From contig JAUXOE010000069.1 of assembly GCA_030682415.1 (NCBI GenBank), forward strand, positions 1 through 48,269: a DNA stretch of 48,269 nt, given 5' to 3'. The notes under the pieces were generated by a model, which worked only from the letters and a program-made list of their open reading frames with translations, was not told where the DNA came from and did no database searches. Positions 1 through 48,269 of this stretch are shown here, piece after piece (within the stretch, counting starts at the first letter, position 1; the number at the start of each line of letters is the position of its first letter). The position numbers and the translations under genes were made by a program. The stretch comes from Parvibaculum sp. GTDB taxonomy: Bacteria > Pseudomonadota > Alphaproteobacteria > Parvibaculales > Parvibaculaceae.

Positions 1-353
1 TTCAGCCCCTCGACGATGCGGTCGAGATCGCTGTCGCGGCCGCTCTCCATGTCGACCATCAGCACGATCAGGTCGGCATCGCCCGCGCCGCCCCAGGCCG
101 CCTCGACCATCGCCCGGTCGAGCCGCCGCTTCGGCTTGAAAATGCCGGGCGTGTCGACAAAGACGATCTGGGTCGCCCCCTCCATGGCGATGCCGCGGAT
201 GCGCGCGCGTGTCGTCTGCACCTTGTGGGTGACGATCGCCACCTTCGATCCGACCATGCGGTTGAGCAGAGTCGATTTGCCGGCATTCGGCGCCCCGATT
301 ATGGCAACAAACCCGCAGCGCTGGGGGCCCTTGGGGGTGGTCTGATTTTCCAT
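1..353 (-). CDS. era: GTPase Era, N-terminal part (3' end outside window)
   Basis: Ribosome-associated GTPase needed for 16S rRNA maturation and 30S assembly. The reverse strand is open from an ATG at 353 to the left edge, about 117 codons. It reads MENQTTPKGPQRCGFVAIIG and then shows the Era G domain: Walker A GAPNAGKSTL (around residues 20-29), the switch region with VQTTRARIRG, and G3 DTPG in VDTPGIFKPKRRLD. The remaining G-domain motifs and the KH domain lie outside the window. It follows rnc on the same strand with a 50-nt gap that holds short tandem repeats. The rnc-era pairing is classic in proteobacteria, where both products act in rRNA processing. Identification is firm; only the C-terminal half is missing. 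Confidence 0.96.
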   Translation of the reverse strand, partial: MENQTTPKGPQRCGFVAIIGAPNAGKSTLLNRMVGSKVAIVTHKVQTTRARIRGIAMEGATQIVFVDTPGIFKPKRRLDRAMVEAAWGGAGDADLIVLMVDMESGRDSDLDRIVEGL

Positions 354-366
354 GAAAACTCGTTTG

Positions 367-394
367 TGACAGTTTTTTGACAGTTTTGTGACAG
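367..394. repeat. Three TGACAG repeats with an 11-bp period between rnc and era
   Basis: TGACAG occurs at 367-372, 378-383 and 389-394, exactly 11 bp apart. The first two copies extend as TGACAGTTTT. They fill most of the 50-nt gap between the rnc stop and the era start. One helical turn between copies would put them on the same DNA face. Whether this is an operator, an mRNA element or chance low-complexity sequence cannot be decided from the sequence. Confidence 0.5.
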
Positions 395-403
395 AGGGGG
401 GGG

Positions 404-1111
404 TCAGCGCCAGACGCCTGCTGTCTCAAGCAGTGCTCTGGCGGCCATCTGCTCCGCCTGCCGTTTCGAATTTCCTTTTCCGATCAAGGGCTTGTGGCCC
501 TCGAGCAGAACCTCGACCGTGAATTCCGGCGCGTGATCGGGTCCGCTGCGCGCTGTCTGCCTGTAGCTGGGTGCCGAAAGCCCCTGTGCATGTGCCCATT
601 CCTGCAGCGCCGTCTTCGCGTCCTGCGGAATTTCCGCATTTTTATCAATGAGTTGCACCCATTGCGCTTCGATGAACCGGGTCGCCGCAGTCAGGCCGCC
701 ATCGAGATAGAGCGCCGCGATCAGCGCTTCGCAGCCATCGGCAAGAATGGCGGCTTTCTGCCGTCCGCCGGCCTTCACCTCGCCAGCGCCCATCGCGATA
801 TGGCTGCCGAGATCGATGCGCGACGCCACCTCGGCGCATGCCTCCTTGCGCACTAACGCATTGTATCTGATCGCCAATTCGCCTTCATCCGCATCCGGAA
901 AAAGCCGCGACAGCCACTCGGCAACGACCAGACCCAGCACCCGGTCGCCGAGAAATTCGAGCCTTTGATAGTTGTCGGGGCCGCTGCTCGGATGCGTCAG
1001 CGCCCGCGCAAGAAGGCCCTTGTCCTTGAATTCATAGGACAATTTCGCCTGCAGGGCGGCGCTCAATCGGTCCACTTGCCGAGCCGGTCCCATCGGATCG
1101 CCGACGGCCAT
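404..1111 (-). CDS. rnc: Ribonuclease III
   Basis: Double-strand-specific endoribonuclease that processes rRNA precursors and some mRNAs in the cytoplasm. The N-terminal catalytic domain carries the signature RLEFLGDRVLGLVVAEWL, with the acidic metal-binding residues, and a second acidic motif DGCEALIAALYLDGG. The C-terminal third is a double-stranded RNA-binding domain (DAKTALQEWAHAQG to GNSKRQAEQMAARALL). The start is uncertain: ATG at 1111 gives 235 residues, ATG at 1093 gives 229, and neither has a strong ribosome-binding site. Both overlap the end of lepB (by 49 or 31 nt), which implies translational coupling. The open frame extends further upstream only inside lepB, so a longer start is unlikely. 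Confidence 0.95.
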   Translation of the reverse strand: MAVGDPMGPARQVDRLSAALQAKLSYEFKDKGLLARALTHPSSGPDNYQRLEFLGDRVLGLVVAEWLSRLFPDADEGELAIRYNALVRKEACAEVASRIDLGSHIAMGAGEVKAGGRQKAAILADGCEALIAALYLDGGLTAATRFIEAQWVQLIDKNAEIPQDAKTALQEWAHAQGLSAPSYRQTARSGPDHAPEFTVEVLLEGHKPLIGKGNSKRQAEQMAARALLETAGVWR

Positions 1112-1815
1112 TTCCAGAATTGCCAGAACGCCGCGCTGCCATCGGCCGAAAAGAAAATGATCTCCGCCCGTCCGACCAGATTCTCGAATGGCACGTATCC
1201 GACAACATCCGGCACGCGGCTGTCGCTCGAATTGTCGCGATTGTCGCCCATCATGAAGTAATGACCCTCGGGAACAATGTAGAGACCGGTATTGTCCCAC
1301 ACGCTATTCGTGGTCATGTCCAGGGTAATATACGAAACGCCATTGGGCAACGTCTCCATATACTGTGGAATACGGCGGACATTGCCCGAAGGACTGCGCT
1401 CGACAAAGTCATCCACCCGCTGGCGCGGCACTGCCACGTCGTTGATGTAGAGCACGCCGCCACTCATCTGCACGGTGTCGCCGGGCAAGCCTATGACGCG
1501 CTTGATGAAATCGGTGCGGTTGTCGGTCGGCACCTTGAACACGGCAATGTCGCCGCGCGCCGGCGCGACGCCCGCGATGCGGCCGCTGACGATCCCCGGA
1601 CTGAACGGCAGCGAATGCCGCGAATAGCCATAACTGTATTTGGAAACAAAGAGATAGTCGCCAATCAGCAGCGTCGATTCCATCGAGCTGGAGGGAATGA
1701 AAAAGGGCTGGAAGAGGAAGGCGCGAATGACCAGCGCGATCAGCAACGCATAGCCGATGGTCCGTACATTCTCGGCCAGCGAGCCACTGCGCAGCTTCTT
1801 GGCGTTTTCCAACAT
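1063..1815 (-). CDS. lepB: Signal peptidase I
   Basis: Membrane-bound leader peptidase that removes Sec/Tat signal peptides on the periplasmic side. A single N-terminal membrane helix (about residues 18-36) precedes the catalytic serine in PSSSME (Ser44). The catalytic lysine is Lys105 in TDFIKRVIGLPGD, and the conserved box E is GDNRDNSSDSR. I place the start at ATG 1815 because GGAAG lies about 6 nt upstream; ATG 1821 is the alternative. The product is about 250 residues, normal for alphaproteobacterial LepB. It lies 73 nt after acpS and overlaps rnc, as expected for the acpS-lepB-rnc-era block. Confidence 0.95.
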   Translation of the reverse strand: MLENAKKLRSGSLAENVRTIGYALLIALVIRAFLFQPFFIPSSSMESTLLIGDYLFVSKYSYGYSRHSLPFSPGIVSGRIAGVAPARGDIAVFKVPTDNRTDFIKRVIGLPGDTVQMSGGVLYINDVAVPRQRVDDFVERSPSGNVRRIPQYMETLPNGVSYITLDMTTNSVWDNTGLYIVPEGHYFMMGDNRDNSSDSRVPDVVGYVPFENLVGRAEIIFFSADGSAAFWQFWKWPSAIRWDRLGKWTD

Positions 1816-1888
1816 CGTCATCTTCCGGCTCCAGCCACTCAAAAACGGCGGACCATACCACAAACGGCCGCCCCGTCTGCCCCCGCGC

Positions 1889-2290
1889 TCAAAGCCGTGG
1901 AACAGCGGAAATGATAACAAAAGCCTGTGCTTGCGGGTGGTCATCGGTGATCGTCAGATGGATAACCGCCGCCATCCCTTCCGGCGTCATCGCCTCCAGC
2001 CGCGCCAGCGCCCCGCCCGTCAGCGCCATGGTCGGCTGCCCCGAGCGCAGATTGACGACGCCCATATCGCGCCAGAAAATGCCTTGCCGGAACCCGGTCC
2101 CCAGCGCCTTCGAGCACGCCTCCTTCGCCGCAAAACGCTTGGCATAGGAAGCCGCCCGCATCCGCCGCGCCTCGGATTTGCGCCGCTCGACATCGGTGAA
2201 TATCCGCTCGATAAAGCGGTCGCCGAAGCGCTCCAGCGTCAGCTCGATGCGCCGTATGTCGATGATATCGTTACCGATTCCGAGGATCAT
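1889..2290 (-). CDS. acpS: Holo-[acyl-carrier-protein] synthase
   Basis: Transfers 4'-phosphopantetheine from CoA to the conserved serine of apo-ACP. The N-terminus [16 protein letters not shown] holds the metal-binding Asp8. The second motif [16 protein letters not shown] holds Glu57. The length of 133 residues fits the AcpS family. The start ATG overlaps the pdxJ stop by 4 nt (ATGA), so the two are coupled. No other phosphopantetheinyl transferase is in the window, so this enzyme is a candidate to activate the two ACPs of the aryl polyene cluster at 35.2-35.7 kb; that link is inference. Confidence 0.96.
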
Positions 2291-3084
2291 GTCCGGCCCT
2301 TCGTTTCGCCGGCACCCGGCAGCGACGCCCGGCCGCCCTGCCGCGCCTCATCCATCAGCACCCGCATCCGCCGGATGCTTTCCTCAAGTCCCGTGAAGAT
2401 CGCCTCACCGATCAGAAAATGGCCGATATTGAGTTCCATCAGTTCGGGCATCGCAGCGACAGGGGCCACCGTGTCGAATGTCAGCCCATGGCCGGCATGG
2501 ACTTCAAGGCCCATCGCCGCGCCGTTTCGCGCCGCTTCGGCCAGTCGCGCCAACTCCGCGTCGCGCTTGGCGTTTTCATGCGCCAGCGCCGCTTCGCAAT
2601 AGGCACCCGTATGCAATTCCACGATATGGGCGCCGAGCGACCGCGCCGCTTCTAGCTGCCTCGTCTCCGCATTGATGAACAGCGACACACGGATTCCCTT
2701 GTCGGAAAGCCGCGCCACAACCGGCGCCAGATGATTGTGAAGCCCTGCGGCATCAAGGCCGCCTTCCGTCGTCACCTCCTCGCGCCGCTCCGGCACGATG
2801 CAGCAGGCATGCGGCGTATGCCGCAGCGCGATCTCGAGCATTTCGGGGGTTGCGGCCATTTCGAGATTGAGCGGCAATCCGATGTCGTCTTTCAGCCGTG
2901 CGATGTCCCCGTCCCGAATATGCCGACGGTCTTCCCTCAGATGCGCCGTAATTCCGTCAGCGCCGGCAGCCGCCGCAACCGTCGCGGCGCGCACGGGATC
3001 GGGATGCTCGCCCCCGCGCGCGTTCCGGATTGTCGCGACGTGATCGATATTGACGCCGAGACGCAGATGGGATGTCGGCCTCAT
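2287..3084 (-). CDS. pdxJ: Pyridoxine 5'-phosphate synthase
   Basis: Condenses 1-deoxy-D-xylulose 5-phosphate with 3-amino-2-oxopropyl phosphate to make pyridoxine 5'-phosphate (vitamin B6). The start ATG at 3084 gives [20 protein letters not shown], the family N-terminus. Family motifs follow in order: [58 protein letters not shown] and [18 protein letters not shown]. The product is 265 residues, slightly longer than usual because of a short C-terminal tail. It is 28 nt downstream of the DUF2062 gene and overlaps acpS by 4 nt. The pdxJ-acpS pair is widespread in proteobacteria. Confidence 0.97.
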
Positions 3085-3112
3085 GCTTGCCGGTTCCGCT
3101 GTTTGTCTACAG

Positions 3113-3700
3113 TCATTCCAGCGTCTCACTTGCCGGCGGTTGACGATCCAGAAACGGCGCAGGCGCCTTTGCGCGCGCGGCGAGCGCGTGGCGACGACGC
3201 AATTGATAGGCCTCGACGCCGCTGCGCGTCAGAACATAGGAAACGCATCCAAGAACGATCCCGACAGGAATGGCCCCGACCGTCAGCGGCACGAGCAGCG
3301 GCAGAATCATGTCAAATGCACGTTCGCCCTGGAGGGTTTCAGCTATGTCGGGGTCGACGCCTGTCGGTGCGCCAACCATGTACCGACCGACCTCATAGAC
3401 GACAAACCAGATTGCCGGGAAGGTCAAAGGATTGCCGACGAATGTGCCGATCGCACTGGCAATAAGGTTGCCGCGCAATATCCAGGCCAGAAGCATCGCA
3501 ATCAAAATGTGAAACCCGACAAACGGTGTGCACGATGCAAAGACGCCGGCAGAAACGCCAATTGAAATCGCGTGCGGCGTTCCCGACAGACGCCAGACCC
3601 GCCGCCAACCATACTGAAAGGCACGCTTCCAGCCCGCGCTGGGCCAGAACGTCTCGCGGAGTTTCCGCAATGGATGGAGTTCGACGCGGCGCCGAAACAC
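3113..3700 (-). CDS. DUF2062 family membrane protein
   Basis: A 195-residue inner-membrane protein of the DUF2062 family; no biochemical function is established. After a basic N-terminus ([20 protein letters not shown]) come hydrophobic segments around [36 protein letters not shown], and near residues 130-155 ([19 protein letters not shown]). The [20 protein letters not shown] and GNPLTFP motifs are typical of the family. The C-terminus is a basic cytoplasmic tail. It sits 12 nt downstream of pyrE and 28 nt upstream of pdxJ, so it is probably co-transcribed with them. Confidence 0.88.
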
Positions 3701-3712
3701 GGGATATCTCCT

Positions 3713-4297
3713 CTAGGCGATGCCGCGGCTGCCGGGCTTCACGGCAGGCAGCGCCGCAAGCTCTTTCGGAAGCTTGCCAGCCGGATAAGTTGGAATATCG
3801 ATGCGTGCAAGCGCGATGAGCTTGGTTCCGACCTTCGCCTTGCCGCCCGAACGGTCGATGAGGCAAGCCGCGGCCACGACTTTCGCCCCGGTCTTGCGAA
3901 TGGCCTGAATACACTCGCGCGACGACAATCCTGTTGTCACAATGTCTTCCACCATTACGACGCGCATGCCTTTCTTGAGCGGGAACCCCCGCCGCAACAC
4001 GAACTCACCTTTTTCCCGCTCCACATACATCGCAGGTGCCTTCAGATAGCGTGCCGTTTCGTAGCCCGGAATGATCCCCCCGACTGCAGGCGAAATAATG
4101 GCATCGATAGGACCATCGACCTCGGCCTCGATCTTGGCAGCCAAAGCCTTGCAAAGCCGGGCCGTCCGCTTCGGATTCATGAAGACAAGCGCCTTCTGCA
4201 GGAAAATCGGGCTGTGCAGGCCCGACGACAGAATGAAGTGCCCCCTCAGCAGCGCACCGGCTTTTTCGAATTCCTTGAGAACTTTGGCTTCTTTCAT
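3713..4297 (-). CDS. pyrE: Orotate phosphoribosyltransferase
   Basis: Makes orotidine 5'-monophosphate from orotate and PRPP in pyrimidine synthesis. The PRPP-binding signature is [14 protein letters not shown]. Other family features are [12 protein letters not shown] near the N-terminus, [13 protein letters not shown], and the flexible-loop region [10 protein letters not shown] chose ATG 4297 because GGTGAG lies about 7 nt upstream; a GTG at 4309 is possible. The product is 194 residues. It follows rsh by 40 nt and precedes the DUF2062 gene by 12 nt. Confidence 0.95.
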
Positions 4298-4337
4298 GGG
4301 TTTGCTCACCGGCTTTTTTTGTTGGAAGTCGTACGCG

Positions 4338-6488
4338 TCAGTGTCGTGGGCGCGAAACGGTGCTGACACAGGACAAACCGTTCAGCGCCGACATAATACG
4401 TGTCAAATGTTTGATGTCCCGGACATCGAGGTCGATCTGCAGGTCGTAGAAGTCGCTGTCGCGTTGGGCCAGCGTCAGGTTCGAGATGTTGCTTCCATAG
4501 TCGGCGATCAATGTCGCGATATGACCGAGTGAGCCGACTTCATTGCGCGCTATCACGCGCAGTCTCGCCGGGAATGTTTGAGGAACCTCTGATTCGATGT
4601 CCCATGTTACGTCGATCCACCGCGATGGCTCACCGTCGAACGTTTCGAGTGTCGGTGCGTCGATCGGATAAATTATAATTCCCTCACCTGGCATCATGAT
4701 ACCGACAATACGTTCGCCCGGCAGCGGAAAGGTGCCCGGGGCGAACTGAATGCCGAGGCCCGCGCCGCGCCCCATTACCCGCACAACGCCACTTCGTGCG
4801 TCTTTTCCATTCGCCTTGCTCGTCCGCTTGCGCCCCCGTTTGGCGTCGGGTTCCTCAGGATAAACCGTGTGGAGAACCTGCGTCGGGCTGACCGTGCCAT
4901 CGCCAACCGAGGCGAGGAGTTCGTTGACATCGGACTTCCGAAGCGGGCCAAGCGCGCGCTCGAAAATTGTATCGGAAGGATCCCTGCCGGCCGCCTCGAA
5001 TGCACCTTTCAAAATCTGCCGTCCAAGCCGGCTGAACTCGGTCTGTTTGGCAGCGCGAATCGACCGTCGGATCGCCGACCGCGCCTTGCCGGTGATGACA
5101 AAAGCCTCCCATGCCGGCGACGGCCGCTGCACCTGTGAGCGAATGATCTCGACCTCGTCGCCATTTTCGAGCCGGGTGCGAAGCGGCATGTGCCTGCCAT
5201 TGATCTTGCAACCAACGCACGTATCGCCGATCTCCGTGTGAACGGCATAAGCGAAATCGATCGGCGTCGCACCGCGCGGCAGCGTGATGAGAAGACCATT
5301 GGGCGTGAAACAGAAAACCTGGTCGGAGAACATCTGGAGTTTGGTGTGCTCCATGAATTCTTCCGGCGTACCGCCATGCTCAAGCATTTCAATCAACTGC
5401 CGAAGCCACCGGAACGTCGCCGCGAATTCACCGGATGCTTCGGTGTCTACCGGACCCTCCTTGTAGAGCCAGTGCGCGGCGATGCCGTATTCAGCGATCT
5501 CATGCATTTTGCGCGTCCGGACCTGAACTTCGGCGCGCTTCTTTTGTGGTCCGATCATCGTCGTATGGATCGAACGATAACCGTTGTTCTTCGGTGTCGA
5601 GATGTAGTCCTTGAACCGGCCGGGAACCATCGGCCACGCCGTATGCAGAACACCGATGGCACGATAGCAATCCGGCACTTCGTCGACGACGACCCGAAAG
5701 CCGAAGATATCGGAAAGTTGCTCCAGCGAAATACCGCGGCGCTCCATCTTGCGCCACATCGAATAAGGTCGCTTCTCGCGCCCGATCACCTCCGCGGCAA
5801 GCCCCTCTTGCTCAAGCTTCGCCTTGATTTCGTCGGCAATCTTTTTGACCGTATCGCCGCTTGCCTCGCGGAACTCGTTGAGTCTCTTCAACAGAGCCTC
5901 GCGCGCCTCCGGGTTGAGCTCCTTGAATGCGAGATCTTCCAGCTCTTCGCGGATCTCCTGGATACCCATGCGCCCGGCGAGCGGCGCATAGATTTCCATT
6001 GTCTCCTGTGCGATCCGCTGTCGCTTGTCGGCAGAGTCGATAAAGTGCAGCGTACGCATGTTGTGCAACCGGTCGGCAAGCTTGACCAGCAACACGCGAA
6101 TGTCATTCGACATGGCAAGCAGAAACTTGCGGAAGTTTTCCGCTTGTTTCGACCGTTCGGAAGTGAGCTCGAGACGCGTCAGCTTGGTAACGCCATCGAC
6201 AAGGCCGGCAATCTGCGACCCAAACAACCTTGTCAGTTCGTCCATTGTCGAGCCGGTATCTTCCATCGTGTCGTGCAGCAACGCCGTCACGATGGTCGCA
6301 GTATCGAGTTTCAACTCGGTCAGGATGCCGGCGACTTCGATCGGATGGGAAAAATAGGGGTCGCCGCTGGCGCGCATCTGACTGCCATGCTGTTTCATGG
6401 CATAGACATAGGCACGGTTGATCAGGGCTTCGTCCGCCTTCGGATCGTAGCCGAGCACGCGATCGACGAGCTCATACTGACGCAACAT
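4338..6488 (-). CDS. rsh: Bifunctional (p)ppGpp synthetase/hydrolase (Rsh, RelA/SpoT)
   Basis: Makes and degrades the stringent-response alarmone (p)ppGpp. The 716-residue protein has the full long-RSH layout. The HD hydrolase domain has His-Asp at 72-73 in [10 protein letters not shown]. The synthetase domain (about 230-345) holds [20 protein letters not shown], whose RFKD motif is typical of bifunctional enzymes. A TGS domain (about 390-450, [20 protein letters not shown]) and a C-terminal ACT domain (from about 640) follow. Most alphaproteobacteria carry one such protein. AGGAG about 9 nt upstream supports the ATG at 6488. It follows rpoZ but is separated by a strong terminator at 6557-6595, so it probably has its own promoter. 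Confidence 0.97.
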
Positions 6489-6556
6489 TCATCGATTCTC
6501 CTGCGCCGCGCCTTGCAAACTTCCTAACGCCGCAATCCGCAACCACACATCACAAA

Positions 6557-6595
6557 CGAAAAGCGCCGCCCCTTACCTTCCGGCCGGGCGGCGCT
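6557..6595 (-). terminator. Rho-independent terminator after rpoZ
   Basis: A perfect 10-bp stem is formed by 6562-6571 (AGCGCCGCCC) and 6586-6595 (GGGCGGCGCT) around a 14-nt loop. Read on the minus strand it is followed by TTTTCGTTT. It lies 47 nt beyond the rpoZ stop and before the rsh start, so rpoZ transcription should mostly end here. Confidence 0.85.
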
Positions 6596-6642
6596 CAAAC
6601 CGATTGACGTCTGCGCTGGGGCCAAACCCTCCTCGCCCGCTC

Positions 6643-7068
6643 TCAGTCTTCCCCGTCCATGTCGTCCGCGTCGGCCGATTTCTGCTGCGGCGAATCGATC
6701 TGGCTCTGGATCGCACGCAGCAGTTCTTCCTCGCTCATGCGGTCGCTCGACCCCTCGGCGGCACCGAAAGTATCGGCGACTTCGCCAGCCGCTTCGCCCG
6801 AAATCAGAAGCTGCATATTCTCGACTTCCGGCTCTTCGGTCTCCACACGGCTCTGCATGCTGCCGATAAGGTCCTCGCGCAGGTCTTCCGGCAAGATGGT
6901 CCGCTCGGCAATTTCGCGCAGCGCCACCACCGGATTCTTGTCGTTGTCGCGATCGACCGTCAGTTCCGCGCCGGCCGACATGGCCCGTGCGCGATGTCCC
7001 GAAAGCAAAACGAGCTCGAAACGATTGGGCACTTTGTCGACGCAATCTTCAACGGTCACGCGGGCCAT
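6643..7068 (-). CDS. rpoZ: DNA-directed RNA polymerase omega subunit
   Basis: Small RNA polymerase subunit that helps assemble beta' and, in proteobacteria, contributes to a ppGpp site. The N-terminus [20 protein letters not shown] is the standard omega motif, followed by RARAMSAG and [14 protein letters not shown]. At 141 residues it is longer than the E. coli subunit (91). The extra C-terminal part is strongly acidic and ends DADDMDGED, a common alphaproteobacterial extension. TGGAG upstream of the ATG is a plausible ribosome-binding site. Placement beside rsh is the usual proteobacterial arrangement. Confidence 0.96.
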
Positions 7069-7108
7069 TGTAAAACTCCAGTATGGGCGGGAACCTGATT
7101 TGGCCCTT

Positions 7109-7137
7109 TATGTAGGCGGCAGAATAGCAGAAAGCAA
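7109..7137 (-). promoter_or_regulatory. Candidate sigma-70 promoter of rpoZ
   Basis: On the minus strand a -35-like TTGCTT (7132-7137) is followed after 17 nt by a -10-like TACATA (7109-7114), about 40 nt before the rpoZ start. The spacing is ideal but both boxes match the consensus only partly. Confidence 0.35.
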
Positions 7138-7174
7138 GCCAGAACAGGCATTTAGAACTCAAGCTGCAGTGAAT

Positions 7175-7771
7175 TTAACCGCCGAACCGTTCAATGCCCC
7201 GCAGTGCCGCGGCCGGAAGCCTGCCAATCAGGGTCTCGACGCTCTCTCCGGTTACGGGATGATGCCAACCCGGCGCAATATCGCGGAGCGGCAGCAGGAC
7301 GAAGCCACGCGCCGCGAGCCCCGGATGTGGCAAAGCCAGCGGTAGCGGCCCGACACCCGCCTCAGGGCCGCGCCGGCCAAGGGCGGGCATGATCAGGCCG
7401 CGATAGTCCAGCAAATCGAGGTCCAGCGTACGTGGCCCCCATCGGTCCCGCCTGACCCTTTCAAACAGCGTTTCGACCCGGTGAAGAATCCCCAGTAGGG
7501 CCGCTGGAGGTAGCGCCGCTTCGACCTCCATCACGGTATTTACATAATTTTGTTGTATATAAATTGAAAGAGGTGGCGTCCGGTAGATTGGCGCCACCTT
7601 GCGGACCCGGATGCCGAAAGCCGGCATCATCAACAACGCTGCTTCAAGCGTCTGTCGCGGGCCACCTGCCGCCGTCGCCAGATTGCCGCCCAGCGCCACA
7701 AGCACGCCGGTGGTCGCCGCCGACCGCCGTTCTATGTCTCTGACTGACAAACCACCCATGGGACCATTCAT
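7175..7771 (-). CDS. folK: 2-amino-4-hydroxy-6-hydroxymethyldihydropteridine diphosphokinase
   Basis: Transfers pyrophosphate from ATP to 6-hydroxymethyl-7,8-dihydropterin in folate synthesis. HPPK motifs are present: VALGGNLATAAGGPRQTLEA near the N-terminus, PIYRTPPL, QNYVNTVMEVE, and the signature DRWGPRTLDLDLLDY. The C-terminal PLALPHPGLAARGFVLLPL block is also typical. The product is 198 residues from ATG 7771; an internal ATG at 7759 is an alternative because neither has a clear ribosome-binding site. The gene is divergent from the NYN gene across a 131-nt gap. Confidence 0.95.
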   Translation of the reverse strand: MNGPMGGLSVRDIERRSAATTGVLVALGGNLATAAGGPRQTLEAALLMMPAFGIRVRKVAPIYRTPPLSIYIQQNYVNTVMEVEAALPPAALLGILHRVETLFERVRRDRWGPRTLDLDLLDYRGLIMPALGRRGPEAGVGPLPLALPHPGLAARGFVLLPLRDIAPGWHHPVTGESVETLIGRLPAAALRGIERFGG

Positions 7772-7902
7772 TGCGAACGCAGGGCAGAAAGACTTGCCGG
7801 AACGCAGCCTATTCCCTTAATGCTTTGGTTTCGCATCAATCCGCCATTCGATTTTTTCACCGAATTTGAACGTAAAAATTTTGAATCCACAGGAGTTTCG
7901 TG

Positions 7903-8523
7903 ATGATTTTTTATGCACATGAGCGCATGGCGCTTTTTATTGATGGCGCCAATCTCTATTCGACAGCGCGCGGGCTGAATTTCGACATCGACTACAAGCG
8001 TCTCCTCGATTACTTCCGCGCCAAAGGCACGCTGATTCGTGCTTTCTACTACACGGCCATGCTCGAAGATCAGGAATATTCGCCGCTCCGGCCGCTGATC
8101 GACTGGCTCGACTACAACGGCTATTCGGTCGTGACAAAACCCGCAAAGGAATTCACCGGAGCCGACGGTCGCCGCCGCATCAAAGGCAATATGGATATCG
8201 AACTGGCTATCGATGCGCTGGAACTGGCTGACAAGATCGATCATCTGATCCTCTTTTCTGGCGACGGCGACTTTCGCCGCCTGGTCGATGCGGTCCAACG
8301 CCGGGGCAAGCGCGTTACGGTTGTCTCGACGATGCGCAGCCAGCCACCAATGATCGCCGATGAGCTGCGCCGCCAGGCCGATCAGTTCATTGAGCTGGAA
8401 ACGATGCGCGACGTCATCGGACGCGCCCCGTCCGATCGCCCGGCGCCAGCCATGCGCAACGATGTCGACTTCGAATATGACGACGAGGACGAGGAAAACC
8501 TCAACCAGCCGACCCGCGCCTGA
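7903..8523 (+). CDS. NYN-domain (LabA/DUF88-like) protein, putative ribonuclease
   Basis: A 206-residue protein with a PIN-like NYN domain, a fold found in metal-dependent RNases. Motifs carrying the acidic residues are ALFIDGANLY (Asp14), GNMDIELAIDAL and LILFSGDGDF. These match LabA/DUF88 proteins; the exact substrate is unknown. The C-terminus is very acidic (EYDDEDEENL) and probably disordered. AGGAG at 7891-7895 is 7 nt before ATG 7903, which favours it over the GTG at 7900. The glycosylase gene begins 6 nt after the stop, so the two are likely co-transcribed. Confidence 0.9.
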   Translation: MIFYAHERMALFIDGANLYSTARGLNFDIDYKRLLDYFRAKGTLIRAFYYTAMLEDQEYSPLRPLIDWLDYNGYSVVTKPAKEFTGADGRRRIKGNMDIELAIDALELADKIDHLILFSGDGDFRRLVDAVQRRGKRVTVVSTMRSQPPMIADELRRQADQFIELETMRDVIGRAPSDRPAPAMRNDVDFEYDDEDEENLNQPTRA

Positions 8524-8529
8524 GCCGCC

Positions 8530-9174
8530 ATGTCGAGATTGGATGCCGCAGAGGCCCCCCGTGACTGTCAACTCTGCCCCCGGCTTGTTGCCTATCGCCA
8601 CGCCAATGCAGCGGCGCATCCCGATTGGTTCAATGCGCCGGTACCGTCGTTCGGCAAGGAGACGGCACGACTGTTGATTGTCGGCCTCGCGCCAGGGGTT
8701 CAGGGCGCAAACCGCACGGGCCGCCCCTTCACGGGCGACTATGCCGGCGACCTGCTCTACGCAACATTGCGGGATTTCGGGTTCACGAAAGGAACCTACG
8801 CAGCCCGGGCCGATGACGGCCTTGAGCTCGTCGATGCGATGATCACCAATGCCATACGCTGCGTCCCGCCGCAGAACAAGCCAACGCCGGCCGAAGCGAG
8901 GACTTGTCTTGGCTTCCTGACCGCGCGCATGGCCGCAATGCCGCGCCTCGGGGCGGTGCTTGCGCTCGGCCGGATCGCCCATGACGCAGTGCTGTCGGCA
9001 CGTGACATCAAACGGTCATCTGCCACTTTCGGCCACGGGGCGGCACATGACATAGGTGGCGGCTTGCATCTTTTCGACAGCTATCATTGCTCACGATACA
9101 ACACCAACACGCGTCGATTGACCGAAGCGATGTTTCGGTCTGTCTTTGCCGACATTCGAAAATTTCTGGACTAA
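8530..9174 (+). CDS. Uracil-DNA glycosylase, family 5 (UDGb)-like
   Basis: Predicted base-excision repair enzyme that removes uracil and probably other deaminated bases from DNA. The motif [19 protein letters not shown] (about residues 52-70) resembles UDGb motif A, and [16 protein letters not shown] near the C-terminus is the second active-site motif. Cysteines in CQLC (near residue 15), IRCVP and ARTCLGF fit the [4Fe-4S] ligands of family 4/5 enzymes. The usual HPS of the C-terminal motif is HCS here. The product is 214 residues. It follows the NYN gene closely and its stop overlaps the convergent smpB stop. Confidence 0.9.
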
Positions 9175-9668
9175 CCTTTTTCGCGCAACAATCTTGCCTT
9201 GTCGCGCTCCCAGCTGCGTTCCTTGAGCGTCTCGCGCTTGTCGGCGAGCTTCTTGCCTTGCGCCAGTCCAATTTCGACCTTCACCATGTTGCGTTCGTTG
9301 AAGTACATTTTCAACGGCACAACCGTCATGCCCTGCCGTTGCATCGCATTGGTGAGCTTCTCGATTTCACGCTTGTGCAACAGCAGCTTTCGCGGTCGCC
9401 GTGTTTCGTGATTGAACTGGTTTGCCTGCAGGTAGACCGGGATATAGGCGTTGACGAGCACGATCTCTCCGCCCTTCGTCGCCTGTGCATAGGCTTCATT
9501 GAGGCTGCCTTGTCCGGCACGCAACGACTTGACCTCCGAGCCTTTCAGCTCGATACCAGCCTCGAATGTTTCAGAGATACTGTAGTTGAAACGTGCCTTG
9601 CGGTTGTCCGCAATGATCTTCCGACCGTCCCCGGCCTTCTTCTTGGCGCCACCGCTCTTGGAGGACAT
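9171..9668 (-). CDS. smpB: SsrA-binding protein SmpB
   Basis: Binds tmRNA and brings it to stalled ribosomes for trans-translation. The protein starts with a basic tail ([15 protein letters not shown]) and has the family motifs [39 protein letters not shown] and [20 protein letters not shown]. The basic C-terminal helix [17 protein letters not shown] enters the decoding centre in known structures. The length is 165 residues. It lies 27 nt after dapA on the same strand and is convergent with the glycosylase gene; the stop codons overlap within 9171-9174. Confidence 0.97.
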
Positions 9669-9695
9669 GTCTCCCCGGACTTTCTTCTGGCCGAC

Positions 9696-10571
9696 TCAGT
9701 TGATCAGTCCGGCGGATTGCATGGCCTCGCGGACTCTCTGCTCGGCGCTGGCAGTCGCCGGCGTCAACGGCAAGCGCAGCTCATTGGCGCAAAAGCCGAG
9801 AAGACTCGCTGCATACTTCACAGGCGCCGGATTTGGCTCAACAAACAACGCGTCGTGAAGCGGCATTAGCCGGTCCTGAATTTCTAGCGCCTTTCCAAAA
9901 TCCCCGGCAAGCGTCGCCTCCTGGAACCGGGAACAGAGCGCAGGCGCGATATTTGCGGTCACTGAAATGCAACCGACACCGCCATGCGCATTGAAGCCCA
10001 GCGCCGTTGCATCCTCGCCCGACAGCTGGCAAAAATCTGCGCCCATCTTGCGCCGCTGCAAGCTGACGCGCGCCAGATTGGCTGTCGCATCCTTGACGCC
10101 GACAATGTTCTTCAACTCGAAAAGCCGCGTCATCGTATCGAGATTTATGTCGACGATGGTCCGACCGGGGATATTGTAGAGCACGATCGGAATATCGACC
10201 GCATCGTTGATCGCCTTGAAATGGGCATAAATGCCGTCCTGCGAGGGCTTGTTGTAATAGCCCGTCACGCTGAGGACCGCATCGGCGCCAACCTTTCGAG
10301 CAAATCGGGTCAATTCGATCGCCTCAAGCGTGTTGTTCGACCCCGCGCCTGCAATCACCGGCACACGCCCCCTGGCCGTCTTGACACACAATTCGACCAC
10401 CTGCTTGTGCTCATCGTGGCTCAGCGTCGGGGATTCGCCGGTGGTACCGCAAGGAACCAGTCCATGTGTGCCTTGCTCGATCTGCCATTCAACCAATTTG
10501 AGGAACGCAGCCTCATCCACTGTGCCGTCCCGAAACGGCGTTATGAGCGCGACATACGATCCCTTGAACAT
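9696..10571 (-). CDS. dapA: 4-hydroxy-tetrahydrodipicolinate synthase
   Basis: Condenses pyruvate with aspartate semialdehyde in lysine and diaminopimelate synthesis. ATG 10571 gives [16 protein letters not shown], the family N-terminus, with GGAG about 9 nt upstream. Motifs in order: [39 protein letters not shown], and [11 protein letters not shown] with the Schiff-base lysine. The length is 291 residues. dapA-smpB adjacency is common in alphaproteobacteria, and here dapA is upstream of smpB by 27 nt. A candidate promoter lies at 10642-10670. Confidence 0.97.
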
Positions 10572-10617
10572 GACTTTGGCTCCGTTGCCACCCGGACGGC
10601 TTGCCGGGCAGTAAATC

Positions 10618-10635
10618 CTTCGGCTCTCTCCGAAG
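10618..10635 (-). other. Stem-loop at the predicted 5' end of dapA mRNA
   Basis: CTTCGG (10618-10623) and CCGAAG (10630-10635) form a perfect 6-bp stem with a 6-nt loop. Given the promoter candidate just upstream, the hairpin would sit near the very 5' end of the dapA transcript, where such structures often protect mRNA. No T-run follows, so it is not a terminator. Confidence 0.35.
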
Positions 10636-10641
10636 CCGCGC

Positions 10642-10670
10642 AAGATACCCATAAGCGGTGCCAGCGGCAA
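10642..10670 (-). promoter_or_regulatory. Candidate sigma-70 promoter of dapA-smpB
   Basis: On the minus strand TTGCCG (10665-10670) and TATCTT (10642-10647) are separated by 17 nt, a good match to sigma-70 spacing. Transcription would start near 10635, about 65 nt before the dapA ATG. Confidence 0.45.
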
Positions 10671-10900
10671 GAAAACTGGCCTTTTCGGCGCTTGTGGCCT
10701 ATTGCCGGAAGCGTTAGCACATAGGTAGTCTCGACCATGGATAATCGGTGGCGCAGAGGCGGCTCGCGCCGGGCGTCCCGATGCGGAAATCTCGGACCGG
10801 AAATGCCTCCCGCAGAGGCGTATTCAGACCGATCCGCGCGCCTCTGGAGTTTTGGAAACGCGCTTTGGCACACGACACCGGAATCGACGTTAAAAAGCAC

Positions 10901-13168
10901 ATGCTGGGTGCCGCAATCATCTTGGGATGCTTGACGCTGACGGCATTGGCTGCAACCGCGTCGGCGGTCCCGATGCCGCGCCCTGACACCCCGCGGCTTT
11001 CATCGGGGACGCCGCCCGCCGCGGCCGTTTCCGCAACCCGGGTCGCAGCGGCCGCGACCGGCACCGTATCGCAGCTGAGTGCCGCCGATCTCGGCGCGAC
11101 GCGCGATGCCTTTGCCGAGGCAGACCGTTCGAACTGGATTGCCACGACACAACACGTAGCGCGCATTTCCGATCCTGTGGCCGCCAAGCTGGTTCTCTGG
11201 ACGCGCCTCCTCGCCGAGGGTAGCGGCGCGACATTTGCCGAAATTGTTTCGTTCCGTGAACAAAATCCCGAATGGCCTCGTCTGGGTGTTCTGGCCCTCC
11301 GTGCCGAAAATGCCCTCCTCGCCTATCCGATGTCCAATAGCGACGCCCTGGGTTGGTTCTCGGCCAATCCGCCAGTGACTGGCGAAGGCAAGATCCGCTT
11401 CGGCAAGGCTCTGGTCGACACCGGCAAGGCCAACGAGGGCGTATCCTGGATCCGGCGTGGCTGGGTCGAGCATGATTTCTCGGCAACGCGACAGAAGGAA
11501 GTTCTGGCCTCCTATGGAAGCCATTTCGACGCCGAGACCCAGAAGGCACGTCTCAGCCGACTGCTTTGGGAAAACCGCACGGAAGACGCCCGCAATGCTG
11601 CCGCCGTTGTCGGTCAGGACGCGCGCGCGCTCACAGACGCACGAATCCAGTTGAGCGCGGGTTCCAGTCAGGCCAGCGCCGCGCTTTCGCGTGTGCCGTC
11701 CATTTTGCGCACCGATCCTGGCTTGCTCTATGACCAAGTGCGCTACGAACGCCGCCGCGGCAATGACCACACCGCGCTTCCGCTGTTGCTGACGGCACCA
11801 ACCGAACCGCACAAGATGATCCGCCCCGACATCTGGTGGGTGGAGCGAAAGATTCTGGCGCGAAAAGCCCTTTCTGGCGGCCTCTATCAGCAGGCCTACG
11901 AACTCAGCGCAGCACACGGCCTGACCGAAGGCGTGGAGTTTGCCGAAGGCGAATTCATGGCCGGCTGGATCGCCCTGCAGTTTCTCAACAAGAGCGATGT
12001 TGCGCTTGCACATTTCAAGCGGCTCGGCGAAGGGGTCTCTACCCCCATCAGCAAGGCACGAGCCTTTTACTGGAGCGGTCGCGCCGCTTCCGCCGCCGGC
12101 AACATGGAAGCGGCAACTGGATATTACCGTCAGGCTGCAAGCTACCCCGTCAGCTTCTACGGCCAGCTTGCGACAGCAGCACTCGCGGGCAAGGGCGGCG
12201 ACGGAAAACTGCATCTGCCGGCAAACCCGGTTCGAACCGCCGAAACCAAGCAGCGCTTCGACAATCGCGAGCTCGTGCGCGCCGCACGCATTCTTCAGGA
12301 TCTCGATCGCGAGCGTACGCGCTGGACGGTCATGCTGCACCTCGCCGACACCTTGACCGATCCAGCGGAGCTGGCTGCCTTGTCCGATCTCGCACGGAGC
12401 TTCGGCGATCAAAAGCTGTCGCTGCGCATCGCAAAGGCCGCTGCCTCGCGCAATATCATCCTTCCCGACCATGCTTACCCGACGACACTGATGCCACAAT
12501 GGACCCACAAAGGTCCGCCCGTCGAAAAGGCGCTGGTCTATGGCCTCTCACGCCAGGAAAGCGAATTCGACCCGAAGGCTCTGAGCCCTGCCGGTGCACG
12601 TGGCTTGATGCAGCTGATGCCAGGTACCGCACGCATCGTCGCCCGGCAGATCGGTGTTCCTTATTCAGCCAACCGACTGACGGATCCCATTTACAACGCA
12701 ACACTTGGTGCCGCGCATCTCGGCGATCTCATCGAGAACGACTTCGGCGGCTCCTACATCATGAGCATCGCCGCCTACAACGCAGGCGGCGGGCGCGTGC
12801 GCCAATGGGTCAACCAGTTCGGTGACCCACGGTCAAGTGCGGTTGACCCCATCGACTGGATTGAGACCATCCCCTTCTCGGAAACACGCAACTACGTTCA
12901 GCGCGTCATTGAAAACCTCGAAGTTTATCGCGGACGCCTGACCGACGAAGCACAGCCGGCGCGCATCGCCGACGATCTGCGCCGCCACACTGGAACACCT
13001 ATAACGGCGCCCGCTCCGACACCTCGCCCCTCGAACGTGCCGCTGCCTCCACCGGCGGCAACGCTATCAACTTCGCCGTCACTGGTTCCTGCACCAGTCG
13101 CCCCGCCACAGGGAAGCGCCGCCATGGCACCGGTTATTGAGGATGGTGAGAGCTCAGCAGTTCGCTAG
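10901..13168 (+). CDS. slt: Soluble lytic murein transglycosylase
   Basis: Exported enzyme that cleaves peptidoglycan between MurNAc and GlcNAc to give 1,6-anhydro ends. From ATG 10901 the N-terminus MLGAAIILGCLTLTALAATA is a hydrophobic export signal. A long alpha-helical superhelix-type region follows, then the SLT catalytic domain (about residues 545-690) with YGLSRQESEFDPKALSP, where the Glu of QESEF is the catalytic acid, GARGLMQLMPGTA, and SIAAYNAGGGRVRQW. The C-terminal tail of about 60 residues is Pro/Ala-rich. The product is 755 residues. The start is uncertain: no good ribosome-binding site precedes 10901 and the frame is open back to 10748. The stop lies 76 nt before the next gene. 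Confidence 0.9.
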   Translation: MLGAAIILGCLTLTALAATASAVPMPRPDTPRLSSGTPPAAAVSATRVAAAATGTVSQLSAADLGATRDAFAEADRSNWIATTQHVARISDPVAAKLVLWTRLLAEGSGATFAEIVSFREQNPEWPRLGVLALRAENALLAYPMSNSDALGWFSANPPVTGEGKIRFGKALVDTGKANEGVSWIRRGWVEHDFSATRQKEVLASYGSHFDAETQKARLSRLLWENRTEDARNAAAVVGQDARALTDARIQLSAGSSQASAALSRVPSILRTDPGLLYDQVRYERRRGNDHTALPLLLTAPTEPHKMIRPDIWWVERKILARKALSGGLYQQAYELSAAHGLTEGVEFAEGEFMAGWIALQFLNKSDVALAHFKRLGEGVSTPISKARAFYWSGRAASAAGNMEAATGYYRQAASYPVSFYGQLATAALAGKGGDGKLHLPANPVRTAETKQRFDNRELVRAARILQDLDRERTRWTVMLHLADTLTDPAELAALSDLARSFGDQKLSLRIAKAAASRNIILPDHAYPTTLMPQWTHKGPPVEKALVYGLSRQESEFDPKALSPAGARGLMQLMPGTARIVARQIGVPYSANRLTDPIYNATLGAAHLGDLIENDFGGSYIMSIAAYNAGGGRVRQWVNQFGDPRSSAVDPIDWIETIPFSETRNYVQRVIENLEVYRGRLTDEAQPARIADDLRRHTGTPITAPAPTPRPSNVPLPPPAATLSTSPSLVPAPVAPPQGSAAMAPVIEDGESSAVR

Positions 13169-13244
13169 ATCTGCCACATTACGCCTTGTCGGACAGGTGC
13201 ATCGTACCCGTGTTCCGCGTCCTAATTTCGGTCTGGAGATGACT

Positions 13245-14123
13245 ATGGCGAAGCCACCGTCCATTCGTGAAATATTCTATACCAGTCAGGACGGTCTCAA
13301 GCTCTTCGCACTCGACTACGGCGAGCGTACGGCCAAGCGTACACCGGTCGTCTGCCTGCCGGGCCTGACCCGCAATTCGAAAGACTTCCAGCCGCTGGCA
13401 ACCCACCTTGCCAAGCGTCACCGCGTGCTCTGTCCGGATTTTCGCGGCCGCGGCCGCTCCCAATACTGCGACAAGTGGGACGACTACACGCCTGTCCACG
13501 AAATGATGGACACGCTGGACCTGTTGGGCGCAGCCGGCATTCCGCAGGCTGTCTTCGTCGGCACCTCGCGTGGCGGCCTTGTTACCATGCTCATGGCCGC
13601 CTTCCGGCCCAATGTCATCAAGGCGGCAGTGCTGAACGACATCGGCCCGGAAGTGGACCCCAGGGGCATCGAACGCATCGCCGGCTATGTCGGCGCCATG
13701 GAAACGCCCGCCACATGGGACGAAGCAGCCGTTAAATTGCGCATGATGAACGAACGCGAATTCCCGAACCTGACGGCCGAACAATGGCGCATTTTTGCGC
13801 GCCGCACTTTCGCCGAGGAAAATGGCGCGCCGAAACTCGACTACGACGCGAAGATCGGCACGGCGATGCGCAAGGGCCTCGAAGCCTCGAAAGGCGAGGT
13901 GCCGACCTTGTGGCCACAGTTCAAGGCACTGGCGCAAAAACCGGTCCTGGTCGTGCGCGGCGAAAATTCGGATCTTTTATCGGCCGACATCGTTGTACGT
14001 ATGTCAACCGAGCACCCGGGCATGAAATCCGTCGTCGCTCGCGATCGCGGCCACGCGCCCTTCCTCGACGAGCCGGAGGTATTGGCCGCCATCGACGATT
14101 TTCTGAAAAACAACGCCGGCTGA
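13245..14123 (+). CDS. Alpha/beta hydrolase
   Basis: A 292-residue alpha/beta-hydrolase-fold enzyme of unknown substrate. The nucleophile elbow is GTSRGG (around Ser107), the oxyanion region is VVCLPGLTRNSKDF, and CPDFRGRGRSQ follows the fold pattern. The catalytic Asp is probably in VVRGENSDLLS and the catalytic His is in RDRGHAPFLDEPE near the C-terminus. CTGGAG at 13233-13238 is 6 nt before ATG 13245, which I prefer over ATG 13239. It follows the transglycosylase gene on the same strand and converges with the phosphate symporter gene. Confidence 0.9.
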   Translation: MAKPPSIREIFYTSQDGLKLFALDYGERTAKRTPVVCLPGLTRNSKDFQPLATHLAKRHRVLCPDFRGRGRSQYCDKWDDYTPVHEMMDTLDLLGAAGIPQAVFVGTSRGGLVTMLMAAFRPNVIKAAVLNDIGPEVDPRGIERIAGYVGAMETPATWDEAAVKLRMMNEREFPNLTAEQWRIFARRTFAEENGAPKLDYDAKIGTAMRKGLEASKGEVPTLWPQFKALAQKPVLVVRGENSDLLSADIVVRMSTEHPGMKSVVARDRGHAPFLDEPEVLAAIDDFLKNNAG

Positions 14124-14129
14124 ACGCGC

Positions 14130-15809
14130 TCACTCGTTGCGCGCGGCCTGCTGGGGTGTAGCACCGTCATCTGTCGTAGCAGAATCGACTCTGACAGCAA
14201 GGGCTGCGCGCGCGGCCTTGAACCTTACCGCCCAGCGGACGGTGTGATGTGCGATACGGCGCAATAGATCAGCCTCGCGCATCGCATCGTCGAGATACGC
14301 AAGATATTCGAGATCGCCGCGCGAGGCGGCCGACAAAATGAATTGTTTGGTCGACTGATAATTGTCCTCGAACTGCTTGCCTTGCGCGTTCAGCCATTCG
14401 ACGTCCGCCTGATCGTCGAAGAGGCGATCGTCGTTCATGAGCTCGATCAGCGCCTTTCTGTATGACTCTACCCGCTCCCGCACAATTGACGGCATCCGGG
14501 ATTCGGTCGCGACGAACGACGTCACATTTCTGAGTTCGTGAACAATGGCATTGCAGTGCTGAAGCGTGCGTAGAAGATGGGCGAGTGCGTCAGGCAATCC
14601 CGAGGAAAGCCGAGATTCCGAGAGCGCTGCCGCATATTCCCGAATGGCATCAGCGAGAGTCTCAAATACAACGAACCGCCGGCGCAGCTTCATTTCATGG
14701 CGCGCCGGTTCCTTCAGATAAGCAGAGCCGCTCTCCAGGACGATCCATCCCAGCCTGCGCATTTCCATCATCAAGCTTTCGATCGCCAGCGTTGGCATGT
14801 CCACAAGCGTCTGATCGAGATGCTGCGGCCGCGCTTCGTTCTCCTCCTGCGACACAAATCTGCCCCGGAGCCAGAGGATCAGCTGATCCGCCCACACCCA
14901 GACCACCAGCAATCCCAGTACGTTGAACAGCGTGTGGAAAATCGCCAGCGTCATCGCCGGACCGGGCAACGCCCAACCCCTCTCCGTCATCCAGGAAAGG
15001 GTGACAAAAAACAGTGGCATGATCAGAAACGCGATCGTCGCCGACAGAAAATTGAAAATGAAGTGGCTCGCCGCAACGCGCTTGGCATTCGATGTTGCGT
15101 TGAGCACCGCCAGAACGCCGGTGACGGTCGTACCGATGTTCGCGCCGATCACCATAGCTGCACCGGTTTCAAGCCCGATCACCCCGCCGGAGACGGCGGA
15201 GAGCGCCACCGCAATCGAAGCGCTGGATGACTGCGCCATGGCCGTAATGCCAAATCCGGCCAGCACAAATGCCAGAAGGTGGAAAAATCCCGTGCCGCTC
15301 AAGGTTTCGATGTGCACGCCTGCGGCAATGCCCTCGAACGAATCTTTCAACACCGACACGCCGAGGAAAAAAATGCCGAAACCTGCAATCGCCTCGCCGA
15401 TGGCACCGCGGCTTCGGCCGGGCGCCGTCAGGCGCAGGATCATCCCGATACCGATGGCGGGCAGAGCCAGAAATTTGATATCCACATTGAAGCCGACGGC
15501 GGACACGATCCAACCGGTCATCGTCGTGCCAACGGCGCTTCCGAAAATGACCCAGACCGCGTGTCCGAGGGTCAGTACCCCTGCATTCACAAAGCCGATC
15601 GCCGTCACGGTGACCGCACTCGACGACTGCACAAGCGCCGTCAACGCGAAGCCCGCCGCAAGGCCCTTCACCCGTGTATCGGTCCAGCTTTCGAGTACCT
15701 GCTTCAGCGACGGCCCGGCCGCGACCTTCAAACCCTCGGTCATTAGCCACATGCCGACCAGGAAAAGCCCCAGTCCGCCCAAAAGGCCGGTCGCGCTTTC
15801 GATACTCAT
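14130..15809 (-). CDS. Na/Pi cotransporter family protein with PhoU-like domain
   Basis: Predicted sodium-dependent phosphate symporter in the inner membrane. The protein is 559 residues from ATG 15809 (MSIESATGLLGGLGLFLVGM). The N-terminal 310 or so residues hold the inverted-repeat transport domain with the two hallmark QSSS motifs, ALVQSSSAVTV and AMAQSSSASIA, and several membrane helices. The C-terminal 200 residues form a soluble PhoU-like helical domain (LRRRFVVFETLADAIREYAA). No pst or phoB genes are nearby, so a role beyond phosphate uptake cannot be inferred from context. Confidence 0.92.
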   Translation of the reverse strand: MSIESATGLLGGLGLFLVGMWLMTEGLKVAAGPSLKQVLESWTDTRVKGLAAGFALTALVQSSSAVTVTAIGFVNAGVLTLGHAVWVIFGSAVGTTMTGWIVSAVGFNVDIKFLALPAIGIGMILRLTAPGRSRGAIGEAIAGFGIFFLGVSVLKDSFEGIAAGVHIETLSGTGFFHLLAFVLAGFGITAMAQSSSASIAVALSAVSGGVIGLETGAAMVIGANIGTTVTGVLAVLNATSNAKRVAASHFIFNFLSATIAFLIMPLFFVTLSWMTERGWALPGPAMTLAIFHTLFNVLGLLVVWVWADQLILWLRGRFVSQEENEARPQHLDQTLVDMPTLAIESLMMEMRRLGWIVLESGSAYLKEPARHEMKLRRRFVVFETLADAIREYAAALSESRLSSGLPDALAHLLRTLQHCNAIVHELRNVTSFVATESRMPSIVRERVESYRKALIELMNDDRLFDDQADVEWLNAQGKQFEDNYQSTKQFILSAASRGDLEYLAYLDDAMREADLLRRIAHHTVRWAVRFKAARAALAVRVDSATTDDGATPQQAARNE

Positions 15810-15876
15810 GAAATAATCATCCCTTCCGCAGCGCCGATTATCGCAGCTTCCGGACCCGAAGGAAGGCCCTAGCGCG

Positions 15877-16590
15877 TCACCCCCGCCACGCCACCAGCAT
15901 CTGCCGCGCGCCCTTCTGAAACTCGAACGGCACCTCCCGCAACGCGCAGCGCACACCGTCTTGGCCCATCGCCCGCATTACCCCCGGCAAATGGCTCGAT
16001 GGCCGTCCGTCAAGGTTGAACAGCGGGAAAACCCGAACCTCGCCGGCAACCCGCAGAAGCTCCTTCATCGCCGCCACATGAAAATCGAAATCGAGAGTGT
16101 CGCCATGGAGAAAGAGTAGATGCGAGGAAAGCGCCAGTCTAAACGCACCGTCGGCAAACGGCAGGTTGGGCAACGCCGCCGGCACATAGCGCCCTACCGC
16201 CTTCCCCACCTCGAAATCTGAAAGAAAAAGCGCCAGCGCCTCCCGCCGCATCCGGTGCACCACCTCCTCCGACCCGTAGTGGCCCCAGTTGAAGCGATAG
16301 GTTGCGCGCGCCATGCCCTCGTGCATGGCAACCGCTGTCTCCTCGAAACGCGCGGCAATCGTCTCACCCGGAAGGCGATAAATCGGGTCGGCGGCGACGA
16401 CCCGCACCCCGGCCGAGGCAACCTCCGCCGCAAAAGAGGACGGCCCGCCGCCCGCGTCCAGCACCGGTCCAATGCCGGCAATGTAGTCGAGCGCGAAAAA
16501 CGCCTGGTATTCGGCAAGACGCCGCCCCCACGGCACAACACCGTCAAGATCGAACTCCGGCAATGAAATACGCTGTGTTTCCTTGATCAT
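15877..16590 (-). CDS. Class I SAM-dependent methyltransferase
   Basis: A 237-residue protein whose motif I is VLDAGGGPSSFAAEVASAG (about residues 50-70), followed by VRVVAADPIYR. It belongs to the Rossmann-fold methyltransferases, but the substrate is unknown. The HGDTLDFDFHVAAMKELLRV segment resembles the region after the catalytic core in small-molecule methyltransferases. ATG 16590 is preceded by GAGGAGCTGGAG. It shares the strand with the betaine methyltransferases upstream but is separated from them by a terminator, so a role in that pathway is not supported. Confidence 0.85.
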   Translation of the reverse strand: MIKETQRISLPEFDLDGVVPWGRRLAEYQAFFALDYIAGIGPVLDAGGGPSSFAAEVASAGVRVVAADPIYRLPGETIAARFEETAVAMHEGMARATYRFNWGHYGSEEVVHRMRREALALFLSDFEVGKAVGRYVPAALPNLPFADGAFRLALSSHLLFLHGDTLDFDFHVAAMKELLRVAGEVRVFPLFNLDGRPSSHLPGVMRAMGQDGVRCALREVPFEFQKGARQMLVAWRG

Positions 16591-16653
16591 CTCCAGCTCC
16601 TCGAAAATCCGGAACCGCGGCCGGGGGGCACCTTCGATGAAAAAATCGCAACG

Positions 16654-16681
16654 AAAAGGCCGCCTCCAGTGGGGCGGCCTT
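16654..16681 (-). terminator. Rho-independent terminator of the betaine operon
   Basis: A 9-bp perfect stem (AAGGCCGCC at 16656-16664 and GGCGGCCTT at 16673-16681) encloses an 8-nt loop. On the minus strand the stem is followed by a short T-rich tail, TTTTCGTT. It lies about 140 nt past the SDMT stop and about 40 nt past the small candidate peptide gene. Confidence 0.75.
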
Positions 16682-16720
16682 GTCCGGGTCAAACGACAGA
16701 CGACGAAACGGGGCCACCCT

Positions 16721-16765
16721 CTAGGTGGTCCACCACGTACCGTTGATGCGGATCGGCTCGGTCAT
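16721..16765 (-). CDS. Candidate 14-residue peptide gene after SDMT
   Basis: The reverse strand reads ATG to TAG as MTEPIRINGTWWTT. GAGGA lies 7 nt before the ATG, which is a better ribosome-binding site than many real genes here have. The frame starts 54 nt after the SDMT stop and ends about 40 nt before the operon terminator, so it would be the last reading frame of the betaine mRNA. I recognise no family. It could be a real microprotein, a peptide precursor or a chance frame. No export signal is visible. Confidence 0.35.
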   Translation of the reverse strand: MTEPIRINGTWWTT

Positions 16766-16819
16766 CGTACTGTCCTCGGGCCGGGAATATCCGGCGGCGG
16801 CAAATTTATGCCCGCCACC

Positions 16820-17659
16820 CTATTTTGCCAAGCGATAATGCATGACGCCCCAGGCGAGATAGCCCTTGTCGGCACCGTTCACCCAATGGCCGAGCCCCTT
16901 GATCATGTTGTCGAGATAGTCGCGGGAGGCAATGTTCGAGAGACGGTCGTAGCCGTCGGTCAATTCACGAGCAACCCGCGCATAGTGCCGGCGAAGCTGA
17001 TGCGTCATCTCCCTGACCTCGACCTTCTCGAATCCGCGCGCCACAAGCTCCTTCTCGTAGAAGCCAAAGCTGGCAAGTGTTTCAAGATGAATGCGGTCGA
17101 GGATCGGCTGCAACACGCCATCCGGACAGTCATCCGCCTGCATCGGGTCGGTGAAGATAAACTGTCCACCTGGCTTCAGCACACGCGTCACTTCGTCGAG
17201 AACGCGCCGCCGGTTGCCACTGTGAAGAATCGCATCTTGCGACCAAACGAAATCAAAATTTCCGGCGGCGGCAGGAATATTCTCGAAGTCGCCGTACTGC
17301 ACGTCGATCAGTCCGTCGAGGCCCGCTTTGCGCGTCAACTCGCGGTTAAGCTTGTTCTGCGTCTCACTGATGTTGACACACGTCACATGGCATCCGCGCG
17401 TCCTCGCCAGGTGCCGCGCCGCGCCACCATAGCCCGCACCGATGTCAAGCACGCGATGATCCGGCCCTAATCCCTCCAGCATCGACGCCAGTGTTTCGTC
17501 GTTGCGATGGCTTGCCGCGACGATCGGCTCGTCGTCGTTCTCGTACATACCGATATGGATGTCCTCACCGCCCCACACATGAAAATAAAATGCGTCCGCG
17601 TCCGGGCTGTCGTAATAGGCCTCCGCCTGCTCCACCGCAGCCGATCTAGCTTTCGTCAT
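16820..17659 (-). CDS. sdmt: Sarcosine/dimethylglycine N-methyltransferase (SDMT)
   Basis: Cytoplasmic SAM-dependent enzyme that converts sarcosine and dimethylglycine to glycine betaine, an osmoprotectant. The 279-residue product from ATG 17659 has the family N-terminal block AYYDSPDADAFYFHVWGGED and IHIGMYENDDEPI. SAM motif I is VLDIGAGYGGAARHLA, followed by VTCVNISETQN, WSQDAILHSGNR and FIFTDPMQADDC. This pattern matches SDMT from halophilic bacteria and cyanobacteria as I remember it. It overlaps the GSMT stop by 14 nt, so both enzymes are made from one message. The pair supplies all three methylations from glycine. Confidence 0.9.
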   Translation of the reverse strand: MTKARSAAVEQAEAYYDSPDADAFYFHVWGGEDIHIGMYENDDEPIVAASHRNDETLASMLEGLGPDHRVLDIGAGYGGAARHLARTRGCHVTCVNISETQNKLNRELTRKAGLDGLIDVQYGDFENIPAAAGNFDFVWSQDAILHSGNRRRVLDEVTRVLKPGGQFIFTDPMQADDCPDGVLQPILDRIHLETLASFGFYEKELVARGFEKVEVREMTHQLRRHYARVARELTDGYDRLSNIASRDYLDNMIKGLGHWVNGADKGYLAWGVMHYRLAK

Positions 17660-18458
17660 GATAGGTCTTCTCTGCAACGTGAATGAAAAAGTCGGCGTCA
17701 TCGTCCTTATAGGTCTCCTGGAAGTCGCCATAGGTCACGACTTTCTGGAACCCGATCTCCTGCATCAGTCTCCGTGTATAGTTCTTGCGCAGCGGAAACA
17801 TGTTGAGGTGATAGACACTCTTGTCAGGAAATTCATAGCGGAAGCGCGCCAGGCTATCGTCGACATGCTCGGGTTCGGCCGTCACCTGGTCGCCGCAATA
17901 GTAATATTTGTGCTTGCTGCTGAAACCCTTGTCGAGAATGGCGTCATAGTTGCGCTGGTCCAGAATGAGCAAGCCGTCATGCTTCAACGCGGCATAGAAT
18001 TCTGCCAGCGCACGCCTTCGGTCACGCTCCTCAAAAAGATGCGTGAATGAATTTCCCAGACAGATGATGGCGTCGAACTTCCCGTGCACGTCCTTGTTGA
18101 GCCAGCGCCAGTCTGCGTGAACCGCCTGAAGAACAAATCCGTGATCGCGGCCGTTGGCGAACGCCTTCGAAAGCATGTCCGCGCTGCCGTCGACGCTCGT
18201 CACGTCGAATCCGGCCTTCATCAGTTGCACCGAATTGAATCCGGTACCGGTTGCAACATCGAGGATCTTGTGTTTGCCGCGCTCTTTCAGGATATCGATA
18301 AAAAACTGCCCTTCGCTCTCCGCACGGCTGTCCCAATCGATCAGGTCGTCCCACTTCTCGACGAAAGATTCGACGTACTCCTCTACGTAGTGATCGGTCT
18401 CTCTGACACTGAGCGGGTTGTCACCGAATTCCTGCTTCTTGTTGGCAAGTGGTTTCAT
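17646..18458 (-). CDS. gsmt: Glycine/sarcosine N-methyltransferase (GSMT)
   Basis: SAM-dependent enzyme that methylates glycine to sarcosine and sarcosine to dimethylglycine. The 270-residue sequence keeps the family blocks DNPLSVRETDHYVEEYVESF, FVEKWDDLIDWDSRAESEGQ, SAM motif I ILDVATGTGFNSVQLMKAGF, ADWRWLNKDVHGKFDAIICL, GNSFTHLFEERDRRRALAEF and DQRNYDAILDKGFSSKHKYY. The match to GSMT of halophiles and cyanobacteria is strong along the whole length. AAGGA lies upstream of the ATG at 18458. It is the first gene of the betaine operon, with a 375-nt upstream gap that could hold osmotic control elements. Confidence 0.92.
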   Translation of the reverse strand: MKPLANKKQEFGDNPLSVRETDHYVEEYVESFVEKWDDLIDWDSRAESEGQFFIDILKERGKHKILDVATGTGFNSVQLMKAGFDVTSVDGSADMLSKAFANGRDHGFVLQAVHADWRWLNKDVHGKFDAIICLGNSFTHLFEERDRRRALAEFYAALKHDGLLILDQRNYDAILDKGFSSKHKYYYCGDQVTAEPEHVDDSLARFRYEFPDKSVYHLNMFPLRKNYTRRLMQEIGFQKVVTYGDFQETYKDDDADFFIHVAEKTYHDES

Positions 18459-18833
18459 CGGGTTATCCTTCGGAAAATGAAAAGTGCACCGCGCACGCGC
18501 GTTTCCGCTGCCGCCAGACGCACAAACGGCTCCGGGTCAATTTGCGGCCGGCGCCTATGAAAACTGTTTCTGTTGCCCGCAAAATTCGGTCGCGCAAGAC
18601 GCGCGAAAACGGACCGCATCCCACAGAAGCCGACGAAAGATCGTGCGACGAAAGCGACAGATGCCGCAGGGAAGCGACTGGCGGCGTGTGCCGCACAAGA
18701 AGTTGCGCGACACAAATAAGCCCACTCAGCAACCGCAAGCTAACAAAGCACGCCGCATGGATCAACCCGCAAGCGTCAAATACACCAAAATCACCCGATA
18801 TCCGCGCACTAATACGCTAGCAATCAGGCGATG
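18459..18833. other. Intergenic region upstream of the betaine operon
   Basis: This 375-nt gap lies between GSMT and the upstream metallo-hydrolase gene, both on the minus strand. I see no convincing gene or known riboswitch. A weak promoter-like pair on the minus strand is TTGCGG (18577-18582) and CATAGG (18554-18559) with a 17-nt spacer, giving a leader of roughly 90 nt. No clear terminator for the hydrolase gene was found. Confidence 0.4.
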
Positions 18834-19688
18834 TCACACATCGAGACGAAACGCATCGCCGTCGCGCTCTATATGTCCGGCCGTCGGTGTCGCGAAATGT
18901 GTACCAATAACGAGCACGCCTGAACCGGCGAGATTCGAAAACATCTCGTGTCTCGTTTTCGTCGATTGCACAGGGTCGTAGTCAACAGTTGCCGCCCAGT
19001 CGGGTCGCGCCATCTGACAAGGATGGTGGATGAAATCGCCGGTGATCAACGCCTCCTCACCTTCGGACGATATGCGTACGCTGACATGTCCCGGCGTATG
19101 TCCGACAGTCGGCACAAGGCATACTTCGTCGCAAATTCGATGATCTGTGTCGACAAGGTCGACAAGCCCAGCGTCGAAAACCGGTTGCACCGAATCCGAG
19201 AAAACAGCTCGCTGTTCGGCATTATCGCCTTCTGACTGCCAATAGTCGAACTCGCTACGCGCCATCAGGTAGCGCGCATTCGGGAATGTCGGCACCCACT
19301 TTCCGTCCACCAGCATCGTATTCCAGCCCACGTGATCGACATGAAGATGCGTACACATCACCGTGTCGATATCCTCGCGGGCATAGCCGGCCTTGGCCAT
19401 GTTCTCGAGAAAAGGTCCTTGCAGCTTGTTCCAGCCGGGCACGCCGCGGCCTTCTTTGTCATTACCAAGACAGGTATCGACGACGATCCGCCGCGACGGC
19501 GTCTCGACAATAAGCGCATGAACGCTCATGCGAAGCCTGCCGTTTTCATCGACGAAATGTGGCTTCATCCAGTCATATTGGGCAACGGACTCCGGTGTTG
19601 CCTGCGGCAGGATAAATTTTGTTCCACCCGTCGCTTCCACCTCGACCACCTTGGTGATCGTCACCGCGCCAACCTGCCACTTGCCCAT
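18834..19688 (-). CDS. Metallo-beta-lactamase-fold hydrolase
   Basis: A 284-residue protein with the zinc-binding motif THLHVDHVGW (HxHxDH, about residues 108-117), a later zinc His in PTVGHTPGHVS, and the bridging Asp in LITGDFIHHP. This layout fits the lactonase-like branch that includes quorum-quenching acyl-homoserine lactonases and several unrelated hydrolases. The sequence alone does not identify the substrate. ATG 19688 gives MGKWQVGAVTITKVVEVEAT and is preceded by GGGAGG. A tandem 10-bp repeat lies 24-43 nt upstream. It is separate from the betaine operon downstream. Confidence 0.87.
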   Translation of the reverse strand: MGKWQVGAVTITKVVEVEATGGTKFILPQATPESVAQYDWMKPHFVDENGRLRMSVHALIVETPSRRIVVDTCLGNDKEGRGVPGWNKLQGPFLENMAKAGYAREDIDTVMCTHLHVDHVGWNTMLVDGKWVPTFPNARYLMARSEFDYWQSEGDNAEQRAVFSDSVQPVFDAGLVDLVDTDHRICDEVCLVPTVGHTPGHVSVRISSEGEEALITGDFIHHPCQMARPDWAATVDYDPVQSTKTRHEMFSNLAGSGVLVIGTHFATPTAGHIERDGDAFRLDV

Positions 19689-19711
19689 CCCCGTCCTCCC
19701 GTTTTGTCTCT

Positions 19712-19731
19712 TCAAAGCTTGTCAAAGCTTG
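19712..19731. repeat. Tandem 10-bp repeat upstream of the metallo-hydrolase gene
   Basis: TCAAAGCTTG occurs twice without a gap at 19712-19721 and 19722-19731. Each unit contains the palindrome AAGCTT. Read on the minus strand the junction creates a perfect TTGACA, although I find no good -10 box after it. Location just before the start codon suggests a possible operator. Confidence 0.5.
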
Positions 19732-19750
19732 GGCTCGAAAGTCGCTCGCA

Positions 19751-20392
19751 TCACTCCGCCCCGAGATCGTACAACTGTCGCATCAGGTCCTCCGCGCGCT
19801 GCGTTCCCGCGACGCGAACATCGAGCCCCGCCGCCGCCAATCCACGCGCCGTCCATGTGTTGCAGGTATTGAACAGATGAAATCGCCCGGTCGCCGGATA
19901 GAACATGCTGAAGCGGTAAAGCCCGCGTGCGCTCGGCCAGACGCGGTGCTTCCCCTCTCGCTCGAAACTCTCGTGTATATAATCGATCAGCCGCCGGAAT
20001 TGCCCGGCGTTCAACAATAGCGCAATCTCCTCGACATCGTCGAATACAGCGCCCGGTGGCGCGTCGAGCGGCGAGACATGGACGACGGCGGGTCCGGGAA
20101 ACGTCGCGCGCAACGTTGTGCCAATACCGGGATCTGGCGTGGGATAGAATTCCGCGTCGCCCCAGCCAAACTCGAGATAGACGGCCCCCGCAAAGTCTGC
20201 CGCCTCGGGAATGCTCTCCTCAGGAATGTCTGCGATCGCTATGACGATTCCGGTGTGCCATCCATTACTCGAAATGAAAACGCGATGCGCGTCGGCCAAC
20301 ACACGACTGGCGGGCCACAGCGACGACACAAGCATCACGAGCCACACCAGCCGCACGACAGAAAAACCCGGTCTCACTCGCCTCCCTGGCAT
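19751..20392 (-). CDS. DUF2459 (TIGR02117-like) exported protein
   Basis: A 213-residue protein of the DUF2459 family; function unknown. After a basic start (MPGRRVRPGF) there is one hydrophobic segment VVRLVWLVMLVSSLWPASRV that can serve as signal peptide or anchor. Family motifs are ISSNGWHTGIVIAI, YLEFGWGDAEFYPT and FNTCNTWTARGLAAAG. The conserved His and Cys hint at a cysteine-hydrolase-like fold, but I cannot confirm it. The start ATG at 20392 is 2 nt after the stop of the TRIC gene, so the two genes are likely co-transcribed. Confidence 0.82.
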   Translation of the reverse strand: MPGRRVRPGFSVVRLVWLVMLVSSLWPASRVLADAHRVFISSNGWHTGIVIAIADIPEESIPEAADFAGAVYLEFGWGDAEFYPTPDPGIGTTLRATFPGPAVVHVSPLDAPPGAVFDDVEEIALLLNAGQFRRLIDYIHESFEREGKHRVWPSARGLYRFSMFYPATGRFHLFNTCNTWTARGLAAAGLDVRVAGTQRAEDLMRQLYDLGAE

Positions 20393-20394
20393 CG

Positions 20395-21036
20395 CTAGCC
20401 GCCTTCGTCCGGATCGACCTTCAAGGTTGGGATCGACCAGCCGTAAAATATGGCCGGCAGCCGGATGGCCAGCACCGCCGCAATCGAGCCCCACAGACTA
20501 AAAGTCGGATCAATGCCGTAACCGTCGGCTAGGACATAGAGAACTGCCCCCGTTAATGCCGCCAGCGCATAGACTTCCTTCTTGAGAATTATCGGCGTTC
20601 GGTTCGCGAGGACATCGCGAATGATGCCCCCAACAATGCCCGTCACGACTCCCATAATCACCGCAACAAAAGCGGACGTATCCATTTCGAGCGCCTTGCG
20701 CGTGCCGAGCGCTACGAACACCGCCAGTCCCACAGCATCGGCTATCGCAACCGGACGCCGTGCCTTCTGCGCCCAGCGCGCAACGGGGATCGTAGCCAAT
20801 GCGGCAGCAGCCGCCACTGCAATATACCAGGATTGGGAAATCCAGAAGACCGGGGCGTCGAGCAGAAAATCGCGCAGCGTGCCCCCGCCAACGGCCACAA
20901 TAATGCCAAGCACCATCACGCCGAACCAATCCATCTGCCGTTCACCCGCGACCAGCGCTCCGGACACAGCGAATGCCGCTATGCCAACGAGTTGAAGAGA
21001 CATCAGCAGGTGCAGATGAGTCATGGTCGTCAACAT
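20395..21036 (-). CDS. TRIC/UPF0126-family membrane channel protein
   Basis: A 213-residue integral membrane protein with about seven helices, of the bacterial trimeric intracellular cation channel-like family (COG2860). The two-fold repeat shows as VAVGGGTLRDFLLDAPVFW in the first half and GIVGGIIRDVLANRTPIIL in the second half; the GGG(T)xRD and GGxxRD motifs are the family marks. The start may be ATG 21036 or 21024. It lies 84 nt after the last gene of the aryl polyene cluster on the same strand, with no strong terminator between, so read-through is possible. No functional link to the pigment is known. Confidence 0.88.
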   Translation of the reverse strand: MLTTMTHLHLLMSLQLVGIAAFAVSGALVAGERQMDWFGVMVLGIIVAVGGGTLRDFLLDAPVFWISQSWYIAVAAAAALATIPVARWAQKARRPVAIADAVGLAVFVALGTRKALEMDTSAFVAVIMGVVTGIVGGIIRDVLANRTPIILKKEVYALAALTGAVLYVLADGYGIDPTFSLWGSIAAVLAIRLPAIFYGWSIPTLKVDPDEGG

Positions 21037-21120
21037 CAATGCGAGAAACTGAAAAGCATCGTTCCGTAGATTCGCCGGTTGTCGGCCGTGAAACCGGCAG
21101 CACACATCTTCTGAAGCCTA

Positions 21121-22347
21121 TCAAGCATAACGCTTGAAGATCAACGAGGTGTTGACTCCGCCAAAAGCGAAATTGTTGGACATGACGAATTCAGCATCGA
21201 TCTGACGAAAACCATCAACGATATAGTCGAGCTCGCCACAATTTTCGTCAACGTTGCGGAGATTGATGTTTGGAGCGAAATGTCCATCGCGCATCATTTC
21301 AATAGCAAGCCATGCTTCAATGGCACCGCACGCACCGAGTGTGTGACCGAAATAGCCCTTCAGCGAATGGATTGGGGTAGAGGATCTGAGGACACTGGCC
21401 GTAGCAATCGTCTCTGCGACATCGCCCTGAAGCGTCGCTGTTCCATGCCCGCTGACGAACGCAATAGTGTCCGCAGACAAACCCGAATCATCAAGCGCAA
21501 GCTGCAAGGCTCGCGCCATGGTTTCGGATTTTGGGTCGGTGACATGCGAACCGTCCATGTTCGTGCCAAAACCTACAATCTCGGCATAGATGGTTGCTCC
21601 ACGTGCCAACGCATGCTCACGCTCTTCGAGAATGAGTGCGGCAGCGCCCTCGCCAATCACGAGGCCATCGCGGTCTCGGTCATAGGGGCACGGCGCGGTA
21701 TGAGGTGCATCGTTGCGACAGCTGGTCGCAAAAAGGGTGTCGAAAACGATGGCCATGGTAGGACACAATTCTTCCGCGCCACCTGCGATCATTACGTCGG
21801 CGTGTCCATATCGAATGGCCTCACAGGAATATCCGATCGCTTGCGAACCCGACGTGCATGCCGACGACGTCGTGATGATGCGTCCCTGTAGCCCGAAGAA
21901 GATACCAATATTAATGGCAGCCGTATGGCTCATCATTTTGATGTAGCTCATCGCGCTGAGGCCTGTCGCCTCGCCCGAGTCCATGAAATGGACAAAACCT
22001 TTGGTGGACTCGGTCGAACCGTAAGATGAGCCGAAAGCAACACCGGCTCGGCCAGATGTGAGGACGGGATCATCTGTAAGGCCTGCAGCCGCAAGCGCTC
22101 GCTCCGCCGAACGCACAGCAAGTATCGCAACCCGCCCCATGGAGCGCATCTTTTTGCGTGGGAAAACCTTCTCATGCTCGAAATATGTCGCCGGCGCACC
22201 AAGCCGCGTTCTCAAATCGCCAAGCCTGTCCCACGCTTCGATGTATTTGACGCCCGTGCGCCCCTCTCCCATCGCAGCACGAATATCGCTCCAGTCCGCA
22301 CCAAGCGGTGTTACTCCAGCCATACCTGTTACAACGACGCGCCGCAT
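21121..22347 (-). CDS. apeR: Beta-ketoacyl-ACP synthase, ApeR-like
   Basis: FabF-type ketosynthase. The catalytic triad is intact: Cys164 in TTSSACTSGSQAIG, His301 in VSGHGTATLQGD and His335 in LKGYFGHTLGACG. The N-terminus MRRVVVTGMAGVTPLGADWS is typical of ApeR-type enzymes. It is the last gene of the aryl polyene operon, in the conserved order KS-DH-KR-KS (apeO-P-Q-R). In the characterised system ApeR is a separate ketosynthase from the ApeO/ApeC pair. ATG 22347 overlaps the KR stop by one base (TGATG) and has GGGGGA upstream. The product is 408 residues. Confidence 0.92.
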   Translation of the reverse strand: MRRVVVTGMAGVTPLGADWSDIRAAMGEGRTGVKYIEAWDRLGDLRTRLGAPATYFEHEKVFPRKKMRSMGRVAILAVRSAERALAAAGLTDDPVLTSGRAGVAFGSSYGSTESTKGFVHFMDSGEATGLSAMSYIKMMSHTAAINIGIFFGLQGRIITTSSACTSGSQAIGYSCEAIRYGHADVMIAGGAEELCPTMAIVFDTLFATSCRNDAPHTAPCPYDRDRDGLVIGEGAAALILEEREHALARGATIYAEIVGFGTNMDGSHVTDPKSETMARALQLALDDSGLSADTIAFVSGHGTATLQGDVAETIATASVLRSSTPIHSLKGYFGHTLGACGAIEAWLAIEMMRDGHFAPNINLRNVDENCGELDYIVDGFRQIDAEFVMSNNFAFGGVNTSLIFKRYA

Positions 22348-23084
22348 CAACACATTCCCCCATTCACTGATATGACCTGCCGTGTCATATAACCGGCCTC
22401 ATCAGAGAGAATAAAGGCCACGATGCCGGATATCTCCTCAGGCTTTCCCAGACGCTGCATCGGAATCATTTTGACAATTTCCTCGACAGGCGCTGCCTTG
22501 ATCATCGCTGTTTCGACCACGCCGGGCGCAACGCAATTAACGGTGATTCTTCTCGTCGCAAGTTCAACCGCCAACGCCTTGGTGGCGCCGATAATGCCGG
22601 CCTTCGCAGCACTGTAGTTTACCTGACCACGATTGCCGATTATACCGGAGACGGACGAAATGGTAACAATGCGGCCCCCATCGCGACGGCGGATCATGGG
22701 CATCACAAGCGGATGAACAACATTGAAGAAGCCACCAAGATTGGTGTCGATCACATCGTCCCAATCTTCCCCGGAAATCGCCGGAAAGGCATTGTCCCGC
22801 GCTATTCCAGCATTGAGAATGACCCCCCAATAGGCTCCGTTCGAGGCGATGTCGGATTCAAGCGCGGCAAGAGACGCATCACGGCTCGAGACATCGAATC
22901 CGAGAATGCGTGCCGTTCCGCCTTCTTCTTCGATCAAGCGACGCGTATCATCCGCGCCTGCCTCATCAGAACCGAAATGGATTGTGACCGGAAATCCGTC
23001 CCGCGCGACTCGAATGGCTATCGCCCGCCCGATCCCCTTGCTCGCTCCGGTAACGAGAATGGTCCGCTTCGCTGTATCGTTCAT
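22347..23084 (-). CDS. apeQ: 3-oxoacyl-ACP reductase, ApeQ-like
   Basis: Short-chain dehydrogenase/reductase that reduces the beta-keto group after each elongation in polyene synthesis. The 245-residue protein has the NADPH-binding TGASKGIGRAIAIRVA, the structural NAG in VILNAGIARDN, and the catalytic Ser-Tyr-Lys in TISSVSGIIG and VNYSAAKAGIIG. The C-terminus VISVNGGMC is typical of FabG. It overlaps the DH gene by 4 nt and the KS gene by 1 nt. Context, more than sequence, separates it from housekeeping FabG. Confidence 0.93.
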   Translation of the reverse strand: MNDTAKRTILVTGASKGIGRAIAIRVARDGFPVTIHFGSDEAGADDTRRLIEEEGGTARILGFDVSSRDASLAALESDIASNGAYWGVILNAGIARDNAFPAISGEDWDDVIDTNLGGFFNVVHPLVMPMIRRRDGGRIVTISSVSGIIGNRGQVNYSAAKAGIIGATKALAVELATRRITVNCVAPGVVETAMIKAAPVEEIVKMIPMQRLGKPEEISGIVAFILSDEAGYMTRQVISVNGGMC

Positions 23085-23542
23085 GACATATCCTGCCGCA
23101 ACCCAGCCGCGCGCCCTTCGGGTCGATAGACGTTTATAGACGCAGTAACACAGTCATTGTCGTCTATGCGAATGACGCCATCAAACGCCGCCATGCCGTT
23201 TTCATTAAAGGTCATGTCGACACGGATATGCAGTGTCTCGCCTGCGGCAAAATATCCGCGCGTCGCCATGTATCGTCGTGTCCCAAGAAGGAAGCCGATC
23301 TCCGGTGGCTCACCGCTGCCGTGGCGGCCGGCGCCGTCATACGCCGCAATGGTCTGCGCAAGATACTCAAGGCCGACATATGCAGGAACACCGCATCCAT
23401 CACGAAAGAATGTCGAATTCTCGGTAATCGACACTTCCGCAACGGCATGAAAATCCGACGCCTCGATCAATCTGTCGATCAGCAGCATTGTGCCGCTGTG
23501 CCGGACGAGATCTCCGATATTTGGCAAAGAATCGGTCATCAT
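23081..23542 (-). CDS. apeP: 3-hydroxyacyl-ACP dehydratase, ApeP-like hotdog protein
   Basis: A 153-residue hotdog-fold protein expected to remove water from 3-hydroxyacyl-ACP and create the trans double bonds of the polyene. The N-terminal DLVRHSGTMLLIDRLIEA and the helix motif VGLEYLAQTIAAYDG fit the ApeP family and differ from FabZ, which has a His-Phe-Pro motif. FLLGTRRYMATRGYFAAGE follows. It overlaps the upstream KS and downstream KR genes by 4 nt each (ATGA). A second dehydratase-like domain is fused to the ligase gene of this cluster. Confidence 0.9.
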   Translation of the reverse strand: MMTDSLPNIGDLVRHSGTMLLIDRLIEASDFHAVAEVSITENSTFFRDGCGVPAYVGLEYLAQTIAAYDGAGRHGSGEPPEIGFLLGTRRYMATRGYFAAGETLHIRVDMTFNENGMAAFDGVIRIDDNDCVTASINVYRPEGRAAGLRQDMS

Positions 23543-24714
23543 TCCCGCGCCAGAATCAAGGCCAGATTATTCCCGCCGAAGGCATAGGAACAGCTCATCA
23601 TATACCGTCCGTCGACGCGCTCGCCAATACGATCAACGAAACGAAGCGGCGGAAGCTTCGGATCGAAATCTCCATCCCAGAGATGCGGTGGCACCTCGCG
23701 TCGCGCCAGTGCCATAGAGACGAAGGCCGCTTCGCAGGAACCCGCTGCGCCCAGCATATGCCCCGTCAGTGCTTTGGTGGAGCTGCATGGAAGATCACCG
23801 CCGAAAATCCGGTGCGTCACCTTGGCTTCCATTGCATCATTAAGCCGGGTCGCCGTGCCGTGAAGATTAATATAGGCAATTTCGGACCGAGAGATTCCCG
23901 CGTGAAGAAGTGCCTGTTGGATGGCGCGCTCAGCGCCGTAGCCTTCAGGATCGGGTGCGCTCAGATGATGTGCATCGGTACTTTCACCCCAACCTGCTAT
24001 TCGTGTATGCGCCTCCTCCCGCCCCAGAACGAACAGCGCAGCACCGTCGCCAATATTTATTCCATCCCGGTTGACGCTGAACGGATTACATCGCGCAGAG
24101 GAGATTGAATCGAGAACAGAAAACCCATTCAGCGTCAGGCCGCACAGCGTATCTATGCCGCCCGTCACGACGACGTCACACAGGTCGGCTTGTATGAGCC
24201 TTACTGCTGTCACGATAGCCTTGCCGCCGGACGTGCAGGCCGTCGACACGCCATAACAGGGACCTGATGTCCCCATCACAGTCTCTATGAGCGCAGCGGG
24301 ATCGCCAAGTTCCGTTCGCGAGAACCGAAAATCATTTGGCCAAACATCGGTAGAGAACCGTTCTCGGAGTACCGATTCCCAGCCATCAATTCCCGACGTA
24401 CTCGTTCCGACAACGACGCCGACACGCGCGGGGCCGAACTTCGAGATCGCTTCGGCGATAACCGGCATGAGTGGTTTCAGGCAATGATAAACAAGACGGT
24501 TATTGCGGCTCTCCCACTCCACGAGTGCCGCCGGCAACTCATCAAGCGCAAAGCGCAGTCGCCCGACAGGGGGTGTCCGGCCATCCGCAATTGCCTCGGT
24601 CTGCTGTAGTCCCGATAGATCACCGCTGAAAAGTGCATCCGAAACGGTGTCCCAGTCCGGGCCAAGAGCATTGGCAACTGACGACGCCACGATATAGACG
24701 CTCCGTCCGCTCAT
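23539..24714 (-). CDS. apeO: Beta-ketoacyl-ACP synthase, ApeO-like
   Basis: Elongating ketosynthase of the aryl polyene system. Its 391 residues keep the full Cys-His-His set: Cys160 in GVSTACTSGGKA, His285 in INLHGTATRLND and His319 in LTGHMLGAAGSCE. The N-terminus SVYIVASSVANALGPDW resembles ApeO rather than FabF. In the characterised system ApeO pairs with the chain length factor ApeC, which is encoded here at 36455-37219. It overlaps the DUF3261 gene upstream and the DH gene downstream by 4 nt each. Confidence 0.91.
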   Translation of the reverse strand: MSGRSVYIVASSVANALGPDWDTVSDALFSGDLSGLQQTEAIADGRTPPVGRLRFALDELPAALVEWESRNNRLVYHCLKPLMPVIAEAISKFGPARVGVVVGTSTSGIDGWESVLRERFSTDVWPNDFRFSRTELGDPAALIETVMGTSGPCYGVSTACTSGGKAIVTAVRLIQADLCDVVVTGGIDTLCGLTLNGFSVLDSISSARCNPFSVNRDGINIGDGAALFVLGREEAHTRIAGWGESTDAHHLSAPDPEGYGAERAIQQALLHAGISRSEIAYINLHGTATRLNDAMEAKVTHRIFGGDLPCSSTKALTGHMLGAAGSCEAAFVSMALARREVPPHLWDGDFDPKLPPLRFVDRIGERVDGRYMMSCSYAFGGNNLALILARE

Positions 24715-25283
24715 TCAGATTTTACCGTGTGGCTGTCGATGACAAGTTCATATCCATGGACATGGTTGTGAATTCTTGACGAACCCTCCCACGGACTTGT
24801 CGCCGGTCGAACCACCTCGACAAGCAGTTTGCCGTTTCGGAAAATTCGGCGTGCGCCGCTTCCAGAGCTGACAAGATGGGCGCCAACGAGCGCATTGTGT
24901 ATTGCCTCGTCTGAAGCGTAGACGAGCATAAAATCGACAAGGAGACGTTGTATCGGCAGGTTCTCCGGCGCAATGCCGCGCCGGACGACAATAGCGCCTT
25001 CATGCCACTCTATCGTCACAATATGAGGGCCGGACGGCACGGCCATTGCTATTGCGAATCGCGATGACGTTGCTTCGACAATAGTTTGGAAGCGCTCAGA
25101 CCGGCCGCCAAAGTTGCCGCGCACCAGTTGAACCGCATTCATATCGGTATCAAACGGCGGCCGCACCGGCAAAGTGAATGAAACGCCAGGAGCTAACTCC
25201 AGACGCGTGGGCAAAGGTGGAGCACCGGACGCACACCCGGCAACAAAATGAAAAGAGGCAAGAATGATACAAATCAACCGCAT
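24711..25283 (-). CDS. DUF3261 lipoprotein of the aryl polyene cluster
   Basis: A predicted lipoprotein of about 190 residues. ATG 25283 gives MRLICIILASFHFVAGCASG, a signal peptide ending in a lipobox (FVAGC). The rest is beta-rich, with RIFRNGKLLVEVVRPATSPW and a C-terminal HNHVHGYELVIDSH. DUF3261 proteins recur in aryl polyene clusters beside LolA-like and MMPL proteins and are thought to help deliver the product to the outer membrane; this role is inferred. It overlaps the flavoprotein gene by 10 nt and the KS gene by 4 nt. Confidence 0.82.
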   Translation of the reverse strand: MRLICIILASFHFVAGCASGAPPLPTRLELAPGVSFTLPVRPPFDTDMNAVQLVRGNFGGRSERFQTIVEATSSRFAIAMAVPSGPHIVTIEWHEGAIVVRRGIAPENLPIQRLLVDFMLVYASDEAIHNALVGAHLVSSGSGARRIFRNGKLLVEVVRPATSPWEGSSRIHNHVHGYELVIDSHTVKSE

Positions 25284-26506
25284 AGCGACTTGACCATCGC
25301 AAGATACTTGCTGGGCTCGCGGACAAACGGGTTCATCTCGTCCCACGCATACCCCGCGAGAACCGATGTAATCATCCCCTTTACCTGGTTCGCATCCGTT
25401 CGCCCGCTGAAGATTATCTTTTGCAGAGAACCGTCGTACCAGCCACCCACATAGGCACGGAAGACATCGACGCCGCGACAGAGCGGTCGAGAAAACTCAG
25501 CGTCCCAATCCGGCGCTTCTCCATTCAATTGCTTTATCAGCGTGTGGGTGGCCAGAGACGCAGATTTAAGCGCAATGGTAACCCCCGATGAGAAAACCGG
25601 ATCAAGAAATTCCCCGGCATTTCCAAGCAACGCATAGCCGTCTCCTGTAAGGCTACTGACGCGGCATGCATATCCGGAAATTTCGCCTACATCGCGCACC
25701 CGCTTCGCGTTGACAAGAAGTTCCGACATAAGGCCGGATTCCGCGACCAGCGCCGAAAGTTGTTCCTCGCGTGTGGATCCATAAGGCAGGAGGTGCTCGG
25801 GCTTTCCGACCACACCCATGGAACAAAGCCCGTCCGCCAGCGGAATGAGCCAATACCAAATTTCGCTGTTGAGCGGATTGACGGTAATCAGAATCTTGTT
25901 GCGGTCATATGCTCGCACCGGGATGTTGTCTTCGACATGGGTGAAGATCGACATTCGATTCGGAAAGCTTGTCGGCGTCTCGAGATCGAGTAGCCGCGCG
26001 AGAACACGTCCAAAACCGCTTGCATCGAGAACAAAGCGCGCCGTGATGTCGCGCTCGGCTCCGGCTTCATCACGTACGGTAAGGCGCGGCATGATCGGAT
26101 CTGGCTGCATCGCAACAACGGTCTGTCCAAAGCTCACCTTCGCGCCCTTGCGCACTGCGCCGCGCACAAGCAGATCATCAAACTTGTCACGACGGACTTG
26201 AAAGGTCGTGCCCCAACCATTGGCGCTCTTCGTGCGGAAGTCAAAACACTCCTCTTTATCGCCGCACCGAAAGATGGCCCCATTTTTGTGCTGAAATCCG
26301 GCTTCAACGACATCACGCAAGAGATCGGCTTCGGCGATCCACTCCATCGCCTGCGGCAGCAGGCTTTCGCCGATGGAAAAACGGGGAAAATGCACCCGCT
26401 CCAACACCTCAACCGAAAAGCCCGCATCGACAAGCATTGCTGCCGCGACCGAACCTGCCGGCCCGGCACCGATAATGACCACGTCAGGATTCAATTTCGT
26501 CCCCAC
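25274..26506 (-). CDS. FAD-dependent oxidoreductase, halogenase-like
   Basis: A flavoprotein of about 410 residues. The N-terminal Rossmann motif is VVIIGAGPAGSVAAAML; then come FPRFSIGESLLPQAM and a DASGFGRVLARLL block. It contains W-Y-W-L-I-P near residues 217-222, matching the WxWxIP motif of flavin-dependent halogenases, and a lysine near residue 74 (GFQHKNGAIFRCG), about where those enzymes place the catalytic lysine. Related oxidoreductases without halogenase activity share parts of this pattern. It may halogenate or oxidise the polyene. The start is unsure: GTG 26506 is used here, while TTG 26494 has a better ribosome-binding site (GGGGA). Either overlaps the MMPL gene. Confidence 0.85.
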   Translation of the reverse strand: MGTKLNPDVVIIGAGPAGSVAAAMLVDAGFSVEVLERVHFPRFSIGESLLPQAMEWIAEADLLRDVVEAGFQHKNGAIFRCGDKEECFDFRTKSANGWGTTFQVRRDKFDDLLVRGAVRKGAKVSFGQTVVAMQPDPIMPRLTVRDEAGAERDITARFVLDASGFGRVLARLLDLETPTSFPNRMSIFTHVEDNIPVRAYDRNKILITVNPLNSEIWYWLIPLADGLCSMGVVGKPEHLLPYGSTREEQLSALVAESGLMSELLVNAKRVRDVGEISGYACRVSSLTGDGYALLGNAGEFLDPVFSSGVTIALKSASLATHTLIKQLNGEAPDWDAEFSRPLCRGVDVFRAYVGGWYDGSLQKIIFSGRTDANQVKGMITSVLAGYAWDEMNPFVREPSKYLAMVKSLCG

Positions 26507-28718
26507 TCGAAATGTCGGCCCGACGCCCCCTTGCGAAAGGCGAAAGCGCCAACGACACAAAAATGCCGACCGCTACGGTGACCCCGAAACTCCTGACGGG
26601 CAAGACCGAACTTAGACTGAGAAGCCCCAGTGAAATACAAGTCATGAGAGCTGCCAGAACAATGCCGACCCGTGTCCATTTACCAATCTCGCCCGGGTGT
26701 TCCCGTTGAAATATTGCGTAATCGACCCCTGCGCCGAGCACCAGAAACAGGCCCATGGCGGAGAAGAATGAAAATGGCAGGCCGAGCATCATGACAATGG
26801 TAGGCGTTATAATGACGGCGAGAAGGGCCGGCAGCAGGACCCTGAGTGCCGAAAACTCGCGATAGATTCCCAGCAGCATGAGACCTGTCATGAGGCAGGC
26901 GGCGGCGACGCCAAATGTGGCAAGCCGCCGGTACTCCCCAAAAAGAGCGGAATAGAGGTCGGCCGGATCCACAAACTGCCAAGCCCCCGCACCGCTCGAC
27001 GGCAACGTGACTGTGCGCGTCACCGGCATGAGGGACCAGTGGACCCCGGACACCTCCCCCCGCAGCGAAGCGACAAGAGCTGGAAGATCTATCTGACCGA
27101 CGTCACCAGCCTCATAGGCATTCGAACCGTTCGAGCTAAGTTCCGCCATAAGCTTCGGCAGGAAAGGTGCAATAAGACGTGTCTCAAGAAGCTCGGCGTC
27201 GCGCGCCTTGGTACCAGCCGAAGGATCCAGACGGCTCGCTGCAAAAATGATCGCCTGTCTATCTTCGGGGGGAAGCAGCGCAAGCAGCATCTCCTCACCA
27301 CGAATGGCATCGGCAGCAGAATCTCCGCGAACCAGAATGAAGGCACTCGACGCTTCAAAGCCGGAAAGCTCGCGAAGACGCGCCTCTTCCATACTCAAGG
27401 TTTGCGACGGTGCTTGCATCCCGCGCACATCATCGAGAATTCCACCGGAGCGCCAACCAACTGCCAACATAAGAAGTGCGAGAAAGATGACGAGTCCCCG
27501 CCACAGCGGCCCCGGTGTCCGCGCTAGATAGTATCCTGCGCGGCGGGAAATCCACGCCGCACCCGGCCCCGTCGCCATACGGCCACGTTCGATGAGCGGA
27601 ATAACCCAGAACGTGGCGAGCCAAGCGGCAACAAGGCCCGACATACCAAAGACGGCCATCTGCCGAAACGCCGGAACAGGAAAGACAAGCAGCGCCGCAA
27701 ACGCACCGACCGAAGTCAACATGCCCAGCGTTAGCGGCTTGAAGAGATGTGCCCTTCGCTGTACCTGGCTCGTTGGTGCATCGCCAATACCGGTCACGAG
27801 ATAGTAGGTCGTATAGTCGACCACCATGCCAATCAGCGCCGCACCAAATACAAGCGCCATGACATGCACATTGCTGAAGACAAGCAGAGTCACAGCTAGA
27901 CCCGTCGCAAGCGCGTAGGCCACCATGATGATCGCGAGAACAGGCGCACGAAGAGTACGAAACGTCAGCCAGTATAGAAGGAAAATGGCCGCAAGCGTGA
28001 TACCGCCAATTAGCGAAACCTCCGACCGCGCCTGCATCGCGCCATGAGTGGCGTGAAAAATTGCACCACCCCGCAAGAGCACAAGCCCTTTCGGCTCCCA
28101 CTCAATTCGCCAGCTCGCAACTGCCGCGGCGATGTCATCCTGAACGTCGAGACGAAAAACCGATGCGGAGATACTTCCAGATAGCATTTCCGCCGCTGGC
28201 ACATCGCCGACAAAGACACCTGGTGCCAAGCAGTCAATCAGGCGATTGGTGAGAAGAAAGGGATCGCTCTTCAGCAGCCCTCCCATACCGACCATCGACG
28301 GCGCATACCATTGGCGTAACGCGTGGTCGACGATTGCACTGCCCCCACTCGCCTCGAGAAGAGCGCGATCGTCAGGGCACAAAAGCCTCGCACGATGGAA
28401 AAACAACCACTTCCAAAGCGCCTCGCCATCGACGTCGGCCGCATTGAAATGGCCAGTATCCGTGAGGGAAGCGGACAATGCGTCAATCGCGGTACGGCGT
28501 TCCCCGGGCGTTGCCCCTTCTATGACGAAGACAACCCTGTTCGAGGCCACCTCACTCGCGCGGACAACTGCCGCTGCAAGAACAGGATCGTGTGCATCCC
28601 CCGGAAGAAGCGACATAATATCGGTGTCGATCGCGTCCGGTATTCGTAATGCGGAGAGAATTAGTGCAGCAGCAAAGCCGAGACCGATCAGAACGGCTGG
28701 CCATCGCGCAAGACTCAC
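26484..28718 (-). CDS. MMPL/RND-family exporter of the aryl polyene cluster
   Basis: A 744-residue inner-membrane protein with two repeated halves. Each has one N-terminal helix, a large periplasmic loop and about five more helices. The helix blocks LIGGITLAAIFLLYWLTFRT and GAALIGMVVDYTTYYLV in the first half, and FFSAMGLFLVLGAGVDYAIF in the second, carry the acidic proton-relay motif GMVVDYT / GAGVDYA typical of MMPL and RND transporters. It is expected to move the aryl-polyene lipid out of the inner membrane, together with the LolA-like protein encoded just upstream (4-nt overlap). Confidence 0.9.
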   Translation of the reverse strand: MSLARWPAVLIGLGFAAALILSALRIPDAIDTDIMSLLPGDAHDPVLAAAVVRASEVASNRVVFVIEGATPGERRTAIDALSASLTDTGHFNAADVDGEALWKWLFFHRARLLCPDDRALLEASGGSAIVDHALRQWYAPSMVGMGGLLKSDPFLLTNRLIDCLAPGVFVGDVPAAEMLSGSISASVFRLDVQDDIAAAVASWRIEWEPKGLVLLRGGAIFHATHGAMQARSEVSLIGGITLAAIFLLYWLTFRTLRAPVLAIIMVAYALATGLAVTLLVFSNVHVMALVFGAALIGMVVDYTTYYLVTGIGDAPTSQVQRRAHLFKPLTLGMLTSVGAFAALLVFPVPAFRQMAVFGMSGLVAAWLATFWVIPLIERGRMATGPGAAWISRRAGYYLARTPGPLWRGLVIFLALLMLAVGWRSGGILDDVRGMQAPSQTLSMEEARLRELSGFEASSAFILVRGDSAADAIRGEEMLLALLPPEDRQAIIFAASRLDPSAGTKARDAELLETRLIAPFLPKLMAELSSNGSNAYEAGDVGQIDLPALVASLRGEVSGVHWSLMPVTRTVTLPSSGAGAWQFVDPADLYSALFGEYRRLATFGVAAACLMTGLMLLGIYREFSALRVLLPALLAVIITPTIVMMLGLPFSFFSAMGLFLVLGAGVDYAIFQREHPGEIGKWTRVGIVLAALMTCISLGLLSLSSVLPVRSFGVTVAVGIFVSLALSPFARGRRADISSGDEIES

Positions 28719-29296
28719 GACGCGCTGTCCATAGGCAGAAATTCGATGACTTGAAGATCACCTCTCCCTCCGCCGATCTCGACACGCGCAACATCGCTGC
28801 AACCTCGTACCTTGATCGTTTCGATGACTGCCTTCATACGTTCTTGACGAGGCACCAGGAGAATCTCCCAATCGCCCCCCTCAAGCGTCAGCGGCGCGGA
28901 TACGATGAAGAGTGATTCAAGTTCGGTCCATTGACCCTGCATCACAGCAGTGACAGAACGCGCAATGCTCGCACCCATGTTGGTCGAGCCCGCGCGGACC
29001 GGCCGCGGCGCCTCGCCATCAACAGATTCCGTAATGCCGTCGGCGGTTATCACCATCTCCACATTGAACGGCTTTGTCATGTGCCAGACGATCCGTCCCT
29101 CACCCGCACGTAACACGCCCTCCGAACTGAGCGTCTTCGACATACCCTCAATTTGGCGCTCCTGCATGAAGCGTCGTTCAACGGTCTTTTCGTCAAATGA
29201 GTCGGGTGTGGAACACGTCACTGCATATACAGGCGTGGAAAGAAAAATCATCGAAACGGCGACCATAAGAAGATGGGGGCAGCCTATGAAAGCCAT
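28715..29296 (-). CDS. LolA-like outer-membrane lipoprotein carrier homologue
   Basis: A periplasmic protein of about 193 residues. ATG 29296 gives MAFIGCPHLLMVAVSMIFLS, a signal peptide probably cut after VYA. The body resembles LolA folds: SKTLSSEGVLRAGEGRIVWH and MTKPFNVEMVITADGITESV match the LolA pattern of an 'F-S-G-x-L' strand followed by a 'W-x-x-x-x-P' strand. In aryl polyene clusters such proteins are thought to carry the lipid product across the periplasm. It overlaps the thioesterase gene by 13 nt and the MMPL gene by 4 nt. Confidence 0.83.
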   Translation of the reverse strand: MAFIGCPHLLMVAVSMIFLSTPVYAVTCSTPDSFDEKTVERRFMQERQIEGMSKTLSSEGVLRAGEGRIVWHMTKPFNVEMVITADGITESVDGEAPRPVRAGSTNMGASIARSVTAVMQGQWTELESLFIVSAPLTLEGGDWEILLVPRQERMKAVIETIKVRGCSDVARVEIGGGRGDLQVIEFLPMDSAS

Positions 29297-29703
29297 CGCG
29301 CAATTTTTCCGCGTAAGACCGGTGGCGTTTCCCATTGCATTTCCTTCGTCTCGATATCGAGTGCAACATGAACAGTGTGGCCCCGTGTAATCTTAAGTCC
29401 GGATTGAGGGTCACGGAGCAAATAGTCGATTTTAAGGCGATTTTCCCACTCAACGATGCCCGCCACAACCTCAACCTGCCGTCCGAGTTCCAGAGGACGG
29501 TAGTACCGGACATGCATGTCGATAACCGGCCACGCATATCCCGAATCCTTCATCGCATTGTATCCGTAGCCAATCTTCGACAGGAGGACGACGCGACCGA
29601 TCTCGAAGTACTTTGCATAGTTTCCGTGCCAAACGATGTTCATCGGATCGAGATCGTAGAACTGAACATCGAATAGCGCCGAGGCGGTCACGATGGCCTT
29701 CAC
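29284..29703 (-). CDS. Acyl-CoA/ACP thioesterase (4HBT, YbgC-like)
   Basis: A 139-residue hotdog thioesterase. The N-terminal FYDLDPMNIVWHGNYAKYFE holds the catalytic Asp and the YbgC/4-hydroxybenzoyl-CoA thioesterase signature. MHVRYYRPLELGRQVEVV is also typical. It probably releases the polyene or a starter from its carrier, or edits stalled chains; which of these cannot be read from sequence. The GTG start at 29703 overlaps the ammonia lyase stop in GTGA. The product may act with the acyltransferases encoded upstream. Confidence 0.88.
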   Translation of the reverse strand: MKAIVTASALFDVQFYDLDPMNIVWHGNYAKYFEIGRVVLLSKIGYGYNAMKDSGYAWPVIDMHVRYYRPLELGRQVEVVAGIVEWENRLKIDYLLRDPQSGLKITRGHTVHVALDIETKEMQWETPPVLRGKIARWLS

Positions 29704-31280
29704 CGGTCTGCCTCCGCCCAGTCGAGCGTCCAGGCTTGTCGGCCAATGTCTGTACAAAGATTGCCCAGTAGATGGTCAATAGGGCGATCCTCCTCGATAA
29801 ACGGAATGACCGATTGCAATGCATTGGAAAAAGCGGAAAGTGGGCCCACAAGATCGTCAGCCGAAACCTCTCCGCTCCGGACACGCAAGCGCAGCGCCTG
29901 GACACATGCAATGGAATGTGCGGCCGCAACCTGCTCGGTAAGCTCCAGAACACGCAGCGCGTCGCGAGCTGCGATGGTACCCATCGAGACCTTGTCCTGG
30001 TTGTGACACTCCGTGGAACGGGAAAACACACTGGCGGGCATGGTGAGCTTCAGCGCCTCGGCGGTCCATGCGGAGGTGGCGATCTGCAATGCCTTCAGCC
30101 CGTGATTAATGGCTGCACGCGGCCCCGTCACACCCGACAGATTGGCGGGAAGTCCGTTGCTGAAACGCGTATCAACCAGCAGCGCCATCTGTCGGTCCAT
30201 CAAATCGGCGATATTCGCCACCAGATTTTTCAGACTGTCCATTACGAATGCAACATGTCCGCCATAGAAGTGGCCGCCATGCAGTATGGCGCCGCTATCA
30301 GGATCAACCAACGGGTTATCATTGGCGCTGTTGATTTCGATTTCGAGCATTTCGCGAAATCCAGGCAGCATATCTTCGAGCACCCCAACAACATGTGGTG
30401 CGCAGCGGATTGAGTACCGGTCCTGCAAGCGCGATGGCTCGTGATGCATGGCGAACGCTGCGAGGTCTTCGCGGATACGTGCCCCGACACGCATCTGACC
30501 GGGATGGGGCTTCGCCAAGTGGAGTCGTTCATCGAAATGAGCTGGATTTCCCATCAGTGACATGCAGGCCAGCGAAGTCAGACGTGTTGAAAGACGGGAA
30601 AGGTAGGCTGCGCGCGCAAATGCTAAGGCACCGAGGCCAGACATTACGGCCGTACCGTTCATTACCGCCAGGGCTTCCTTCGGGCGCAGCGTGATCGGCG
30701 CAAGACCGGCTTCCCCAAAGGCATCGGCCGCGATCATTTCTCGGTCGCCGAAGCGGACCATACGCTCACCTGCAATGGCACCGGCTATGTAACTCAATGG
30801 CGTTAGATCGCCACTGGCGCCGACCGATCCTTCAGCCGGAATCAACGGCAGAATGTCACATTTCAACATTTCGGTCAGCAGTTCGACCAGCGCCAGGCTG
30901 ACGCCGGACCAGCCTTGAACCAGCGATGCAAGGCGCACAGCCATGACAGCGCGCGTTTCCTCAGCCGTCAGAAAACGGCCCAGGCCGACGCCATGAAACC
31001 GTGTAAGGTGCAACGGCAACTCTGCAATCAGATCGTCGGCAATCGGTGTCGTGCACGAGTCGCCAAAACCCGTTGTGACACCATAGATCATCCCATCACG
31101 ACGCAACGTTTCATCAACATGGTTGGCGGATCGGGCAATTCTGTCGCGAAAAGTGGTACTGTTATCCAGACGCACGGCAACGGCGCGCGTTGCAATTGAC
31201 ACAATGTCGTCGATCGTGAGGCGCGCCCCACCAAAGACGACTTCGCCTGTAACGTCGTCCATCACCACGTCCACTTTCAC
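29700..31280 (-). CDS. MIO-type aromatic amino acid ammonia lyase (HAL/PAL/TAL family)
   Basis: An enzyme of about 526 residues that makes its own MIO cofactor from Ala-Ser-Gly (about 155-157) in SVGASGDLTPLSYI. Further family marks are the catalytic Tyr in YGVTTGFGDS, NSANDNPLVD, and a helix with RSTECHNQDKVSMGT. At the substrate-selectivity pair the sequence is Phe-His (about residues 95-96, HLTRFHGVG), unlike the textbook Ser-His of histidine, His-Leu of tyrosine and Phe-Leu of phenylalanine lyases. In this cluster it should supply cinnamate- or coumarate-type starter acid. The start is GTG 31280 (GTGA overlap) or ATG 31262. Confidence 0.93.
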   Translation of the reverse strand: MKVDVVMDDVTGEVVFGGARLTIDDIVSIATRAVAVRLDNSTTFRDRIARSANHVDETLRRDGMIYGVTTGFGDSCTTPIADDLIAELPLHLTRFHGVGLGRFLTAEETRAVMAVRLASLVQGWSGVSLALVELLTEMLKCDILPLIPAEGSVGASGDLTPLSYIAGAIAGERMVRFGDREMIAADAFGEAGLAPITLRPKEALAVMNGTAVMSGLGALAFARAAYLSRLSTRLTSLACMSLMGNPAHFDERLHLAKPHPGQMRVGARIREDLAAFAMHHEPSRLQDRYSIRCAPHVVGVLEDMLPGFREMLEIEINSANDNPLVDPDSGAILHGGHFYGGHVAFVMDSLKNLVANIADLMDRQMALLVDTRFSNGLPANLSGVTGPRAAINHGLKALQIATSAWTAEALKLTMPASVFSRSTECHNQDKVSMGTIAARDALRVLELTEQVAAAHSIACVQALRLRVRSGEVSADDLVGPLSAFSNALQSVIPFIEEDRPIDHLLGNLCTDIGRQAWTLDWAEADR

Positions 31281-32986
31281 TGCTCCCCTGACCGCCCCGC
31301 TGGTTCCGGCGGTTTGAGACCCGCAGGATGCCAGAAATCGAAAAAATTGAACCATTGCAACGGCGCAATGCGCAAATGACTTTCGAGACGCTCAGCATAT
31401 CGCGCCACTGAGGCAGAGATCGCTTCATTCCTGCCTTTTCGCGGCAACTCGACCCTCTCCGCGAAACGCTCGAAATAGATACGGTGATGCGCTCCCTCAC
31501 GTAAACAGAAGAGAAGATGGACCGGACACTTGAGAAGACCGGCCAGGATATGAGGTCCCTGTGGAAAGGGCGCGAGCTTGCCGAGAAACGGCACCCAGCT
31601 GATCCGCTCATTGCCGGTCACCGGTATTCGATCACCTGCCATAACAACCCAGTCACCATTCGCCACTGCCTCTTGAAGCAGGATTGCCGTATCTGGACCG
31701 ACATCTGTAACTTGAATGACACGAACAGTGGAGGACCCTGAAAATTCATTGACAAGCCGATTGAAGCGAACGGCGTTCGCTGTATGAACCAGCACATTGA
31801 CACGCCAACGGAATCGAAGTGTCGCGATTGCGCGCAGGACCTCGGGGTTGCCGAGATGCGCCGTGAATATTACCGCGCCTTGATCTCGCTTTTTGGCTCG
31901 ATCGAATTCTCCTTCATCGACTCCATATACAGCCGACGCTGGAATCTTGCCCGTCCATGCAGCAAGTTTGTCGATCGCTGAGGAAGCAAAGGTCAAGAAG
32001 TGCCGAAACGACAAAAACAAGTCCGGCACCTGTGGCACAAATCCCGCTTCATGAGCGCGCCTGAGATACAAGAGAGAACCGCGACGTTGCTCTGCTCCTG
32101 TCAGGAAAAAGAAAAACACAATCGGCGCCAAAGCAACGAGACAAATGCGACGACCAAAAAATTTGTAAACGGCACCCAAAATCCAGAGCCCCACATAACT
32201 GCCCCGCTCGCCAATCGCAGCCCAATGACGCGATGATCGACGGCGTGCCCGGATACGCGAGAAAAGAAGAAACGGCAGACGCGTTAACATCAGAAAGAAG
32301 AGCTTCGCATGCATACCCGACAGACGCAGATTGTCGTCCCACATTGCGAAGTTCGAGTAATTTCCAGGCGGATAAGTAACGGGAACTGGAAATGTAATGA
32401 CATCAACGCCACGCCAGACAAGCCTCACAAGTATTTCGGTGTCGAAGGCCATGCGTTGAGCGATACGCACCGACCGCGAGATGGCCAGAGTCGCTGCGAT
32501 GGGATAGACGCGAAAACCGCACATGCTATCCAGAATCCGGAAGGACGCGGTGTTGATCGACACCCATATATGGGTAATCCAGCGCGCAAGACGACGGCTA
32601 CGCGGAACCGTCTCGTCGTAAACGGGCTCGCCGATAACCAGCGCTGTAGGATGCGCACTTGCAAGACGCAACAGATCGGCGGCACGCGCTAGATCATGTT
32701 GCCCATCGGCATCGATCTGCAACACATGTGTGAAGCCGCGCGCCTCAGCTCGTTCAATGCCATCCAGAACCGCGGCACCCTTGCCACCGTTGAAATCGCG
32801 CCTCAACAACTCTACGCCGTCATGCGCGGCGCATACACCCGCAATAAGACGGGCGTCACCTGGTTCGTTGCCATCATCGACAATAATGACCGGCAGTCCT
32901 TGTGCGCGCAGACCGGAGACAATGCCATCCAGGGCGCTCACGTGATGATATGTCGGGATAACCACACAGGGCTTTACCGCACTCAC
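31277..32986 (-). CDS. Fused family-2 glycosyltransferase and LpxL-like acyltransferase
   Basis: A 569-residue bifunctional protein. Residues 1 to about 245 form a GT2 domain: CVVIPTYHHVSALDGIVSGL, IIVDDGNEPGD and the DxD-type IDADGQHD (Asp92/Asp94). From about 265 to the end is an acyltransferase of the LpxL/HtrB type: a membrane-anchor-like hydrophobic stretch (ICLVALAPIVFFFFLTG), then FTAHLGNPEVL (His377, with Glu where HxxxxD enzymes usually have Asp), VMAGDRIPV and FPQGPHILA. In aryl polyene clusters these activities decorate or anchor the polyene on a lipid. It overlaps the ligase and lyase genes by 4 nt each. Confidence 0.9.
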   Translation of the reverse strand: MSAVKPCVVIPTYHHVSALDGIVSGLRAQGLPVIIVDDGNEPGDARLIAGVCAAHDGVELLRRDFNGGKGAAVLDGIERAEARGFTHVLQIDADGQHDLARAADLLRLASAHPTALVIGEPVYDETVPRSRRLARWITHIWVSINTASFRILDSMCGFRVYPIAATLAISRSVRIAQRMAFDTEILVRLVWRGVDVITFPVPVTYPPGNYSNFAMWDDNLRLSGMHAKLFFLMLTRLPFLLFSRIRARRRSSRHWAAIGERGSYVGLWILGAVYKFFGRRICLVALAPIVFFFFLTGAEQRRGSLLYLRRAHEAGFVPQVPDLFLSFRHFLTFASSAIDKLAAWTGKIPASAVYGVDEGEFDRAKKRDQGAVIFTAHLGNPEVLRAIATLRFRWRVNVLVHTANAVRFNRLVNEFSGSSTVRVIQVTDVGPDTAILLQEAVANGDWVVMAGDRIPVTGNERISWVPFLGKLAPFPQGPHILAGLLKCPVHLLFCLREGAHHRIYFERFAERVELPRKGRNEAISASVARYAERLESHLRIAPLQWFNFFDFWHPAGLKPPEPAGRSGEQ

Positions 32987-34638
32987 GGACTGCTCCTGAG
33001 CGTGCCGCTCGCGACCACTTCACCCTCGCGGATATACTGAAAATCAAGACGCGATCCACGCTTTACCAGCGTGAGCGATATTTGCTCATCCGGCTGCATG
33101 ACATGACGAAACTTGACACGGGACATTTCCCTCCCCTCGAAAGCGTCGCCCCACGTCCGTTCGGCAAGCAAAGCTGCGATATGGAGCTGGGCGACACCGG
33201 GAAGTATAGGTTGACCGGGGAAATGCCCCTCAAACCAGCGTAACTCGGGTTGTAACCGGAGTTCAAAGCGCGCACGTTCTCCGCTGATGTCACTCGCATC
33301 AATCTGCGGCAGTTCGGCCGAACTGAAGAGCGCACGAATGTCGGCAGCAACGCGTTTACCTTGCGCATTTTCGTGTATTCGCTGCACAAAACGCCAATAT
33401 CGCGGCAACTCCATTGGCTCAAGTCGATCTTTAAGCACGGCACGCAGATGCCTTGAATAGCGAAAGCGCCCCATTGTAGCGAGCGGCGCTTGATCGTTCT
33501 CATGCACGACAACGGCGGCGCCGAGAGCACCCTGTCGGGCCGGCAGGTCGATGACTGCAACATCGACGATGCTGGGCAGGTTCCTGAGCGCGTCTTCAAC
33601 GCGCTGCAGAGAAACCCGTTTGCCCTCTATCTTGACGATGCGATCAAGGCGGCCACCCAGCGTAAAGCGGCCATCCTCCAAAATGGTAACAGCGTCGCCC
33701 ATCGACAGAAATTCGTCATGCCCGGTGAATGGCGAACGCACGGCAAGAGCACCCTGCTCATCGGAGCGAATCGAGACATCAGGCAAAGTTGTCCATGGGA
33801 CGGATTTCCTCGTCTGCTGTCGCCACGCGACCCCGCCAGTTTCCGTGCTGCCCAAAACCTCAATCGGCGTGACACCAAATTGCGCTGCAGCAAATGCCGC
33901 TGCGTCGGTCGATAACGGCCCGCCGGATGAAAAAATAGCCGACGGCATATGCGGAAGGAGAACCGCTTTGGGGATACGGCTCAAATGCGCAGGGCTCGAA
34001 ACAATGACGCCATCCGGTTCGAGATGCCCGGCGATCGCTTCCCAGGTGTCGTGCTGTCGAGAAAAAAAACGGGCGCCCGTCGCAAGCGGCCAGAGCACAC
34101 GGAAAAGGATGCCGTAGATATGCTGGTGCGAGACCGTACCCATGACCATGCCTCGGGGCGCACCCCAGAGGCGGCCGAGTGCTTCGACCTCCGCCGCCAG
34201 CTGCCTCGTCACCTTCATGCAGCACTTCGGCTTCCCAGAGGAGCCGGACGTAAAGAATCCTATCCGGCCGTCCGGCACGGTCGGGAGATCCGCCGCCTGC
34301 AGGTTCTCCGCATAGGCGGACACCGAAATCGACTCGACCCCCTCAAGATCGCTGACGAAGGCGCCATGATGGACGCCGATCTCATTCAAATACTCACGCG
34401 CCGAATGGCCCGGCAAACACACGTCGCGGCCCGCAAGCAACGCACCGGCAAGCCCCACAGTGAAGTTCGCTGCATCTTCGCAATAGACAAAGACCGGACC
34501 ATCACCCCCACTCAGGCGCCCGGCGATTGACAGGGCGGCAGCACGAACGGCACCCGCTGTCGCATTTCGCGTTCCGTCCGTAGCGACTGGCATGTCGTTA
34601 GGCGCAGTCGACAGACGCTGCCACAAGTTCGCTGTCAT
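32983..34638 (-). CDS. apeHI: Fused acyl-ACP ligase (ApeH-like) and ApeI-type dehydratase
   Basis: A 551-residue two-domain protein from ATG 34638. The first 430 or so residues are an adenylate-forming ligase: P-loop FFTSGSSGKPKCCMKV (about 129-144), GSTETGGVAW and RFTLGGRLDRIVKIEGKRVS. It should activate the aryl acid and load it on ACP. The last 115 residues are a hotdog domain with RWFEGHFPGQPILPGVAQLH, including the HFPG and LPGV motifs of FabZ-like dehydratases; this matches ApeI, a separate protein in enterobacterial clusters. The start overlaps the membrane gene stop in TGATG. Confidence 0.9.
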   Translation of the reverse strand: MTANLWQRLSTAPNDMPVATDGTRNATAGAVRAAALSIAGRLSGGDGPVFVYCEDAANFTVGLAGALLAGRDVCLPGHSAREYLNEIGVHHGAFVSDLEGVESISVSAYAENLQAADLPTVPDGRIGFFTSGSSGKPKCCMKVTRQLAAEVEALGRLWGAPRGMVMGTVSHQHIYGILFRVLWPLATGARFFSRQHDTWEAIAGHLEPDGVIVSSPAHLSRIPKAVLLPHMPSAIFSSGGPLSTDAAAFAAAQFGVTPIEVLGSTETGGVAWRQQTRKSVPWTTLPDVSIRSDEQGALAVRSPFTGHDEFLSMGDAVTILEDGRFTLGGRLDRIVKIEGKRVSLQRVEDALRNLPSIVDVAVIDLPARQGALGAAVVVHENDQAPLATMGRFRYSRHLRAVLKDRLEPMELPRYWRFVQRIHENAQGKRVAADIRALFSSAELPQIDASDISGERARFELRLQPELRWFEGHFPGQPILPGVAQLHIAALLAERTWGDAFEGREMSRVKFRHVMQPDEQISLTLVKRGSRLDFQYIREGEVVASGTLRSSP

Positions 34639-35216
34639 CACGCCCCACCCTGCGACCGCACGCGTCGACGCACAGTGAACTCGCCGACAAAAACAAGCCC
34701 TGCGATTAAATAGCTGATGAAACCATTGTAGAGACCCCAATAAAAAAGATCGTTCTGGTACACGGTCCATGCGGCAATAAGGCCATTGAATGCAAAAAAC
34801 GTAATCCAGACTCCTGTCACCTTGCGCGTATAGCGAATGCCGCGCTCATCAAGATCCGGTTCGACAATGCGGGCAAAACGCTCAACCATGCTGGGGGGCT
34901 TGACGAGTGTGACGGTGAAGACAATGAACAAACCAGTACTCATGAAAACTGGGTAAAGCATTGCCGCCAGGTTTGGTGCGAAACTGCCGACGGCCAGAAC
35001 CGCGACAACAACAGCAATGAGACAAAGTGTCATCGCTACCGGAACGGGCACGGTCCGCGGCAACAAGATGCGCGCAGAAATGCAGGCCACAAGCGCAATG
35101 ATAATTGGCCATGGGCCAATCCACCGCAAACCGATTGCCGTCCCTATTGGAATCAACAGCATTGCGACCGTAATCGCAGTGTCCCAGGAATCAGGACGCT
35201 TGGGCGAGAAGCTCAT
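34638..35216 (-). CDS. COG4648-like membrane protein of the aryl polyene cluster
   Basis: A 192-residue protein with about six predicted membrane helices, for example AITVAMLLIPIGTAIGL, PIIIALVACISARILL, VAMTLCLIAVVVAVLAVGSF and YWGLYNGFISYLIAGLVFVG. Conserved charged or polar residues lie in VKPPSMVERFARIVEPDLDE and RKVTGVWITFFAFNG. Such proteins are constant members of aryl polyene clusters (the ApeG position) but have no proven role. It overlaps the ACP gene upstream by 26 nt and the ligase gene by one base. Confidence 0.83.
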   Translation of the reverse strand: MSFSPKRPDSWDTAITVAMLLIPIGTAIGLRWIGPWPIIIALVACISARILLPRTVPVPVAMTLCLIAVVVAVLAVGSFAPNLAAMLYPVFMSTGLFIVFTVTLVKPPSMVERFARIVEPDLDERGIRYTRKVTGVWITFFAFNGLIAAWTVYQNDLFYWGLYNGFISYLIAGLVFVGEFTVRRRVRSQGGA

Positions 35217-35442
35217 GAACCTGGTCGATAACATCGCGAACCGTCCGCACCGACCGAAATTGCTCCGCAGAGACCTTGCGACCGGCGAATTCCTGAAGTT
35301 TCAGCACCAGATCGACGGCGTCGATACTGTCGAGGTCGAGGTCGTTCGCGAGATGGGCGTCGAGCGAAATCTGCTCCTCCGGGATCTCAAAGAGTTCCAT
35401 GAGAAAGCCCTTCAGCGTTTCATAAATTTCATCACGATTCAT
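35191..35442 (-). CDS. apeF: Acyl carrier protein, ApeF-like
   Basis: An 83-residue acyl carrier protein. The phosphopantetheine attachment serine is in DLDLDSIDAVDLVLKLQ. The N-terminus MNRDEIYETLKGFLMELFEI is the first ACP helix. It is one of two adjacent carriers; in the characterised system ApeE carries the elongating chain and ApeF is the second carrier. The two are assigned here by order alone. It overlaps the other ACP gene by 4 nt. Confidence 0.9.
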   Translation of the reverse strand: MNRDEIYETLKGFLMELFEIPEEQISLDAHLANDLDLDSIDAVDLVLKLQEFAGRKVSAEQFRSVRTVRDVIDQVHELLAQAS

Positions 35443-35705
35443 GTTGCGGGACCCTGCTGTCGAGCAACAAATCGGGCCAGTTCTTTCACACTTGAAAAGT
35501 AACTCGCTAGATTTTCATCACTTGAGTCGATCTTCACACCAAACACTTTCTGAATTTCAATACCGATCTCAAGCGCATCGATCGAATCGAGGCCGAGCCC
35601 ATCCCCAAAGAGAGGCTCATCCTCGTCGATGTCCTGCATAGAGACGTCTTCCAGATTCAGTGTCTCAATAATCAAGCGTCGAATTTGATCTTCAAGCCGC
35701 TCCAT
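35439..35705 (-). CDS. apeE: Acyl carrier protein, ApeE-like
   Basis: An 88-residue acyl carrier protein. The attachment serine lies in GLGLDSIDALEIGIEIQ. The protein is acidic, with MERLEDQIRRLIIETLN forming helix 1. It overlaps the acyltransferase gene upstream by 14 nt and the second ACP gene by 4 nt. Both ACPs have the DSID motif, different from the DSLD of housekeeping AcpP, as is common in aryl polyene systems. Activation would need a phosphopantetheinyl transferase, which the cluster does not encode. Confidence 0.92.
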   Translation of the reverse strand: MERLEDQIRRLIIETLNLEDVSMQDIDEDEPLFGDGLGLDSIDALEIGIEIQKVFGVKIDSSDENLASYFSSVKELARFVARQQGPAT

Positions 35706-36468
35706 GGCCCACTTCCCCCATCAACCAGCCCGACAAATACTCGTTCAGGCGCCGCGCGGCAATCGAGGGCACAGACTCACCTATATATGTCTGGGTTTCA
35801 ACCAGTCCGTGTACCGTGATTGTGAAATGCATTCGGCGCGGCGGAATATGGTACCATTTCTGGCCTTTCATCAAGGTCGGTGGCTCGCATTTTATGGTTA
35901 CGAGCCGAATGGGCGAACCCGCCCTGATTGCGATATTGGCCACCCCGCGTTGCAGCTTCACAGGCGCACCGGGAACCGTACGGGACCCCTCCGGAAACAC
36001 GATGAGGTTGTTGCCGCCGGCGAGCGCCGCAGCACAATCCGCCAGCAGCGTTTCGGGGTCGCCGTCGTTGCGAAGGTAATTCGTCGCTGTGACAACGCCA
36101 CGCATGAAAGGATTGCGCCATATCTCCGCTTTCACAATGCATTGCGACCGGGGCATCATCGACATCAGCAAAACGACATCAAGGAGTGTCGGGTGGTTCG
36201 CGATGACAAGAACACCCGTGTCCTGCGCCAGCGCTTCGGCATTGTGCGTTTCAAACTCGATTACGCCCATCACAATCATGAAATTGCGATGTAGTCGAAA
36301 CATCGTGTGGACGAACCGTTGTGCATATTGAGCACGCGCCTCACGGTCCCGCACCACCAGGTTCATTACTGGAAACACGGTGAGTGAAAGTACGAGGCCT
36401 CCTATGCCAAAGAAGGAAAAGGAAAGACCCGTACCAAATAGCCTCCAGATATAATCAAGCCGCAGCAT
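35692..36468 (-). CDS. 1-acyl-glycerol-3-phosphate-type acyltransferase (ApeD position)
   Basis: A 258-residue PlsC-like acyltransferase. The catalytic NHPTLLD (HxxxxD) and FPEGSRT motifs are intact, with RSQCIVKAEIWRNPFM between them. One hydrophobic N-terminal segment (SFSFFGIGGLVLSLTVFPVM) anchors it in the inner membrane. It probably attaches an acyl chain, possibly the polyene itself, to a glycerolipid-type acceptor. ATG 36468 overlaps the CLF stop by 14 nt. Confidence 0.9.
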   Translation of the reverse strand: MLRLDYIWRLFGTGLSFSFFGIGGLVLSLTVFPVMNLVVRDREARAQYAQRFVHTMFRLHRNFMIVMGVIEFETHNAEALAQDTGVLVIANHPTLLDVVLLMSMMPRSQCIVKAEIWRNPFMRGVVTATNYLRNDGDPETLLADCAAALAGGNNLIVFPEGSRTVPGAPVKLQRGVANIAIRAGSPIRLVTIKCEPPTLMKGQKWYHIPPRRMHFTITVHGLVETQTYIGESVPSIAARRLNEYLSGWLMGEVGHGAA

Positions 36469-37219
36469 CGGTGTTACCTTCGAACGACCAGAGCGAACCT
36501 TGCGAACGCCAACGTAGCGTCTCAAGAGTTTCGCCCTGCAACCGTGAAATGATTTCCCGGGCCAACAGTTCCGCATGGGGAGCGTCGAGAACGTCGCCGT
36601 GTTCCCCGGTATCTTGGGTGCGCATCAGGGAGACGTGAGCGTGTGAATCTGCTTCAGCAGAAAGACGGAGCCCAAACGCCAATCCGCCTCTGTCAAAATC
36701 GGCAACCTCGCTATAAATCTCCGGCAGGGGGGTATCCACGAATATCAGCACGAGCTTCAGATGCGGCCGCTCGGCAAGGCGGAGCCACGCCTCCATAAGA
36801 CCCGACGACAATGTCTGTGTGCCGGCCGCGATAGCCGTATGGCCAATCCGTGTCTTGCGCGCAAGATCGAGCACCCCGGGAACGGTATTGTGGACCGACA
36901 TTGAAAAGCCCGCTGGCGACATTGGCTCCCCTTCGAGAAGCGAGGTAAGAAGCTGATGTGCAAGGGCGACATCGCCGTAGCGTGAACAGAAGACTATATC
37001 TGCATCGCTTTGCGGGGCCACACCCAGACCACAGGTAACCCCCATACGCGCAAACGGCCTTAGACGACGCCTCAGATTGACGGGGATATCCGTCTCCTCG
37101 ACACAATCGCCAAGTCGCTGCGCGGAAGCATCATCCGTCGGGAGCAAAATCGCCGCCCACGACTCCACATACGCGGCTGTAAGACCGGTCGGGACAGACA
37201 ACGTGCGGTCGATCTGCAT
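36455..37219 (-). CDS. apeC: Beta-ketoacyl synthase chain length factor, ApeC-like
   Basis: A 254-residue protein matching the short ketosynthase-like family found in aryl polyene clusters (PF13723 type). It has a ketosynthase N-half fold remnant with the block GFSMSVHNTVPGVLDLARKT, typical of the family, but no active-site cysteine of the KS type. In the characterised system ApeC is the chain length factor that pairs with ApeO. AGGGAGGG lies upstream of ATG 37219. It is 38 nt downstream of the first gene of the cluster, the only non-overlapping junction in the operon. Confidence 0.87.
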   Translation of the reverse strand: MQIDRTLSVPTGLTAAYVESWAAILLPTDDASAQRLGDCVEETDIPVNLRRRLRPFARMGVTCGLGVAPQSDADIVFCSRYGDVALAHQLLTSLLEGEPMSPAGFSMSVHNTVPGVLDLARKTRIGHTAIAAGTQTLSSGLMEAWLRLAERPHLKLVLIFVDTPLPEIYSEVADFDRGGLAFGLRLSAEADSHAHVSLMRTQDTGEHGDVLDAPHAELLAREIISRLQGETLETLRWRSQGSLWSFEGNTDAAA

Positions 37220-37257
37220 CGCCAGCCCTCCCTGATAAGGTGAAATACTGGCTCTTC

Positions 37258-37722
37258 TCAGTCTGCCAGTCTGACGACTTCGCCCTTGAGCGTGACACCC
37301 GACATCAGGAAGCCGATATGGCACTCGTAGTGCGTGTCGCTCTTAACTTCGTTCGAACGAAAATAGCTGCGAATATTGACGACGGCGTTGCCGCCCATCT
37401 GATTTGCACGCTCCTGAAGCCCAATGAAACTCGAGAGCGCCACGCGTTGGCATGTCACTTCGTCGGACTTGGCGAAGGCATTGGTCCGCTTGTTCGAAAC
37501 AATTTCGCCAAAGGACTGCGTGACTTGCGGATGCCCTGTATCACCAAAGTAGAAGGCAACCGAGCCATTCAAAGCGGATTGGGCGTCTGGCGTCGCAAGA
37601 GCCAAATCTACCGGCATCATCACAACCTTGTCAGCGGCATGCGCAGACGCAATGCCAAGCCCAAGAAACAGAGACGAAACCGCAACCGCGAATCGTAATT
37701 GAGAACTGAACCCCCTGCTCAT
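37258..37722 (-). CDS. Small exported protein, YbjQ/excinuclease-like family, first gene of the cluster
   Basis: A 154-residue exported protein. ATG 37722 (AGGGGGGAAG upstream) gives MSRGFSSQLRFAVAVSSLFL, a signal peptide cut near AHA-AD. The mature part includes VTCQRVALSSFIGLQERANQ, MGGNAVVNIRSYFRSNE and HYECHIGFLMSGVTLKGEVV. These features resemble small periplasmic proteins that databases sometimes label excinuclease subunit and that recur in aryl polyene clusters; the excinuclease label is misleading. Two cysteines may form a disulfide. Function is unknown. Confidence 0.78.
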   Translation of the reverse strand: MSRGFSSQLRFAVAVSSLFLGLGIASAHAADKVVMMPVDLALATPDAQSALNGSVAFYFGDTGHPQVTQSFGEIVSNKRTNAFAKSDEVTCQRVALSSFIGLQERANQMGGNAVVNIRSYFRSNEVKSDTHYECHIGFLMSGVTLKGEVVRLAD

Positions 37723-37872
37723 GCACTTCCCCCCTGCGGCCGAACTGTCGAACATCCGCTCAACCTCTGGTAGAAAATGGAAAATTTCAAGCTGTTAATC
37801 ATCGCTCGAAGGAGCGGCGCAACGCCCGAACGGCCCGGTTGATTTTATTGATGTCTGGGACCCGGACCGCCG

Positions 37873-37887
37873 AGGCGCATGGCGCCT
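37873..37887. other. Inverted repeat in the region upstream of the aryl polyene operon
   Basis: AGGCGC (37873-37878) and GCGCCT (37882-37887) form a perfect 6-bp inverted repeat around ATG. It lies in the 243-nt gap between tRNA-Ser and the first cluster gene. It could be an operator or a weak hairpin after the tRNA. No T-run follows. I could not place a convincing promoter for the operon in this gap. Confidence 0.3.
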
Positions 37888-37965
37888 GCCCCCGCCCGAG
37901 GCCGCCGGAGCGCGGAAATCCTTCCACAGAAAATATCAACTAAATCAAATGCTTATCTTGCGGAT

Positions 37966-38058
37966 TGGCGGAGAGGATGGGATTCGAACCCACGGTACAG
38001 CTTTACACTGTACAACGGTTTAGCAAACCGCCGCCTTCAGCCACTCGGCCACCTCTCC
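37966..38058 (-). tRNA. tRNA-Ser (anticodon GCT)
   Basis: The minus strand folds as a class II tRNA of 93 nt: acceptor GGAGAGG pairs with CCTCTCC, the T-loop is GGTTCGAATCC, the anticodon loop is TTGCTAA with GCT (reading AGC/AGU), and there is a long variable arm (TTGTACAGTGTAAAGCTGTAC) typical of Ser. The CCA end is encoded. It lies 244 nt upstream of the first aryl polyene gene on the same strand. Confidence 0.97.
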
Positions 38059-38067
38059 GGTCCCCCG

Positions 38068-38096
38068 TGTATGCCCAAGATCGGGCCCCGCTTCAA
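38068..38096 (-). promoter_or_regulatory. Candidate promoter of tRNA-Ser
   Basis: On the minus strand TTGAAG (38091-38096) and CATACA (38068-38073) are separated by 17 nt. The distance from the -10 box to the mature tRNA 5' end is about 9 nt, as expected for a tRNA gene. The -10 match is only partial. Confidence 0.45.
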
Positions 38097-38130
38097 GCGA
38101 GATATCCGTCCCGCCCCTGGTGGGCCGCCC

Positions 38131-39036
38131 TTAGCGTCCCGATTTGCCGTGATATCGGATCAACCCCTCTTGGGCGACCGAAGCAACGAGCTGACCCGCC
38201 CGCGTATAAATGCTGCCCCGGTTGAATCCACGCGCACCCGATGCCGACGGGCTGTCTTGCGTGTAGAGCAGCCATTCATCGCTGCGGAACGGCGCATGAA
38301 ACCACATCGCATGATCGAGACTGGCCGTCTGCAGCTTCCCCGAGAGCCAACTCACGCCATGCGGCCTGATGCAGGTATCGAGCAACGTCATATCGGACGC
38401 ATAGGCCGTTATGCACTGATGCAGGGCCGGACTATCGCCGACCTGCTTGCGGGCCCGGAACCAGACATGCTGCATCGGCTCCATCGGCGACGGGTCGATA
38501 TAGTCCTGCGGGTTGACCGGTCGAATTTCGATTGGCCGTGGCCTGGCAAAATGCTTGGCGATTTCAGGCGGCAGCCTGCCCTCGATGGCTTTCCGCAATT
38601 CGCGTTCGTTCGGCAGATCTTCCGGTGCCGGCACATCGGGCATCGTCGCCTGATGCTCAAAGCCCGTTTCCGGCACCTGGAACGAAGCCGCCAGATTGAA
38701 TATCTGCTTGCCATGCTGGATTGCCACCACACGCCGCGTGGTGAAGCTCTTGCCGTCGCGCGAACGATCGACTTCGTAGAGGATCGGAATTTTCGGATCG
38801 CCCGGCCGGATGAAGTAGGCATGCAGTGAATGGCATATTCGCGCGTCGACAGTCCGGTACGCTGCGACCAGCGCCTGCCCGATTACCTGCCCGCCGAACA
38901 CACGCTGCCAGCTCACATCTGGACTGTGGCCGCGAAACAGGTTCACTTCGATCTGCTCGAGATCGAGTATTTGAATGAGGTCTTCGACCGCATTTGTGTC
39001 GGCGCTCGGACCGTTGTTGGCGGAATTGTCGGTCAT
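38131..39036 (-). CDS. tesB: Acyl-CoA thioesterase II (TesB)
   Basis: Hydrolyses fatty acyl-CoA to free fatty acid and CoA. The 301-residue protein has two hotdog halves. The first has RVFGGQVIGQALVAAYRT and SLHAYFIRPGDPKIPILYEV; the second has SLDHAMWFHAPFRSDEWLLY with the catalytic Asp, and SGARGFNRGSIYTRAGQLVA. This is the normal TesB layout and length. It lies upstream of tRNA-Ser and is the nearest gene on that side of the aryl polyene cluster; no functional link is implied. Confidence 0.95.
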   Translation of the reverse strand: MTDNSANNGPSADTNAVEDLIQILDLEQIEVNLFRGHSPDVSWQRVFGGQVIGQALVAAYRTVDARICHSLHAYFIRPGDPKIPILYEVDRSRDGKSFTTRRVVAIQHGKQIFNLAASFQVPETGFEHQATMPDVPAPEDLPNERELRKAIEGRLPPEIAKHFARPRPIEIRPVNPQDYIDPSPMEPMQHVWFRARKQVGDSPALHQCITAYASDMTLLDTCIRPHGVSWLSGKLQTASLDHAMWFHAPFRSDEWLLYTQDSPSASGARGFNRGSIYTRAGQLVASVAQEGLIRYHGKSGR

Positions 39037-39147
39037 GGGCCCGGTCTCTCCTGTCGCACGACGCTGGCGAAAAGCCGGAACATAAGCGCCAGCCGCAGAG
39101 CTGTCACCGTCTTTGGAGAAAGAGATAGAACGAATCGACCCGGAAGA

Positions 39148-39417
39148 TTACTGGCTGGCCAGCCATTCGCGCGCCTGGCGCTGGGCTTCCGCGATCTGGG
39201 TTGGCGTCATTTCGACGGTGAGTTCGGCTCTGCACATCCGCGCCGCGTCGCTGCCTTTCATCGCTGCCAGATTGAACCACTTATGCGCGGTCACAAGATC
39301 GACATCGACGCCCCTGCCGGTCGAATACATCAGGCCGAGATTGTAAAGCGCGTCGCACTTTCCACCCTCGGCAGAAAGTTCGCCCCTCTCGATCTCGTCG
39401 AGCTGCATACGCGCCAT
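39148..39417 (-). CDS. Small Sel1-repeat protein
   Basis: An 89-residue protein with one clear Sel1-like repeat: CDALYNLGLMYSTGRGVDVD and LVTAHKWFNLAAMKGSDAAR, where the A..LG.MY..G.GV pattern and the W.. AA..G block are diagnostic. Such repeats mediate protein contacts. It has no signal peptide. GAGGAGG lies upstream of ATG 39417. The function is unknown; the C-terminus (EMTPTQIAEAQRQAREWLAS) is helical. Confidence 0.85.
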   Translation of the reverse strand: MARMQLDEIERGELSAEGGKCDALYNLGLMYSTGRGVDVDLVTAHKWFNLAAMKGSDAARMCRAELTVEMTPTQIAEAQRQAREWLASQ

Positions 39418-39583
39418 CCTGGTTCCTCCTCAAAGGAACGGCGCGCCCCGGCCCATTGCCCTTCTGCGCCTGCCGTTCATCGAAGAAGCAAGGAAACCCC
39501 CTTGCCCATGGAACCACTTTCCATGACCCCCCTGAAAAAATGGTTAACGTCTGACTCACCAAAACCGGCCGGCGCGGTGCCGT

Positions 39584-40216
39584 TCAGACTTTCGGCACGG
39601 CCATGCCGCGTTGCACACCGGGCCGTGCGCCGACCTCGGCCAGCCAGCGCCGCACATTGTCCGCCTCGCCGACAACCTCGGGCTTCAGTCCGGCAATCAG
39701 GTCGAGCGCAGGCGCAATCCACGGATAGGTAATCATGTCGGCGATCGAATAGTCGCCGCCGAGGAATGGCGCTTCAGCAAGCCGCTTGTCGAGAACGGTA
39801 ATCAGCCGTGCCGCTTCGCTTGCATAACGGTCGATTGCATAGGGAATCTTTTCGGGTGCCATATTGGCGAAGTGGTTGAGCTGCCCGAACATCGGGCCAA
39901 CCCCGCTCATCTGCCACATCAGCCATTCAAGCGTCTTGGCCCGCTGCGCGCCCTTGACGGCCAGAAACTTGCCGGTCTTTTCGGCGAGATAGATCAGGAT
40001 CGCCCCGGACTCGAAAACCGGAAGCGGGCCGTCATCGGCGTCATGATCGACAATCGCCGGAATGCGGTTGTTCGGGCTGATTTGAAGGAATCCCGGCGCG
40101 AACTGCTCCGCCTTGCCGATATTGACCGGATACACCTCATAGGCGAGCCCGGCCTCCTCCAGCATGATGGAGACCTTGCGCCCGTTGGGTGTCGTCCAGG
40201 TATAGAGATCGATCAT
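39584..40216 (-). CDS. Glutathione S-transferase, YfcG/Nu-class-like
   Basis: A 210-residue cytosolic GST. The thioredoxin-like N-domain has MIDLYTWTTPNGRKVSIMLE, followed by the cis-Pro motif NNRIPAIVDHD and the GSH-binding FESGAILIYLAEKTG. The helical C-domain has EWLMWQMSGVGPMFGQLNHF and the N-capping SIADMITYPW. The TxPNGxKV motif and the QMSGVGPMFGQ block fit the YfcG-like disulfide-bond oxidoreductase group. A decayed relative lies 0.6 kb upstream at 40795-41284. Confidence 0.94.
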   Translation of the reverse strand: MIDLYTWTTPNGRKVSIMLEEAGLAYEVYPVNIGKAEQFAPGFLQISPNNRIPAIVDHDADDGPLPVFESGAILIYLAEKTGKFLAVKGAQRAKTLEWLMWQMSGVGPMFGQLNHFANMAPEKIPYAIDRYASEAARLITVLDKRLAEAPFLGGDYSIADMITYPWIAPALDLIAGLKPEVVGEADNVRRWLAEVGARPGVQRGMAVPKV

Positions 40217-40319
40217 GCGTCCCCGTCATTCGCATATGCGAGAATCCGCAAGCTGCGCTCCCGCCGGTTGATGGTCGACGGCATATAGGAACCATGCGGG
40301 GTGAAGTCGAGGCAGAAGA

Positions 40320-40670
40320 TCAGTAGGCGACCGTCACCTCTACGTGATGATGCCGGTGTTTCTCGCAGACATAGGGCACGACGCGATATTCGCCGGCGGC
40401 AAGCCTGGTGCCAACCGCCATGTCCGCAACCAGAAAGTCGCCGACAGTTCGCCCTTCCGCATCTCGGATCGAAAAGCCATAGGTGCCGTACATGACCCGG
40501 ACGACAGTACCGTCGCGCGGTACCACAAGCGCCCGGCCCCAGAGGTTCTCGGTACCATAGGCGTCTTTCTTGACCATGCTCCCGGTGCCAGTCACCGTAT
40601 CGGCACCTGCGGCTTGCGGCACCAAGGCGGCCGCGGCCGCGAACAGCATCGCCAGCATGTAAACGCGCAT
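40320..40670 (-). CDS. Small exported protein of unknown function
   Basis: A 116-residue protein with a clear signal peptide (MRVYMLAMLFAAAAALVPQA, cleavage near AGA-DT). The mature part is beta-rich with TENLWGRALVVPRDGTVVRV, GTYGFSIRDAEGRTVGDFLV and a C-terminal CEKHRHHHVEVTVAY; the HRHHH cluster could bind a metal. I recognise no family. GGAGGG lies 8 nt before the ATG, and a 13-bp inverted repeat lies about 70 nt upstream. Confidence 0.75.
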   Translation of the reverse strand: MRVYMLAMLFAAAAALVPQAAGADTVTGTGSMVKKDAYGTENLWGRALVVPRDGTVVRVMYGTYGFSIRDAEGRTVGDFLVADMAVGTRLAAGEYRVVPYVCEKHRHHHVEVTVAY

Positions 40671-40736
40671 CGTTGAGTCCCTCCGGAATGCAAACAGCGC
40701 CCCCGGTTTCCCGGAAGCGCCGCCAGCTTAGCATAT

Positions 40737-40749
40737 ACGGACCGTCCGT
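40737..40749. promoter_or_regulatory. Perfect 6-1-6 inverted repeat, candidate operator
   Basis: ACGGAC C GTCCGT is a perfect palindrome with one central base. It lies about 67 nt upstream of the small exported protein's start, next to AT-rich TATATGC on the minus strand, which could belong to a -10 box. This is the position expected of a repressor site, but no matching regulator is in the window. Confidence 0.35.
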
Positions 40750-40794
40750 TAAGGCTGGTCCAGTAACTCATTGTGTGCGTTGCCCGAACAGGAC

Positions 40795-41284
40795 TTAGCG
40801 TGCCTGCACGGCTTCCTTGATCTTGTCGCCGATGAAGCCCTGGCACCGACGGCGCCTCAGGCCATACCCCTCCGGACCGCCAGCCAGGAACCCTCCTGCC
40901 CGAACTCTCCTTCAGGAATTGAATCTCGTCGATCGGCGAGACGATGGGCTTGGTCCGTCATCGGACCAAGCCCAGCCATCTGCCTGAACAGCCATTGGTC
41001 GACCTCAACCCTCAAGCACTCATCGGCAGGATAGAACATCCTGCCATAAGGACGAGAATTGAAGGATAGCCCCCGACTCGAATCTCGAGATCGGTTTCCC
41101 CCGGGACCGTCAGGGTCCACGATGGCTGGCATCCGCCTGTCCGATGCGATCTTCAAAAAGGGATCGCGTGAACGGGTCACCAACATCGATATTCACCGGC
41201 CGGACCGCGTAAGGCGGCTTGCACTCCTTCAACAGTGTCGAAACCGTCCAGCCGAGACGTTGGCCGGTAGTAGAGATCGATCAC
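40795..41284 (-). pseudogene. Decayed glutathione S-transferase-like gene
   Basis: Pieces of a GST are recognisable in different frames on the minus strand. GTG 41284 gives VIDLYYRPTS; a frame change then gives VSTLLKECKPPYAVRPVNID; another gives DPFLKIASDRRMPAIVDPDG (the cis-Pro motif). A further frame shows ESGAIL, and yet another EVDQWLFRQMAGLGPMTDQA. The frame then stops, and a last piece reads KIKEAVQAR before a TAA at 40795-40797. Several frameshifts and an apparent deletion make it a pseudogene. The parts align with the intact GST at 39584-40216 but are divergent, so it is not a recent duplicate. Confidence 0.82.
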
Positions 41285-41376
41285 CTTGGCATCGTCCCGC
41301 AATGATGCGGGACTTTGCCTGGTTGAAGAAAGCTTCGCCGCCGCCTTCGCGGGTTTTGGCCGGCGAGTATCGCTCT

Positions 41377-41853
41377 TTAGGCCTTCTTGACGGCCTTCTT
41401 GACGGCCTTCTTGCGTGCCGCAGGCTTGCGCTTCGCAGCCGGCTTCTTCTTGGCGGCGGGCTTGCGCTTCGCCGGCGCCTTCTTGGCGGCGGTCTTCTTG
41501 GCGGCGGGCTTGCGCTTCGCTGCCGGCTTCTTCTTGGCGGCGGGTTTCCGCTTCGCAGGAGCCTTCTTTGCCGCGGTCTTTTTGGCGGCGGGCTTCCTCT
41601 TTGCGGGCTTCCGCTTTGCCGGCGCCTTCTTGGCGACGGTCTTTTTCGCGACGGCCTTCTTCACGGCCTTCTTCTTGGCCGGCTTCTTCTTGGCGGCCGG
41701 CTTCTTCTTTGCCGGAGCCTTCTTCGCCGCGCTGGTCTTGGCGGCAAGCTTCTTCACGGTCTTCTTCTTGGCAGCGGGCTTCTTGGCCGCGGCCTTTTTG
41801 GCGGGGGCCTTTTTGGCAGCCGCTTTCGGTTTCGCTTTTGTCTTGGTAGCCAT
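41377..41853 (-). CDS. Histone H1-like Lys/Ala/Pro-rich DNA-binding protein
   Basis: A 158-residue protein made almost wholly of Lys, Ala, Pro and Arg ([20 protein letters not shown] at the start). It resembles the AAKP-repeat tail of eukaryotic H1 and bacterial H1-like nucleoid proteins and should bind DNA non-specifically by charge. A 28-residue unit is repeated in tandem near the C-terminus (see the repeat entry). There is no folded domain. AGGAG lies 10 nt before the ATG, and a promoter candidate lies about 100 nt upstream. The opposite strand is also open, but this direction gives the sensible protein. Confidence 0.87.
41426..41593 (-). repeat. Two tandem 84-bp units inside the H1-like gene
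   Basis: Units 41426-41509 and 41510-41593 each encode the same 28 residues ([20 protein letters not shown] followed by PAAKKKPA). The DNA copies differ at several third positions, so they are not a very recent duplication. Smaller repeats such as GCGCTTCGC occur within each unit. Confidence 0.8.
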
Positions 41854-41951
41854 ATTTCTCTAGCTCCTGATGTGCCGTTATCTTTGGCGACAATCTGTGT
41901 ATTCGCAACGCACACGCTACGAGCGCCCTCGTACCCCTCAGGCGCACACGA

Positions 41952-41982
41952 ATAATATGAGCGCCGAAAAAGCGCTCGGCAA
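41952..41982 (-). promoter_or_regulatory. Candidate promoter of the H1-like gene with a dyad in its spacer
   Basis: On the minus strand TTGCCG (41977-41982) and TATTAT (41952-41957, one mismatch from consensus) are 19 nt apart. The spacer is almost filled by an inverted repeat, GAGCGC at 41959-41964 and GCGCTC at 41972-41977. A long spacer with a central dyad is the layout used by MerR-type activators; alternatively the hairpin acts as a weak gatB terminator. Confidence 0.4.
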
Positions 41983-42016
41983 CACATTGCAACAGTTTTG
42001 TGCAAGCGCGCCCACC

Positions 42017-42036
42017 CCACTCTTGGTCGAGAGTGG
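42017..42036. other. Stem-loop downstream of gatB
   Basis: CCACTCT (42017-42023) and AGAGTGG (42030-42036) form a perfect 7-bp stem with a 6-nt loop, 37 nt past the gatB stop. On the minus strand it is followed by GGGTGG and not by a T-run, so it is at best a weak or factor-assisted terminator. Confidence 0.35.
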
Positions 42037-42072
42037 TTTACAAACGGTTCACACGAGGGCCGGAAATTTTCA

Positions 42073-43581
42073 TCAGCCGTCGGATGATAGACCGAGTTTT
42101 CGGGCGAGAATTTCGTTGACGACTTGCGGATTTGCCTTGCCAGACGTGGATTTCATCACTTGTCCGACAAACCAGCCTGCAAGTTGAGGCTTGACTTTCG
42201 TTTGCTCGACTTTATCGGGGTTTGCCGCGATGACGGCGTCGATCGCGGCCTCGATCGCCCCAAAATCCGTGACTTGCCTTAGGCCTTCATCTTCGACGAT
42301 TTTGGAGGGGTCACGACCCGTTTTGTACATCGAATCAAAAATCTGCTTGGCGATTCGTCCAGAGATGGTCCCGTCCGAGATCAGATCGAGGAGCTCTCCA
42401 AGCTGTTTTGCGGTGACCGGAGACTGCTCGATCGCGTGCCCTTCGCGGTTCAGTGCGGCGAAGAAATCGCCCGTCACCCAGTTGGCGGCGAGCTTCGCAT
42501 CCCGCCCCTTCGCCACCGCTTCGAAGAAGTCCGCGCGGGCGCCGTCGCTCACCAGAACGGTCGCGTCATAGGCCGACAACCCGTATGCCGAGATCAGCCG
42601 TGCCTTTTTTTCATCCGGAAGTTCCGGCAGCGCCCGCCGGATTGCATCGACATCCGCCTGCTGGAGCACCAGCGGCAGCAAATCGGGATCGGGAAAGTAA
42701 CGATAGTCATGCGCCTCTTCCTTGGAACGCATCGGGCGCGTTTCGCCGGTTTTTGGGTCGAAGAGCCGCGTTTCCTGGTCGATCTTGCCGCCGTCTTCAA
42801 GGATGTCGATCTGTCGCCGCGCCTCGTATTCGATCGCCTGACCGATGAACCGGATCGAGTTGACGTTCTTGATTTCGCAACGCGTTCCCAGCGGCGCGCC
42901 AACCTTGCGCACCGAAACGTTAACGTCGGCGCGCAAGCTACCCTCTTCCATGTTGCCGTCGCAGGTACCGAGATAGCGCAGGATCGTCCGGAGTTTCGTC
43001 ACATAGGCGCGCGCTTCCTCGGCCGAGCGCATATCCGGCTTTGAAACAATCTCCATCAGCGCCACACCCGACCGGTTGAGATCGACGAAACTCATGGCCG
43101 GGTGCTGGTCGTGCAGGCTTTTGCCAGCATCCTGCTCGAGATGCAGCCGTTCAATGCCGACAATGACAGTCCGCGCATCCGGCATGTCGAGCACGACTTC
43201 GCCCTCGCCGACGATTGGATGCTTGAACTGCGAAATCTGGTAGCCCTGCGGCAGATCCGGATAGAAATAATTCTTCCGGTCAAACACGGAGCGCAGGTTG
43301 ATCTGCGCTTTGAGCCCGAGCCCGGTCCTGACCGCCTGCTCGACACAATAGCGGTTGATGACTGGCAGCATGCCCGGCATCGCCGCGTCGACAAAGCTGA
43401 CCTGCGTGTTCTGTTCGGCACCGAACTTGGTCGACGAGGCAGAAAAAAGCTTCGCTTCGGAGGTGACCTGGGCATGAACCTCAAGGCCGAGGATGATCTC
43501 CCAATCGCCCGTCGCGCCCCGGATCAGGTCTTCTTCGCGGGGTTCCCGCTTGCGCATCGTGCTTTCGAAATCGGTCATCAT
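42073..43581 (-). CDS. gatB: Asp-tRNA(Asn)/Glu-tRNA(Gln) amidotransferase subunit B
   Basis: Part of the GatCAB complex that converts mischarged Glu-tRNA(Gln) or Asp-tRNA(Asn) to the correct aminoacyl-tRNA. GatB binds the tRNA and activates the acyl group. The 502-residue protein has [20 protein letters not shown] at the start, [35 protein letters not shown] and the tail domain ending [20 protein letters not shown] 43581 overlaps the gatA stop in ATGA; ATG 43578 is the alternative. Confidence 0.97.
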
Positions 43582-45056
43582 GCTTTCCACCACGCTTCAG
43601 GTGCCGCTTTGAAGTCTGCGGCCTGCTCGACCGCGTAGGCGGCCCGCAACAGCGTCTCCTCGTCGAACGTCCGCCCGATCAGCTGCAATCCGAGCGGCAA
43701 TCCGTCGGACGAGAGCCCGGCCGGCACCGAAATGCCAGGCAGTCCGGCGAGGTTCACAGGCACGGTGAAGACGTCGTTCAGATACATCGACAGCGGATCA
43801 TCGGTCTTTTCGCCAATGCCGAAGGCGGCCGAAGGGGCGGTCGGCGTTAGCAGCACATCCACATCGGCGAAGGCCGCGGCGAAATCCCGCGCGATCAGCG
43901 TCCGCACCTTCTGCGCCTTCAGGTAATAGGCGTCGTAGTAGCCGGCCGACAGCACATAAGTGCCCATCAGCACCCGACGCCGCACCTCGGCGCCGAAACC
44001 GGCCGCCCGCGTCTTCTCGTACATGTCGGTGATGTCGCGGCCCTCGACCCTGAGGCCGTAGCGCACACCGTCGTAGCGCGCGAGATTCGACGAACATTCC
44101 GCCGGCGCCACGATGTAATAGGTCGGCAGCGCATATTTCGTATGCGGCAGGCTGACCTCCTTGATCTCGGCCCCCGCCGCCTTCAGCCACTCGATGCCGC
44201 GCGACCACAAGGCGTCGATCTCGGCCGGCATGCCATCCACCCGGTATTCTTTCGGAATGCCGACCTTGAGACCCTTGACGCCCTGCCCGAGCGCCGCCTC
44301 GTAGTCCGGCACCGGCCGGTCGACGCTGGTCGTGTCCTTTTCGTCGTGCCCAGCCATCGAGGTCAGCATGATCGCCGCATCGCGCACGTCGCGCGTGATC
44401 GGACCCGCCTGGTCGAGCGACGAGGCGAAGGCGACGATCCCCCAGCGCGAACAGCGTCCATAGGTCGGCTTGATGCCGACCGTGCCGGTAAAGGCCGCCG
44501 GCTGGCGGATCGAACCGCCCGTATCGGTCGCCGTCGCGGCAAGGCAGAGCTTCGCTGCCACGGCCGCCGACGAACCACCCGACGAACCGCCCGGCACCAG
44601 CTTGGCGTCGGAGCCCTTGCGCCGCCACGGATTGACGACCGGTCCGTAGAAACTCGTCTCGTTGGATGAGCCCATGGCGAACTCGTCATTGTTGAGCTTG
44701 CCCAGCATCACCGCCCCGTCGCGCCACAGATTGGCGGTCACGGTCGACTCGTAAGGCGGACGGAAGCCGTCGAGAATATGGCTGGAGGCCGTCGTCAGCA
44801 CGTCCTTGGTGCAGAAGAGATCCTTGATGCCGAGTGGCAGCCCTTCCAGCGCCCCGCCCGCGCCCTTGGCGAGCCTGGCGTCGGACGCCTTCGCCATCTC
44901 CATCGACTTTTCGGCAGTTACCGTCACATAGGTGTTGAGCGCTGTGCCCGCCGCCATCTCGGCGAGATAGGCCCCCGTCAGCTCCACTGCGCTGATCTCC
45001 TTCTTCTTCAGCGCGTCGCGGGCGGCCGCCAGCGTCAGTTTGGTCAACTCGCTCAT
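43578..45056 (-). CDS. gatA: Asp-tRNA(Asn)/Glu-tRNA(Gln) amidotransferase subunit A
   Basis: Glutaminase subunit of GatCAB; supplies ammonia for transamidation. The amidase signature with its Ser-cisSer-Lys triad is intact: Lys in [14 protein letters not shown], and the two serines in [15 protein letters not shown] and [14 protein letters not shown]. The product is 492 residues from ATG 45056, which has GGAG 5 nt upstream; a GTG at 45062 in GTGA overlap with gatC is possible. It lies between gatC and gatB in one operon. Confidence 0.97.
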
Positions 45057-45058
45057 GC

Positions 45059-45346
45059 TCACTCCACCACCTTCGGCACCACATAGAAGCCGTCCTCGGC
45101 GCCCGGCGCGTTCCGCGTCACTTCCTGCTGCAGGTCCTGAACCACCGCCACGTCTTCGCGCATCTTCATGGCGACTTCGACGGCGCTGGTCATCGGCTCG
45201 ACGCCCGTCACGTCGACCTCACCCAACTGCTCGACCCAGTCGAGAATGCCGTTGAGTTCCCTCTCAAGCGCCTCCAGCTCATCGTCCCGCACGGCAATCC
45301 GCGCAAGTCGGGCGATGTGCCGGACCGTTCTCTGATCGACCGACAT
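45059..45346 (-). CDS. gatC: Asp-tRNA(Asn)/Glu-tRNA(Gln) amidotransferase subunit C
   Basis: Small 95-residue subunit that wraps between GatA and GatB and stabilises the complex. ATG 45346 gives [20 protein letters not shown], then [20 protein letters not shown] and the conserved end [20 protein letters not shown] with FYVVPKVVE. It is the first gene of gatCAB and is divergent from ruvX; the 201-nt gap between the chosen starts should hold both promoters. Confidence 0.95.
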
Positions 45347-45547
45347 GGGCCTGCCTTGTCCTGGTTGTGAAAGCGGGGTCCGGGGGGCCGAAGCCGCCCC
45401 TTGCCCGCTGAATCGCGGGGGAACATAACAAGCTGCGGGCCAGCGCCGCAACGCCGCTGCCCTCTTTATATGAGGCAAGCGGATTGCGCCGCTCCTGCCG
45501 CCTCACTATTGTCCGGCCGGACAGATTTTTTCAAGGATGACAGCCAC

Positions 45548-46018
45548 TTGAGCGGCAATCTGAAGTCACTGGACGAGCTGCAGCCGGCCCTGAAGCGCCA
45601 TCAGCGCCTGATCGGTGTCGATCTCGGCTCGAAAACCATCGGCCTTGCCCTCTCCGACGTCTCGCTTTCGATCGCAAGCCCCCTCGAAACCATCAAGCGC
45701 ACAAAGTTCGCCGCCGACGCCGCCCGCCTGCTGGCGCTGGCCGCCGAATACGATGCCGGTGGCCTCATTGTCGGCCTCCCCCTCAACATGGACGGCACCG
45801 AAGGCCCGCGCTGCCAGTCGACCCGCGCCTTCATCCGCAACCTCGAAAAACTGACCGATCTCCCCATCGCCTTCTGGGACGAGCGCATGTCCACCCAGGC
45901 CGTCACCCGTACCCTGCTCGACGCCGACGCCAGCCGCGCCCGCCGCGCCGAACTGGTGGACAAATTGGCGGCGGCGTACATTCTGCAAGGCGCGCTGGAC
46001 CGGCTGAAGAAGCTCTGA
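45548..46018 (+). CDS. ruvX: RuvX/YqgF Holliday-junction resolvase-like protein
   Basis: RNase H-fold protein linked to 16S rRNA 5' processing and anti-termination, formerly called a putative Holliday junction resolvase. Motifs: [20 protein letters not shown] (first catalytic Asp), [40 protein letters not shown] and [15 protein letters not shown]. The frame has no internal ATG at the expected place. I chose TTG 45548 because AAGGA lies 10 nt upstream and the 156-residue product fits the family; a longer frame upstream would have an atypical N-terminus. Confidence 0.9.
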
Positions 46019-46039
46019 GCAAAGAACAAGAAGAAACGC

Positions 46040-46954
46040 ATGCTGCCCATTCTGAATTCCCTCATCCCCGTCTTCCTGGTCATCGCGCTCGGTTTCGTCA
46101 TCAAGCGGATGGATTTTCCGGGTGAAGGCCTCTGGGCGCCGCTCGACCGCCTGACCTATTACATCTTCTTTCCTGCCCTGCTGCTGCACACGCTGGCAAC
46201 CGCCAACCTCGCCGATCACGACATCGGACCGATGGCCTCGGCGCTCGGCGCCGGCCTCTTCTCGATGGTCGCGATCCTGATGCTGATGAAGCAGGCGCTG
46301 CCGCTTTCCGGCCCGCAGTTCTCGTCTGTCTTCCAGGGCGCCGCGCGCTGGAACGGCTTCGTCGCGCTCGCCGCCATCGGCTCCCTCTTTGGCCCCGAAG
46401 GCGTGACGCTCGCCGCCGTCGCCTTCGCGGTGCTGGTGCCGACAGTCAACGTGCTCTCGGTGCTGATCCTGACACGCTATGCCGGCGACGAACCGGCCGG
46501 CCTCGTCGCGGTGCTGCGCCTCTTGTCGAAGAATCCGTTGATCCTCGCCTGCGCGGCCGGCATCGCGCTCAACGTCTCAGGGCTGGGCCTTCCCGGCCCG
46601 CTTGCCTCGACCTTCGACATTCTCGGTGCCGCCGCGCTGACCATCGGCCTCATCGCCATCGGCGCCGGCTTGCAACCCAAACACGCGCTCGAAACCGGCT
46701 GGATCGTCGCGCTGACCAGCGGCCTGAAACTTCTCGTCATGCCGGTGCTGATGGCAGGCTGGTGTTTCGTCTTCGGCGTCACCGGGCTTGCCGCCGCCGT
46801 CGTCATCCTCTGCGGCGCGGTCCCCGGCGCGACATCGTCCTACATCCTCGCCCGCCAACTCGGCGGCGACGCCACGCTGATGGCAAGCCTGATCACCGGC
46901 TCCACCATCCTTGCGGCAATCACCATGCCGCTGATGTTGTGGGTGTTGGGGTAG
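46040..46954 (+). CDS. AEC-family (auxin efflux carrier-like) transporter
   Basis: A 304-residue inner-membrane protein with about ten helices, for example LPILNSLIPVFLVIALGFVI at the N-terminus and GLAAAVVILCGAVPGATSSY late in the chain. The family marks are NPLILACAAGIALNVSG in the middle and GAVPGATSSYILARQLGGDA near the end. AEC proteins export or import organic anions such as malate; the substrate here is unknown. It follows ruvX by 21 nt and ends one base before the convergent dehydrogenase stop (TAG/TTA abutting at 46954/46955). Confidence 0.9.
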   Translation: MLPILNSLIPVFLVIALGFVIKRMDFPGEGLWAPLDRLTYYIFFPALLLHTLATANLADHDIGPMASALGAGLFSMVAILMLMKQALPLSGPQFSSVFQGAARWNGFVALAAIGSLFGPEGVTLAAVAFAVLVPTVNVLSVLILTRYAGDEPAGLVAVLRLLSKNPLILACAAGIALNVSGLGLPGPLASTFDILGAAALTIGLIAIGAGLQPKHALETGWIVALTSGLKLLVMPVLMAGWCFVFGVTGLAAAVVILCGAVPGATSSYILARQLGGDATLMASLITGSTILAAITMPLMLWVLG

Positions 46955-48269
46955 TTACGCCACCCGCGCCCGCTCCACAATCGCCGCAATATCCGCGCCC
47001 ACCGGCAGCGTCCCGTAGACATCGCCCCAGTCGCGCCCGAGCCGCGTTGCGCAATAGGCGTCCGACACCGCATGAGGCGCATGGCGCAGCAGCACCGATC
47101 CCGCCGCCACCTTCGCCATCTGCTCCACCACCTGCCTTGAGCGCGCCTCCAGCGAACCGAAATCCCTGAACGCTTCCTTCAGCGCCTCCAGCGCGCCGTC
47201 ATAAGCCGCATTCGCGCCCCGCGCGCCATCGAACTCGGCGAACACAACCTCGAGCGCCTGCGGCTCCCGCGCCAGCGCGCGCAGCACATCGAGGCACATC
47301 ACATTGCCCGAGCCTTCCCAGATCGCATTCACCGGCATCTCGCGATAGATGCGCCCCGCAATCCCTTCCTCGACATAGCCGTTGCCGCCGAGACACTCCA
47401 TCGCCTCATAGGCGAGGTTCGGCGCCCGTTTGCACACCCAGTATTTGGCCACCGGCGTCATGATGCGGCGGAAGGCGGCCTCCGCCTCGTCCTCATGCGC
47501 CCGGTCGAACGAGCGCGCGACACGGAACGACAGCGCCGTCGCCGCTTCCGTTTCGAGCGCGAGATCGGCCAGCACATTGGCCATCAAGGGCTGGTCGATC
47601 AGCTTCTTCTGAAACACCGTGCGATAGGAGCAATGATGCACGGCTTGGGCGACCGCCTGCCGCATCATCCCGGCCGTCGCCACCGCGCAGTCGAGCCGCG
47701 TATAGGTCGCCATCTCGATGATGTTGCGCACGCCCCGCCCTTCCTCGCCGATCAGCCAGCCCGATGCCGCCTGAAACTCGACTTCGGAAGACGCATTCGA
47801 CTTGTTCCCCACCTTGTCCTTCAGCCGCTGAATGCGGATCGCGTTCGGCTCCCCGTCCGGCGTGAAGCGCGGCATCAGGAAACACGAGATGCCATTCGGC
47901 GCCTGCGCCAGCACCAGAAACGCGTCGCACATCGGCGCCGAGAAAAACCACTTGTGTCCGGTAATCCGATATTCCGCTCCCGGCCCGCCGCCATTCACCG
48001 GCATCGCCGCCGTCGTGTTGGCGCGCACGTCGGTGCCGCCCTGCTTCTCGGTCATCCCCATGCCGAGCGTCACGCCGCGCTTTTCCTTCGCAGGTGCGAA
48101 CCGCTCGTCATAGTCGCGCGAAAGAATGCGCGGGATCCATTCCTTGGCCAGCGACGGCTGGAACATCAGCGCCGGCACAGCCGCATTGGTCATGGTGATC
48201 GGGCAGCCATGCCCGGCTTCCACCTGCGTCATCATGTAGGTGCCCGCCAGCCGCGCCACGACGGCGCCC
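46955..48269 (-). CDS. Acyl-CoA dehydrogenase, AidB-like (N-terminus outside window)
   Basis: A flavoenzyme with about 438 residues in the window; its start lies beyond the right edge. AGHGCPITMTNAAVPALMFQ, GMTEKQGGTDVRANTT (flavin-contacting), RITGHKWFFSAPMCDAFLVL and CLGGNGYVEEGIAGRIYREM are all typical of the AidB/isovaleryl-CoA dehydrogenase-like branch. AidB is part of the adaptive response to alkylation in E. coli, but many members are ordinary acyl-CoA dehydrogenases, and the local genes do not decide. The gene converges with the AEC transporter gene without a gap. Confidence 0.93.
   Translation of the reverse strand, partial: GAVVARLAGTYMMTQVEAGHGCPITMTNAAVPALMFQPSLAKEWIPRILSRDYDERFAPAKEKRGVTLGMGMTEKQGGTDVRANTTAAMPVNGGGPGAEYRITGHKWFFSAPMCDAFLVLAQAPNGISCFLMPRFTPDGEPNAIRIQRLKDKVGNKSNASSEVEFQAASGWLIGEEGRGVRNIIEMATYTRLDCAVATAGMMRQAVAQAVHHCSYRTVFQKKLIDQPLMANVLADLALETEAATALSFRVARSFDRAHEDEAEAAFRRIMTPVAKYWVCKRAPNLAYEAMECLGGNGYVEEGIAGRIYREMPVNAIWEGSGNVMCLDVLRALAREPQALEVVFAEFDGARGANAAYDGALEALKEAFRDFGSLEARSRQVVEQMAKVAAGSVLLRHAPHAVSDAYCATRLGRDWGDVYGTLPVGADIAAIVERARVA

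Follow-up and report, generated by a model that had tools for sequence, protein, structure and literature searches.

A very probable aryl polyene operon with an ammonia lyase and a flavoprotein beside a serine tRNA gene in Parvibaculum

Introduction

The functions of the Escherichia coli ape genes for aryl polyene (APE) synthesis and the antioxidant role of the pigment are described in PMC8253772, where the clusters of E. coli and Vibrio fischeri were expressed in laboratory E. coli. Structure 6QSP is the ApeO-ApeC complex of Xenorhabdus doucetiae, and a complex from Acinetobacter baumannii is described in the same article (PMC8358021); we infer that 7f28 is the latter, since "7F28" occurs once there. 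In the flexirubin pathway a tyrosine ammonia lyase and a 4-coumarate ligase have been demonstrated (PMC3992019), and in xanthomonadin clusters the organisation near the ketosynthase pair is variable (PMC3691225). The window analysed here is the whole 48,269-nucleotide stretch of Parvibaculum sp. DNA (contig JAUXOE010000069.1, assembly GCA_030682415.1). Judged by sequence, it very probably carries a complete APE operon of the kind that contains an ammonia lyase and a flavoprotein, largely ordinary save for its insertion beside a serine tRNA gene.

Organisation of the operon

Eighteen open reading frames, all on the minus strand, occupy positions 21121-37722. They were assigned as follows, Pfam families being accepted at E≤0.01.

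37258..37722, minus: gene 1, secreted protein of predicted YbjQ/RcsF-like fold (AlphaFold2, Foldseek)
36455..37219, minus: gene 2, ApeC-like chain length factor (PF13723; 6qsp_B, 7f28_A)
35692..36468, minus: gene 3, ApeD-like lysophospholipid acyltransferase (PF01553)
35439..35705, minus: gene 4, ApeE-like acyl carrier protein (PF00550; NF006617 above cut-off)
35191..35442, minus: gene 5, ApeF-like acyl carrier protein (PF00550; NF003757 above cut-off)
34638..35216, minus: gene 6, ApeG-like membrane protein (tblastn match at the G position of E. coli and others; no Pfam family)
32983..34641, minus: gene 7, ApeH ligase fused to ApeI dehydratase (PF00501, PF13193, PF22818)
31277..32986, minus: gene 8, ApeJ, glycosyltransferase 2 plus acyltransferase (PF00535, PF03279; 42% identity to E. 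coli and Cedecea proteins)
29700..31280, minus: gene 9, aromatic ammonia lyase, probably a tyrosine ammonia lyase (PF00221; GASGD; His at the selectivity site)
29284..29703, minus: gene 10, ApeK-like hotdog thioesterase (PF13279)
28715..29296, minus: gene 11, ApeL, LolA-like (LolA_3 E 8.8e-5, 22.3 bits against a cut-off of 23; flexirubin LolA2 8e-10, below cut-off)
26484..28718, minus: gene 12, ApeM-like RND/MMPL exporter (match at the E. coli M position; partial HpnN below cut-off; no Pfam family)
25274..26506, minus: gene 13, halogenase-like flavoprotein (PF04820; solved-structure matches; motifs)
24711..25283, minus: gene 14, ApeN-like lipoprotein, DUF3261 (PF11659; lipobox-like VAGC near the N terminus, by eye)
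23539..24714, minus: gene 15, ApeO ketosynthase (6qsp_A E 3.6e-88; Cys-His-His; NF006618 above cut-off)
23081..23542, minus: gene 16, ApeP dehydratase (PF22817 ApeP-like above cut-off)
22347..23084, minus: gene 17, ApeQ ketoreductase (TIGR01831 above cut-off)
21121..22347, minus: gene 18, ApeR ketosynthase (NF006587 above cut-off; Cys-His-His)

The APE assignment of the first-pass annotation is strongly supported by solved structures, protein families and gene order. At E≤0.01 gene 2 hits just two solved structures, 6qsp_B and 7f28_A, and gene 15 has 6qsp_A and 7f28_B as its top two hits, giving the ketosynthase-chain length factor pair ApeO-ApeC that marks APE clusters. TIGR01831, PF22817 and PF22818 all score above their cut-offs within the operon, which further holds an aryl-loading ligase (PF00501) with two dedicated acyl carrier proteins (PF00550), the acyltransferases D and J, and the conserved gene order. 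Where the best match per locus was taken from 98 loci searched, the Cys-His-His residues are kept in 91/91 aligned ApeO and 76/76 aligned ApeR sequences.

By tblastn positional matches the E. coli order C-D-E-F-G-H-I-J-K-L-M-N-O-P-Q-R is followed throughout, a fuller match than the C-E-F-H-I and O-P-Q-R runs noted earlier, with two additions, an aromatic ammonia lyase at the J/K junction and a halogenase-like flavoprotein at the M/N junction, and with the H ligase and I dehydratase joined in one gene. Collinear order was found in 68 of the 80 named ApeJ relatives (the best 80 of 557). Pfam and NCBIfam back the gene contents previously proposed, the exceptions being genes 1, 6 and 12, which lack a Pfam family at the threshold, and gene 11, which falls just below its cut-off. 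The export positions L, M and N are filled, as had been claimed, by genes 11, 12 and 14; for genes 6, 11 and 12 the profile evidence is weak, and their assignments are drawn mostly from position and tblastn.

From gene 1 to gene 18 the junction gaps are 38, -14, -14, -4, -26, -4, -4, -4, -4, -13, -4, -23, -10, -4, -4, -4 and -1 nt. The earlier count of 16 overlaps in 17 junctions was thus reproduced with the starts used; start codons are predictions, and the count varies with their choice. An alternative start for gene 1 is possible at 37755. Gene 9 would have a gap of +2 if it began at the GTG at 31274, which is accompanied by a GGAG resembling a ribosome site, and gene 13 a gap of +1 if it began at the GTG at 26482. 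Dense overlap is normal in operons of this kind (annotated junctions overlap at 16/20 in Pseudoalteromonas sp. THAF3 and 9/15 in Cedecea neteri). Promoter and terminator scans gave matches near the level of shuffled sequence, with none of either kind between the tRNA gene and gene 1, an absence of no evidential weight.

Gene 1, whose relatives are located in or beside APE clusters, is predicted to encode a secreted protein with a YbjQ/RcsF-like fold: its AlphaFold2 model (pLDDT 85.7) matched 1vr4 (E 4e-4) and 1y2i (8e-4) in Foldseek. The Pseudoalteromonas relative is annotated "excinuclease ABC subunit A". Equivalence to the E. coli lipoprotein ApeA was considered and rejected, ApeA (129 aa) having a lipobox-like LAGC that gene 1 lacks and the two looking unrelated by eye.

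Distribution of the layout among Proteobacteria

That the layout, with its fusions and flavoprotein, defines a distinct alphaproteobacterial subtype, as had been suggested, now appears improbable. The combination of a J/K lyase with an M/N flavoprotein occurs in 13 of the 80 named loci (best 80 of 557 relatives), comprising nine Shewanella, two Kangiellaceae, Zooshikella and one Rhizobium MAG, and it also occurs in Pseudoalteromonas; 12 of the 13 are Gammaproteobacteria, and these identical positions refute a new alphaproteobacterial layout. The J fusion is likewise present in E. coli and Cedecea. Fusion of H and I was read from open-frame length (at least 555 against at most 219) rather than from a ligase match per frame; by this measure, of the 63 genomes in the phylum that match ApeI strongly, 34 would have it, including 28 of the 57 positive genomes outside the class. 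Long frames are nonetheless frequent within the class. In the class survey 28/385 genomes passed the family cut-off, and of the 18 matches of at least 39 bits, the only ones in which frames were counted, 14 are long and 4 short; matches below 39 bits were judged to be ordinary FabZ-like proteins.

What stands of the suggestion is a grouping by sequence and the place of gene 1. In a tree of the 67/98 loci with nearly full-length, stop-free ApeR, ApeQ and ApeJ matches, the genus falls in a group of 15 loci (support 1.0) that, judging from titles and kinship, is alphaproteobacterial. Its tree neighbours Enhydrobacter, Terasakiella, Azospirillum, Beijerinckiaceae and Paracaedibacteraceae are taken by us to be Alphaproteobacteria. 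Loci omitted from the tree include the alphaproteobacterial L099, L100 and L103, L026, L040 and L041, and the genus loci L030, L031, L036 and L039. Among the named loci (best 80 of 557 relatives) gene 1 is otherwise at the 5' end only in L104 and, weakly, in L098 (31% identity, contig end). The layout is common to distant Proteobacteria and is therefore either old or spread by transfer, a correction to the attractive idea of a new subtype.

Insertion beside tRNA-Ser

The operon lies in a 16.9 kb insertion that starts at the 3' end of a serine tRNA gene.

21027..37965, no strand: inserted segment relative to the empty sites of congeners G001 and G013 (in blastn, homology breaks off at 37966 and picks up again at 21026)
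37966..38058, minus: tRNA-Ser(GCT), its 3' end forming the insertion boundary (ARAGORN)

Empty sites were found in three congeners, and other congeners carry the operon beside tRNA-Ser(CGA); some genomes of the genus are incomplete (57-88%), so that absences there are uncertain. No integrase family was detected by Pfam among the 18 genes. A direct-repeat att site was sought at the two boundaries, and no repeat of at least 9 bp was present in the 300 + 370 bp compared. Two 9-bp inverted matches between the boundary stretches, one of them the tRNA 3' end but lying inside gene 18, are taken as chance. A literature search on Alphaproteobacteria and genomic islands, partly of titles and the beginnings of abstracts, returned no report of an APE insertion beside a tRNA gene. 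Since the empty sites place the insertion of a complete pigment pathway at one exact chromosomal position, its gain and loss can be tested within a single genus.

Proposed pathway and starter unit

Read from homologues, the chemistry encoded by this gene content, order and set of conserved catalytic motifs would run as follows. L-tyrosine would be deaminated to 4-coumarate by gene 9 and loaded on the acyl carrier protein of gene 4 by the ligase half of gene 7. Malonyl units would be added by the ApeO-ApeC pair (genes 15 and 2), with ApeR (gene 18) helping, each keto group would be reduced by gene 17, and dehydration by gene 16 and the dehydratase half of gene 7 would give a conjugated 4-hydroxyphenyl polyene. 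Attachment of the polyene to a membrane lipid would fall to genes 8 and 3, and genes 6, 11, 12 and 14 would transfer it to the outer membrane, where it may serve as an antioxidant. The thioesterase of gene 10 probably functions in proofreading or release, and gene 13 may halogenate the ring. The operon should thus yield a yellow antioxidant lipid pigment. Because no methyltransferase was seen among the 18 genes, the ring methyl of the E. coli APE is expected to be absent.

Confidence is lower for the starter than for the pathway. Gene 9 carries His94, which we take to be the motif 1 position of the selectivity site, and a Gln in HNQDKVSMG (motif 2), and is probably a tyrosine ammonia lyase by these residues. 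GASGD is kept in 64/64 aligned APE lyases (best match per locus, 98 loci searched), with His at the selectivity site in 45/64, as in gene 9, and Gln or Asn in 18/64. The His/Gln rule comes from PMC3992019 and is imperfect, since flexirubin FlxA is HAL-like at motif 1 yet a tyrosine lyase (PMC3992019) and Gln or Asn is so frequent among the APE lyases.

Role of the flavoprotein

Gene 13 contains GxGxxG, WxWxIP, FxxPxxSxG and an aligned Lys, which by name and role we take to be the motifs of flavin-dependent halogenases, and the last three are kept in all 42 gene 13 copies from APE loci. Its closest solved structure, 3nix, is named only as a flavoprotein/dehydrogenase, whereas each of the next eight bears the name of a halogenase or a halogenase homologue (ChlB4, CmlS); solved halogenases matching it include 8zop, 7fco, 3e1t, PltA and CmlS. 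Reductase families match gene 13 too, the NCBIfam halogenase and reductase matches listed are below cut-off, and no flavin reductase was recognised within the operon by Pfam. A reductase or hydroxylase, leaving a plain 4-hydroxyphenyl polyene lipid as product, is to our reading an even call, with the name of 3nix, the reductase matches and the missing flavin reductase on its side and the 42 conserved copies and eight halogenase structures against it. We would propose only tentatively, as a rather unlikely whole, that gene 13 is an aryl-ring halogenase, that outside the xanthomonads lyase-type APE operons (Shewanella, Pseudoalteromonas, the Parvibaculum genus) widely make aryl polyene lipids carrying chlorine or bromine, and that in this genus the entire pathway is cargo moving between serine tRNA genes. 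The conserved halogenase motifs give a simple prediction, namely halogen isotope patterns in the APE pigments of the lyase/flavoprotein group. No description of the chemistry of this group was found in the literature examined, and an article on the ape clusters of Pseudoalteromonas (PMC9966250) uses none of the words halogenase, ammonia-lyase and FAD in its main text.

Comparison with known clusters

The cluster of Pseudoalteromonas sp. THAF3 (NZ_CP045419.1) resembles the present operon in its order C to R, in having the lyase at J/K and the flavoprotein at M/N, and in possessing a gene 1 homologue, although that homologue sits at the 3' end. It differs further in that H and I are not fused, the annotation splits J into two genes, and R is followed by a MipA/OmpV gene. 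The E. coli ape cluster (CFT073; KE47, L025) has the same order C to R, but H and I are separate, and neither a lyase nor a flavoprotein was matched in that stretch; unlike the present operon, it has an ApeA lipoprotein and an ApeB methyltransferase upstream (PMC8253772). Xanthomonadin clusters (Xanthomonas, Lysobacter) are similar in their type II polyketide synthase, reduced chain length factor-like protein and, in Xanthomonas, halogenase gene, but their starter is 3-hydroxybenzoate from XanB2 rather than the product of an ammonia lyase (PMC3691225), and no chorismatase of the XanB2 family was found by Pfam among the 18 genes.

In the flexirubin cluster of Chitinophaga pinensis the polyene is likewise started by a tyrosine lyase and a 4-coumarate ligase, but the product is esterified to a dialkylresorcinol (PMC3992019). 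A flexirubin- or arcuflavin-type operon of that kind is very improbable here: genes 9, 11 and 17 match the FlxA, LolA2 and FlxB models, all below cut-offs, and Azoarcus has such hybrids (PMC3949708), but Pfam found no dialkylresorcinol genes within genes 1-20. The APE assignment is preferred, and within the class the clusters of Acetobacteraceae are comparable, being alphaproteobacterial and previously reported with "a probable halogenase" linked to the ketosynthase (PMC8776678).

Identity and architecture of the operon

The operon was read as 18 open frames on the minus strand, from 37722 (or 37755) down to 21121. The first-pass count of 16 overlapping junctions among 17 holds with the starts chosen, the first junction being a 38-base gap; alternative GTG starts would abolish two overlaps (genes 9 and 13). 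Tight packing is usual in aryl polyene (APE) operons, since 16/20 annotated junctions overlap in Pseudoalteromonas sp. THAF3 and 9/15 in Cedecea neteri. Type II PKS parts were recognised by Pfam and NCBIfam, many over curated cut-offs.

Family assignments in the operon (all minus strand)
Genes 4, 5: NF006617, NF003757, above curated cut-offs
Gene 7: PF22818 ApeI-like, above cut-off, plus AMP ligase (Pfam)
Gene 15: NF006618, above curated cut-off (NCBIfam)
Gene 16: PF22817 ApeP-like (Pfam), above cut-off
Gene 17: TIGR01831, above curated cut-off
Gene 18: NF006587, above curated cut-off (NCBIfam)

Against solved structures, chains of 6qsp and 7f28 were the two best matches of gene 15 and the sole two of gene 2, singling these genes out as the predicted ApeO-ApeC pair. 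Using the best match per locus over a score threshold from 98 loci, Cys-His-His catalytic residues were conserved in all aligned copies of ApeO (91/91) and ApeR (76/76). The E. coli order, noticed initially at C-E-F-H-I and O-P-Q-R, extends unbroken from C to R throughout genes 2 to 18, with the aromatic ammonia lyase (gene 9) and the halogenase-like flavoprotein (gene 13) as insertions. Pfam recognised no methyltransferase in any of the 18. Judged from its sequence, this is a complete, well-conserved APE operon.

Insertion beside tRNA-Ser(GCT) and operon sites in the genus

Two sister genomes, G001 and G013, carry at the same chromosomal place a thioesterase gene, tRNA-Ser(GCT), 60 bp and gene 19. 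Because their blastn homology with the window ends at the tRNA 3' end (37966) and restarts at 21026, 16.9 kb is inserted.

Features of the insertion
21027-37965: inserted segment, 16.9 kb, starting at the tRNA 3' end (blastn against G001 and G013)
37966-38058: tRNA-Ser(GCT), its 3' end being the insertion boundary

Nowhere in G001 or G013 (reported completeness 100 and 98) was genes 8, 13 or 18 matched strongly. G018 is arranged as the window is; in G008 the tRNA-Ser(GCT) site is empty too (~94 bp between) and the operon sits elsewhere. In 2-kb steps, G+C is 0.55-0.58 in the segment versus 0.56-0.66 in the flanks, a contrast that is distinct at the right flank but slight at the left one.

Three further observations concern the window outside the operon. 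Overlapping genes at 16820-18458 match glycine/sarcosine and sarcosine/dimethylglycine N-methyltransferases, with only the first passing its cut-off; the pair suggests betaine synthesis. A repetitive Lys/Ala-rich frame of 158 residues (41377-41853) looks histone H1-like by eye. Relatives of the thioesterase at 38131-39036 contain one stop codon in 6/25 matched genomes (G003, G004, G006, G007, G016 and G021).

The flavoprotein was present at at least 71% identity in 11/26 same-genus genomes, and operon sites were compared among these and the window. The operon adjoins tRNA-Ser(GCT) in the window and G018, and tRNA-Ser(CGA) in G014, G025 and G011, the G011 locus being truncated at contig ends. 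In G008, an element of ~7 kb that encodes a tyrosine integrase and a resolvase (locus L088, 868-8321) lies just upstream of the operon; on one side of it is the intact tRNA-Ser(CGA), and on the other, adjoining the operon, 17 bases that duplicate the tRNA 3' end. No tRNA was found in the 0.7-2 kb covered upstream of the operon in G012, G004, G007, G003 and G015, and the G016 operon is cut by a contig end. The last 33 bases of the two tRNAs are alike but for one difference. Sequence upstream of tRNA-Ser(CGA) is conserved among the genomes compared and that downstream mostly is not; even so, G018 and G001, which are close kin, stay alike for another ~170 bases, and G001 has, downstream of the tRNA, 828 bases that match G014 on the far side of the latter's operon. 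We infer that insertion in this genus occurs at serine tRNA 3' ends, and that the operon came or was relocated to such a site; its mobility is only putative, because the window's copy showed no integrase family among its 18 genes and no att repeat between the end stretches compared. This tRNA-linked insertion is one of two parts deserving follow-up, the other being the conserved halogenase signature.

Genes 9, 13 and 1

Gene 9 conserves the prosthetic-group site GASGD, and its two selectivity residues are His and Gln, as described for tyrosine lyases. Tyrosine is only its likely substrate, because flexirubin FlxA is an exception to the rule at motif 1 (PMC3992019) and Gln or Asn replaces the His in 18/64 relatives.

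Gene 13 matches the solved halogenases 8zop, 7fco, 3e1t, PltA and CmlS, its closest solved relative being 3nix, labelled just flavoprotein/dehydrogenase. WxWxIP, FLDP(V/I)FSSG and an aligned Lys are conserved in 42/42 flavoprotein copies (those with at least 150 bits among 98 loci). Published work already places a halogenase gene in APE clusters of Xanthomonas and, apparently, per a figure legend, Variovorax (both PMC3691225), of Azoarcus (PMC3949708) and, as 'probable', of Acetobacteraceae (PMC8776678).

Gene 1 (37258-37722, minus strand) matched no Pfam family. It belongs to an APE-linked, secreted family, one record of which is labelled 'excinuclease ABC subunit A', with relatives in or adjoining APE clusters of this genus, Pseudoalteromonas, Caballeronia, Paraburkholderia, an Accumulibacter MAG, Rosenbergiella and others. 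Two Cys are invariant across 17 aligned sequences. An AlphaFold2 model from 14 sequences (mean pLDDT 85.7) matched 1vr4 (E 4e-4) and 1y2i (E 8e-4), both YbjQ-like, the DUF74 protein 3qkb (E 1.4e-3) and, weakly, RcsF (2l8y, E 0.086). The predicted YbjQ/RcsF-like fold is a lead only, because TM-scores by query length against the top two were just 0.43-0.45.

Comparison with other aryl polyene loci

The first-pass annotation had suggested a possible distinct alphaproteobacterial subtype. What survives is grouping by sequence: in a midpoint-rooted tree of ApeR, ApeQ and ApeJ (67 of 98 loci), the genus falls in a group of 15 loci with support 1.0 (next inner node 0.34), counted as alphaproteobacterial by record title, kinship or taxonomy.

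The layout is not distinct, as THAF3 and other Gammaproteobacteria place lyase and flavoprotein alike. Among named ApeJ relatives (best 80 of 557), order was collinear in 68, the lyase lay between J and K in 47 and the flavoprotein followed M in 15. The 13 with both were nine Shewanella, two Kangiellaceae (one locus, L131, stopping after the flavoprotein), Zooshikella and one Rhizobium MAG, in which H-I is fused as well. H-I was fused in 26 of these 80, separate in 51 and neither assigned in 3. ApeI matched at E<=1e-8 in 63/398 genomes of the phylum; judged from open-frame length, 34 look fused (28 outside Alphaproteobacteria) and 29 separate. In the class sample (matches of at least 39 bits), 14/18 look fused and 4/18 do not.

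In five loci (L026, L031, L036, L040 and L041), ApeJ is divided between a glycosyltransferase frame and an acyltransferase frame, by frameshift or true split; the J fusion of these two activities is common to the window, E. coli, Cedecea and Caballeronia. The THAF3 order, C-D-E-F-G-H-I-J-lyase-K-L-M-flavoprotein-N-O-P-Q-R, has its insertions in the same places as genes 9 and 13.
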